Shown: positions 1 through 64,000 of the stretch, one piece after another
Layout of the letters: every line of letters begins with the position of its first letter
Numbering within the stretch: position 1 is the first letter of the stretch
Source of the DNA: Xestospongia bergquistia
Taxonomy: Eukaryota > Porifera > Demospongiae > Haplosclerida > Petrosiidae
Reading direction: 5' to 3'
NCBI GenBank assembly: GCA_963965975.1
Contig: OZ014412.1
Location: 4,280,501-4,344,500 of the forward strand
Length of the DNA stretch: 64,000 nt
The notes under the pieces: generated by a model
The model's input: the letters and a program-made list of their open reading frames with translations, nothing else
Told to the model about the DNA's origin: nothing
The model's database searches: none
Position numbers and translations under genes: made by a program

Positions 1-151
1 AGATACAGAAATGATCACTATGATACTTCATCTGTTATTTAAAAGCAATAATTGATTCATAGTTTGAATTACTTGTTATGAATATTGATATATAGAAAAA
101 TAAAGAGGAGCTACTGTCGTGACTAGTTGTAGTCTACAAAGCTATCATAAA

Positions 152-469
152 ATGAATTCTATCTTGTGGTATCTACTTATAGGTAAGATTAATTTGAAAT
201 TAATGTATTTATAATAATTAGTAATTCAATTCCCTAACACTTTTCTATATACATTAACAGTTACAATTCTGTTATGTCTTCTCTTTGCTCTCTATCAAAT
301 ATATCAATATGAACAATGTACTTATGCTCAACAAGCAATTGATCCAGGACTAAAGAGTGAGATGGTGTGTAATAACTATAGTTGTTATATCTATAGTTGT
401 CCTATAATGGCCAGAGATGATGGAACTTTAAAGAAAAAACTTGTATATGCTGTATCTAAATTCTTATAA
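152..469 (+). CDS. small single-pass membrane protein, two exons
   Basis: Unrecognised gene. Exon 1 (152-182) starts at ATG and ends in a gtaag donor; exon 2 (261-469) follows an acag acceptor. The joined frame is open for 79 residues and stops at TAA 467-469. The product has one N-terminal hydrophobic helix (LLIVTILLCLLFAL, about residues 8-21) followed by a short Cys/Tyr-rich segment (NNYSCYIYSCP) and a basic end. It could be a signal-anchored peptide, or the TM-plus-tail end of a larger gene that begins left of the window, since the frame upstream of the ATG is not clearly closed. No homologue is recognised. The two exons agree in phase, which supports a real transcript. Confidence 0.4.
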
Positions 470-1235
470 ACATTATTTTAATGAGAATTAATTATAAATT
501 TAATTTTATCATTGTATACTTACATTATTCTTTTGAAAAAAAACATAATAGCAATACTAACTATAATTTTATGTATTGCCTTTTGTATATTAATAGAGAT
601 CAAGTTATAATATAATCACTGAGCATAGGAGGAGCAGTTAGTGTCATCTATTTATGATAATTACTACAGCATATGTAACCTTGTTATTTTTGTATAGTAT
701 AAATTTTGAAAATAAAAGGTACGTTATCATTGGGTAAAATTTGGCATAATAGTTTTGTACATGGCAAAATATTAACTGCAATATAGTGCTGTGTTTGCAA
801 TTTTTTTGAATTAGCCTCATCACTTCCTGACCATAAACATAAACAGATATAAACCATATCTTGTATTGTTTGATTATTATTGGCTAGTACTCCAATGTTA
901 GTTTAGTTATTAAATTGTGCTACATTGTCTAAATTGTCAGTTAAATTGTGCTACGTTGCCAGCTAAATTGTGCTACGTTGTCTAAATTGCCAATCTGATT
1001 ATCATACAAAAATGCGTCAATACCTCAATGATCTGGTTGCGTTTGTATTTGTATTTGAAATACATTTCTGCTAGAAGCATTTGTATTTGTATTTTGCATT
1101 TCATATTTTGAGAGTATTTGTATTTAAATTTTTCATGTCTGTCATATAACACATACCAAAATAAGGTCAAAGGTCAATAATGCAGTATTAAAATATGTTC
1201 ATAGCAAATATATTAATTATTTTATACATTATATA
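470..1235. other. intergenic stretch, nothing recognised
   Basis: AT-rich DNA. There is a short direct repetition of the phrase aaattgtgctacgttg at about 910-985 and a tattt/gtatttgtattt-rich stretch at 1036-1130. No gene is supported. Confidence 0.4.
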
Positions 1236-4200
1236 TTAGTGTTTATTAGTCCAGTTTGGATCAAAGACAAGAGGGAAAAATTGTCCTTCCATTTTCTGTC
1301 CCTATAAAGAATACATAAATAATATTATGTAATACCACAAAATCACAGTGATATGAAAGATTGATATAGTAAAGGTCAGAAAAGGTGACGACTAGATGTC
1401 CCTCTCTCATGTTGATTGAAGTAGATAAGTCATTGAATTTGATTATCAAAATACAAATATGCAACTAACAACAGCCATTGTATGTATTTTAACTGACAAA
1501 CTGACCCAAATCTTGTGGCCTCGCATGTAGCAATGTGCATTTTCCTTAATTAAAATTCAATGACTATCTAACACACAGAGGGACAGTTAGTTACCAAACA
1601 ATGTACATATGTATTAGTGCCATAGTGATATTATAAAGATACTCCTGTCACTTGACTGAAGTGTTTGGAATCAGTCTCCTTATTATAATAGTAATAATTG
1701 TTATACCTTTTTAATAATAGGTACTCCATTTAACAAATACTCATTAGTATTAGAACACACACCATCAGCAAAGTAGTTAACAACACAAGCTCTTCTTGGT
1801 CTGTCTGATCTGTAGTAGTTAATACATATTATTATCATTTAGTAATGTAGTACTTACTTGTTAGCGTATGAACCATGTACCATAAGAGGATGATGAAAAC
1901 TAACATGTCCTCTCTTTAAACCAGATGGAACAGGTTTGAACTGAGATAACTCATCATCAGTTAATACCTATAGTATGGTCTATTAATAATGTTGTGTTTT
2001 GTATATAGTATCATATTTATATATAGTATTATGTAATAGTATCATGTTCTATAAATAGCATATAATCTTCTATAAATAGTATTACGTACTATGTTCTATT
2101 AATAATATTGTGTTTTATGAAATAAATAGTACTGCTTTATAATATTAGTTTAGACCACAAATTCATTTTTGTTTTATTATATTGTTATGTGTGACTATTA
2201 AAGATGTCAAATACAATTAAACTACATGTGAGCACATACACATACTACAACTAATGATTGTCTACATTGTGATTATAGTACCATAAATGAATAAAACTAC
2301 TTAATTATATTGTTTGTATCATGTAAAGTTTTAGTCTACTCTACTATTGTTCTTTGTTATAATTTGTATTAGTAACATATTTAAAATAATATTTACTAAT
2401 TATAATTTTGTTAAATTACAGTTTAATTATATAATCTGATATTATTAAAGTATTAATGTGTTATGTATTATAGATACCTTTTTAATGGACTCCATATCAC
2501 CAAATGAGGTATCAGTTATGGGGAGTGGTTTATTATTTCTATGCCATCTATTAATAGGATATTATAATAATAGGATTTACTAATAATATACTAACCTGTG
2601 TGATCCAGGTATAAAATGTAAACCACCAGTCTCAGGAGTCTGATCATCCAATGCAATATGTACCTATAATAACAGCAATTAATAACATGTATCTATGGTA
2701 ACAGCAATAATAATAACATGTATCTATGATAAGCATTATAATCTGATTGTCTCTGACTACACACGTCATTTAATTGATAATGACAATATCTATTGTAACA
2801 ATCAACTTATCTTTACTAAATGTTTCAGTGATATACCTCCTGGTAATAATTGGACATTATATGTATGTGATGGAGTCCTACTAGCTAATGTCAGTGATAC
2901 ATGTTCTAATCCAGCTGTTATATTAACTGATATTACTATCACTGGTAGAGTGTCTATAGAACCTTCTAGAACATCTACTGTGATATCTACTAGTATCACT
3001 GATAGTATTAATGAAGTACCTACTATAACAGGTAATGACCTTCATTATATAATGTACTACTGTTAATATATCTTACTTATCTCGTGTACATCTCTGGGAG
3101 GAGAGGTTCAGTGTTGCCAGATGGTTAGTTCTAATTGTTCACAAAAGAAATAATTTCATGTTCACAAAAAGTTTGTGTCACAGATATTGGGGGAGGTCCC
3201 GCTTGCTTCCATTTCAAGCCACTTCAAGTTAATATTTAGTATTCATGTAGTGAGCTAACAGTTTGCAAGGTTAAATAAGTGTAACACTGAGCTAAATACA
3301 CAAAACTTTACAAAAAAATTGAAAAATTGAAGACTAATCTGAGTCACTATCAGTGGAGTCAATATCTTTTGCATACTATACATTTGCACACATCCTCTGA
3401 TAAATTCCAGATGTTGGCTTAAACTTATGTTTGTAATGAAAATTTGATGCCATCTTTAACAGTTAGCAACGAAGACAGAGTAGTTGCATGTAACTTGTTT
3501 CTTTTTTTGTCTCTATTAAATTATTTCATTAATAATATAATTGAACTTTGATGGCTGAACTAAGGTCTGCTAGACTGGACAAACTGCTAAGTTCATGAAA
3601 AGGTCATAAAAAGCATGATATATCATAGTTTATTCATGGTTCACAAATGGTTCATGTTAAAGGAAATAAGTTCGTAAATCTATGAACTTTGTTCACGATC
3701 TGGCAACACTGGAGGAGTTAGCTCTGTATGTGTATATAACTATATTCTTATTTAAATTTATCAAACAATTAATATACTTATCTCTAGTTATATCTATTAC
3801 TACCATATCTACTGATATATCACAATATTATAATAATGAGTTATTTACCATTAGTGGTAAGTGATATATATCTTATGTGATATTATCTGTTATTATTATC
3901 ATCTACAACATGTAGTGACTTTGTTTACTATATCAGCTGTTGTCATGGTAATATCATTATTAGTTAATATTATTACAGTTGTCATATGTTATAGAAGATA
4001 TATCAACAGTGAGTTAAAATTAATAGTAATATAATATTTATGATAATATTGTAAATAACATACTTTAATGTGAAATGAATACATGTAGGGTCCAATATTT
4101 ATTGGTTAGGGCTCTGGGTTTAATATTAATTTCACATTGAAAAACATAAAATATCATTCTAAGATCTTAAACTAATAAAATATTTCATTGATATATTATT

Positions 4201-5541
4201 GTAGGAACTAAACAGAGAGAGGTTATCAATGACATGATGACAATGAAAGAGTGTGATGCATATGGTGTTATTATAAGACAATAACTAACTAACTAATTAC
4301 AGTGTACTCTCTTTCGTCCTGTGTGTATAAGTTTTTAATATGTTAATAAAATGTTGTTTAATTTGACAATATCTTAATGGGCAAGTTTAACTAATATATT
4401 TTCACATATGAACAAATGTTTTGAGTGTAAAAAATTCATTTTAAGCTCACATACTTAAATTAGTCTATTATGATATTAAGACATTAGATCCATACTGAGT
4501 TCATCATTACATCATTATTACATCACTGCAAATACACTGATAATGTAGTATAGATTACTTAGCTTGTATAGTTTATATAATTTAAATTAATCTATTATGT
4601 CTATTTTACGAAGACAGCATTATGAAGTCACTTGTTATCATTTCAAGTTATCTAGCACTATATAATTAAGCTATAAGTAACTCACCATCCTAATTAATCA
4701 AAGTATTGTATGTATGATAGCAATGTCATAATAATGCTTTGTGCTGATCAAAAAATCTTTCAGAATACTGTAGTACCTAGTTATGTCTTAGTTGATATTA
4801 CAGTTACCTGTACAATGATGGTTATAAAAGAAATTAGTTATGATAGTTAATGTAAACTGAACTGAACACATGTTATAATTATTATATGTGTGGGTGTTGT
4901 TGGCTCTATACATGTACAAGTGTATGTGCATGTTTAGAAAGGTAAACTGCAACAATTATTACAAAAATTATATTAAACCTGATGACACAATTGTTTAAAT
5001 TTGTTTACTGTTAAGGTATTTTGTATTTTTCAAATCATTGATGATTACATTATTATCAAATCAACTTTATCAAGTTCTCATCTTTAATTTAATAATCTTA
5101 AAATATTTTTATGTGTGTGTCAATGAGTACTATACATTATTATACATGTACTTTACAAAATTGTACAAAATTATATCGTTGTACTTACTAACCAGGTCAC
5201 AACTCTACCATGTCTAGGGAAATCATGAAATGCTTTAGTAATTCTCCATTGACCAAGTGCATGTAGGAGAACATTGTCTGGTTGTCTACTTTGATTACGA
5301 TAAAATTCATAAAAGAGACTATGTCCAGTCCAGGATGTAGTTCATCCTCATTCTAAATGAATAGAAATTAACTATATAATAACTGAACATCATTAGTGAT
5401 ATAGAATCTGTGAATAAACTATAATATACTACTTCAATGATTTAGGATTTTAAAATCTCAAATAACTTTTAATTACATTGTTTTCTGTTATAATCTTATA
5501 TTTTAAGAGTTGAAGTTACTTTTTTACTCTCTCTCTCTTTC

Positions 5542-5600
<59 letters not shown>

Positions 5601-6260
5601 GAGAGTGAGAGATGAGAGATGAGTCATCAAGAAGGTACATATATTTCTATTCCCCTAGCATTTGATCCAAGACATACTGATCAAATTGATCACATGATTT
5701 AAATTAATACAGCTGTTAATTATGATCATTATATAAATATATAGGAGATAATATAAATGTCAATTAAAGTATTGAATTCTCTATTAGTAATAGAATATTA
5801 ATTAATTATATTATCACAATATCAACATTGACCCACTTACTAAAAAGAGTTGATAATCTTTCAATAGAAGATCACATTCCTCATCAGATAATATATGGAT
5901 ACCAGACAAGTACCCATCCCTCCAATATTGATCAACTTGTTCTTGTGTCAGTTGAAATTTTGACCACTCTGAGGGGTCCTATAATCATATAAAATAAGGA
6001 GAGATGTCAAATGTTCTCTACTTACTTGTATTATATCACAGAGATAACCTAATGGATGATGTTCTAGTGACAGATCATGGAAGTCATCAGGTACAGCAAC
6101 TGACACATGTCCTTTCTTGTGCTCCTCATTAACATACATTAACCTATCCTCTTCATTGTCTTTTGTTAGCTTCTAGAATGAAAGAGGAGATATATGGACT
6201 GCCATTTACCATTGATATGATTGTACAAACCTGTTTCTTTGTTGCTAGGCTCTCAGTCAT
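1236..6260 (-). CDS. phytanoyl-CoA dioxygenase (PhyH) family gene, probably damaged
   Basis: Nine exons read on the minus strand: 6231-6260, 6026-6172, 5841-5978, 5189-5352, 2596-2663, 2478-2547, 1858-1967, 1707-1809 and 1236-1301. The family (Fe(II)/2-oxoglutarate oxygenases) shows as [17 protein letters not shown] near residue 65, then [71 protein letters not shown], and a C-terminal [10 protein letters not shown]. The HHPLMVHGS block supplies the distal iron His, and the Arg that binds 2-oxoglutarate is expected in SDRPRRA. Two oddities. Exon lengths total 896 nt, one short of a frame: near 5320-5335 exon 4 changes frame between the NEDELHPG reading and the FYEFYRNQS reading. The proximal iron motif (WHQD in relatives), expected between exons 4 and 5, was not found. 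The 2.5-kb intron at that point carries a receptor fragment and a MITE. The gene is likely a pseudogene or a sequence with an error; the family assignment is firm. Confidence 0.8.
2727..4284 (+). pseudogene. 3' half of a class II receptor, nested in the PhyH intron
   Basis: Starts abruptly inside the D4 exon (about 2727-3031) with the family core [18 protein letters not shown] and [10 protein letters not shown], matching R1 and R11 closely. A stalk exon (3788-3856), a transmembrane exon (3937-4008; [18 protein letters not shown]) and a final tail exon (4205-4284) follow in matching phase 1. The tail ends [10 protein letters not shown] and stop, the same C-x-A-Y-x-x-I motif as R2, R5 and R10. 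No Ig, FN3, D3 or signal exon precedes it, so this is a truncated copy; the intron between D4 and stalk was enlarged by a hAT-like insertion. It lies antisense within a PhyH intron. It might still be transcribed, but as it stands it lacks a secretion signal. Confidence 0.65.
3109..3711. mobile_element. non-autonomous hAT-like MITE
   Basis: The ends are inverted copies: CAGTGTTGCCAGAT at 3109-3122 and its complement ATCTGGCAACACTG at 3698-3711. The subterminal regions both contain gttcac/gttcat words. Flanking octamers GAGAGGTT (3101-3108) and GAGGAGTT (3712-3719) match at 6 of 8 positions, compatible with an aged 8-bp hAT target duplication. The CAGTG start is typical of hAT termini. It encodes no transposase. 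It sits in the D4-stalk intron of the receptor fragment. Confidence 0.6.
5521..5597. repeat. (CT)n microsatellite
   Basis: A long ctctct run with a few ctttct interruptions, inside the PhyH intron between exons 3 and 4. Confidence 0.9.
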
Positions 6261-7118
6261 CTCCAGTCTTCAGCCACACCCTTCTTTCCGAAAGGCGTGA
6301 CGGTTAATAATTAGTAATGAATTATTAATATTGTATTGTGGCTCTAGTACTATAGAATGCACACTAGGGCATATAATATATAACAATATAGAGAGATAAT
6401 TGCTAATAGAGACATTATGTGGCAAGTCCAAATAAAGTGACTCTACTATTATTAAAATAAATATATATAATATTATATACAATGAATTATGTATCACTTG
6501 TGAGTCCATGGTTTGGTTATAGAGAGATATATCAAAATGTGTTTTTTAAAACTGTCACTTGTAATTAAAAGCTCAGATTACTCACTGATTATTGATAGTG
6601 TCTTAAATTGCAGAGTCTAAGTAAATTATATCCTTGCAACATTTGCACAAAAACAATGGCTGTTCATACAGTACAGAAAGTGCATACTTCAATAAGAAGT
6701 TAATACTATACTCTAGACCCTACATCCTAAACATTAGAACCCAACTGTATTAATTTGTGTTTAAATTTTCATTTTCTGTGCCATACTAATAGCCATTACA
6801 TTATATATGAATAAACTATCATGTCAGTTGTAGTGATAATTCTATTTAATAACGTCACATTTAATTGTTTGCAATGACAAAGCGTTAAAGGTGTTGTTAT
6901 GTATATCACAACATCTATATAGTTTAATATTTATATATAATGTGTGATATTTACTTGTTCAAATGGAAAAGTACAAAGTTGTGTTTAACATGTGTTAAAA
7001 TGGTACACACTTTGGTAATGTTTGGGATGTTAATAACTGATAACATGAAATGGAAAGTCCAAGGATGTTGAAGAAATTATTTTGATTGTATTAATGACCA
7101 CACCCATAACGCACGCTC
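6261..7118. other. divergent intergenic region between PhyH and R1
   Basis: Separates the PhyH start (minus) from R1 (plus) and presumably holds both promoters. A short reading frame on the minus strand (6270-6509) has no recognisable protein and is not annotated. Confidence 0.4.
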
Positions 7119-7128
7119 TATATAAATA
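7119..7128 (+). promoter_or_regulatory. TATA box of R1
   Basis: TATATAAATA lies 30-39 bp upstream of the R1 start codon at 7158, a normal place for a TATA element with a very short 5' leader. The spacing is read from sequence; use as a promoter is inferred. Confidence 0.55.
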
Positions 7129-7157
7129 GCTGACTGATTTTTGAACCACAGTTCAAG

Positions 7158-10100
7158 ATGAGAAAGTAAGAGATTGATATTTACATATTTTAACTATGAT
7201 GTTAATTTAAAGTACTATTACTGTCACAACATTATTCTTTCTTCATGTTGGTAAGTGTATATTATATAACTGATTATATTGAGTCTGATCCTGTTGTGAG
7301 GCTATGGCTCACTAGACTAGATAACTCTTATTTCAGTCTTCTTGTAGTAGCTGCAGCTGATATCTTCACTATTGTACCAGAGACACAATATGTCTACCTC
7401 AATCATAATGTGACATTTGAGTGTGCTACCAACTTAACTGGATATACTCTAACATTTTCTTATGGTGGAGCAGTAGATGAAACATTGAACCCAACTAATC
7501 TACCTGATGGTGGTATAAAAGTCACAACAACTTTCATTGTAACTCATTCACTCAATGGTACTAGTGTTAGATGTCACGCTGATGATAATGATAATTCATT
7601 TATATCTACTTCAAAAGTATATGCTTATGCTCAAGGTCTGTATATTGATATCTTAATACACAAGGATGCTATTGATATCTTAATACAAACCAGGTCCTCC
7701 TGAAGCTGTCTACGATCTCCAAGGATATCAGTTAGATTATTGTTGTATTGTCTTCTTCTGGTCTCCTCCATTCACATTAGGACAGTTAAGTGTGTGGTAT
7801 CAAGTGACATTAAGTGTAGGAGAAGAAGTGATGTCACCAGAAGTAATCTATACTACTAACTACACTTATTGTCCTATGGACCTAACTAATGGAGAATATA
7901 GACTTAATATTACTACAATCAATGGGGCAGGGACTGGAATATGGAATAGTAATACTACATTATATAAAACAGGTAATATATATGAAATAGTTCAGTTAAT
8001 AACAATAGATTTATTTATAGTTCCTAAACTGTTGTGTAGTAGTATTATCGTTTCAATCTGTTATAATACATTATAATAACTAATATTACATTCAGATTCA
8101 ATGACTTCATCCTTTATACTCTGACCTTGTACTCTGACCTCTACTTAATAGTGTTAAAAGCAAGATGACATATAAGTACACTATTTATTTTCTATTCACA
8201 GTTTACACACTAAATGTTAATTACTATAATGACATGATTTATTGGCAAAATAACAAGTGGACCTATTACTTTAAATTACCAGTAAGTGTCACATGATCTG
8301 TTGATATGTCACATGACTTACACTCTTACAGTCCACTCAACTCTGTACTCAACCTATTATGAATACAATAGTGATGAGTTGTAATTTAAAGAACTCTTCT
8401 AATTGTTATAACAGTACTAATGTTACTATTATCACTGACTCTAATGGATATAAGACTATAATATCAGTAATTGATCTTCTTCCTAGAGAGAAGTTCAATA
8501 CATTTCTATACTTACAATATAAGAGTAGACAGATATTTCAAACTACTCCAGTAGTTACAAGTAAGTATATTATATGTGTTTGTACATATTATTTATAGTT
8601 TGTTTATAGGTACTCATGATCTACAAGGTATCAATGTTTGGAATACTTCAGATAATGTCCTGTGTCTTCAATTTAAACTTGTTCGTGACAGACAAATAAC
8701 TGAACTACATCTAGATATGAGAAATGGAGATAAACATTATAATGAGGTTGTCACTAACATAACACACTCCCACTTTGATCAATGTTTCAATGATATACCT
8801 CCTGGTAATAATTGGACATTATATGTATGTGATGGAGTACTACCTAATGTCAATGATACATGTTCTAATCCAGCTGTTATATTAACTGATATAAGCATTG
8901 GTAGCAAAGTACATATAGAACCTTCTAGATCATCTACTATGATATCTAGAGTTTCATATAGTACTATTCAGATATCTACTTCACCAGGTAAGTTAGGAAA
9001 ATAAACACGTAATATTAAAGAAAAAGTTTATAATATGCAACATTATCTCTAGTCTCATTTATAGCTATTATGAATATATCAACACCTGTTACACCTGTTA
9101 CAAAGACTGGACTCAATATAAGGAAAGTGATAGGAATTGCTGTTGGGGTAATTGTTGTCATTTTTATTGGTAAAAATTACTAATAATAATAATGCTAATG
9201 TTATTAATTATTAATCACTTATAGTAGCTCTTATTTTTATCATTGGTGTGTTGATAAAAAAAAATTCAAGAAGTAAGTTTGTAATATTTACTGATACTAA
9301 TAATAATAATGATATAAATATTATCATACTTTAGAACAAAATGTGTTGTCTTTAAATGTCCCCAATGAACTAAGATATTGTACAATACAACAATACAATA
9401 CTCGGGAAAGTTCTAACTCCTCTGACTCAAATAATTCACCACAATTAACAGAAATGGTCACAATCAATCAAGATAGAAATATAAGATCTGATGGTTCTTC
9501 TCCAATTACTACTGATATGGTATTAGTTAATAATGATTAATGCTATCGTCTAATATTTCAATCTCAGGAACCACAGATAAAGAGTTCTTTCACTAGTAAT
9601 CCGATACCAACACCTGTAGAAAGTGATTCTCATAAGGTACAGTATGTCCTTATTGTAACTATATGTTATCAACTATACTCTATTTCAATAGTCTGCTGTA
9701 GTTTATATTGAAGTTGAAGAAGTAAGAAAAAGACCAAATCCAGCAGCTGGACTACAATCTGAAGTCCAATATTCTAAAATTGCATTCCAACCATGTAATA
9801 TACATACATAATTAAATTATTTATAAGATTACTTAATTTTTAGTAAACAGTAAAATTTTAAATAAACCACCATATCAGAAAGAACTCAAAGAGTTGATTA
9901 CATCAAAAGTAGCACATAAATGGTTTCCTATTGGTATTGGACTTGGAATGAGTGGAGAACAACTTGAAGAAATCCGAGAAAATTCCAATGATATTCCTGA
10001 CCGTTGCCTTGGTAACTTATTCTATGAATGGGAACGGAACCCTCACAAAGACAAACCATTTACTTGGAGCACTCTCCTTAAAGTACTGAGGTCTGTTAAA

Positions 10101-10160
10101 GTTGGAGAGAACTCTTTTGCAAATGAACTGGAGGAACAACTTAATCAATATGACAAATAA
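7158..10160 (+). CDS. R1: Ig-FN3 receptor with ITIM-like motifs and Death domain
   Basis: Thirteen exons give a 705-residue frame: 7158-7165, 7213-7250, 7357-7635, 7694-7972, 8202-8281, 8332-8560, 8610-8987, 9065-9169, 9225-9272, 9335-9519, 9568-9636, 9692-9794, 9844-10160. Signal peptide about 1-15 (TITVTTLFFLHV); Ig-like 16-108 (Cys in VTFECATN and VRCHADD; no core Trp seen); FN3 109-201 (FFWSPPF, YRLNITTINGAG); D3 202-304; D4 305-430 ([18 protein letters not shown]); TM about 452-475 (GIAVGVIVVIFIG). The tail has VVYIEV (Tyr 571) and VQYSKI (Tyr 593), both fitting the V-x-Y-x-x-[VI] ITIM pattern, then a Death domain about 610-705 (WFPIGIGLGMSGEQLEEI, WSTLLKVLRSV). It should sit at the plasma membrane, with SH2 phosphatases/kinases and Death adaptors as family-level partners. 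No ligand can be read. The hand-built exon chain keeps frame throughout. Exon 10 could instead read on to a TAA at 9538, giving a form without ITIM and Death parts. Confidence 0.85.
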
Positions 10161-11199
10161 CTGTGTATAATTTTTGGATGGCTTTTTATTTTTTTGTAAT
10201 TTGTTTTTATTTTTGTAATTCACTTTATTTTTTTTAAATTGATTCTTTTATTTGTAGAGTTTATCCTTTTATTTTTAAATGTTTGATATCTTGATTTAAA
10301 AGTAAATATTTTAACATTTTAAAAAAATGACAACATCAATATTTATAGTCATAAAGTTCATGTATGTTGTGTAAATTGGTTAATTTCTATGGTTTAACAA
10401 TATGTCTTTTTATAAATTAAATGACTAGTATATTTTACTATTAAATACTAATATTTTCATATATGAGATGACCTCAATAGTGTATATACAAATATAGTAA
10501 AGCCCTTTTTGTTATCAATACTAAGTGTTATGTGTAGTTATCAGTAATTGATAAAAATGTGTCTATCTGTCTTACCAAATTTAGTGGTCATGTGCTATAG
10601 ATAACACTAACGTCAGCAGAGTGTATATATATGTATAGAGTAGATTGTCATGATATCTGTGAGACAATAAAACCTTAAATATAATGATATTAGTATGTCA
10701 ATGATGATATGATAGACTGTGGGAAAGGAGAATGGTTGAATGGTGGATGGCTTATGTTTCTACTAATAAATTCAACTGCTGACATAGCATTTTATACTAT
10801 TTCTGTTCTGTCTGCCAATTCTTCTTGTCGTATGAGTAATAATTCTACTAATTGTCATGTGACTTGTGTACCACATACTATCGCACAAGTAAACAGGAAA
10901 CCTATAATGCCAACAACAGAATTACAAGAAATGTCAGTAACATTTGTAGCTTAACATGATGTGGGAATATATTCAATAGACTAATACATTGACCTCCATA
11001 TGTTTTCATTAGGTATTATTATATTGTATCTATTAAAAACTAATTAAGAAGTAGTCACGATGTGTTTGATGAATACCTTGTTTAGCATATACAGCTGTTA
11101 GTTCAATAGATCACAGATGTCAATTCATAAATATGTCTTAAATTATTCTATAATAAAAAAATAATTAGTAAAAGTATATATCACTAATACAAAGGATGA
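10161..11199. other. R1 3' flank
   Basis: T-rich DNA after the R1 stop. Much of 10161-10600 is repeated after the R4 pseudogene (20153-20660). An AATAAA-type word occurs near 10665 but is far from R1. A frame at 10709-10954 (80 residues, Ser/Thr/Asn-rich) has no recognisable features. Confidence 0.4.
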
Positions 11200-11381
11200 T
11201 CATTGATGATCTAATCTTACTATATCAATAACATATCTACCTTCAAAGTCAGCATAGTTATTACAGGAAGGGTCATAGGTTTGCATGAGTAAACACTGTG
11301 GTACACCTGTGTGTAACTGTAATATAATTGGTATTTCAATATCAACAACAAATACCAGGTAATGGTTAGTACAAGGACCTC
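11200..11381 (-). pseudogene. unrecognised C-terminal exon, copy 1
   Basis: On the minus strand an acceptor ctatag precedes an open segment that runs GPCTNHYLVFVVDIEIPI, then LHTGVPQCLLMQTYDPSC, then YADFEGRYVIDIVRLDHQ and stop at 11200-11202. It has normal protein-like composition. The segment is repeated at about 20884-21066 with few changes, mostly silent or conservative (C to Y in YDPSC). It has the look of the last exon of a gene whose upstream exons were not found. Family unknown. It may be a remnant carried along with the duplicated block. Confidence 0.4.
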
Positions 11382-12164
11382 CTATAGGTCACCTTAATGA
11401 CTTCATATTCTACATACACAAATTTATATGTCATCTTATGGCAATACTTTAATTTATTGATAATATAACTCAAGTTTGTAAAATGTGAGATATATCTAAT
11501 ACTATATGTGCTCATAGAACTATTTGGTACTCTATAATTAAAAGATCAATATTTAGTAACTTCATTAAGATTAGCTATATATTGGTAAATGAAAGTACTG
11601 CTAGTAAAAATCAAATTTTGTGCTGTTGTTCATAAGGATATTTGTTTACTTTTATTGGTCAATAGTTTATGCTAAACTACAAGTACTATGTAGACAGTTA
11701 AAGGTGTGATGTATGTTCTCTAAATATAATCATCTATATATGTGTATAAATAAATTATATTAACAACCTAGTTCAACAACATGGATATCATATGTGTAAA
11801 CAACAACAACGTCAAAAATCTAATTTTAATAAATTGCTTAGTCAGCCTAATCAATTTGACAACAACTACTCACGCCCAGATGTCCACTTATATTAAGTGA
11901 GTAGGTGTTTAAGCACAAAAGTAAATTATTTAAATTTATAAAGAGGGGGTGGATATCAGTTATTAAGTAATAGTTATCACTAACAATTAATATTATAAAG
12001 TGTTCATACATGTGATGACCTAATATAAGTCACTGATCTAATATTAGATACATGTAATGTAAACCCAATACAATCACCAAAGACAAGACTTGTATAATTA
12101 GGATTATCAAAACTGACAAAATGGCATTAAAATAAAGGAAGTCCAAATGCAGTTATTTAAAATT

Positions 12165-12610
12165 GATATTACCTTCTTAATGGACATCATATCACCAAAT
12201 AATCTAGTCAGAGAGATCTGCAAGCTTCTGATCATGCCAAAGTCAGGTAGGGACTTGTTCCCTAAATTAAATGAGACATTGAGCCTGGCATATAGCCGTT
12301 CCTCCAGTATTATTCAACTTTATTCTTGAAATTTTGACCACTCTGAGGGTTCTGTGATCATATAAATGTAGACAGACATGTCATGATCGCTAATTACTTG
12401 TATTATATCGCAAGATAATGATGTTCTAGTGAAAGATTGTAGAAGTCATCAGGTACAGCAACAGAAACATATCCTTTCTTGTGCTTCTCATTAACTTATC
12501 CTCTACTATCTTGAGATGCAATTTTAAGTTAAAAGAAGTCTGCTGGTGGACAGCAACAGGGCTCTCCTATAATTTGCAACCTCTTTCAGTCATACCCTTC
12601 TCAATTTATT
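12165..12610 (-). pseudogene. phytanoyl-CoA dioxygenase pseudogene, copy 1
   Basis: Short stretches match PhyH exons of the 1.2-6.3 kb gene in order: 12165-12215 resembles exon 6 (ttaatggacatcatatcacc), 12280-12350 exon 3 (tgaccactctgagg), 12395-12500 exon 2 (cttgtattatatcgc ... gtgcttctcattaac), and about 12575-12605 exon 1 (ctttcagtcat). Exons 4, 5 and 7-9 are absent and the remaining pieces carry indels. A non-functional remnant, repeated at 21850-22290 inside the second copy of the block. Confidence 0.65.
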
Positions 12611-12700
12611 TGGGGTGTGGCTACTTTAAGCAAAATATAGTACTTAACAAGCAAACAAACTCTATGAAGTAATTTGTACTGGTATTATATCTAACTAATA

Positions 12701-14747
12701 TCAGTTATGCTGTGATAGTACAGCATAGGCTGGACATTCACTTGTTATTGGGTCCGTTATAATATTTTCACGTTGTGAGCCTGTGACCTGTTGAATTGGT
12801 ATCATTTCATAAACTTCAACAACAGCTTCACCATCACTATTGGCACCTAATTTAATATAATTTAATTTAATTTATAATATGAGACATGATAAAATAACTC
12901 ACTCTGCTTTTTTCGATGTTTATAACAATATAGTGATGTAACTATAATGTTTGCAATTAAAGATGCCATCATAATAATCACAGTAGTAGTAAACAAGGTA
13001 ATAAAGGTGGCTGGTATTGGTATATGATAGAAGAGATGTATCAAGAAATGTACTTACTACTGAAAGTATCAATTGAACTGGAATTAGGTGGTAAGCCAAT
13101 GTTACACAATGAAGAAGACATAGCTGAAAAAAGGAATTTAATACTGGAATTAATTCTAATAATATAATAACCATTGTCTTCAATGATACAATAGATTGCA
13201 TATTGCGTACTTGATGTTGTAACTATGATCTCCTGATGCAATGATGTCTTCCTACTAATCTCATCAGTTATGGGCTCTGTTAGAAAATTCTTGATCTCAT
13301 TTACTATACTTACTCCATACAATATAACAGCTGGATTATGACATGATGTACTGTACACATTATCTAGTGGTCCATCACAAGCAGATATAGTCCAGTTATT
13401 ACCAGTAGGAATATCACTAACACAATGATTAAAATATAACATATTATGACGAGGTATATCATAATGTAATATGGTAGTAGTATCTTCTATATAGAGATGA
13501 ACTAGACATGTTTCACTTCCAATAATAAAGTTATATTGAAGACATAAACTGTTATCAGAGATATTGACAATAGACAGATCTAATAGATCATGAGTACCTA
13601 TTGTATTTAGTTATAATGAGGTGATAAATATAAATATTTGACATACTTGTCTTAAATATATCTGATAAAAACACTTGACCACTGTTATATACTACATACA
13701 ATAGTGTAGTGTAGTATTTATATGGATCAAGTCTCATTGTAGCTATCACAGTAATATTGGATAAAGTGTTACTAATTGTCACATTATGTTGTGATAATGA
13801 AGCATTGAAGCAGACATTTTGTGAATCACAGCTCATTGTCACTACTTCTTTCAATGATAAACTACATAATTGTTCAGACTACAAACAAATAGAATATTGT
13901 CACTATTGTATGAATAAACATACCAATAATATAACATGATACTTCCAATATTGATCATTACGGACAGTCACTGGAAACTTGTAGATAGTGTCAATTTTAT
14001 TATTTGCTTTAAAAAAATTACTAACTTAAATGTTCTTGCCATAATTGCATTCATTACCTATCATATATAATGTGGTATTACTGTTCCATATTCCAATCCC
14101 TGCTCCATTGATTGTAGTAATATTAAGTCTATATTCTCCATTAGTTAGGTCAATAGGACAATAAGTGTAGTTAGTAGTATAGATTACTTCTGATGACAAC
14201 ACTTCTTCTCCTACACTTAATGTCACTTGATACCACACAATTAGCTGTCCTAATGTGAATGGAGGAGACCAGGAGAAGACAATACAACAATGATCTAACT
14301 GATATCCTTGGAGATCAGAAACTGTTTCAGGAGGACCTTATTTGAGTAAAAAATTTTAGATTATTTTTCATCATTACTTACCTTGTGCATAAGCATACAC
14401 AAACAATGTAAAAAGGCTATTCACATTGTCATCAGCTATGCACCTCACACTAGTACCATTATTAGCACTAGTTAGTACGAATGTTGTTGTGATCTTTATA
14501 CCACCACCAGGTAGATTAGTTTCTTTGAAAGTTTGGTCTATAGATCCACTAAAAGCAAACAAAAGACTATATCCGCTAAGGTTGGTAGCACACTCAAATG
14601 TTACATTGTGATTGAGGTAGACATATTGTGTCTCTGGAACAATGGCAAATATTGCTAGAGCACTACTATAAATTGAATAGTAATTGCTACTTAAGATCAT
14701 ATACCTGATACATAAGATGGAAGCAGCAGAAATAAAATAAAAATCAT
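12701..14747 (-). CDS. R2: class II Ig-FN3 receptor with short tyrosine-motif tail
   Basis: Nine minus-strand exons give 538 residues: 14705-14747, 14382-14654, 14058-14336, 13924-14006, 13647-13878, 13211-13597, 13058-13123, 12903-13010, 12701-12846. Signal peptide (IFILFLLLPSYVS); Ig-like (IVPETQYVYLNHNVTFEC); FN3 (PPF, WYQVTLSVGEE, YRLNITTING); D3 (two exons, phase 0 between); D4 (CVSDIPTGNNWTISACDG, HNPAVILYG); short Ser-rich stalk; TM (FITLFTTTVIIMMASLIANIIV). The 48-residue tail holds EVYEMI and CPAYAVLSQHN at the very C-terminus: two Y-x-x-[IL] sites, ITAM/ITIM-related but with non-canonical residues two before Tyr. No Death domain. All phases agree. Convergent with R1, divergent from R3. 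Paralogue R5 is its duplicate. Function is inferred to be a cell-surface signalling receptor. Confidence 0.85.
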
Positions 14748-15469
14748 TAAGCTTAGCCAATGCAATATCCCAAGGTTATAAATCACGTTAGATTCTTCTG
14801 CGTGTGAAAATCAGTTCAATAACACTGTTGCTGAGCAGACCCCGATAAAAGGGTTCCGTTACAAGATGAATTTCGTTGAAATCACATCTCCATGGTGACT
14901 GATTGTTGTAAACACCACGACTTTAGGCTTGGTCAATTCAACTGAAAGAAGTGCTGGTGAGTAAATCACGAAATCACAGTCAAATTAAATAGCATAATAT
15001 TTGTTGTTGTTCTTAATAATAATAATAATTATAACAATGTTTTAATGTATCGTTATGTTTGGCGTGAACACTCGCGTAATAATTAATCATACTACGACTT
15101 TAGACAATGCGCTTAATTAGTCTTGCGAGGCCAGACGTTTGACAGTTGCGCGATAATGTATTTGTGCTAATGTAGTATTTATATTGAAACCAATGTTAAA
15201 TAAACATTTAACAGCCAACTCTTGTGGCTTAAGCATTGCTGATGTGACAGTCCATGTAAAGCAAATGGATGCATGTGTGTGTGTTAAAGGATTGACCAAC
15301 CTTTTCAGAAGCCTTTTAAACCAGGCCAACGTTTGCAATCAGTCATTAACATAAATACATTTTCATCTTAAGAAGAATGCATTTGGAGTTTTTGAATGTA
15401 ATGAAATAAATTCATAATTTATACTGATATTATAGTTATTCATTATAGTTTGTTCAAGTCTAAATAACA
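14748..15469. promoter_or_regulatory. divergent promoter region between R2 and R3
   Basis: This 0.72-kb gap separates the two divergent receptor starts. A stretch near 14860-14985 (aaatcacatctccatggtgactgattg...) has a recognisable relative at 25660-25735 upstream of R7 (aaatctccatagtaacagattg...). Shared upstream sequence suggests a common control element; no TATA box was seen close to either start. Confidence 0.35.
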
Positions 15470-17688
15470 ATGATAGCAAGGTACGCCCACACATATTATT
15501 ATATATGCATAGAACACTCTATAGATCTACAACTACTTTGCTTATACCAGTACTTATATTCTTGATGATCCCACAAGTAGGTGGTAATAGCTTCTTCACT
15601 ATTGTACCAGAGACACAATATGTCTACCTCAATCATAATGTGACATTTGAGTGTGCTACAGACAGTACTAACTTAACTGGCCATGGATATACACTAACAT
15701 TTGCTTATCAAGGCACTGTAGATGCTACAGTTAATAATATTGTAATTGGTAATGTTATAAAGACAACAACAACATTTGTTGTATCTGAGGCTAACAACAG
15801 TACTGGTGTGAAATGTATAGCAAGTAATAACAATGTGGAGCCATTGGCAACTTCACTTGTGTATGCTTACGCTCAAGGTTAGTATTATTAATAATTATTT
15901 TTCTGCTAGGAAATCATAAGAATTTAGCATTAGAGTGCATTACTGTATGATGATAAATTTAGTTATCAATTTATTTTGGACATATGCATTCACACTAGGT
16001 CCTCCAGAAGCTGTCTCTAATCTCCAAGGATATCAGTTAGATCATTGTTGTATTGTCTTTTCCTGGTCTCCTCCATTCACATTAGGACAGTTAAGTGTGT
16101 GGTATCAAGTGACATTAAGTGTAGGAGAAGAAGTGATGACATCAAAAGTAATCTATACTACTAACTACACTTATTGTCCTATTGACCTAACTAATGGAGA
16201 ATATAAACTTAATATTACTACAATCAATGGAGCAGGGACTGGAATGTGGAAAAGTAAAATTATAACGTTTAAAACAGGTATGTCTCTGTTCCTATTTTGT
16301 TTGGTAATATGTATGTAGAATATACATGTGTATTTTTAACTTAGAGTGCAAACAAAAACCATGAAACAATAATGATCAATTTGATTTGTTTGTATATTAG
16401 TGCACTTTGAAATTTACAATTGTTACAGATCAGATACTTGATGTCTACTACTACAATCATATGACATATCGGATGAATAACTACTGGTGGTATTATTTTA
16501 AAATACCAGTAAGTAATCACATAATCAATTGATATGTCACATGACTATATTTTCATACAGTCCACTCAACTCTGTACTCAATCTATTATGAATACAACAG
16601 TGATGAGTTGTAACTTAAAGAATTCTTCTGATTGTTATAGCAGTACTAATGTTACTACCAACACTGACTCTAATGGAGATATAAATGTAATATCATGTAT
16701 AAATCTTTCTCTCCAAGAAAAATTCTATACGTGTGTATTTTTGTATTATGAATGTGGGCAAGCATTTCACACTATTCCTGTTAATACAAGTGAGGATTAT
16801 ATTGGTGCAATGCTGTTACATAAGCTTTCTGTAATACAGGTAGTCATGATCTTCAAAAGTTGAACATAATTGCTACTGCATGTGAAACAATGTGTCTTGA
16901 ATTACAATTTGTCAATGGTAGTACAATAAATACAGTATATTTTATCTTAGAGAATGATAATGCAAGCTATCCACTTGGCAATATATCTTATAACAATGAA
17001 CTTACCTTTACTAAATGTTTTAGTGATATACCTGCTAATGAGTGGACAGTATATACATGTTATGAAGCATTTAGTAATGGCTGTGCTAATCAAAGTGTAG
17101 CTGCTATAATATCTAATATTATGATACTGTCTTGTGATACATCGAGAAATGCAAAAAGTATTAGTAGTTACTCTGATAACACTGGTGATTTGTCTACTTC
17201 AACAGGTACATAATAATAGTAACTTGATTCAATTTCTGAATAAAGTAATATGATGCATAATTATGACTTTGAATTTATTCCTCATTTATATTGTGTAGAT
17301 GCAACTGTGAGTACGTTAACATCTCTAAAAAATCCCAATGAAAAGACTGGACTTAGTATATTCCTTATTATTGTGATCATAATCAGTGCAGTTGTGTTCA
17401 TATTAGCTATTTTGTTTGTAATAATTGGTAAGGACTTCTGACTATTGTTGACACTTATTTGTTTGTTTATATTATTGAACAGGTTTAGTTATAGCAAGAA
17501 AACAAAAAAAAGGTATGTCAACAATGTTATTATCAGTCTATGTTACTATATATAAAAATTTTTGATTAATTTTTTTAAATCCTGATACAGCTACCATAGT
17601 TCCTGAGCTATTTAAAAATTGGTTTAATCAGCTAGCTAGAAGAAGTCATTGCATCAAAGCTTCTGATTTGACAAAGAAGTTCAAATAG
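15470..17688 (+). CDS. R3: Ig-FN3 receptor with very short basic tail
   Basis: Nine exons give 524 residues: 15470-15480, 15525-15877, 15999-16277, 16429-16508, 16561-16789, 16840-17205, 17299-17427, 17483-17512, 17591-17688. Unlike R1, signal peptide (TTLLIPVLIFLMIPQVGG) and Ig-like domain share one exon. FN3 (VFSWSPPFTLGQLSVWYQ); D3 (WWYYFKIP, then NSSDCYSSTNVT); D4 is diverged (CFSDIPANEWTVYTCYEA) and lacks the usual GNNW; TM FLIIVIIISAVVFILAILFVII. The tail is about 43 residues, basic (ARKQKKA; ARRSHC; DLTKKFK), without tyrosine motif or Death domain. The first exon codes only MIA plus two bases of the next codon, the same minimal-start design as R1 and R7. A polyadenylation word aataaa follows near 17817. 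Possibly a decoy or adaptor-dependent partner of the other classes. Confidence 0.82.
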
Positions 17689-17841
17689 CTCTTTAGACTC
17701 AAAACTCCATGCATACCTTACAGCAGTATCCAGAAGCATCAAAATAATCTTTGGATAATTATAACCTTGTTACTTTAATTATATCCCTTTCAAGTCTACA
17801 TGTGTACATCAACTAAATAAATCTTTGAGTTTATTCTATAT

Positions 17842-17872
<31 letters not shown>

Positions 17873-18069
17873 ACCAGTGTGATTATATAGCACTTTTTTT
17901 AATTTTGGAACAATAATATTTGCTTTAATTTTATGATTAATTTATGATTTTTTAGTTAAAGTATGCATTATCTATATAAGTATGCATTATCTATAAACAG
18001 AGTATATACCAAAACTAAGAGCATATAATTTTTATTTTTAGTAATTTTTAAATATAACATTTGTGACAA
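17689..18069. other. R3 3' flank with (TG)n repeat
   Basis: Holds a likely polyadenylation word at about 17817 and a (tg)n microsatellite at about 17847-17872. The left edge of the second copy of the R1-R2 block lies just downstream at about 18090. Confidence 0.5.
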
Positions 18070-20152
18070 ATGTCGCCAAAAGACTACAGACTAGATAACT
18101 CTTATTTCAGTCTTCTTGTAGTAGCTGCAGCTGGTATCTTCACTATTGTACCAGAGACACAATATGTCTACCTCAATCATAATGTGACATTTGAGTGTGC
18201 TACTAATTTAACTGGATATAGTCTCTCATTTAACCACATCTTTGGTGGTGGATCTATAACTCCAACATCTAAACAAACTAATCTACCTAATGGTGGTATA
18301 AAGGTCACAACAACCTTCATCGTAACAAGTGCTAACAATGGTACTGGTGTAAGATTCCATGCTGAAAATGTTGATACTAATATACTTATATATTCTTCAA
18401 AAGTATATGCTTATGCTCAAGGTCTGTATGTAGTATTTATGTTAATATTTTAATACAAACCAGGTCCTCCTGGAGCAGTCTATGATCTCCAAAGATCTCA
18501 GTTAGATCATTGTTGTATTGTCTTCTCCTGGTCTCCTCCATTCACATTAGGACAGATAAGTGTGTGGTATCAAGTGACATTAAATGTAGGAAGAAAAGTG
18601 ATGTCATCAGAAGTAATCTATACTACTAACTACACTTATTGTCCTATTGACCTAACTAATGGAGAATATAGACTTAATATTACTACAATCAATGGAGCAG
18701 GGACTTGAATATTGAACAGTAACACAACAATGTTTAAAACAGGTAATATATATCAGATAGTTCCGTTAACAACAATAGATTTAATCTTAGTTCCTAAACT
18801 ATTGAATAGTATAGAAATATCATTTCAATTTGTTGTGATACATTAGAATAACTAATATTACATTCAGATTCAATGACTTCATCCTTATACTTTGACCTTT
18901 ACTTCAACCTCTTAACAGCAAGATGACGTACAAGTATGTTATTTATTTCTATTCGTAGTTCATACACTAAATGTGGTTTACTACAATTACATGAGTTATC
19001 GGCAAAATAACAAATGGACCTATTACTTTAAATTACCAGTAAGTGATCACATGATTTATTAATATGTCACATGACTTATTGTCTTACAGTCCACTCAATT
19101 CTGTACTCAACCTTTTATGAATACAACAATGATGAGTTGTAATTTATTGTTATAACCGTACTAATGTTACTATTATCACTGACTCTAATGGATATAAGAC
19201 TATAATATCAGTAATTGATCTTCCTCCTAGAGAGAAGTTCAATACATTTGTATACTTACAATATAAGAGTAGACAGATATTTCAAACTACTCCAGTAGTT
19301 ACCAGTAAGTATATTATATGTGTTTGTATATATTATTAATAGTTTATTTAAAGATGTGTTGTCTTTAAATGTCCCCAATGAACTAAGATATTGTACAATA
19401 CAACAATACAATACTCAGGAAAGTTCTAACTCCTCTGACTCAAATAATTCACCACAATTAACAGAAATGGTCACAAGCAATCAAAATAGAAATATAAGAT
19501 CTGATGGTTCTTCTCCAATTACTACTGATATGGTATTAGTTAATAATGATTAATGCTATCATCTAATATTTCAATCTCAGGAACCACAGATAAAGAGTTC
19601 TTTCAATAGTAATCCGATACAAACACCTGTAGAAAGTGATTCTCATAAGGTACAGTAATGTCCTTATTGTAACTATATGTTATCAACTATACTCTATTTC
19701 AATAGTCTGCTGTAGTTTATATTGAAGTTGAAGAAGTAAGAAAAAGACCAAATCCAGCTGCTGGACTACAATCTGAAGTCCAATATTCTAAAATTACATC
19801 CCAACCATGTAATATACATACATAATTAAATATTTATAAGATTATTTAATTTTTAGTAAACAGTAAAATTTTAAATAAACCACCATATCAGAAAGAACTC
19901 AAAGAGTTAGTCACAGCAAAAGTAGCACATAAATGGTTTCCTATTGGTATTGGACTTGGTATGAGTGGAGAACAACTTGAAGAAATACGAGAAAATTCCA
20001 ATGATATTCCTGACTGTTGCCTTGGTAACTTATTCTATGAATGGGAACAGAACCCTCACGAAGACAAACCATTTACTTGGAGCACTCTCCTTAAAGTACT
20101 GAGATCTGTTTTTTGCAAATGAACTGCAGGAACAACTTTTTCAATGTGACAT
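18070..20152 (+). pseudogene. R4: broken copy of R1 (ITIM/Death type)
   Basis: Homologous to R1 exon by exon: Ig 18131-18421, FN3 18464-18742, D3a 18959-19038, D3b 19090-19304, then tail exons about 19354-19532, 19581-19649, 19706-19808 and Death 19857-20152. Breaks: the signal-peptide exons are missing because similarity to R1 begins inside its intron (actagataactcttatttcag); FN3 has an in-frame TGA at 18706-18708; D3b lacks about 14 bp near 19146, shifting frame; one deletion of about 0.7 kb removed D4 and the TM exons (junction about 19350); the Death exon lost about 17-20 bp near 20110. The two ITIM-like motifs (VVYIEV, VQYSKI) remain intact in sequence. It cannot encode a membrane receptor as it stands. 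Confidence 0.85.
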
Positions 20153-20879
20153 ATAACTGTGTATAATTTTGAATGTCTTCTTATTTTTTTTATAATTTGT
20201 TCTTATTTTTGTAATTCACTTTATTTTTTAAAAAAAGAGTTGATTCTTTTATTTGTAGAGTTTATCCTTTTATTTTTAAATGTTTGATATCTTGATTTAA
20301 AAGTATATATTTTAACAAAAAATGACAACATAAATATTAATAGTCATAAAGTTCATGTATGTTGTATAAATTCTAAGAAATGATTGGCATCTTGTGGTTT
20401 AACATTTTATACATAGCTCTGTAAGGAATATATCATTTTAAAGTTAATTTTAACACACACATACTACTTGAGTAAACATAATATGTTATAATATATGATT
20501 AATTTCTATGGTTTCTAACAGTATGTAAATTTAATGACAAATGTATATTATACTATTACTATTATTTCCATATATGATGCATTTCTATGCCCTCTATGAG
20601 ATGACCTTCATAGCATATGTACAAATATAGCAAAGCCCTTTTTGTTATCAATGCTATGTGTAATGTATTATTATATTGTATTTGTTAAAAACTAATTAAG
20701 AAGTAGTCACGATGTGTTTGATGAATACCTTGTTTAGCATATACAGCTGTTAGTTCAATAGATCACAGATGTCAATTCGTAAATATGTCTTAAATTGTGT
20801 CAATTCGTAAATATGTCTTAAATTATTCTATAATAAAAAAAATAATTAGTAAAAGTATATATCACTAATACAAAGGATG
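20153..20879. other. second-copy 3' flank, no gene
   Basis: Repeats the DNA that follows R1. Contains a short tandem duplication, gtcaattcgtaaatatgtct at about 20770 and again at about 20798, absent from the first copy. Confidence 0.5.
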
Positions 20880-20883
20880 ATCA

Positions 20884-21066
20884 TTGATGATCTAATCTTA
20901 CTATATCAATAACATATCTACCTTCAAAGTCAGCATAGTTATTATAGGAAGGGTCATAGGTTTGCATGAGTAAACACTGTGGTATACCTGTGTGTAACTG
21001 TAATATAATTGGAATTTCAATATCAACCACAAATACCAGGTGATGGTTAGTACAAGGACCTCTTAT
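20884..21066 (-). pseudogene. unrecognised C-terminal exon, copy 2
   Basis: Duplicate of the segment at 11200-11381, with the LHTGIPQCLLMQTYDPSY and NNYADFEGRY readings still open on the minus strand. The upstream acceptor differs (cctataag). Family unknown. Confidence 0.35.
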
Positions 21067-21849
21067 AGGTCACCTTAATGACTTCATATTCTATATACAC
21101 AAATGTATATGTCATCTTATGGCAATACTTTAATTTATCAATAATATAACTCAAGTTTGTAAAATGTGAGATACATCTAATACTAAATGTGCTCATAGAA
21201 TTATTTGGTACTTTATAATTAAAAGATCAATATTTAGTAACTTCATTAAGACTAGCTATATATTGGTAAATTAAAGTACTGCTAGCAAAAATCAAATTTT
21301 GTGCTGTTGTTCATAAGGGCATTGGTTTGTTTTTGTTGGTCAATAGTTCATGCTAAACTACAAGTACTATGTAGACAGTTAAAGGTGTGATATATGTTGT
21401 CTAAATATAATCATCTATGTATGTGTATAAATAAATTATATTAACAACCTAGTTCAACAATATGTATATCATATGTGTAAACAACAACAAAACAATGTTA
21501 AAAATCTAATTTTAATAAATTGCTTAGTCAGCTAAATCAATTTGACAACAACTACTCACGCCCAGACGTCTACTTATATTAAGTGAGTAGGTGTTTAGGC
21601 ACAAGAGTAAATAACTAAATTTATAAAGAGGTGGCGGAGATCAGTTATTAAGTAATAGTTACCAATAACAATTATTATTATGAAGTGTTCATACATGTGA
21701 TGATCTAATATAAGTCACTGATCTAACATTAGATACATGTAATGTAAACCCAATACAATCAAGACAAGACTTGTATAATTAGGATTATCAAAACCGATAT
21801 AATGGCATTTAAATAAAGGAAGTCCAAATGCAGCTATTTAAAATTGATA

Positions 21850-22290
21850 TTACCTTCTTAATGGACTTCATATCACCAAATAATCTAGTCAGAGAGATTC
21901 ACAAGCTTCTGATCATGCCAAAGTCAGATAGGGACTTATTCCCTAAATTAAATGAGATGTTGAGCCTGGCATATAGCCATTCCTCCAGTACTGATCAACT
22001 TTGTTCTTAAAATTTTGACCACTCTGAGGGTTGTGATCATGTAAATGTAAACAAACATGTCATGATCTATACTTACTTGTATTATATCACAGAGATAGTC
22101 TAATGGATGATGCTCTAGTGAAAGATCATGGAAGTCATCAGGTGTAGCAATAGAAACATGTCCTTTCTTGTGCTCCTCATTAACTTATCCTGTTACTTTC
22201 TAGAGATGCAATTTTAAATTAAAAGAAGTTTGCTGCTGGACAGCAGCAGGGCTCTCCTATATTTCCTTCTGCTATACCCTTTTCAATTAT
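21850..22290 (-). pseudogene. phytanoyl-CoA dioxygenase pseudogene, copy 2
   Basis: Same order of PhyH exon remnants as at 12165-12610: exon 6 (21850-21895), exon 3 (about 21990-22035), exon 2 (22073-22205, better preserved: gtattatatcacagagat, gtcctttcttgtgctcctc) and a trace of exon 1. Exons 4, 5 and 7-9 are missing. Part of the duplicated block. Confidence 0.6.
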
Positions 22291-22310
22291 TTGGGGTGTG
22301 GCTACTTTAT

Positions 22311-22364
22311 AAGCAAACAATACGTAGATTACTTAACAAGCAAACAATACGTAGATTACTTAAC
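22311..22364. repeat. 27-bp tandem duplication
   Basis: Two adjacent copies of aagcaaacaatacgtagatt plus acttaac (22311-22337 and 22338-22364), just downstream of the R5 stop codon. Confidence 0.75.
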
Positions 22365-22416
22365 AAGCAAACAAACAATGTGAATTAATTTGTACTGGTA
22401 TTATATCTAACTAATA

Positions 22417-24533
22417 TCAGTTATGCTGTGATAATACAGCATATGCTGGACATTGACTTGTTATTGGGTCTGTGACAATATTTTCATATTGAGGGCCTGT
22501 GACATGTTGAATTGGTATCATTTCATAAACTTCAACAACAGCTTCGCTATCACTGTTGGCACCTAATTTAAATAGGATTATTACATGGGGCATGACAAAA
22601 CAACTCACTCTGTTTTATTCTATGTTTATAACAATATAGCGATGTAACTATAATGTTTGCAAGTAGAGATGCCATCATAATAATCCCAGTAGCAGTAAGT
22701 AAGGTAATTAACATAGCTGGTATTGGTATATGATAGAAGAGACTCATGTATCAAGAAATATACTTACTACTAAAGTTATCAATGTTGTCAATTGAACTGG
22801 AATTTATTGGTATGTTAGTGTTACATTTACACAATGAAGAAGATATATCTGAAAAAACAATGTAATACTGAAATTAATTCTAAATAACATAATAACTATT
22901 ACCTTCTATTGATATTTTAGGTTGTGTATTCTCAATACTTGTTGTGACTATGATCTCCTGATGCAATGATGTCTTCCTATTAATCTCATTAGTTATGGGC
23001 ATTGTTATGGATTTCTTGATCTCATTTGCTATATTTACTCCATACAATATAACAGCTGGGTTATGACATGATGTACTGTACACATTATCTAGTGGTCCAT
23101 CACAAGCAGATATAGTCCAATTATTACCAGTAGGAATATCACTAATACAATGATTAAAATATAACATATTATGACGAGGTATATCATAATGTAATATGGT
23201 AGTAGTATCTTCTATATAGAGATGAACTAGACATGTTTCACTTCCAATAATAAAGTTATATTGAAGACATAAACTGTTATCAGAGATATTGACAATAGAC
23301 AGATCTAGTAGATCATGAGTACCTATTGTATTTAGTTATAATGAGATGATAAATATAAATATTTGACATACTTGTCTTAAATATATCTGATAGAAACACT
23401 TGACCACTGTTATACACTACATACAGTAGTGTAGTGTAGTATTTATATGGATCAAGTCTCATTGTAGCTATTACAGTAATATTGGACAAAGTGTTATCGA
23501 TTGTCACATTATGTTGTGATATTGAAGCATTAAAGCAGACATTTTGTGAATCACAGCTCATTGTAATTATATCTTCGAATGGCAAATTACATAGTTTTTC
23601 AGACTGCAAACAAATACAATATTGTCATTATTGTATTGTTAAACATACCAATAATATAATGTGATACTTCCAATATTGATGATTACGAATAGTTACTGTA
23701 AACTTGTAGATAGTGTTGATTTTATTATTTGCTTAAAAGAAATTACTAACTTAAACATTCTTTTAATAATAATATTAATAACCTGTTTCATATAATGTAG
23801 TATTACTGTTCCATATTCCAGTCCCTGCTCCATTCATTGTAGTAATATTAAGTCTATATTCTCCATTAGTTAGGTCAATAGGACAATAAGTGTAGTTTGT
23901 AGTATAGATTACTTCTGATGACATCACTTCATCTCTTAAACTTAATGTCACTTGATACCACACACTTAACTGTCCTAATGTGAATGGAGGAGACCAAGAG
24001 AAGACAATACAACAATGATCTAACTGATATCCTTGGAGATCAGAGACAGCTCCAGGAGGTCCTAAACATTTAAAAGTAAATCATTGTTCATTTATTTCAC
24101 TATGAGATCCTGACAACATTAATAACAATTTTACACTGACCTTGAGCATAAACATATGCCAATAAAGTAAATATTGTCATATTAATGTTGTCATCAGCTA
24201 TACATCTCACATCAGTGCCATTAATAGTATACATCACAGTGAAAATAGTTGTGATAATTTTACCACCACCTGGTAGATCAGTTTCCTTAAATATTACATC
24301 TACTGATCCACCATAAGCAAATGATAAACTATATCCAGTTAAGTTAGTAGCACACTCAAATGTCACATTATGATTAAGGTAGACATATTGTGTCTCTGGT
24401 ACAATAGTGAAGATACCTATAAGTGATTAAAATTAACTATAATTAACAACTGCTACAACTTACCTAATACACAAGACACTGATGACAAAAAAATTGTAAG
24501 ACTTAGCTTGTAGCTAGACATCATCAAAAACAT
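22417..24533 (-). CDS. R5: class II receptor, paralogue of R2
   Basis: Nine exons give 564 residues: 24464-24533, 24141-24416, 23783-24061, 23649-23731, 23372-23603, 22903-23322, 22768-22848, 22609-22716, 22417-22562. Signal peptide (KLSLTIFLSSVSCVLG); Ig-like; FN3 (WYQVTLSLRDEVMSSEV); D3 (NVCFNASISQHNVTI); D4 (CISDIPTGNNWTISACDG); a stalk with two extra Cys; TM (MLITLLTATGIIMMASLLANIIV). The tail keeps EVYEMI and CPAYAVLSQHN and adds PQYENI, making three tyrosine sites. D4 uses a donor about 33 nt further on than R2. The start could be one of two nearby ATGs (24531-24533 or 24513-24515). Part of the second copy of the R1-R2 block: while R4 decayed, R5 stayed open. Confidence 0.85.
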
Positions 24534-24838
24534 GACTTCGTAATATTTACCAGTAAATACTGACTATATTGGGAATATTTTTCACAATACTCTAAAGTAT
24601 AGAGTGATTGTTCCTTTGTGTAGACCAATTTTATTTTGAAAACTTTGTGACTCTTTCAAAGTTCGTGTTTTTCTATTATTTGGTTGTATCCTCCTGAGGC
24701 TAACCAGTATTTCATAAATTATAATGTTGTACTTATACTAGACTAACTACTGGCACAGTATAATTATTGTACCACATTCTTCTTTCATGTACATATTTAT
24801 TTCATATACACATATATATTGCCCAGTAAAGCTATAGA
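24534..24838. promoter_or_regulatory. divergent upstream region between R5 and R6
   Basis: Contains the first copy (about 24708-24796) of a repeat also found at 25478-25568, beginning gtatttcataaattataatg. The two copies lie upstream of R6 and R7 respectively, so this is probably the old R7 promoter region duplicated with the gene. Confidence 0.4.
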
Positions 24839-25480
24839 ATGTTATCTAGAACATTGTTTGTTCTACTTATATTTGCAATGGCTTCTGATACAGCTGCCAG
24901 TATCTTCACTATTGTACCAGAGACACAATATGTCTACCTAAATCATAATGTGACATTTGAGCGTGTTACTAACATAACTGGATATACTCTCACATTTGCT
25001 TATGATAAATCCATAGCAGCAACATCTAAACAAGTTATTTTAACTGATAGTGGTATAAAGGTCTCGACAACCTTCATTGTAACAAGTGGCAACTGTGGTA
25101 TTTTAGCATAAATTTACACTTAATTGTTGTATTATTATCATTTTTGTCACTGTAAATGTAAATTGGTGTTATTTCCTTAGTATTATTAATTGTTTTTTTT
25201 GGTTTCTTTTCTTGTATTAATAGTTCATTTTGTTTTGGTTAAAGTAGAAGAGAAAAAAGAGTTTTTCCTCTTTTAAAAGTTCTATCATTACCCTTGCAAC
25301 CGCAAGCAAAGATATCAACGATATCAAAGCAACAATGATACTAGTGTGTCGTGTATAGCTGATGACAGTGTTAACACACCAATGCCCACTTTCGTTGCAT
25401 ACTCTTATGCTCAAGGTCAGTAACATTATATATATTACTTGACATTTCTTGAATTAAACCAGGTCCTCCAGAAGCTGTAT
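24839..25480 (+). pseudogene. R6: 5' fragment of an R7-like receptor
   Basis: Copies the R7 signal peptide (TLFVLLIFAMAS) and Ig-like domain, but the first Ig cysteine is changed (VTFERV instead of VTFECA). The domain is interrupted after SGNCG by about 240 bp of unrelated T-rich DNA (25100-25340), after which the Ig end resumes (CIADDSVN, SYAQG). The FN3 exon begins (GPPEAV) and stops after about 16 nt at the duplication junction near 25478. Not functional. Confidence 0.75.
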
Positions 25481-25863
25481 TTCATAAATTATAATGTTGT
25501 ACTTATACTAGACTAACTACTGGCACAGTATAATTATTGTAGCAGATTCTTCTTTCATGTATATATTTCATAAATTATAATATTTTACCTTATATTATAA
25601 CAATGTTTGGCTGATAGACTTGAGGAATTTTATGAATTTTATTATAGATAAAAAACAAATGATTTCAATTAAATCTCCATAGTAACAGATTGCAGTAAAC
25701 ATCACAATTCTGGGATTACGTGATAAAAGGTCAGTAACAGTATTTCTTTAGATCTCTATTTCTACATTAATGTAGATATTATTAATTTTTGTATATATAT
25801 ATCTGTAACTTTACTTCTTGACTATCAAATAGTATTACTATTTTTAGTTTGTTTCGATCAAAA

Positions 25864-28580
25864 ATGATAAGGTACACTCAAGACACACACATATACATAT
25901 ATATTGCCCAGTAAGTTATATAATGTTATCTAGAACATTGTTTGTTCTACTTATATTTGCAATGGCTTCTGGTACAACTGCAAGTACCTTCACTATTGTA
26001 CCAGAGACACAATATGTCTACCTTAATCATAATGTGACATTTGAGTGTGCTACTAACTTAACTGGATATACTCTAACATTTTCTTATGATGGATCTATAG
26101 CAGCAACATTGAAGCAAACTAATCTACCTAATGGTGGTATAAAGGTCTCAACAACCTTCATTGTAATAAATGGCAACAATGGTACTAGTGTGTTATGTAT
26201 AGCTGATGACAGTGTTAACACACCAATGGCCACTTCAGTTGCATATGCTTATGCTCAAGGTCAGTAACATATTTTTAATACTTGACATTTCTTTTGACTT
26301 AAACTAGGTCCTCCTGCAGCTGTCTCTGATCTCCAAGGATATCAGTTAGATCATTGTTGTATTGTCTTCTCCTGGTCTCCTCCATTCACATTAGGACAGT
26401 TAAGTGTGTGGTATCAAGTGACATTAAGTGTAGGAGAAGAAGTGATATCATCAGAAGTAATCTATACTACAAACTACACTTATTGTCCTATTGACCTAAC
26501 TAATGGAGAATATAGACTTAATATTACTACAATGAATGGAGCAGGGACTGGAATATGGAACAGTAACACTACAATATTTAAAAAAGGTAATATACAAGTA
26601 AATGATATCAGTAAGAAAATATAGCTTTTCACAGATCCTATATTCAGCGTCTCCTATTTTAGTCAAATGACTTACCGTCAGAATAATAAGTGGACCTATT
26701 ACTTTAAAATACCAGTAAATGATTACATTATCTATTAATATGTCACATAACCTACTCTTGTATAGTCCACTCAACTCTGTACTCAACCTATTTTGAATAC
26801 AACAGTGATGAGTTGTAACTTAAAAAACTCTTCTTATTGTTATAACAGTACTAATGTTACTATTATCACTGACTCTAATGGATATAAGACTATAATATCA
26901 GTAATTGATCTTCCTCCTAGAAAGAAGTTCAATACATTTGTATGCTTACAATATAAGAGTAGACAGATATTTCAAACTACTCCAGTAGTTACTAGTAAGT
27001 ATATTGTATGTGTTACATGTCATTACTATCTTTGATAACAGGTACTCATGATCTACAACAGTTAATTCCAACTAAAACATCAAATGATATATTATGTCTT
27101 CAGTTTGTCTTTGTTAATGGAAGTACAATAAATGAAGTACATCTTTTTCTCCAGACTGGACACACACATCATCTTATTAATGTTAAAGACCTCTCTCTTA
27201 ATGATCAACTTACATTTAATAAATGTTTCAATGATATACCTTCTGGTTATAATTGGACATTATATGCATGTGATGGAGCATTACCTCAAGGCAGTGAGAC
27301 ATGTTCTAATCCAGCTGTTATATTAGTCAATGTTTTTATTGGAAAAGTTTCTGGTTCATCTTTGGTAATTGGTAGTACTATCACAATTAGTAAAAATGTA
27401 ATGCCTACCACCTCAATAATTAGTAAGTCAAGAGTAAATACAATGAGTGCAAAGCTTATAATTGTCATACATTTTGGCTGATCTTGTTTGCCATAGATAC
27501 TGCAACTACATCTACTCCCTTTACCAATACTGGACCAGAAATAGGAGCTATAATAAAAGCTACTTTGGGGATTACAGCATTTCTTGGATTTGTTGTTATT
27601 ATTTGTAAGTATTTATAACTATATATTGATAATAACAATTTACTCATTTGCAGGTTCAATAGTTATTTTGGCATATCTTATCTATTTATGCAATAGGTGT
27701 ATGGTGAACAGAAGTAAGTAGGTGTAGTTGATAATAACTATGAGGATCTGATAGAAATACACAATAAGCAACAATATTAATACACCTTTCTACACTGCTC
27801 AGAATCTACTATGAACTTACAATATGCTTCTTACAAACGTGAAGGGGAAGATGAAAGAGTAAAAATTGTTCATAATTCTGCCAAGGTATTTAATAAAACA
27901 TTTATTTTACATTAAATCCCAATGTATTTTCATATTTGAGACACCTCCAAGAGAACCAGATGATAATCATAAGGTTTAGTCATCTTTATAACTTTATGAT
28001 AATGATCCCAGATTCTTAATCATATCAGGAAGGTGATGAGACACCAGCAACAGAAGACGATGTTTCTAATGAAGTATAGTAATATTTATAATGTATGATT
28101 ATGTAACTTTATCTATATACATACAGGAGACTGCTGCAACAGGACCATATTGTAATAAGGTAAACTTTAGTCATAAGAGACACAAATGATTAAGGATATA
28201 CACAACTATCTAAATAATATAGTGATATGTTGTTGTATTCTGTACCTGTGCTATTATGTAAGGGATGCAATTAGTAGTAGTATTGTAATATTACCCACCC
28301 CTACATTTACATTATTTTTTAAGAAGATATTTTAATTTACTTGTTACAGATTTTATCTAGTCAATCTGAGAAATCAATCCAAACTTGTAAGATAAAGTAA
28401 AATGAATTAATTATGCATTAAGTATATTGTATTGTTTCAGTGCCTCCAAAATCTGTTAATCTTGAAGTTAAAATGCTAGAAAATGATGAGTCAGATAAAA
28501 CCTCTGACAAGGAACCTCTCTTATTTGATTCAAAACCTGGTTCAAAGTATCTGGTAACAGTAAAAAAGTTCAAAGAATGA
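25864..28580 (+). CDS. R7: Ig-FN3 receptor with long acidic tail
   Basis: Fourteen exons give 613 residues: 25864-25871, 25934-26259, 26308-26586, 26635-26714, 26766-26994, 27042-27422, 27497-27604, 27654-27713, 27803-27885, 27941-27973, 28029-28073, 28127-28159, 28350-28386, 28441-28580. Signal peptide plus Ig share exon 2 (TLFVLLIFAMASG); FN3; D3 (WTYYFKIP, SSYCYNSTNVT); D4 (CFNDIPSGYNWTLYACDG); TM spans two exons (GITAFLGFVVII then SIVILAYLIYLCN). The tail of about 140 residues comes from seven small exons; it is acidic and has LQYASY, ETAATGPYCNK and a C-terminal EPLLFDSKPGSKYL. No Death domain. The small tail exons are the least certain, but all phases close to one frame. A later TM gene at 53.6 kb has a similar terminal exon (GAGACTGCC). 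Confidence 0.75.
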
Positions 28581-28770
28581 AACATTTGTTCAAGACCATG
28601 GCTGTTTTATATGTAGTTTATCCATGCATTTAATATTTGACATACATATATAATATAGACATATTTTATCAGGTACCATGTATACTGGTTTCATAATAGT
28701 AGATGTAGAATGAATTCTTCGAACCATATATCCAGACAAATACATTTAAATTTCTGATGATGCTCTGGTA

Positions 28771-29780
28771 CTACTGTTGATGATGTTCTGATATTACAGG
28801 TATCATAACATATGCTGGACACTCTTTTGATCTTATTAAATCAATGTTTTCATATTGTGGACCTGTGACTGATTCAATAGGAGACATCACATGATCAACA
28901 GTAACTTCATTAGCACTAGTTATTCCTTAGCAACAAACATACAATGATAGGTTTACATTACAATAATAAAGAATGAACTAACTTTGTGATTTCCTATATT
29001 TATGTCGACAATATATTGTTATAATGACAATATTTCCCAATAGAGAGATCATCATGATAAATGTAATAACAACAAATAAAGTGACTAATATAGACAATAG
29101 AATACAAAGATCAGCACAACAATAACAATGGATGAAAAGGAGAAGTTGATTATATTTACTATAATCTCACCCACAAGAGGTGGTTAGAGTTTATCAGTTT
29201 TCTGTATAAAATGTTTGGATCAATGCGGGTTTTCTTTATCAAATTACATGTAGTAAATAGGTCATTCCCCAAACAAAATAATCTTTACATGTACCAACTC
29301 ACCCCTGACACAGAAAATAATGACATTGTTATTAAATCATTTGGTTGTATAGTCACACTGTGTTACTATAAAAAAAATTTAAAAAAAACACCTCTTAAAG
29401 ATTAGTCTTACATTCAGATCTGTACATATAATAGTGTATCTGGTTAGCTAAATTGATGTTGTAGCTATGACTCTGGCCTCTTATGATGATGATGATATAC
29501 ACATCTTGTTGATTATCTCATTCATTACAGCTATTGAGTTGTTGTAACAGAAATGTATTACTAAAACTGATATTATGAAATGGAAATCCAATATTGTTGA
29601 GTGTCAATCCCAGTTAATTTATTAACAAAAATGCTCCAGTCACAAACATGATTATTATGTTAGTTATTATCTTCTTTAATCCATGTCCCATTGATTATAG
29701 TAATATAATCTCTATCAGTTAATAGGACAATGATCAGTTTGCTAGATCAATAACAGGATGGAGTTACTGGTTATATGGCA
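28771..29780 (-). pseudogene. R8a: decayed class II receptor
   Basis: The tail exon (28771-28925; VTGPQYENI and CPAYVMIPVISEHH before the stop) and TM exon (28983-29084; VVITFIMMISLLGNIVIITIYC) are still open on the minus strand. Upstream, only traces of the D4 3' end (about 29400-29540), D3a (about 29575-29600) and FN3 (about 29690-29780) remain. Closely related to R8b and R10. Confidence 0.7.
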
Positions 29781-29810
29781 TTTTATTTAAAACTTTTTGT
29801 GTCTGAGGCA

Positions 29811-30510
29811 GCTGGTAAGAGAAAAGGAAAAAAAAGGTAGACTTGTTAATCTCATTATTTATGGCTACATCCTCTTTAGATAATTTATTTGAGTCTTCGA
29901 AAATAGATAAATCAAATGATCTGTTTTCTTTTAAACCTAAACCACTTCCTCCTATAAGAAACCAATGAGACTGTCTCTGAAAGATGACGACAAAGAGGAA
30001 CCATCAGTCAAACATTCAGTGTCAAAGTTACAGGTACACGTAAAATACATGTACATGTGTAAAATAGTTTGATTAAATTGGTTCAGCTGTCATGTACATG
30101 TTACAATGACAAGAGTTTGGCTGTCAGCCCAGCTCTCCTCCAATAGAGTTATAATATTAACAGTAATAGTAATATTTTATATGAAGTGTATGCAATATAT
30201 ACAATACATTTTGTGTATTAGTTAGTATTATTTGTGCAGTCTGGTCTGTCATTTCATTGGAAATCATTGTTTAGACTAATGATAGGTGAATGGATGAATG
30301 GATAGTTATTAACTGTTGACAAGTGTATATTAAATAGACTATTACATTATATAATTATATACTAACTTGTTCTATTCTTAGCCTATTCTCAATATTAATC
30401 CATTATCATTAACTCCTGGTTCTGCTCCACCATTGAAAACTCCTGAAGAGAAAGCAGTCTCATTTGATGAACCAGTACAAGCTAACACTCTCCACTCTAT
30501 TACTAAGGTT
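29811..30510 (+). pseudogene. WASHC2: WASHC2/FAM21-like fragment, copy 1
   Basis: Two separated exon-like pieces. The first (about 29811-30033) has a basic AAGKRKGKK start, LDNLFESSKIDKSNDLFSF, KPKPLPPIR and DDKEEPSVKHSVSKLQ, with an in-frame stop or shift in between. The second (30382-30507) reads PILNINPLSLTPGSAPPLK and KAVSFDEPVQANTLHSITK between good splice sites. LF-type acidic repeats and the VSFDEP...TLH block recall the long tail of FAM21, the WASH-complex subunit that binds retromer and capping protein. Only fragments are present, so no product is expected. Repeated at 39.5-40.2 kb. Confidence 0.5.
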
Positions 30511-31022
30511 AGTTGCTATGGTAACAAATTACCATTGGTTTTGTTAATTTGTTGCCGTAATAAAGTAATTTTCAAAAATGTAGTTATGTACTCATGTTTT
30601 CAATGGTACATATACACAAGTAATACAGCTATTGATATTATATATTGTTCTTCCTAAATACCTTTAACCTCTCCTCCAAATTGTTGACATGTTTATTGAA
30701 GATGATATTGTGGAAGTATTGTAAACAAATACTTCAGAGATTTCATATATAGTTATTACCACTAATGCTTTAGTTTCCATTAGGAAGACTGGACTTGAAA
30801 TTGTAGTTGTTGTATTATTACATATCTTATATATAGCCTTCAATATCAATATAATTACTTAACTATACAATAAAGTCAATTATTACAATGTTATGTTACT
30901 ATTGTAATAATATGGTAGTTTCATATAAAGCAAAGTAATGCACATGAAATAAAACTCTTGAAAATATACAACTCAGTTAAAATTGTCAATATATAATACA
31001 GACAAGTATGTAGTTAAAATTG

Positions 31023-32160
31023 TCAATGATGTTCTGGTATTACAGGTATCATAGCATATGCTGGACACTCTTTTAATCTTATTGAATCAATGTTTTCATA
31101 TTGTACACCTGTGACTGATTCAATAGGAGACATCACATGATCAACAGTAACTTCATTAGAACTAGTTGTTCCTTAGTAACAAACATACAATGATAGATTT
31201 ACATTACAATAATAAAGAACGAACTAACTTCATGATTTCCTATATTTATGTCGACAATATATTGTTATTATGACAATATATTTCCCAATAGAGAGATCAT
31301 CATGATAAATGTAATAACAACAAATGAAATGACTATAGACAATAGAATACAAAGACACACACAGCAATGACATTGGAGGAAAAACTTAATTTATTATACT
31401 CTTCCTACACTTTATCACAAAATATGTGTGTATACAGGGTACCAACTTACCAGTGATATGGAAAGTAGTCATAGCATCATTAAGTCATTTGATTGTATAG
31501 TCACTGAAGTAGTAGTAGTACACTGTGTTACTACAAGGACTATAAATAATAGAAATAAAGACAATAGAATACAAAGATGAGCACAACAATAACAATGAAG
31601 GAGAAAAAAATTGATTACTTATACATTTTCTACGAACTAGTCTTACCTTCTATAGATATAATAATGTGTGTAGTTGATGTCATTGATGTTGGAGTTATGA
31701 CTCCATCCTGTAATGATGATATACACATCTCTCTACTTATCTCATTTACTATATTTATTCCATATAATATAACAGCTGGATTATGACATGATGTACTGTA
31801 CATATTATCTAGTGGTCCATCACAAGCAGATATAGTCCAGTTATTACCAGTAGGAATATCACTAATACAATGATTAAAATATAACATATTATGATGAGAT
31901 ATATCATAATGTAATATGGTAGTAGTATCCTCTATATAGAGATGAACTAGACATATTTCACTTCCAATAATAAAGTTATATTGAAGACATAAATTGTTAT
32001 CAGAGATATTGACAATAGACAGATCTAGTAGATCATGAGTACCTATATATTTAAAGATAGACAGTAGTTATTATTGTTAGATAGAGTACTCACTAGTTGT
32101 AAATACATCTGTCATAAATGTTCTATTACATAAATTATAGTATTACCAGCATTGACAACA
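31023..32160 (-). pseudogene. R8b: 3' half of a class II receptor, frameshifted
   Basis: Retains D4 (31647-32042; CISDIPTGNNWTISACDG), a stalk exon (about 31450-31548), the TM exon (about 31215-31335) and tail (31023-31171; VQYENI, CPAYAMIPVIPEHH). The TM exon has two extra bases near 31280 compared with R8a and R10 (aatatatttccc against aatatttccc), breaking the frame. D3 is reduced to a trace at 32090-32160, and FN3, Ig and signal exons are gone. The VQYENI site is a canonical ITIM pattern. Confidence 0.75.
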
Positions 32161-33480
32161 TCATTAATGATGTGAAGCATTATTTCACTGATCATACCTG
32201 GTATGAATTACTACAGAGAGGAGTATCAAAATATCCAATTTAAAGAATTACCTTGCCTTGAACATTATTTCATCACTCCATTATTATAAGAAATACAGAC
32301 ATGTGATGACGATGACTGTAGTGTTCACGTGATAGACCAAATGAATCTTATGAATATTTAAGTAACCTCGTTCCCTGCTTTGTTCCTCCTATAGACACAC
32401 CTTTTTATTACGATTTTAGTATAATTATGAATAATTCATAACTAGTGATAAAAAACTAACGGCATTTGAAGAATTCATTTAAGTCATCCGCCGACCAGAC
32501 TCTGAGTGCTACAGAAATGGGCGAGAAGTACTTTATAAAAGAATTAGAGATGTTTAAAGTACTCTTTCTTCAACTCTATTTGCTTAGCGGATCCTAAATT
32601 ATACACTTTACTGGCAAAAAGTCGGATAACTGTAACTGCGATTTCTTTCGCTTCATGAGCAACAGCGCTTCTATTATACTGCATCCATCTATAATCAGCC
32701 ATCTATTCTACACCCTCTGTGTTCACATCCTCTTTTAACTTTTATGGCCTGAACTCGGACCGTTCAATACTCTCTCTCTTTTCTATCGACACTTCAGCGA
32801 TACTGGAATTCAAAAAAGAAGTCTGGACAAAAGTCAATCACTATATACATGCAAAGCCCAACTTGCACTGAAGTGTTACGATTTGACTATGTGGTCCTGG
32901 CTGATTTATCATTTTCTGCAGCTTGGCATTGGTGAAGGATGTTGGTGCATGCTGTAGTTACAAAATAGAGGTAGCAATAAAAAATAGATGTAACAGAAAA
33001 AGATCAATTTAGTGTCATTAGAACTGTTATGGTAATTATTATTAAGGCAATGTCATAATATAGTATTAATTTTACATTAAAGTATGTTGTTCTATTACTG
33101 GTACCACTCTAGACAATGCCTACTATTAAATATGTACATACATAATTCTATATACTATTCCTGCATGTATAGACATCAAACCCAAACATTTATTCAGAAA
33201 GTCAATACAAGAACATAAACAACATATAATTGTTGTTTTCCTTCTTCTAGTTTCTGTTTGGCTGTTGGGTCCCAAGATTGGTGCTGATGAGGTATGTTGT
33301 GGCATAGGCAATACAGCAATAAGCAAATTATATATAATATAGAGCATATACAGAAGTTTTACCAAGATATACTGAGTAACTATAATTTCAAATAAATGGG
33401 CGTAACTATAAACCCACGTTAGGTGTGTCAACCGCCCCCTTTTTATTAAACTCCACCCCAGTATGAGCTACACCTATTAT
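32161..33480. other. duplicated non-coding region upstream of R9
   Basis: About 32640-33010 matches 45725-46085 (ctattgtactacatccatc..., tgaactcgga..., gtcctggctg, aaaaaatagatgtaacag). Short frames here are not conserved between the copies. Function unknown; the position just upstream of signal-peptide exons suggests 5' flanking DNA. Confidence 0.5.
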
Positions 33481-33484
33481 AGCC

Positions 33485-33518
33485 TCGTACCCAGGCGTTC
33501 TCGAAAGCCTGGGTACGA
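33485..33518. repeat. 12-bp hairpin with GTACCCAGG arms
   Basis: TCGTACCCAGGC (33485-33496) and its exact complement GCCTGGGTACGA (33507-33518) flank a 10-nt loop. A related word, ttgtacccaggtgttc, occurs at about 56021. Probably part of a small dispersed inverted repeat. Confidence 0.7.
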
Positions 33519-33559
33519 TGCTACACCTATTGCCACTCCTATCATTTTTTTTAATTAAC

Positions 33560-36500
33560 AAGTGTCACCGCTAAATACATGGTAATGGTTACGAAGCCCT
33601 TTGTAGCGTTTTTAGTGGACTATTGTACCTTGTCCTGATGATATCTTGCCCTATAGGTAAGTGATTCAGTTAATTACTGATAAATGATTTTGATTTAATT
33701 TTAGTTAAGAAGAATGTGTAAGTTAGCCATTCTATGAGCTTGACTAAAGCTGGCTTGTAACATAAATGTTTATACTATATCTATGTTCATAAGATTGTTT
33801 AGCATGTGATGGTGATATTGTTTTGGGTGTGTGTATGCATAGATTAATAACATAAACTATCAAAGATCAGATCCAAGATAGTGATATTCAAAGTTCCCCA
33901 ATATCTCTAAAATTTACTAATTTCCAAGCTTAGTTTCAGATTGAGATAGTGTACAAGACTTCTGCCTTGTTTAAGACCTCTCAGAGTCATTTATCCATGT
34001 GCCACATTGACAAATAGCATCCCCAGTTTGGTACCTGTTTGCCTACTCACATTTGCCTACTAAATGTTCAAAAGTTCAATTCACCTAATTACTAAAATAA
34101 CCTAATGTTACAATTATTATGAGAAGTCTATAGCCTCACAAAAGAGGAAGAAGCATGTAGCTCCCACTTGAAAGCTGTTACAGTATTAGACAACCCACAT
34201 TAATCAGCTCGTGACCATATTTTGAATCTTAATAATTATGAAACACTATAAATAGAATTAAGCATTTCTGGAAGGTCATGATGTTTTCTTGCTATATCAT
34301 ATAGTGCATATACTTTCCTCCTTTGTGAGTCAATAGAATCCTGTTGTTACTGATAGTTGAAATTTATTTATTATTTAACAAGTAATGAAAAATAGAGACC
34401 TATTAATGCATACTTGTATAATACAAGGCATTATGTCTGATATTCTAGAAATGTAGTTTTCTAGTGAAATGATGTTTCCAAGAGAATGAGTCTTTATGTT
34501 AGTTATTTTTGTTCCTTGTCGCTTGTTCTCAATGTTCTCCTAGATTAACGTACCCCCAATGCCAACTGTTGTAGCTCCACTTTTGTTTTTTGTTCATTTT
34601 GAATTGCTTCAACAAATTGATACAATTTTGGATGTGCTTTTGTAACCATATGTTTAAATTGGCTATACCTGGAACATTTAAGACTTAATCAAATGAAGAT
34701 ACCAGACTACCTTTCACCATGAGGTGTGGTATGGTAATCTAGGGATGAGTCTAAAAAGCTTTACATTGCTCATGTATATAACTTAAATGCTGGTTATACA
34801 AGAAGGATTACAACATCATCTCTTATAGAGATGTTGTTGTAATCCTTCTTGTGTAGTTGTGATACTATAATTTATTTATAATACAAAAATTGAATAGATA
34901 TTGATTTGACTGGTATAACTATAGTTTCTACAAGTCTCATTATTTATATTAAGGTACTTATTATAAGTTAATGTTCTCTTTTTATAGCTGACAGTAGTCT
35001 CTTCACTATTGTACCTGAGACACAATATGTCTACCTCAATCATAATGTGACATTTGAGTGTGCTACTAACTTAACTGGATATACTTTAACATTTTCTTAT
35101 GGTGGATCTATAGCAGTAATTGTTGAAGAAACTAATTTACCAGATGGTGGTATAAAAGTCTCAACTACCTTTACTGTAACTAATTCACTCAATGGTATTA
35201 GTGTGAGATGCCATGCTGATGATGATATGAATCCACTTGTATCTACTAGAACTTCAAAAGTATATGCTTATGCTCAAGGTCTGAATATAATTGGATGTAT
35301 AATTGGATGTATATTAATATTATCAATACAAACTAGGTCCTCCTGGAGCTCTCTCTGATCTCCAACGATATCAGTTAGATCATTGTTATATTGTCTTCTC
35401 CTGGTCTCCTCCATTCATAGGACAGTTAAGTGAGGGATATCGAGTGACCTCAATAGGTAAGTCAAGAGTAATAAGTATAAAATATAATGTAAGATAGTTC
35501 TATATTCTTGGTTGACCTATTGTCCCTTGTTTGTAGATATCATGAGGACTTCTACTCCCTCTATAACTGCTAGTCCTGATGATAAAGGATTTAAAATAGG
35601 ATCTGTTATCATTGATGTTAGTATTGGTAAGTATTATGAAGTATTAACTATTAATAACATCAATTTGCTCAGTGGCATTGGTTACAGTATTGTCTATATG
35701 TCTTGTGAAAAAGAGACATTCATACAGAAACAGTAAGTTGACATAATTATTATAATGATGTAATACTTAATAATATTGTAAGAGATAAAAAGAATAGCAT
35801 CAATGTGAATAAGATTAAAGTTTTTTAAGTTTAAAAGTTCATATTATGTATGCAATGATAAGTTTATTCTTCCTCTGGATCAGGACAGATAGACTAAGAG
35901 TCTCATCAATATTATAATCTAGTCTTTTACTGTGCAAGACAGATACTGTATATTTGCATATTTTTAGTGCAAAAACTTAATTTTTGTACCAAAAAAATAC
36001 TGAATAAACTCTTGAGTTTAGATTGTTACTTGGGTCATGTTACATCGCAAACCAACCAAATGTAATATCGAGATAGAGTCGTCATAGATCTTCGTAGACA
36101 TCAATGCTCTATAGTCATTAGACTAGTTCAGTTTCAATATTTTATTTTTGCTTTGTGGTTTTATTTGCAGTATATTTTTGACCTCAGTGCAAATAATAGT
36201 CTACAAACATATCCCTTAAAGGGTAGAAGTCATCACTAAAAATGTACTTCTTCAATTTGTGCCTAAGAATACAAAGCATCACTTTTACTACAATAAATTT
36301 TAAATGAATCTTTGCACTATTAGGCAGCCATATTACATAGGAAATCAACGTGAGACTTATTTCATACAACAACCTTATATTGGTGACCTTAGTTTGGCAG
36401 TAAACAAATGACGGATTTGTTATGCTAGCATATCAATTCAGACTAACAAGTTAAACTACAAAAATACAAATGTCTTAACTATAGTATCAGCCTGTTCTGC

Positions 36501-37404
36501 TGCTATTGGTTTGAGATCAATGAAAACTATAACATCAGTTTAGTCCAATTAAAAGTAGTTATCTTCAAGTAGTAATGAATGAGCTCAAGAACTATAAGTG
36601 ATTTTCTACAACAACTTTATTTAAATCATAATAATGTTAAACATTACTTCAGATTAAAATTATCTTTTTCTAAACAGGTGTCTCAATTACTGAAAATAGA
36701 AAAACGACATTTAATAGTTTTAATAGACAGTACATCAACAATATGGTAATACAGGAGAGTTCTGTAATTATCTACAATATACCAATACCAGTACAAGATG
36801 ACAGACATGAGGTATTTATTTTCATGCTATAATAATTCCAATCTTTGGACAACACAGGAGAACTCTAATGATGTACTAATAAGAGTACAAGACGACAATC
36901 CTCAAGTAAGTTATATAATAATTATTGTGATGTTGTTAAATATTATTAAATTACAGTCTTTGTCATCATCATTACCACTTTATGGTGATGTTTTAAGTAG
37001 ACTTAAAACACCTCCTCTTCCTTCAATACAATCTAATATCACTAATTCTGGCACTAACTTCCAATCCAGTAAGATCATAAATATATCCTAATTTATTAGT
37101 AAATTATAAAACTATAGGTACATGTTCCATTGAGAGAGAAGCTGAAGAGACTGGTGGAAATATTTCAAAGCCGTTGCATTGCTTGGATACTTCCTTTAAA
37201 CTTCAATTAGCTTTTGCTTGTAATTCTCCTCCAAGTGACAAAGGTGAGGTACAACATCTTATTGGTTGACTTTAATGAAATATTTCTTTATAATAGTCTC
37301 CATCATCAGTATCACTTGATGTTAGTGTTAAAGAAGTAAACAATAGACCTAAAGTACCTCCTAATGTACAAGCTGATGTTACATATTCTGATAATCCAAT
37401 CTGA
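33560..37404 (+). CDS. R9: shortened class I-like receptor, uncertain 5' end
   Basis: Exons from Ig onward keep frame: 34988-35278 (Ig-like), 35337-35456 (first half of FN3 only), 35537-35626, 35673-35732, 36678-36811, 36858-36905, 36957-37068, 37118-37248, 37297-37404. The half FN3 joins directly to a short stalk and TM formed over two exons (IGSVIIDVSIG then VALVTVLSICLVKKR); D3 and D4 are absent. The tail has VIIYNIPI and ends VSLDVSVKEVNNRP...VTYSDNPI and stop, alignable with the R1 ITIM exon but without the Ile/Val at +3, and it stops where R1 continues into Death. The signal exon matching R11 (ending at 33656) reads LLYLVLMISCPI in the right phase but has no ATG in that frame, so the 5' end may be broken or lie elsewhere. 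Confidence 0.6.
34798..34852. repeat. 25-bp near-perfect hairpin in the R9 intron
   Basis: Left arm 34798-34822 (starts ACAAGAAGGATTACAAC) and right arm 34828-34852 (ends GTTGTAATCCTTCTTGT) pair at 24 of 25 positions around a 5-nt loop TTATA. It lies in the intron before the Ig exon, just past the end of similarity to the R11 intron. Could be a MITE end-pair or a small-RNA hairpin. Confidence 0.8.
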
Positions 37405-37956
37405 TTAGATTGAAATAATTAACTGTGTGTGTTATTATTACATATCCTTTAACCCAAAATAATAAATTTTTTTTTTATTTTTGTAATATAAAGTAAGAAT
37501 TATCATTTATAGCCCTTTATTCACTTAATCATTTTACAATAATTATTGTCAATATTGAATATTCTAAAAAGAGGTGTGATCATGACCTTTGGGCGTACTT
37601 TTATCGTCTGTTTCAAGAGATTCATGTGAAGAGGAGTTACTAAGCTCTTTTGTATATTTAGAGTTCACCTAATACTTCCATCTGACTCTATTTATATATT
37701 TATTGTCTGCTCTAGAGAAGTCTTAATACGGTAAGACTTAAATCGTTGAGGGGTGTGGCTAATTTGAATTGGTGCCATTTCGCCTACTCTTATTGATCAT
37801 TCTTGCACTACTTTCATTTTCAAAATAACTGTTGATTTAATTGCTAACAAGTTTATAATTACTATTATTATATTAACAAGTGATGTGGTAACCTAATAAC
37901 ATATCTGTCCACCTCAATCACTAGTTTTTCTAATCTTGTATTATCCAGTCACTATC

Positions 37957-38086
37957 ATGTCAGTCCTACTCTCTCCTCCTCCAGCTCCCCCATCTCCACC
38001 AATGATGGAAGGGGGTTGTCCTCCACCTCCTCCTTCATCAACTGATGTAATGACGATTGGAAATAACAATTTTGATGATCCAATTG
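37957..38086 (+). CDS. proline-rich first exon of unknown gene
   Basis: ATG at 37957 opens a 43-codon segment with SPPPAPPSPPMMEGG and CPPPPPSSTD, ending NNNFDDPI at a gtaag donor. Polyproline of this kind could bind SH3, EVH1 or profilin, but no downstream exon was identified with confidence. A weaker analogue, ATG ACAACTCTACCTCCACCCACC, occurs at 52600. Confidence 0.35.
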
Positions 38087-38569
38087 GTAAGAGTATAGGG
38101 TCTGAGTAACATCTGAAAATAAGTATTCCATTATATTGTTAGATAGAGTTTTACATTTTCTGCTATACAATAAAGTAAACCTGTTTAGTTCAGCTGTTAT
38201 TATAATCAATTAGTTCTTTGTTTTTAGATGCCATATAATCCATATGTTCAATAGAGCCTTTTGAGTACAGATCATTCACATGTATTAACTACATAGTATA
38301 TGATACATACAAATATTAACCCCTTGCAACTTAGATGTTTCAACCATATATTCTAGAGGTTGGACTCTTAGCAGCTGTTAATATATTGTATGTTAGCTAT
38401 TCAGTGTATGATTGTTTTTCTTATCTCCACATGTTGAAACTATTTATAATGTACACTAAAAGAGTGTATTTAGGAACTGTTTATCATAGTTTCACTTAAT
38501 TAGATACTTTAGAACACTTTTGGTATCACTTGAACAATCTACTTGTGCTCTTTTGATATAGCATTCACC

Positions 38570-40158
38570 ATGGCAACTAAGGAATCATCAGAGGGAAATA
38601 GACCACCTGAGAGTGGAAACTTTGGGGAGAGACCATGGAGTATTACAGAGATGAGAGAAAAGAGTAAAAACTGGATATGACTTGTTTTCTAAACTGGTAA
38701 GACTCGCTTTTAACATTTGTGAGTGATATTTATATTTTCGCTACTTTTTAGAAATCTAACAGTCTAGGCAGTGAAAGTGGTGACATGTAGCCACAGTTAG
38801 CAAAAATTTCTATCTTTCAACTCAAGAAATTAGGGGGATTTTTTTACAAAGATAAGGATTTATTTTCTCTCAATTGTCAAGTATGAAATTATTATCAAAA
38901 TTTGAGTCTTCAACAGTGTCAACTAGGAAAAAGGCTAAAGGTGGTACTGGTCTCTCTCATAGTTTGTTTGGTAGCGAAAATTTTGAAGAGGACACTGATG
39001 ATCTCTTTAGTACAACAACTACAAAGAAAGAGGAAAAGAAGGTATGTGTGTAGTCATTGTGACGAGAAATGTGAACTGTCTCTCTCTCACACACACACAT
39101 ACACACACACTATAAACCTGACGTTCTTCATAGAGACAATGACAATGGCTTATTTGATGATCTGTTATGAATCAGAATAACTTTATAACCAGTTAACAAA
39201 CCAACTATTCAACCCAGACAGAAACCACCTGAGAATGACTTCTTTGGTAATGAGGAAGAGGTACCTCCCATGTCTAATCCTACAACAATCACATCTACTT
39301 TAAAAAGGTTTGGTGGTCTTTTTTCAGATAAAAATGATCATATGGACTTGTTAGTGTCCATGAAAATAACAGTAGATAGAAAGAAATAAAAAAAAGAGCA
39401 AAAGAAAACTACAAAAGAAAAAACAGCTGGTGCAGTTCCTTTGTTTGGAGGAAGAGATGAAAATTCATTTAATTTAATAGCTGAAGAGAAAAAGAAAAGA
39501 AAACAAAGGTAGAATAATTAATAGATATTTAATCACATTATTTATGCCCACATCCCCTTTAGATAATTTATTTGAGTCCTTGACAATAGATAGTGATCTG
39601 TTTTCATCTGGACCTAAACCTCTTCCTTCTATGGTTGCTAAGAAACCAGCCTCTGGAAGATGATGACAAAGAGGAACTGCCTGTCAAGCATTCAGTGTCT
39701 AAGTTACAGGTACATGTAAAATAAATGTACATGTGTAAAATAATTTAATTAAATTAGTCAAGCTGTCATTAATAATACTAGCCTTTTTATATGAAGTGTA
39801 TGTAATATATACAATACAATATAATATATATTTTGTATTAGTTAGTATAATATTATATGTGTAGTCTTGTATGTCACTTTATTAGAAATCATTGGTTAGA
39901 CTAATTATGGACAGATGGATGGACAAATGAATGTACAGTTATTAACTGTTGACAAGTTTATATTAAATAGATTGTAACATTAAATAATTATAATTATACT
40001 AACTTGTTTTTATTTACTCATTATTATAATTCTATTGTTAGTATACTCTCAATATTAATCCATTATCATTAACTCCTGGTTCTGCTCCACCATTGAAAAC
40101 TCCTGAAGAAAAAGCTGTCTCATTTGATGAACCAGTACAAGCTAACACTATTACTAAG
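38570..40158 (+). pseudogene. WASHC2: WASHC2/FAM21-like fragment, copy 2 with 5' exon
   Basis: The first piece begins at ATG 38570 and contains NFGERPWSITEMREKSKNW, matching the conserved FAM21 N-terminus (ERPWSVEEIR in animals), then meets an in-frame TGA. Later pieces: about 38881-39041 (SHSLFGSENFEEDTDDLFS), 39193-39390 (PPENDFFGNEEEVPP, FGGLFSDKND), about 39395-39510 (AVPLFGGRDENSFNL), about 39562-39711 (DNLFESLTID, SVSKLQ) and 40043-40158 (NINPLSLTPGSAPPLK, VSFDEPVQANTITK). LFG/LF-acidic repeats are the FAM21 tail signature. Middle exons are missing and frames break several times, so it is a partial pseudogene or an internally deleted relative. It sits beside class II receptor ends in both copies. 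Confidence 0.6.
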
Positions 40159-40802
40159 GTTAGTTGCTATGGTAACAAATCACCAAACCAATCATTGGTT
40201 TCATTAATTTGTTGCTATAGTAAAATAATCTTCAAAAATGTAGTTATGTACTCATGTTTTCAATGATACATATACACAAATAATACAGCTGTTGATATTA
40301 TATATTGTTCTTCCTAAATACCTCTAACCTCTCTTCCAAATTGTTGACATGTTTATTGAAGATGATATTGTGGAAGTATTGTAAGCAAATAGTTCAGAGA
40401 TTTCATATATAGTTATTACCACTAGTTAGTTTAGCTTCCATTAGGAAGACTAGACTTGGAATTGTAGTTGTTGTATTATTACATATCTTGTTGCCTTCAG
40501 TAGTATAGTTAATCATTATAATATTATGTTACTATTGTAATAATATGTTCACATATTATATGTCCACACCTTACAATTAAAAGGGCGTCCTATAATGAAT
40601 ATTTGTTAGGCTTAAAAATTTAGACACATACGGTCTGTGCACCCCCTATTTCTACACTCTGGACCTGCCAGTGTGTTACTATTGTAATAATATGGTAGTT
40701 TCATATAAAGTAAAGTAATGCACATGAAGTAAACACTTAAAAATATACAAGTGCAGTTAAAATTGTCAATATATAATACAGACAAGTATGTAGTTAAAAT
40801 TA

Positions 40803-43423
40803 TCAATGATGTTCTTGTATTACAGGTATCATAGCATATGCAGGACACTCTTTTAATTTTATTGGATCAACGTTTTCATATTGTGGACCTGTGACTGCTT
40901 CAATAGGAGACATCTCATGATCAACAGTAACTTCATTAGTAGTTCCTTAGTAACAACAGATCATAATAAGTTTACATTATGATGATAAAGAATGAACTAA
41001 CTTTGTGATTTCCTATATTTATGTCGACAATATATTGTTATAATGACAATATTTCCCAATAGAGAGATCATCATGATAAATGTAATAACAGTGACTATAG
41101 ACAATAGAATACAAAGATCGATGAGCACAACAATAACAATGGATGAAAAGAGAAATTGATTACTTATACTCTTCATACATTTTATTACAAAACATAATAA
41201 TGTATGAAGGTTTTCTACATTATATACAGCAAATAGGTCGTCTCCAACAAAATAATCTTTACATGTACCAACTCACCACTGACATAGAAAGAAGTCATAG
41301 CATCATTAGTTAAATCATTTGATTGTATAGTCACTGAAGTATTATTAGTAGTAGTACACTGTGTTACTATAAGGACTATAAACAATAAAAATAATACAGT
41401 TAATATAAACTAGTCTTACTTTCTGTAGATATAATAGTATGTGTAGTTAATGTCATTGATGTTGGAGTTATAACTCCATCCTGTGATGATGGTATGCATG
41501 TCTCACTGCTTATCTCGTTTACTATATTTACTCCATATAATATAACAGCTGGATTATGACATGATGCATTATCTAGTGGTTCATCACAAGCAGATATAGT
41601 CCAGTTATTACCAGTAGGAATATCACTAATACAATGATTAAAATATAACATATTATGACGAGGTATATCATAATGTAATATGGTAGTAGTATCCTCTATA
41701 TAGAGATGAACTAGACATGTTTCACTTCCAATAATAAAGTTATATTGAAGACATAAACTGTTATCAGAGATATTGATAATAGACAGATCTAATAGATCAT
41801 GAGTACCTATATGTTTCAAGATAGACAGTAGTTATTATTATTAGATAGAATACTCACTAGTTGTAAATACATCTGTCATAAATGTTCTATTGCCATAGTC
41901 TATATAAATTATAGTATTATAATGTTTGTATGAATCCAATTTCATATCAGCTGTAATATTTCCATTTGATATTGTCATATTTGCTTGTAATGATGATGCA
42001 GAGAAGCAGTTATTATGTACATCACAACTTGTAACAGTTACTTCTACTAATGGAATAGTACATAGTTGATTAACCTGTTAATAAACATATTATACACTAT
42101 CTAGTAACAGTTGGGACTAAATTACTAACTGATAACATGAAATGGAAAGTCCAATATTGTTGAGCACGAATTACATTTGTTTTTTTAAAGAAAACAACAA
42201 TTTTATTTACTAGAGAACAAAACAGTTTCATTAAATCAAAATTGTACACACAATGCAAGAAAACATACCAGTTGTAAACATGACAACGATATTGGATTCT
42301 ATTCCAGTCCCTGCTCCATTGATTGTAGTAATATTAAGTCTATATTCTCCATTAGTTAGGTCAATAGGACAATAAGTGTAGTTAGTAGTATAGATTACTT
42401 CTGACAACATCACTTCTTCTCCTTTACATAATGTCACTTGATACCACACACTTAACTGTCCTAATGTGAATGGAGGAAACCAGGAGAAGACAATACAACA
42501 ACGATCTAACTGATATCCTTGGAGATCATAGACAGCTCCAGGAGGACCTGAATTGAGTGATGAATATTAACAAATTAGTGTAGAATTCACTATATTTAGT
42601 CTAGCAAGCCAGATCCAGCCCCTAAGATGATCAGCCACGGACGGGCAAGGATCAGGGAAACTGTAATAGACTTAATGCATGAAAACTGAGATTACAGAAC
42701 ATTCAATTATGTTATGTGCTTTTATCGCAACACTTAACATTAGTGAACAACCTTAAAACTTTAAGCTTGTTTATTATACTCAAGCTTTTCTTATAAGAGC
42801 TAGTTAGTAGCTAACATTTTCAGTCCCATCTTTGGTAGTCATTTCATGTTCTGCCTCTGCAAATCGTACATGCACATTACATCATGTACAACACCATATC
42901 TCACACTAAATTTTTAGTCCCACCCATCAAACAAGAACTATTATAGAATTAACCAGATCCATCTATTGTTCATTCATAAGAGTTAGGTCTGGGCTTGCTT
43001 GACCAACAATATTCAGACCTTGAGTATAAGCATATACTTTTGAAGTAGATATAAGTGGATTCATATCATCATCAGCATGACATCTCACACTAGTACCATT
43101 GAGTGAATGAGTTACAATGAAGGTTGTTGTGACCTTTACACCACCATCAGGTAGACTAGCTTCTTTAACAGTTGCATCTACTGCTCCACCATAAGAAAAT
43201 GTTAGAGTATATCCAGTTAAGTTGGTAGCACATTCAAATGTCACATTATGATTGAGATAGATATATTGTTTCTCTGGTACAATAGTGAAGATACCTATAA
43301 TTGTATATAATAATAGATTATAATCATAAGTTAAATAAAAAAAATATTGATACATATGTACTTACTAGAAAAACAAGGTAGAATGTGCCAGGCGGCTAAC
43401 AAATTAAAGGAATTTCTTACCAT
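40803..43423 (-). CDS. R10: class II Ig-FN3 receptor
   Basis: Nine exons give 543 residues: 43366-43423, 43019-43294, 42269-42547, 42130-42209, 41858-42074, 41420-41806, 41277-41375, 41002-41094, 40803-40945. Signal peptide (FNLLAAWHILPCFS); Ig-like (IVPEKQYIYLNHNVTFEC, VRCHADDDMN); FN3 with an altered last strand (GTGIESNIVVMFTTG); D3 (NNCFSASSLQANMTI); D4 (CISDIPTGNNWTISACDE); a Thr/Asn-rich stalk; TM (TVITFIMMISLLGNIVIITIYC). The tail has PQYENV and CPAYAMIPVIQEHH. This is the only member of the R8a/R8b/R10 subfamily that is open throughout. Divergent from R11, from which a helicase-bearing element separates it. Confidence 0.83.
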
Positions 43424-44447
43424 ACTTCTCAACGGTAACTATCATAATAATTATTCCGAGCTAATTAATTATGATTGATTTTGAAGCCGCTCCTACTAAA
43501 TGCTGTTGAAGGGCAATATCACTGAAAAATGGACATGAGTTATGCAAATTCTGCTGTAGTAAATAATACAATATGCAATTAAATTAGCTATGAACGAGTT
43601 GCTGAAGATAGTGTTTGCTCATCACACTGGCAGTGTAGCTGTGCAATTGAGTACATAAATTTAATGTGGTTTGATTTTTGCATTTTTCAAGCAACCACCA
43701 TTTTACTCCATGTTTTGTTTAAAAAGAAAAAAATTTCGATCTCATATACTAACACTAAAATACAATCGTTGGCATGAACAACAGCATTATACGATAATAT
43801 TTCATTTCTGATTGATCACTGAAATGTTTTAAAATGTTTTTCATCATAATGTCTGTAGTCCTGACAAAGTGTGTTTTTAACTAATATGATATGTAAATTA
43901 TAGGAATAAAATTTCATTTATAATCTTCTTAATATAATTTGGAATGAAACTTCTACTAAATAACAGCTCTAACCACAAGAGTTAAGGCAGAAATTATATA
44001 GACTGCATGGTCACGTAATCTATGGTTAAAGCATAGATTGTATAGACTGCGCGTGACCTGGATTGGAAATGGATCACATGATCCTATAGAACTGAATGAA
44101 CATTTGAAAATGCACTCCCTGTCCAAAGAAATCAATTAATTTTTATACCTAACAGTGTAAAGTTGTAAACTAGACACACTCTTACCAGTATTATATTTCT
44201 GTATAAAGATATTAAGATGATTTTTATTTATCAATAGATTGACTATATATGTTCTTTCTGTTCTATTATTAAAAATATCACAGACATTCACTTTTAAATT
44301 GGATATTATACTATGAAAATAGCAACAAAAAAACTTTTGTAGCTCTTTCTTTTTATATTAATGTTACTACTAAAAGATATAGGACAAATCATTTAGAACA
44401 AATAAGAACATGTATAGTCTCACGTAACCAGCCTCTGCCCTATGTGG
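43424..44447. other. R10 5' flank
   Basis: No gene seen. A small palindrome, aatctatg-gttaaag-catagatt (about 44018-44040), is flanked by repeated tatagactgc words. Confidence 0.4.
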
Positions 44448-45622
44448 GAAGGGAGGGTCTGGTGACTGTAATATAGAAGTCTTGCATGTAGGCGATAAGT
44501 GGTGTTAAGAGGGAGGTGGACAAACACCCACTTTTACGTGTAGCAAGCTTTTCAGTGCTTTTTCAAGTAAATGAGCTCAGCAGGCTCTATTGTTTTGCCC
44601 TATGCAAAGCGCCATGAAGTTTACAAATAACCGATAAGAAGCTACAATTCAAGCTGCTACTGCTACTAGACTAGGAGTTACACTTAAGGTGAAGCAACTT
44701 GAAGCAATAATAGTTTTCATCTCAGGGAGTGATGTGTTTGTGACTTTTCTGACAGGCTACGGCAAGTCCTTGATCTTTGGCCTTCTACCATATATCTTTT
44801 GATGAAATTAAGGCAAAAGTACAATACTTACTATCAAACTTTATTACACACTTAAGGACAGTATAGTTGTTTGTGTAACCTTCTTATATCAGTAATGCAT
44901 CAGCTAAACAAGTTTGTCCCCAAGGGGATCAACTGTGATTTTGTAGGAGAGGCCCAGACTGACAAAGAGGCAATATCAAATGTTGTAGCTGGCAAAATAC
45001 AACTTGTCTTTATAAGTCCAGAATTTATCATTTGTTACACATTATATTGGACTATGATGGTGCTTCTGATGATTACAATGCAGCATTCTATAACAGCCTT
45101 CTTCTCTATTTCTGCCCTTTTAGGAGCTGTGGTAATCCTTCAGCACACTGCATACACTTATGACAAATGTAACTGTTAAGACACATCAGAATGAAAGTGC
45201 TCTCTGAGTAAATTATCTATAATTTCATGAACTTTACCTGTTTTTGAACCATAAAAGTTTTTTTTCTTTTCACTTTATTTGTTCCTTGACTGACATCACT
45301 TTTACACAAGAGACACTGTTCAAACACTGTACTAGTCATAATAGGAATAGTGCACAAAAATCTAACCAACTGCTATTGAAAAAAGAATGGTAAGGATGGA
45401 AATGGGGACTACAATGGAGCCTCCCAGATATACTGCTTTACACCAATAAACTTCATGGCGCTTTGCATAGAGCAGAACAAAAGAAATTAAGTGAAAAGCT
45501 TGAAAGAGCTGCTACGCGTATCTGCCATTGTGAGTCTATATTTTAAAGTGGGTGTTTGCCCTCCTCCCACTTAACATCACTTATCGCTTACATGATAACC
45601 AGACCTCAGGGGGAGGGGATAC
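44448..45622. mobile_element. long-TIR element carrying decayed RecQ-like helicase
   Basis: Inverted ends of about 180-200 bp. The left (gggtctggtgac ... gcgataagtggtgttaag ... acaaacacccact ... tatgcaaagcgccatgaag) recurs reversed on the right (cttcatggcgctttgcata ... agtgggtgtttgcc ... cttaacatcacttatcgc ... accagacctc). Between them, plus-strand pieces read VKQLEAI, FLTGYGKSLIFGLLPYIF (Walker A GYGKS of superfamily 2 helicases), then VTFLISVMHQLNKFVPKGI and GKIQLVFISPEFI, in the order seen in RecQ-type ATP-dependent DNA helicases. Stops and frame changes follow each piece, so the protein is dead. The captured or self-encoded nature of the helicase is unclear. Confidence 0.6.
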
Positions 45623-46395
45623 CTTTTATTAACATTTATGATGATATAAATTATAACTGAGTCAGGAAAATTCCCAACGGGATATTAATTTGCGTCTTTG
45701 GATTCGTTAAGAGTGCAATTTAGCGACAACAGTGCTGAGCTATCTTCTATTGTACTACATCCATCCAATCAACCATCTATTCTACAGCTCTGTGTTCATA
45801 TCCTCTTTTAATTTTCATGGTCTGAACTCGGAAGCTTCAATAACTCTCTGTCTACACTTCAGTAATGCTGGAAGTCAAAGAAGTCTGGATAAAGATCATA
45901 ACCTTATATGCATGCGAAGCCTGGCTTGTACTGAACAAGATAGAAGTGTCACAACATGGCTAAGTACATGTGGTCCTGGCTGTCTTATCATTTTTTGCAA
46001 CTTGGCCTTGGTGAAGGATATTGGTGTATGCAGTTATTACCAAGTAAAGAGGTGTCAATAAAAAATAGATGTAACAGCAAAACATCAGCAAAACATCAAT
46101 TTATTGTCATTAAAATAAACACCACGATCAACTGTCAATTCCGAAAATTTCAATTAGGGCGTGACTGTAAACCCAAATTTGAATAAATATTTATAGTGTA
46201 AGGTGTGTCAACCACTTCCGTTTTTCTTTATGCTCCACCCAAGTGTACGTGTTTGAAAGTCATACTCCTGTCACGCAAAAAATGGCCCAGCCAAATCTGG
46301 ACCCCCAGATCTAATTTTTGCTGCCATATTGGACCCCCCGGTTCAGTTTCCTGCGTGAAACTCCACCCAAGTGTTTGAAAACGATTCTTGTCAGT
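45623..46395. other. duplicated region upstream of R11
   Basis: Second copy of the 32.6-33.6 kb upstream DNA. A frame at 45732-46061 is open here but not in the first copy, so it is not annotated as a gene. Confidence 0.45.
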
Positions 46396-49300
46396 ATGAA
46401 GCAAAGCTTAGAAGTCTATTGTAGAGTCTTTATTACTTTTTTTGGACTATTGTTCCTTTCCAAAATCATATCTTATGCTGCAGGTAAGTGATTCAGTTAA
46501 TTATTGATATAAATGATTTTGATTTTAGTTTTCGTTAAAAAGAATGTGTAAGTCAGCCGTTTTATGAGCTTGCTGGCTTGTAACATAAATGTTAGACTAT
46601 ATCTCAGCTAATAAAGTTACTTAGTATGTGGTGCTGATATTGTATTGGATATGTGTATGCTTAGATTAATAAGATAAACTATGAATCATTTGAAGGATCA
46701 GACCCAAGATAATGATATCTTTAAAATTTACTAATTTCCAAGATTAGTTTCAGACTGAGATAGTGTATGAGACTTCTGCCTTGTTTAGGACCCTTCAAAG
46801 TCATTTATCCATGTGTCATATTGACAAGTAGTACCCCCAGTTTGATACCTGTTTGCCTACTAAATGTTCAAAAGGTCAATTCACCTACTTCCTAAAATAA
46901 CCTAGCATTACAATCATTACCAGATTCCCGTAGCCTCACAAAAGAGGAAGGAGCATGCAACTCTCTCTTCAAAGCTGTTATGTATTAGACAACCTACATT
47001 AATCAGTTCATGACCATATTTCGAATTTCAATAATTATGAAATGCTACAAAATTGTACAAATAGAATTAAACATTTCCAGAAGGTCATGGTGTTTTGCTT
47101 GCTATATCATGTAGTTGCATATATTTCCCTCCTTTGTGAGTCTATAGGATTTACCAAGTAATGAAAAATAAAGACCTATTGATGCGTACTTGTATAATAT
47201 AAGGTATTGTGTCTGATATCTAGAAATATAGTCCTCTAGTGAAATGATGTTTCCAAGAGAATGAGTCTTTAACTCGGTTATTTTGTGTTCCTTGTTGATT
47301 GTACTCAATGTTCTCCTAGATTCATGTACCCCCAATGCCAACTGTTGTAGCTCCACTTTTATTACATTTTCTTTGTTTTGAGTTGCTCTAACAAATTGAT
47401 ACAATTTTGGATGTGCTTTTGTAACCATATGTTTAAATTGGCTATACCTGGAACATTAAGACTTAATCAAATGAAGATACCAGACTACCTTTCACCATGT
47501 GGAGTGGTACGGTAATCTAGGGATGACATTAAAAAGCTTTACATTGCTAATGTATATAATCTTTTGACAGTTTAAATTTATTGTTTGTGGGCCTTGTTTT
47601 GTTTATCAGTCAACAGAAAAAGGTTTAGTTCAGTAAAGTTTTTCTTATTCATTTTGACATCTCACAATTCAACATTCGATCCATAGTATTATTTTGAAAT
47701 ATTAACGCATACCAACTATATAAATCCACTATCCTTCATTTCAGTATGTCTTTAACTTAAAGGCTGGTTCACATAACAACGCAAAGCCTTGCATGACGTC
47801 GCACTGCGTACATATGTCAATTTATGAACACTGTGTACACGATGCACAAACATGACATGTTGCAATGCGAGGATAGGATCCATTTCTATCTTAATGTTCC
47901 AAGCAATGCGTTCAGCCAATCAAATTTTAATAACCACATTTTTTGACACATTAATGTTTTCTATGGCAGACAAGAAACTAATTGAGACAGTTCATTGTTT
48001 CCCTTGCTTGTAGCAAGTATCTATACTATGTTTGAGTTGATTTTAATTTTATTCATTATTTGTTCACGTACATGTCATGTGAACACACCACGTTTTCTCT
48101 CATGTTTGTGAAGATGCCAAAAGGAAAGAGACTGAGGTCATGAACAAAGGAGGTTGTTGCGAAGTCTATGACTACTTCGAGGAACTCACCAGGTGTAAAC
48201 AGACTCAAGATCTTTGAAACAATTCCTGTTAGTTGATGATTTTGATCATGAAACCATCAGACAAAAATGTACTACCTCTATATGGCATTCTCAGTCTTCG
48301 TTCTTTATTAAAAGGTTTTTTTTAGAACCTTGGTGGCTTTATAGCTGCCTTAAATTGCAAAAGACAATACCTGATCATTATTTTAATAATAGTAATTGTT
48401 ATAATAGAACATCTGTTCATATAAATAGAACTGTAATTTTAAATTACCATAATATTAATAATGGTGAGGGTGGGGTTTTAGTTCACATGTGTCCTCATGT
48501 TTTTATGAACAGCATTGACACTACACTACATGATCCATTGCCAAAAATGCAACGTGACACATATACAAGCAGTAGTTTTGTAGTTTTTATTGTATTATAA
48601 ATATTCAAATATTAACACATACCAACTGTACAAAGCTGCTATCCTTCTTTCCAGTATGTCTTTAACTTTAAATGTAATGAAAACCATATCTGTTTAATAA
48701 TTAATAATTTTTGGATTATCTTCACTGTATAGTGTAAATAATAACAGAAATTTTAGTTTTGCTTTTTGGCAAATTTGAAAAAGATTATTATTGTCAACCA
48801 AAGATAATTTTGAAGGAATTGTGTGGTAGCAAAAGACAGTAAAAGAATAGGAATAAAATATGGTGTGTTTGTGGAAGCTATGACATGTCAACAGCATGTA
48901 AAAGAAATCTTTTCTTCCTTGGAGTAATTATAGTATTGTGATTTCCATTGAAATCATTTAATCAAAATCAAATCCTTGTAACCTGTTGTCATGTCATGTC
49001 TGAAACTGGAGATGTTATTTTAATCTTGCTTGTGTAGTTGTAGTAATCTAATTTATAAGTTATTATGTGCATTGACAGATTTATTTGACTGGTATAGCTA
49101 TGGCTTCTACAAGTCTCATTGTTTATTTCAAACCAATTTATACAATTTAATGTTTTCTTTTTATAGCTGACAGTATTTTCACTATTGTACCAGAGACACA
49201 ATATGTCTACCTCAATCATAATGTGACATTTGAGTGTGCTACTAACTTAACTGGATATACTCTTGAATTTGAGTATGGTGGATCTATAGATGTAACATTA

Positions 49301-51186
49301 AAGCAAACTAATCTACCTGATGGTGGTGTAAAGATCACAACAACATTCATTGTAACAAGTACTAACAATGGTACTACTATAAGATGCCATGCTGATAATG
49401 ATGGTACAAATCAACATACATATTCTTCAAAAGTACCCGTTTATGCTCAAGGTCAGTATATAGTTAGGTATATGTTAATATTCTTAACATGAACCAGACC
49501 CTCCTGGAGCTGTCTTTGATTTCCAAGGATATCAGTTAGATGATTGTTGTATTGTCTTCTCCTGGTCTCCTCCATTTACATTAGGACAGTTAAATGTGTG
49601 GTATCAAGTGACATTAAGTGTAGGAGAAGAAGTGATGCCATCAGAAGTAATCTATATTATTAACTACACTTATTGTCCTATTGACCTAACTAATGGAGAA
49701 TATAGACTTAATATTACTACAATCAATGGAGCAGGGACTGGAATATGGAACAGTAATACTACAATGTTTAAAACAAGTAAATAATCATAATATAATTATA
49801 TCAGGTACATGTAGTTCTAAGAAACCCTCTTAATAGTGGACACTGTTTTAAAATGTCCTCAATAAAGAGGTCAAATAATACACTAAAGTATTAGTATGTG
49901 ACAAAAGCCAGTTTCTCAAATATTAAGTGTGTCCTTAATTTAAACACGAGATGTTTAACCACTTTTCTCCACCTATTTATTAATATATATATGACTCTTA
50001 AGAAGACCAAATTGTAAATGGTTATTTGTTTGTATTTCTTTGAGTAGTTTATATTACTTTATTACTTTACTAATTGAAAATATGTTTCCAGATCAGACAC
50101 TTAATCCCTCCTATAACAATAACATCACTTCTCGTCAAAATAACAAGTGGACCTATTACTTTAAATTACCAGTAAGTGTCACATGATCTGTTGATACGTC
50201 ACATGACTTACTCTCTTACTTCAGCTCTGTATTCAACCTATTATCAATACAACAGTAATGAGTTGTAATTTAAAGAACTCTTCTGATTGTTATAACAGTA
50301 CTAATGTTATTATTATCACTGACTTTAATGGAAATAAAACCATTGTCTCAAAGATAGATCTACCTCCTAAAGAGAAATTTACTACATGTATTTTCTTGGA
50401 GTATGAGAGTGGACAGATATTTCAAACTACTCCAGTAAATACCAGTAAGTATATTGTATGTGTTTGTATATATTATTAATAGTTTGTTTAAAGGTACTCA
50501 TGATCTACAAGGTATCACCGTTTGGAATACTTCAGATAATGTCCTATGTCTTCAATTTAAACTTGTTCATGGCAGACACATAACTGAACTACATCTATAT
50601 ATGAGAAATGAATATAAATATTATAATTCAACCGTTTCCCACATAAGACATCTTCGTTTTGAGCATTGTTTAAGTGATATACCTCCTGGTAATAACTGGA
50701 CATTATATGTATGTGATGGAGTCCTACCTAATGTCAGTGATACATGTTCTAATCCAGCTGTTATATTAACTGATATTAATATCACTGGTAGAATATCTAT
50801 AGAACCTTCTACTACAATAATTAGAACTTTATCTAGTAGTTGGAAACCTACTGTAACAACCACTGCTAGTGGGTCTTCCAATTTGAAAGGTAAGTAAACA
50901 CTACAATTTATTGTTACAATGTTATTGATGTGTCTACCATAGAAATTGCAATTGGAGTAGGAGTAGCAGTAGGACTTATTATTGCAGTTATTTTTATTCT
51001 TATTGTAATGCTGGTTATATGGAAGAAATGTCCAAGTAAGTTAATATTATAGTTTACAATTTAGATTGAAATGTATCATCTTCAGAAATTGCTAAAAAGC
51101 CATGTACTGAAAAGTGTTGTTCTTTAATAATGACAAAGCTGGTTGTTACATCGAACGGAGGAATTAAAGGGATGATTAAAAGCTGA
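46396..51186 (+). CDS. R11: Ig-FN3 receptor with short Cys/Lys tail
   Basis: Eight exons give 513 residues: 46396-46483 (29-residue signal peptide, FITFFGLLFLSKIISYAA), 49167-49451 (Ig-like), 49498-49776 (FN3), 50092-50171 and 50225-50444 (D3), 50494-50889 (D4; [18 protein letters not shown]), 50943-51035 (TM; VGVAVGLIIAVIFILIVMLVIWKK), 51086-51186 (tail). The tail of about 33 residues is CTEKCCS followed by basic residues; no tyrosine motif. A 2.7-kb first intron contains transposon debris. Ectodomain exons are closest to R1, while the tail is unrelated to R1. Splicing past 51186 to the half Death domain at 53 kb would be needed for a class I product; no joining exon was found. Confidence 0.82.
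47698..48672. mobile_element. insertion bounded by direct repeats, with transposase trace
   Basis: A repeat of about 65 bp (starts aatattaacgcataccaac, 47698-47765) recurs at 48607-48672. Between the copies the plus strand reads TTSRNSPGVNRLKIFETIP at about 48165-48220, then after a shift VDDFDHETIRQK. The DDFD-x-x-x-IRR/K context resembles an N-terminal segment seen in DDE-type transposon proteins; this is from memory of the family, not a search. The rest is decayed. Confidence 0.35.
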
Positions 51187-52590
51187 TAACTAGGTATGTA
51201 ATGTTACTAATGTGTGATAATAGTTATATGTTTATTATTATTATTATTACAGCAACTACTTTAGGGTGTGTTTGAATAGTAAATCTTATTGCGCCCAGTG
51301 TCCTGTTGTTGTGTGATTCCTTGTTGCTCTTCTGTCTCTGTTTTTATTGAAAGTTGACATTATTTTTTCAAAAAAATTTTGAACTTTTGTTTTTGGCCAA
51401 TGTCCTTCATTGTAGGTTATTATTTTTGTAACTCCATTCCTCTTATCCTTGGATTTATTACTGAGTTTTTTAGTTACTGTGTAACTTTATTAACTCTTTC
51501 TTAATAATAGTTTTATAGTACTGTTTAATTGTAGACAATAGTCATGTTACTTGAAAGAAACAACATTGATGGTCATAGCTCAATACTTGAATCTACCAGA
51601 CAAACTTACTCTAATGGCTAACCCTACCATTTTGGATCATTAAAGGATGTTATTAAAATAAATGAATGAAAGATGTGGGTATTTATTGTTTCATGTATCT
51701 TCATGTAGAAAATATAAGTGTCATAATTATGTAAATAATAATATGATTGTTTATTGTAGATACACTACATGTAAATTTATCATGTAATCTATATAATCAT
51801 GAACATTATACAATGAACATTTTCAGTTGTTGCATAGCGTTCCTTTTTTTTCAATAATTGCTTTATGGAGTCATTTACTTGTAGATTATAGTCGCGTTGG
51901 TACGAACGTAACAACGCTGATGAATAATACCTGAGCAAACTTTCATTGGAGGGTGTGTTTGTCATGGGCGTGTTCTTTTTGCTCTACAGACTAAAACATT
52001 GCAAGTGTTTAGTTAATTCTCTCTGATCTAAATCGATCTATCTGCTGTTCACTCTAGACAAGTCATTAAAGGTAAGATATAATTCAAAGGGTGTGGCAAA
52101 TGAAATAGATAATGTTTGTCTTTCCTAATCATCTCAGTTTCAATATAACTATTGATCTCATTGATATGTTTATCTATAACTTCCAGCTGTTTATTATACC
52201 TACTGTATGTAGTACTAAAAGATATCATAATAAACATTATTATACAACATACCTGTCATTATTGTCATTATTAAATATAATAGGCTAATTCTCCATACGG
52301 CTTTTTCACAAATTATGTCATTAAACTGATCACTGTGCCCTCAAACAAAGGAAGTAGCATGTCTAGTACATTACTATATATCATTTTAGTCTGTTAGATG
52401 TAAAAACAACCTATATTGTGCAATAAATTTGTCTTCATTTCCTGTTCCATTGTTACAAGTCTCATTCCTATGTTACATATTACATACATGTAAAATACAG
52501 ATTAATAATATTGTACATAATATGTGGACTAGTATATGCTATATCCAGTTGTCTACATTATAATTTATCCTACAAATTGTATTTTTCCAG
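51187..52590. other. R11 3' flank
   Basis: No convincing gene. The minus-strand segment 52050-52237 (KQLEVIDKHINEINSYIETE) has a faint relative at 37745-37870 (INSYFENE), so both may be remnants of a small unknown gene. Confidence 0.35.
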
Positions 52591-52959
52591 CTGCTATCAT
52601 GACAACTCTACCTCCACCCACCAATGATAGAAAAAGATGTTAAAAAAAGAAAGACAGTAAAGAAGAGAGTGAGGAAGAAAAAGGAAAAGGAAAAGTATGG
52701 TGCTTGATAGTGTTGGATGACATTAACTCGCTCTCTCTCTCTCTCTCTCAGTACTGTCATAGAATTTCAAGCAGAACTAGCTTCTCAACAAGGTCTATCA
52801 CAGCCAAGATGGTGGATGGAGTCAATTAGGATGAAGATGTAGGAATTGAAGTAAAGGAAAGCAAAAAGGAAGAAGAAAGATAAGACCAAAGACAGTGTGT
52901 GTGTAAACATGTAATGTATGTATCAATTGATTTCTTTGCTAGTCACAAAGACAGTATAG

Positions 52960-53176
52960 ATGAACACAGTCCTTGAAAGGGGGAGTGGTTTATTTAGCAG
53001 TAATTGTGCCAGTAGTATCAGAGAACTATTTTAGAGCTTATATTGCTCCACATGTAACTACAAAACTACAAGAGATGGGTACTGCCCTAGCACTAACTCC
53101 ATCTGAACTAGATGACATTGAAGAGAACCATCAAGGTATCACTGGTATGTTCCAACTATGGGTAGAAACACATTGA
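52960..53176 (+). pseudogene. half Death domain
   Basis: The reading APHVTTKLQEMGTALALTPS, then ELDDIEENHQGITGMFQLW and VETH and stop, covers the first helices of a Death domain (compare R1 WFPIGIGLGMSGEQLEEI...GNLFYEW). The remaining helices are absent. An ATG at 52973 is available but no gene upstream was linked. A decayed copy lies at about 59080-59205. Possibly the lost C-terminus of R11 or of a Death adaptor. Confidence 0.5.
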
Positions 53177-53639
53177 GATTACCTTCTCAATTAGTGACAA
53201 CAGTTAAGTCATAAGAATGTTAATATTAATTTTCATTCTATAACAATATTGTGGTTATGTTAACTAACTAAAAATGAGTGACCCCAGACTATTTAACTCT
53301 ACATCCAGCTGTGTATATTAATTTATATATAGTATCAATGTATTATAACCTTAATTATTATAATTGCAATATACACAAACTATTTTAATTAAAAGAGATT
53401 GTCCTTTGAACTTGTATTGTAGCCAGAGCTAGTAAGTGTTATGTACAAATAAGAGAGGGGGGAGTTTACATAATAATGTTATGAATGTGACACATACTGT
53501 TGTAGATCAAAGTTGAAGCACTACCCACACGGTGACGTCCATATAATATGATAATATTCCTAAGTGGCTTTATATAAACCATTGAATGGATCATTATTTT
53601 GAAAATTTGAATTGAAAGACACATGCAAGTTATCTCGTT

Positions 53640-54714
53640 ATGAGGATTAGTCAAAAGTAAGTTATGTTATCTCTTTCTCTTACATATATTTATTATTGTT
53701 TTAGGTTATATTTGATTGCTTTACTAATACTTGCTGTTGGTGTCTCCCCTACTGGAGATCATTATAATAGTAAGACATGTTAATCTGCTTCATTTGTGTT
53801 TTTTTGGTTTATTGAATGTATTATATATGATCAATATATGAAATACTCTTGTACTAACAAAAGATTATTTATAATAAAGTTATTAACAACTTACATGTCC
53901 TGACGTACTAATTTAGTACTTAAGGTAGGTGGGGGAATTTCGAACGTAAGGGTGTGCTCTTTGATTTTTGCTCTGCTGAAGAGAGGCCCTCACTCGAAAA
54001 TGCTGCTTATTAATGCTACAAAATTGCAAGATCTTTTTTTGGACAAAATTCCTTTTCTTCTTCATCTATGTCCTCATTACGAAGTTTCTCCTACAAACCA
54101 TGATTCTGTACTGGACGTCAAAATAGTCAGTTAGTCTGCGGCTGGACCTTAAATCTTAGAAACTAGATGTTTGGATTTTATTTTATGGCTTAAAAGTTAG
54201 CCCCAGGAATTTTAGTATTGAAAATCCAGGCCTTATATATAATATATATGTATTATATTTATCAGGTATTACTTTAATGTATCTTGTGGAATAATATAGC
54301 TATAATCTTATAGGTTTGTTTGTAGACTCCATTAATAGTATTTTATTTATACTTTGTCTGTTATTTACAGATAGTACATCAAATATTGAAAATACTGACC
54401 CAAGAAGAGTAATTGGAATTAGTCTTACTGTTGTCATGTTGTTCACAGCTATTGGTAAGAATAATCTATATAATAAATAATTTTATATTAATTTACTCAT
54501 TTACAGTATCATGTCTTCTTATTGTGGTGTTATGTTCAAATAAAAAAGGTAAGATATTAGTTATATGGAATTATTTGGTAGTTGTCAGATGAAAATCTAA
54601 TTAAACCTTGAACTTGTATAGAAGTATCTACTGACTCAAACCAACAAGAACTACAACAATGTCAAGTGGTTATTGGTAAGACCATTGAAGAGTACAAGAG
54701 TTTTAAACGAGGAG
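53640..54714 (+). CDS. signal peptide plus TM protein without ectodomain
   Basis: Exons 53640-53656, 53705-53769, 54371-54454, 54507-54548 and 54622-54714 join in phase. The product has a signal peptide (LYLIALLILAVGVS), about 20 residues of extracellular sequence (SPTGDHYN, NIENTDPRR), a TM over two exons (VIGISLTVVMLFTAIG then VSCLLIVVLC) and a hydrophilic tail (VSTDSNQQELQQCQVV). The phase-1 exon layout of signal, TM and tail is that of the receptors, with Ig-FN3-D3-D4 missing. A possible last exon at 54953-54997 (ETAITETSTTERTI) resembles an R7 tail exon but does not fit the phase, so the C-terminus is unresolved. Could be an internally deleted receptor or a small signalling adaptor. Confidence 0.5.
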
Positions 54715-56640
54715 GTATTTATGATATTAGACATTACTTGACAACATTTAAAAATATCTGTTTATTCAGCAACTTTATTATTACTCACTACTAATTGTTC
54801 TGGTATTTAAACTAATGACACATCTATAACTAACAATGAACTCAAGACATTAACAAATGGAAAAAGACAATAGTCACAGTTATAAGGTTCATTTATGTTA
54901 ATAATATATTATAGCTTTATAATGTCAATTATTAGGACAAACAGGAGACTGCCATAACTGAAACATCAACAACAGAACGAACAATCTAATATATAATTAC
55001 TTTGTCTTTCATTAAAATGTTTAAATGAACTAAATATCTAATTAGGAATCACTAAAATATACTTATTGGGACATTGTACATGTTTGATTTATTGTTTGTC
55101 ATTATTGTATCTTCAAAATGTTAATTAATATTAACTTAATTTTTGTATTGAAAAATAATTTTCTTTATGGGAATTGGGAAGTGGTGACAATGAGTTAGAC
55201 CAGTTTTATATATCACTACCTTATATCTGTTTATGTGTAGAAATTTTACTCTAGATGTTTGGGAAAATTTTAATAATCTAGGATTTAGGATAGAAATTTT
55301 GTAATTGGATCTAATCCAAGGTTTTTAACAGTGCTTAAAGATTTTCTGTAGATTGTATTTTGTGTATATTCCAACTATGGCTGAATATAATACTGAAAGC
55401 ATTGTTTAAAGAAATATTGAAGTGCTACTCAATAGTCCTATCTCTCTTCCTACTCTCTATTCTACAGTATCATATAGTACAGTAGTACATGAGACATCAA
55501 TAATGTAGTATTGATTAAAACTAATAAACTAATGACTAAACTATAAATATAATTTATACTACTCTCTATGTAGGTATATGTGTGGTTGACTGATGGTATA
55601 ATTGTTCAGTTTTGTAACTAGTGACATATAGTACTAATAAACTAGTGATATAAGTGTGAACATAATTTAAACACATAGTTATACTACTACTTTGACTATT
55701 ACAATCAATATTTTACATAATGTACAAGTCATGTGACACCTGAACTAATTACTTGTTCATTTACTATCTAGATGTACATGTACTCGGACTACATGGACTA
55801 CATGGATATTATTATTTTTGTTAATGACCTTTTCCACTCATCAACATAACAACTCTTAGTAATATTACATAGTTTAAACATAGTAACAACATCCTATATT
55901 TTTAATCATATATAATTCTCAATTCTATATATCTCTTGTGTCACGTTGCAATAAAACTTGTGGCCATGTTTAGTTGAATGTGTAATGTTGGCCTGTAGTT
56001 TGCCCGGACTTTATTAACCTTGTACCCAGGTGTTCATTTCTGTTATTTTTATTCTATATATTACCACTTTAAGTGATATAAAAGACTTTGTTTTTTTAAT
56101 TCATTTTAAGTATTCAGTAATAAATTTATAATGTATCTATAATATTATATTTTATTATTTTGATTGACTTATCTGCTCTCAAACTATGTCAATATAAGTC
56201 AAATGATTGTTAATACAACAATAAAGGATTCCACAGATGTTATTATAGCTTTGTAGTATATATACATGTGCATTTGGCAACACAACTACATGTAATGTTG
56301 ATATCACAATGATATAACTTGGACTTTACAATAAGAACTTGTTCAGTTACTCATAAACTACATAGCTTAGTTGACCTTAGGATTGTGTTGTGACCATATA
56401 TACATATACCTATTATATACAGCAGTATCATTGGTAATCCAAACCAGAAGTTCAGAAGTTCATATATATATATCATATCATATGTAGAATGTAGTCACAT
56501 ATTGAATGTAGTCAGTTAGAATGGAGTGTATCTGCTGGTATAAATTGTAGTTATAGTGAACTAACTATTGTTAAAGATAACTTTATAATGATATTAACTA
56601 ATATTATTTTAATGTTGTAATAGCTCTATCTTCATGTTTT
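54715..56640. other. intergenic, repeat-containing
   Basis: 54950-55165 is repeated at about 59600-59835 (ctaaatatctaattagg, gacattgtacatgtttgatt, gttaattaatattaactta). 55480-55680 contains one arm of the fold-back sequence of 62.8-63.2 kb. No gene seen. Confidence 0.45.
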
Positions 56641-56648
56641 CAATACAG

Positions 56649-58440
56649 CTCCAGATATCACTGATGAAATAATTGTTTCTAATATCTCTGAAATATTATC
56701 ACTTAAGTTCAGTATATGTTACTTCATGAATACATTATTATTATAGACTATTATCAACATCATCAGTAGTTCCTTCTTTATCAAATATAGTTAATCAAAG
56801 TACCACCATTGCTAATGTTACTATTACTACTTTACTCAATTCTCATCCCACACCTATTAGTTTATTATTATCAGAAGCACCCTCTCTTATATGTGGTGGT
56901 ATGTAACACTAGACATGTCATATTTATATCATATCTTTTATTAGGTATTAAACCTAGACCTATTATTGATACCATTATACGATCACTATAGTAGTAATAA
57001 TGGGTGGAGTTATTGGACTAGTACTGATAACTGGTATCTTGTTATGTGTATTGTTTAGTTTAAGAAGAGATGTTTTTACAAACAAATTAAAAGGTACTTT
57101 GAATTAGTGTTGACAGAATACTTGTTGTTATAATAAAATGTACTATATTATAATTATTAATTACATCATAATGACATATAGTAATAACATATTATTGCTA
57201 GTACTAATATATTTCTATATACTACCACAGAAAATTTAAACTTAAATTAAATAATGTTTATTCATCACTTCAAATAGCAATGTGTTTCAGTGAAGGGGGT
57301 CACAGTTCAGTTCATAAGGTACAATATATTAAATACTAAATATATATCTTCTCACTGTCTGTTGCTGACTATCTCACTCCCCAAGATATATCAAAGACTA
57401 GAACAGATTATATTAATAGTCAGCAGGTGTGTTCTATATAATATGAATTCTTGTTACTATTATCTATCTGGTATCATATTTGCTGATAAGTTATGTTAAT
57501 ATATAACATATATATAACATTTGCTGATATATTAAGTAATTAGTATGCTCACTGTCATATATTTTAAATGACTAATTCTTCTTTACTATCAACACTGATC
57601 ATATGTACATTAGTGACATATAATATATCCATATATGGTCATAAATTATATGGGTACATTGTACATCACAGCATGTATCTGAAATTAAAAAGAATTAATC
57701 CATACCATATAAAGAACAACATAATGTATAACTTGTTTAAATAAGTATAGAGAGATAGATCCCAATTATTTAGGATGAATAGGTACATGGGAGTATGGAT
57801 GGATATATATTATAACATAAATCATAATAATGTTTACATGTAATTTTCTTGTTCTATATTTCTTGTTTTGTTATGTTGGAGATGTCTGTATTCCCTAGCA
57901 ACAACATAGCTACAATTATTATTTGCTAATTAATGGGGTTGTCCTCTATTTGGTGTTATATATGTTTTGTTATGTAATTGATCTCAAAATATGTAAAAAT
58001 TCAGCAGCTGTTTCTTGGAGACTATTGATTTTATAACATAACATAATAATTGTTATATTACATGATTAAATCCACACTATGTAATCTCCTTCTCTTACTC
58101 TCAAGGTGATCCAACATATCAGACACCAGAAAGACTTCAAACCCTCTATTGAGATAATGTCCCAACAACATCAGCATATGCTGAGCTCTCAACTGACCAC
58201 GTAAATCATTCTACTTATTGTATTAATGACATATACTATAGTACAATATATTATATATTATAAATACATGTATTGTTTAATGTAATATGTACATGTGGAC
58301 TTCTGTAGTGTCAGCTAATGCAAATTATGCCACATCTGAACCAGCTGGCAATGTCATCCTTTACTCTTCCCTCTACTTCCTACTACAACCTCTCCTCAGT
58401 TAGAGAATGTTGTTGATATGCCTGGTTATAGTGAGGTACC
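56649..58440 (+). pseudogene. 3' part of a diverged receptor with tyrosine-rich tail
   Basis: Three in-phase exons: 56649-56711, 56767-56898 (Ser/Thr-rich stalk with sequons, ending SLICG) and 56992-57093 (TM; VIMGGVIGLVLITGILLCVLFSL). Tail pieces follow: 57291-57318 and 58106-58200, the latter reading DPTYQTPERLQTLY, an in-frame TGA at 58150-58152, then DNVPTTSAYAELSTDH. SAYAEL fits the S-x-Y-x-x-L ITIM pattern. Later pieces (about 58310-58436) read NYATSEPAGN and PGYSEV in shifted frames. No ectodomain was found upstream. Probably a dead relative, but the tyrosine density is notable. Confidence 0.45.
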
Positions 58441-60463
58441 TGTTAATATAAAAAAAGGTATAGAGTATATATGTAATGATAGGACGCATTGAGTATATTG
58501 AGTATATGGGTATTGAGAGGATGCACTCATTACTCCACCCATTTTAGAACTATAGGAACAGTTAGGAGAACAGCTCAACCCAAGTTCAAAAATACAAACT
58601 TTCAAGTTCTCATTCTCATATTTGTTTTCTCAACTTTCTCTAGTCTTCTTTACCTTCTCTTCCAATTAGTAATGACCCATGATTATAATGGTGCCTTTTT
58701 ATTTGGTAACGAGGCATCATCTTCTCCATACCCATAAGATCAAATCAAGTATAATACGATATTGTTAATGATAGGGACTTTATCAGAATGAACAAAAGAT
58801 ATCATTGCTTGTTGTAATAATACAAATTGAATTTATTGATAAATAGTATTGAGGTAACTGTTTAATAGTTGGTCACCTTCCACACATGTACAAAAGATCT
58901 ATAAAAGATAATAATAATATTAGTCAATAATGAACTCTGTTATGTTCTCTTATTATTAAAGCAAATTAAATCATTTGATTGTTTTTCTTGTAACTTTATT
59001 CCAACAATGATGATGATGATGAGAGGTGGTAGTACTAATTGGCTAACAATAACATAAACTATATTATCATGCAACTACAAAACTATAAAAATAGATACTA
59101 AGATTATAAGAGATAGGTACTGCCCTAGCACTAACACCATCTGAACTAGATAACATTGATCAAGGAATTACTGGTGTGTTCCAACTTAGTAATGTGAAGG
59201 ACAATTAACTATATGACTCATGATAATGTGATATAATATGTGCTCATCTAATAGGATATGTCAATGAATTGGAGGAACATAAGCTCTACAATAGTCCTCT
59301 ACTACTATGGACATAAGTACTACTAAATAAACCACTCCCCCTTTCAAGCAGCATGTCTTTGTCTTCATCCACACACTGTCAAAGATCAGTCATTAATATC
59401 CTGTTCACTTTAACAATTACATCAACATTCTCTAGTGAATTATATACTTCAGAATATGATTTTGTAACATTATGTAATAGAACAATAATATTAACTGTAA
59501 GAATAGTAACAGATTACTAAAAACTTAAACAGTTAGTCAAGTTGTAAGTCATACACTATATGTACATTATGTAGATGATGTATATGTATCTAATAATGTT
59601 TAGATAACTGGGTATAAAAGTAGAGAGTCCTATAATTGAAATACTAACAACAGAGCAAACTAATAATCATATGTATAACTGTACAAATGTTCAAGTGTGC
59701 TAAATATCTAACTAGGAATATCTAAAAAAGCTTCTTGTGACATTGTACATGTTTGATTTATTGTTTGTTGTTTTTTGTGTCTTCAATATCTGTAGTGTTA
59801 ATTAATATTAACTTAATGTTTGTATTGAAAAGTGAACAACGTGATTTTCCTGAACTAGCTTAGTTAGTTCAGCTCTAGTCTATAGTGTACTGATACTACT
59901 GAAGTATAAAAATTCATAACATTAATGTTTCTAGTCAAATCAATATTAGTTTTGATTGAACAATTGTCATCAACAAAGTACATATGTATTACTATCATTG
60001 AAATAATTAAAATAACATTAATAAAATATATTAAGTGATACAGTTATTATTAAAGAATATTGTCCTAACATTTGTCTTGTCATATTATGTTATTTGATGA
60101 CAAAATATCTAAAATTGTATTAGTTAATGTGGAACATATCCCATAGTACTAGTGAATATATTATCTATTAAAATACCACTAATATAATAGACTATGTATT
60201 TAATAATTTGTATAGATTCATGATGTCTTTGCTTATATACATACACATATTTAAATGACTTTCGATAATCTAAATTTCAAATGTTATTTATCTGCAACAC
60301 ACAAAAATAAAAGAATAAAAATATTAAAAATATATATAAAAAGCATTACATCTCACTATTGTATTGTTATATTGAGGATATCCAGGTATAGCAGGTAAGA
60401 CTGGAGGTAGGTGATTCACTTGTAACAATCTAGTTTACTAATAATAAGCTCCTCTACCTACAG
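58441..60463. other. rearranged repeats, decayed Death domain
   Basis: 59080-59205 repeats the half Death domain (gcactaacaccatctgaact) with stops. 59325-59357 carries the sequence upstream of that domain (ctttcaag/cactcccc words, compare 52970-52995) in inverted orientation. 59600-59835 repeats 54950-55165. No intact gene. Confidence 0.5.
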
Positions 60464-61029
60464 TACTAACACATGATATTATTGAAGCTACCCTATATAA
60501 TGACCTAAGTAATATTGGTAAAATATGTTACAGCTGTCATTTTATAAGAGGAGCTATTGTTAAAGGTTGTCTTATTTCATTAACCTCCTCTACCTACAGT
60601 ACTAACATATCATTGATGTGTTCTCCAGTATGTAGTAGTACAGTAATTGGATGTACATATGATCTACCTAGTGGTATATATAATATGTATGTATATGATA
60701 TTGAAGAGGAGGGTAGATTATCAGATGACTGGGCAATATCATCTACTAATATCACTATTACTGGATTAGAACCAACTTATACATCCCTTTGTCAAATGAC
60801 TAGTTCTGTATCAGGTTCTGTTTCCATGGTTAAAGTATTAGTTGGTATATAGGAACAAATGACATAGTAATTAAACATATTTTACTAAGTGATTGACCAT
60901 AACTGATCTCATAACTTTATAATATACAGATAATACATAGGCAAATATTATAGGTTTTGTAATTCCTGTAATATAATAAAAGTTATTATAATATGCAGGT
61001 GGTCTTTTGGTGGTATTAGTTTTAGTATA
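60464..61029 (+). pseudogene. D4-related Cys-rich exon with truncated TM exon
   Basis: Exon 60464-60844 is open from acceptor to donor (phase 1 on both sides) and reads CYSCHFIRGAIVKGCLISL, MCSPVCSSTVIGCTYDLPSG, IYNMYVYDIEEEGR and STNITITG. The pattern C-x-x-D-[IL]-P-x-G followed by a Y/W-V strand and a VILTDI-like strand matches D4 of R1-R11. The next exon (60999-61029) begins a TM (GGLLVVLVLV) but hits TAA. A piece of the same exon recurs at 62678-62745. Likely a fragment of a second receptor family built on the same domain. Confidence 0.45.
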
Positions 61030-61295
61030 ATGCTCTCAACAAGCAGTCACTGACATAGTTGTTTATAGGTTTATGAATGCACACATATTATTGTTATAGC
61101 TAGGTGTGATTCTTTTATTATAGACCTCCTAAATTTAAATTGATTCATATAGAAAAAAATTAAACATCTAATAGCCTGTGGCAATTATATCAAAGTGTAT
61201 TTGTTTGAAGTTATTAGATGAGATTACTGACTCGTCATCTCATCCGTTACTCCACGCACAATTAGTTACGGCATCCAAAAATAATCATAATTCCA

Positions 61296-61585
61296 TTGCT
61301 TACATTGTATTATATCATATTTATTGTATTACTTGTATCATATTGTATTGTATTGTATTATATCGTATATAACGTATTGTATTGCATTATATTACTTGTA
61401 TCATATTGTATAGTATTGTATTACATTACTTGTATATATTGTATTATATTGTATGTAATGTATTGTATTGTATTATATTACATGCATCATATCATATTGT
61501 AATGTATTATATTATATATAATGTATAGTATTGCATTGTGTTACTTGTATTATATTATATTGTATTGTATTATATTACTTATTAC
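61296..61585. repeat. TATTGTATTATATTACTTGTAT-type minisatellite
   Basis: Repeated units of tattgtattatattac and tgtatcatattg fill about 290 bp. The open frames through it are low-complexity artefacts. Confidence 0.85.
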
Positions 61586-61599
61586 AATATCATTAATAG

Positions 61600-62776
61600 T
61601 CAAAAGTGTTCCATTAAAATACCAAGTAATACTCACATCAGTATGATCAACTGAAAATTGGTAATGTGCTAGTTGATAGACTTTAATCTTAGAAGATGTT
61701 TTAAATATGAACTAAACAGCTATGGCTACACAACAGAAAAGTATAGTAATTAAGAGTTTTCTTGGAGTAGAATGTTAAGACCAAAATGCTATTAAGCACA
61801 AAAAATATATATAACAAGAAAGTACGGTAATTTAGAGTTTTCTCTTTTAATAAAGATACTAAGATCATATGTCTTACATTCATCAAGGCTTAACAAATTA
61901 AAGGAAAGGAAAATCATATAAGTATGAAAATCAAACAAGGTTCACAGTATAGTTATGTCCATCATATAATTTCTAAGTTACAGATATATATATAAATCAT
62001 AAGAATGGAATAAACACAAATTCACAAGTCTGGTTACTATAGTAACAATACAAATTATGTCTATTTTTACCATATTAGTAATGCTTTTGTTGTAGGAGTT
62101 AATGGATAATAAATATGAGAACTATGACAATAAGAGAATTGTACTATATAAATATAATCTATTCATACAATTCCATATCCAGTATGTGCATGTGGGTGTG
62201 GTGTATATGTATATGGTATGACATAGAAATTTAAGATGTAAAAAAGACTACAGTGATATATCAGTTGTGTTTAACAAACTGTTTGTACATGTTTTAATTT
62301 CCTTAGCTTGAATAGGTTCTTATCAATTACACACATTGAGTGAAATATCTAAAATATAACATAAGTTAGTGAATCGTATATATTTATATTTAACTCAAGT
62401 ATAAAACAACTATTTGGATGTCAAATAATGCTTTAAATAGTATGATACAATATATATAAGTATGACATAGTATTGAGAGTAATAGTTAATTTACTACATA
62501 TCATTCAATGTACTCCATGATATGCTCAGTAAAAGTAGTTCATATATTTTTATGAGACAACTTTATCTATTTAATACTGTTTACAGCTGTTTGTTGTTAT
62601 TCTATATGGCATGATATAAAAAGTAATCCCAGAGTATGAATAAATAACTAGACATCCCAGTTTTTTATTTTTTGTCATTTTATAAGAGGAGCTATTGTTA
62701 AAGATTGTCTTATATCATTACCTACAGTAGTAACATATACACCATCAGTCAAAGTACATACATAATTGTACTAATG
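61600..62776. other. no gene seen
   Basis: AT-rich DNA; the only recognisable item is a 65-bp piece of the D4-related exon at 62678-62745. Confidence 0.4.
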
Positions 62777-63226
62777 TAAGCAGTAGCATATATCATCAAA
62801 TTATGTTTACAGTTTAATCAAATAGTTTAGCAATTCTAATCAATACTATACTTTACTAGTTACAAACTGGACAGATACACCATCAGTCATAGTATGCACA
62901 TAATTTTATAGTACATATACACAATACCTCACAATTATGAGTGGAATGATAACATAGATGTTACGTACATATCATATGATATTATGTACATATGACATGA
63001 TATTTCAATGTTATAGTCATTACTATATCTGGTAAAGAATGAAACAGTTAAACTGTAAACACAATTTGATGATATATGCTACTGCTTACATTGATACTAT
63101 TATGTACATACTATGACTGATGGTGTATCTGTCCAGTTTGTAACTAGTGAAGTATAGTATTGATTAAAACTATTAAACTACTGACTAAACTGTAAACATA
63201 ATTTGATGATTTATGCTACTGTTTAT
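62777..63226. mobile_element. fold-back (long inverted repeat) element
   Basis: The left arm (about 62777-62903: agcagtagcatatatcatca ... actagttacaaactggacag ... catagtatg) recurs inverted at about 63100-63226 (catactatgactgatgg ... ctgtccagtttgtaactagt ... gatgatttatgctactg). Arms of about 125 bp are separated by about 200 bp, part of which (63051-63090) repeats the arm end again. A single-arm relative lies at 55480-55680. No coding sequence. A MITE-like dispersed element is the likely explanation. Confidence 0.6.
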
Positions 63227-64000
63227 GTAGATATGTGTGTGATGGTACTACTATAATTGGTATACTACTGTTTATATAAAATGAAGCATCCATCCATATA
63301 TATAGCAACATCTACTATATAATATAACTTTATCATGATATGCTTGGCTGATGACATAACATTTTAAACATCTCCATATATGGTATGACAAGGTCAAACT
63401 CAGACTAATGAACAAGTTATTAAAGCATTTGTTTAGGTGTTTTTATGGTAACTAATTAGCTTATAAGTAGTACTACAGTTATTGAATTGTCTGGTCTTTG
63501 TTTTATTTACTGGCATTGATGCTATTGTAGTCACTAATCCACTGATCATACTGGCAGTAAAATGACACTTAATATTGTCATAAAAATTGGTTAGCCAAGA
63601 AAAATGGATAAATAGATAATTGAACAGATAGTGGAATGGATGGATGAATAGATTGACTAATGGACAAACTAGTATAGAGTCATTTCATGTTGATAATAAT
63701 AATTGTTAAAATTTATATGAAAAATTTATATGAGGAAATAGAGTGGATATCAAAGAAATGGCAATGGCAGCTGGTACAGCTGTGGTATAATTTGTATTAG
63801 CTGACACTATCTATATATTAAGAAGTCCACATTATTATATATATATATTACATAAAACAATACATGCATTTATAATATACAATATATTGTACTATAGGAT
63901 TTGTCAGTGACACTATAAGTAGAATTATTTACCTAGTCAGTCAAACTAAATTAAGTCTTTGATAAATGATACATTCCTATTATTGTTTTGATTCTTCTTT
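63227..64000. other. no gene seen
   Basis: AT-rich, with short gatggatgaatagattgac-type simple repetition at 63595-63665 and a tata run at 63835-63850. Confidence 0.4.

Follow-up and report, generated by a model that had tools for sequence, protein, structure and literature searches.

The window, a stretch of 64,000 nucleotides of the Xestospongia bergquistia genome, carries twelve members of a receptor family with the order Ig-FN3-D3-D4-TM, seven of them open and five broken, in line with the sequence-only reading, which had claimed at least seven open genes and at least five broken copies. The open gene alpha1 (7337..10160, plus strand) is a single frame of 11 exons and 10 GT-AG introns, encoding Ig, FN3, a linker, D3, D4, TM and a tail with a predicted C-terminal Death domain. 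Its exons 1-6 lie at 7337-7635, 7694-7972, 8202-8281, 8332-8560, 8610-8987 and 9053-9169, and exons 7-11 at 9225-9272, 9335-9519, 9568-9636, 9692-9794 and 9844-10160; a presumed upstream signal-peptide exon falls outside this chain. The exon at 9692..9794 holds two tandem ITIM matches spaced by 22 residues, and the one at 9844..10160 is assigned to a Death domain from its predicted fold, a Foldseek comparison and a weak Pfam match. On the minus strand, beta1 (12701..14775; 7 exons, 6 GT-AG introns) encodes Ig-FN3-linker-D3-D4-TM and a short tail with YEMI and CPAYAVL. The open short-tail gene beta2 (22417..24411, minus strand) carries QYENI and CPAYAVL, its linker exon being unmatched, and beta4 (40803..43361, minus strand) has the tail PQYENV...KECPAYAMI, where the junctions of TM and tail exons were judged by eye. 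The remaining open genes lie on the plus strand, and their tails were also read by eye. Both zeta (15436..17688), with the ectodomain order of alpha1 and beta1, and epsilon (49151..51186) continue from ectodomain and TM into a tyrosine-free short tail; delta (25848..28580) joins the ectodomain to a third tail type made of several small exons, including NLQYASY. Broken copies on the plus strand are a gamma-type copy (2686..4281; partial D4, TM and tail ...ECDAYGVI), the Death-tail copy alpha2 (18067..20110; a stop in FN3, D3 split, the Death exon shortened, D4 and TM not found), an Ig fragment (24830..25420) and an Ig exon followed by a truncated FN3 (34972..35494). The beta3 remnants (28780..32067, minus strand) comprise a D4 exon, one TM exon and the short-tail exon twice, Ig and FN3 not being found there.

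As read from one assembly, the window is part of a receptor complex that extends over about 1.6 Mb of a single contig; contig C2 carries 53 of the 56 Ig matches and all 66 D4 matches. This extent, with 5 of the 12 window copies broken, supports the copy-number expansion with pseudogenes that had been proposed. The alternating orientation of the cluster genes is also borne out, and its source is the tandem repetition of a convergent two-gene module, alpha on the plus and beta on the minus strand. The sequence-only reading had overlooked this tandem origin, as well as the Death domain, the exon-level homogenisation of FN3 and the short-tail counterpart kept in a second sponge. The 5 broken copies among 12 could also mean that the tandem array is largely in decay and does little. 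We consider this very improbable, since the splice sites of the window exon chains are retained, the tail motifs and architecture are kept in Amphimedon, and the Death exons are under purifying selection (summed dN/dS 0.27, with dN above dS in none of 10 pairs).

Since Pfam gave no Ig match in the sequences scanned (the alpha1 ectodomain and Death exon, one further Death, Ig and FN3 exon each, and four Amphimedon relatives), the Ig fold is given here as predicted. Predicted structures support it and resolve the ectodomain into Ig-FN3-type beta domains, not a cysteine-rich TNFR ectodomain. The alpha1 Ig and FN3 domains reached best E values of only 0.42 and 0.77 against solved structures, and the best Foldseek match of the ectodomain model was RPTP-mu (E 1.9e-12). 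The same Pfam scan gave no TIR match among the proteins, and no Calx-beta, von Willebrand or Wreath domain in the pieces and relatives. A viral origin was rejected, as an Ig-FN3 scan of viral contigs returned four pattern matches and no relatives. The RPTP-mu match brings the ectodomain fold close to Ig-FN3 adhesion receptors and would suit multiplied adhesion or developmental receptors, like neural Ig-FN3 proteins, the Death domain then having a role in cell turnover; among Ig receptors, UNC5 bears such a domain. However, adhesion receptors are mostly single-copy and conserved, whereas this family shows fast turnover, pseudogenes and one exon homogenised species-wide, which makes this explanation improbable.

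The alpha1 tail contains three strict ITIM matches (LRYCTI, VVYIEV and VQYSKI), a number equalled in 0.1% of 5,000 shuffles. As sponges have expanded receptor tyrosine kinases, a kinase tail on alpha was considered, but the C-terminus proved to be a predicted Death domain. The best of five AF2 models of the alpha1 Death exon has a pLDDT of 84.5, the range across models being 84.5 to 50.4. In a Foldseek search with this model, death domains made up the 30 best of 49 matches, with probability up to 1.00 and a best E of 0.03, and the fold matched the Death domains of FADD, RAIDD, TNFR1 and RIPK1. None of the 49 matches reached E 0.001, which, like the spread between the AF2 models, weighs against the receptor mechanism proposed below, as does the fact that alpha1 is the only one of the seven open window genes of the Death type. 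As a single sequence, the Death exon matched CRADD among solved structures at E 0.0055, and its Pfam Death match (E 0.044) stayed under the cut-off. A profile of six Death exons was discarded, since it gave E 0.066 against solved structures, poorer than the single sequence. On the evidence of these models, the C-terminus of alpha1 is a Death fold.

The sequence-only reading had drawn a parallel with genes that have ITIM-type tails; this stands for alpha only, with the three matches in alpha1, and all four short tails tested lack a strict ITIM. The beta short tail has two YxxPhi tyrosines, and YxxPhi counts were unremarkable by shuffling in three of the four short tails; both this and the missing ITIM speak against the proposed mechanism. 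The TM segments of beta1 and gamma3, the two that were read, contain no charged residue of the kind that binds ITAM adaptors, which an activating paired receptor would be expected to have; this is another point against the mechanism. Among candidate signalling partners, nine tandem-SH2 pairs were counted genome-wide; open SHP-2-like phosphatases account for at least two, and there are seven others. The order SH2-SH2-phosphatase was present in both single open frames scanned, one of which matches PTPN11 (SHP-2) at E 1e-196.

Comparison of alpha1 with the upstream short-tail gene gamma3 (C2:4274905-4277900) revealed 94.4% identity over 3,022 columns (3.0 kb), corresponding to 6000..8991 of the window on the plus strand. 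The identity starts at the edge of the compared piece and stops at the D4/TM boundary, after the last ectodomain exon and just past the D4 donor at 8988, the breakpoint of a tail swap. The Ig exon of beta4 is likewise 91% identical in DNA to that of alpha1. Linked genes here combine near-identical ectodomains with different signalling tails (alpha1 versus gamma3; for Ig, alpha1 and beta4), which is the mark of paired receptors. Across 24 named genes, exons with coverage of 80% or less being excluded, the nearest neighbour agreed in tail type in 5 of 20 FN3, 12 of 21 Ig, 18 of 21 D3 and 20 of 22 D4 exons. These counts across tail types, together with the alpha1/gamma3 identity, uphold the earlier proposal of a shared face with swapped tails. 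Tail type tracks Ig identity (permutation P 0.001) and shows no such link with FN3 (P 0.09); since Ig identity is still tied to tail type, face exchange between the tail classes is only partial, which also weighs against the proposed mechanism. FN3 is homogenised irrespective of strand, tail type and cluster, with median identities of 94% and 85% inside the two species and 47% between them (P0002 and partial rows excluded from the latter comparison).

Selection was assessed on copies that cover at least 85% of the query without a stop, with Death matches of at least 80 bits; for D3, 113 of 153 pairs had usable dS. Summed dN/dS is below 1 for every domain. Ig variation peaks in two segments, where the sliding ratio rises no higher than about 1.1, and a value above 1 is also seen in one FN3 segment; three minus-type and one plus-type D4 windows give no ratio because they hold zero synonymous changes. 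Strong positive selection is therefore unsupported by either the summed or the sliding ratios, and both tell against the mechanism we favour. A reading with somewhat less than even odds is that the receptors recognise microbes or symbionts and form an innate family, expanded and diversified in the germline, that plays no part in allorecognition; innate recognition families likewise expand as clusters with pseudogenes. It is opposed by the nearly identical face that alpha1 and gamma3 put on two outputs, an arrangement typical of self-ligand paired receptors or decoy pairs and less so of pattern receptors. In the available part of one study, on the other hand, Ig- or Death-domain genes of two sponges, one such gene combining Ig with CARD, were differentially expressed upon microbial cues (PMC6208332).

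Two protein searches, which depended on 5-residue words in common and scored only about 8,000 candidates apiece, returned 12 and 18 relatives at E<=1e-3, 11 and 17 of them labelled Amphimedon queenslandica (the label of P0008 is incomplete), in support of the sponge origin suggested by the sequence-only reading; within this limited reach no cnidarian relative was listed. The Amphimedon family, including LOC109583743, LOC109585737 and LOC109585739, is mostly labelled 'uncharacterized', 'Fibronectin type-III domain-containing' or 'Death domain-containing'. Its members are 34-44% identical to those of Xestospongia, and both sponges have the Ig-FN3-D3-D4-TM order and both tail types. P0004 ends in the short tail QYENV...KECAAYGVV, of the pattern YENV...CAAYGVV, and P0010 and P0018 carry a YxxPhi-rich tail with a Death domain. 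P0018 (LOC109585737) and P0014 (LOC109585739) have a common longest contig of 67,623 bases and are therefore probably neighbours, as in Xestospongia. The two families differ in that strict ITIMs are present in alpha1 and absent from P0018, the Death-tail protein tested, which has six YxxPhi motifs. The strict ITIM was thus rejected as a cross-species hallmark, a further point against the favoured mechanism.

Collectively, these data make it probable (roughly 0.6) that the locus is a paired Ig immune-receptor complex of a sponge, with tyrosine and death-domain outputs, renewed by duplication, conversion and tail exchange. From the directly observed anatomy, conserved tail pair, single tail swap and FN3 homogenisation, we infer surface expression, a ligand, signalling and immune use. 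The N-terminal Ig domain would be the likely binding face, borne on FN3 and two more beta domains that are anchored by one TM. Genes whose faces are closely similar end in one of two ways, alpha in the long tail that combines ITIM-type tyrosines with a Death domain, beta and gamma in the short YxxPhi tail. Ligand-bound alpha would be expected to attract Death-domain adaptors as well as SH2 proteins such as SHP-type phosphatases and Src-type kinases. Beta or gamma, once bound, would give tyrosine signalling only, and if both classes compete for the same ligand, the balance would set the threshold of a cytotoxic or inflammatory response. Renewal of the repertoire probably combines tandem copying of the convergent alpha-beta module with gene conversion of exon size and tail exchange at the D4/TM boundary.

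A tentative and rather unlikely alternative, close to the polymorphic and possibly self/non-self locus suggested by the sequence-only reading, is an allorecognition complex, in which a polymorphic self ligand or homophilic receptors decide sponge tissue fusion or rejection. The concentration of nearly all Ig and all D4 matches on one contig, the pseudogenes and the variable segments of Ig and plus-type D4 would agree with it, and a Death tail could be a natural rejection effector. Hydractinia and Botryllus genes that are candidates for allorecognition also have ITIM-type tails, according to the accessible text of a 2025 review (PMC12065747). Yet the Amphimedon graft transcriptome, in the portion of the paper available, reports that genes for adhesion, apoptosis or the aggregation factor were not significantly enriched, and its main text lacks the words immunoglobulin, fibronectin, receptor and death domain (PMC5450542). 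More speculative still is a sponge histocompatibility complex, a polymorphic paired-receptor locus whose self-reading face sits on an ITIM-plus-Death or a short tyrosine tail, so that missing self would lead to cell death. If true, it would bring to Porifera the logic of paired receptors and supply a gene system so far lacking in sponge graft studies.

As for the paired immune-receptor complex itself, a shared Ig face that leads to ITIM-type and Death outputs would carry ITIM logic to Porifera and unite ITIM-type signalling and cell death in one sponge protein. It offers a concrete single-chromosome locus open to haplotype sequencing and grafting; Amphimedon, which has the same family and established grafting, could also be used. 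In full-text searches of the literature, which covered few subscription papers, none of the titles and abstract openings listed concerned a sponge ITIM, paired or Ig-FN3-Death receptor of this Ig-FN3-D3-D4-TM family.

Among known systems, the sponge aggregation factor is marked by Calx-beta, von Willebrand or Wreath domains, for which Pfam gave no match in the receptor pieces and relatives scanned. TNF-type death receptors share the cytosolic Death domain and differ by their cysteine-rich ectodomain. The vertebrate paired receptors (KIR, LILR/PIR, SIRP) resemble the sponge family as clustered Ig receptors with near-identical faces and different tails, ITIM matches on one class, and turnover by duplication and conversion. 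However, the sponge long tail ends in a Death domain and the short-tail class has its own YxxPhi in place of a charged TM, and the likeness comes without demonstrated common descent. In sponges, Ig-TIR receptors and one gene of the Ig-CARD type also couple an Ig ectodomain to a domain of immune signalling, which is TIR or CARD there and ITIM plus Death in alpha; Ig-TIR genes number one or two per species, against the large complex here, and the available text mentions no paired short-tail partner (PMC6208332). According to the accessible part of the 2025 review, the proteins that are candidates for allorecognition in sponges, cnidarians and ascidians are not conserved, and systems from cnidarians to mammals converge upon ITIM-type signalling (PMC12065747). 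In the same text, the Hydractinia Alr and Botryllus FcoR genes are clustered members of the Ig family whose tails carry ITIM or YxxPhi motifs, as in the sponge family, the Botryllus genes forming neighbouring pairs, and no Death domain is mentioned for them, whereas alpha has one (PMC12065747). The two protein searches of limited reach found no sequence relation of Alr or FcoR to the sponge family, and a genetic tie to fusion is established for the former. The likeness to Hydractinia Alr, drawn in the sequence-only reading, holds as a likeness of plan.

The Death-tail gene alpha1 (7337-10160, + strand) assembles from 11 exons into a single 700-residue frame, with GT-AG borders in 10 of 10 introns, and encodes in order Ig, FN3, a short linker exon, the further ectodomain domains D3 and D4, a TM segment, a tail bearing the motifs LRYCTI, VVYIEV and VQYSKI, and, at the C-terminus, a Death domain. 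The short-tail gene beta1 (14775-12701, - strand), spliced from seven exons (GT-AG in 6/6 introns), shares this ectodomain order; after its TM comes a tail, about 50 residues long, that contains YEMI and CPAYAVL. In the five other open window genes, examined exon by exon, the ectodomain exons retain GT/AG at or near homologous positions, and the TM and tail exons were assigned by match or by eye. Five tail types occur in the window and adjoining sequence: the Death tail of alpha; the short tail with CxAYxx of beta and the related gamma genes (ECDAYGVI); the multi-exon tail of delta; and two short tails devoid of tyrosine, those of zeta and epsilon.

The sequence-only reading had proposed a shared face with differing tails, and this is borne out by comparison of alpha1 with gamma3, located just beyond the window on contig OZ014412.1 (C2:4,276,286). 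The two genes align without a break over 3,022 columns at 94.4% identity, from window position 6000, which is the edge of the compared piece, to 8991, immediately beyond the donor site of D4 at 8988. The TM and tail exons of alpha1 had no match in gamma3 in the pairwise alignment, which restarts at 9809 in a decayed Death exon with a stop and a frameshift. Gamma3 is in turn 97.6% identical to gamma1 over 2.8 kb beginning inside D4. Together, the end of one match at the D4 donor and the start of the other within D4 indicate that the tail was exchanged at the D4/TM boundary. Decayed Death exons, with one stop and one frameshift apiece, lie downstream of two gamma genes (C2:4251083-4251386, stretch L010, and C2:4279674-4279977, stretch L012) and are relics of the lost alpha tail.

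Among 24 genes, the nearest relative shares the tail type for 20/22 D4, 18/21 D3, 12/21 Ig and 5/20 FN3 exons. D3 and D4 mostly accompany the tail (none of 2,000 permutations was as extreme), Ig identity is still linked to tail type (permutation P 0.001) and FN3 identity is unrelated to it (permutation P 0.09). Clear Ig exchanges across tail types were found for alpha1-gamma3, alpha2-gamma2 (96%) and alpha1-beta4 (91%).

The window belongs to a much larger array. In the 146.5-Mb assembly of 21 contigs, the Ig exon taken from the first + gene has at least 56 matches, at least 53 of them on C2 at 2.73-4.33 Mb, and the D4 exon has at least 66, every listed one on C2 at 2.74-4.33 Mb; these counts are lower bounds that include fragments. 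The complex thus spans about 1.6 Mb, and the window, C2:4,280,501-4,344,500, is its upper end. Besides the window, we examined 80 kb of flanking sequence, 120 kb of a second cluster (cluster B, 3.34-3.46 Mb) and five shorter pieces at 2.90-2.98 and 3.48-3.49 Mb, 48 kb in all. The alternating orientation noticed initially is confirmed by the order of copies within 7158..51186 (+ - + + - + + - + - +), and its source is a convergent module, a + gene facing a - gene. Repeats spaced 9.66-10.01 kb at 91-98% identity, lying partly in intergenic sequence (93-97%) and partly across tail exons, show that this module was duplicated in tandem. A convergent alpha-beta pair recurs at C2 3.345, 3.388, 3.408 and 3.431 Mb; another convergent pair lies at 3.481 Mb, the tail of its - partner not being seen. 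In the stretches examined, 9 of 10 beta-strand copies face a + strand member, the exception being that at C2 3.360 Mb, and for 7 of 10 the facing member is a Death-tail gene, intact or broken, if short pieces of D4, linker or FN3 that lie on the - strand between partners in cluster B are ignored.

For FN3, the median protein identity is 85% among window copies (n=7) and 94% in the demosponge Amphimedon queenslandica (n=8) but 47% between species; the corresponding values for Ig are 70% (n=8), 63% (n=6) and 42%. Median dS is 0.115 for FN3 versus 0.336 for the adjoining Ig, and silent differences drop to 0.03-0.09 in the FN3 core. The high identity within species, the low identity between them and the low dS fit exon-sized gene conversion acting separately in each sponge. 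Nine beta-type D4 exons were also compared (13293-13595, 23018-23320, 31738-32040, 41511-41804, plus cluster B); in clusters 1 Mb apart they show 0-0.17 silent differences per segment, apart from 0.41 over the final five codons. The beta-type D4 exon therefore seems homogenised as well, whereas the + type does not. Replacement change in Ig peaks at columns 37-48 and at columns 85-96, past the second cysteine at the FG-loop position, with dN/dS of about 1.1 at both peaks and 0.1-0.3 at the N-terminus. Values above 1 were obtained in 5/11 segments of + type D4 exons (1.16-1.47) and in one FN3 segment (1.25), and dN exceeds dS in 12/171 Ig, 32/136 FN3, 9/171 D4 and 0/10 Death pairs. These figures show diversification, but do not strongly support positive selection.

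The Death exon scores below the Pfam cut-off in alpha1 (E 0.044), a cluster-B copy (0.0089) and Amphimedon protein P0010 (0.054), and its nearest solved structure by sequence is CRADD (E 0.0055). AlphaFold folds the alpha1 exon as a helical bundle, the mean pLDDT of the five models ranging from 84.5 for the best to 50.4. The best 30 of 49 Foldseek matches to this model are death domains, including FADD, Fas, RAIDD, ankyrins, TNFR1, RIPK1, DR3, p75 and p84; the top three are FADD entries (TM-score 0.65-0.71, probability 1.00), with a best E of only 0.03. Seven Death exons at 77% identity or more occur in two clusters, the alpha2 copy being truncated. Genome-wide, at least 136 matches to Death-domain-like exons were obtained at E<=0.001 (150 of 642 candidates scored).

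Two protein searches of about 5.8 billion sequences returned relatives labelled Amphimedon queenslandica in 11 of 12 cases for an alpha query (34-44% identity) and in 17 of 18 when an Amphimedon member served as query; the one other relative, P0008, has a truncated label. Both outputs are found there: the C-termini of P0004, P0014, P0016 and P0019 read QYEN[VL] or QYDNI, then KECAAYGVV, resembling PQYENV...KECPAYAMI of window beta4, and P0010 and P0018 carry YSEI, YSRL, YSKL and YSVV plus a Death domain. P0018 and P0014 are probably neighbouring genes, since their LOC numbers differ by two and the same longest contig is listed for both. The presence of both tail types in the two sponges argues that the two-output split predates their divergence. 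Unlike this split, strict ITIMs would not predate it: alpha1 has three (0.1% of shuffles attain as many), and P0018 has zero, with six YxxPhi motifs (0.02% of shuffles attain six). Interspersed among the Ig-FN3 genes is a second receptor family (window 60451-60783 and 62673-62756, both +; also stretches L026-L028 and L029-L032), which comprises an FN3 exon (WSPPFSLVSIPGYI...), a D4-like exon, for which a Pfam scan gave no match, and a short tail ending TTELEMKTCAAYGVI. This terminal motif is common to gamma and beta tails and to Amphimedon KECAAYGVV, which suggests that several receptor families use one common tail-binding partner.

Candidate signalling partners are encoded elsewhere in the genome. 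SH2 exons have 81 matches, with nine tandem pairs, six on contig C3 at 1.266-1.284 Mb and singles at C3:0.916, C7:8.319 and C6:0.200 Mb. In three places examined, Pfam identifies SH2-SH2-phosphatase in two single open frames, on C7 and C3, the latter the sole complete frame examined in its tandem cluster; the C7 frame matches PTPN11 (SHP-2) across 517 residues (E 1e-196). In the C6 copy, Pfam places the SH2 domains in separate frames, accompanied by phosphatase-like frames recognized by eye. SHP-2-like tandem-SH2 phosphatases appear to be multiplied (C3:1266387-1283528, C7:8319015-8319560 and C6:199640-200233), and these pairs and frames indicate that the genome encodes machinery, probably multiplied, for reading paired tyrosine motifs. 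A cluster of ten SH2 exons lies at C6:1622265-1697212; their open frames are about 400-500 residues long and may encode Src-type kinases.

Collectively, the anatomy, tail swap, homogenisation, conserved outputs and signalling partners are best explained as a system of paired Ig receptors in which one output is linked to death, a reading to which we assign a probability of about 60%. In the available part of an Amphimedon graft transcriptome report (PMC5450542), adhesion, apoptosis and aggregation-factor genes are without significant enrichment, which speaks against allorecognition. The pattern described here nevertheless fits a candidate sponge allorecognition complex, the ligand of which would be self.
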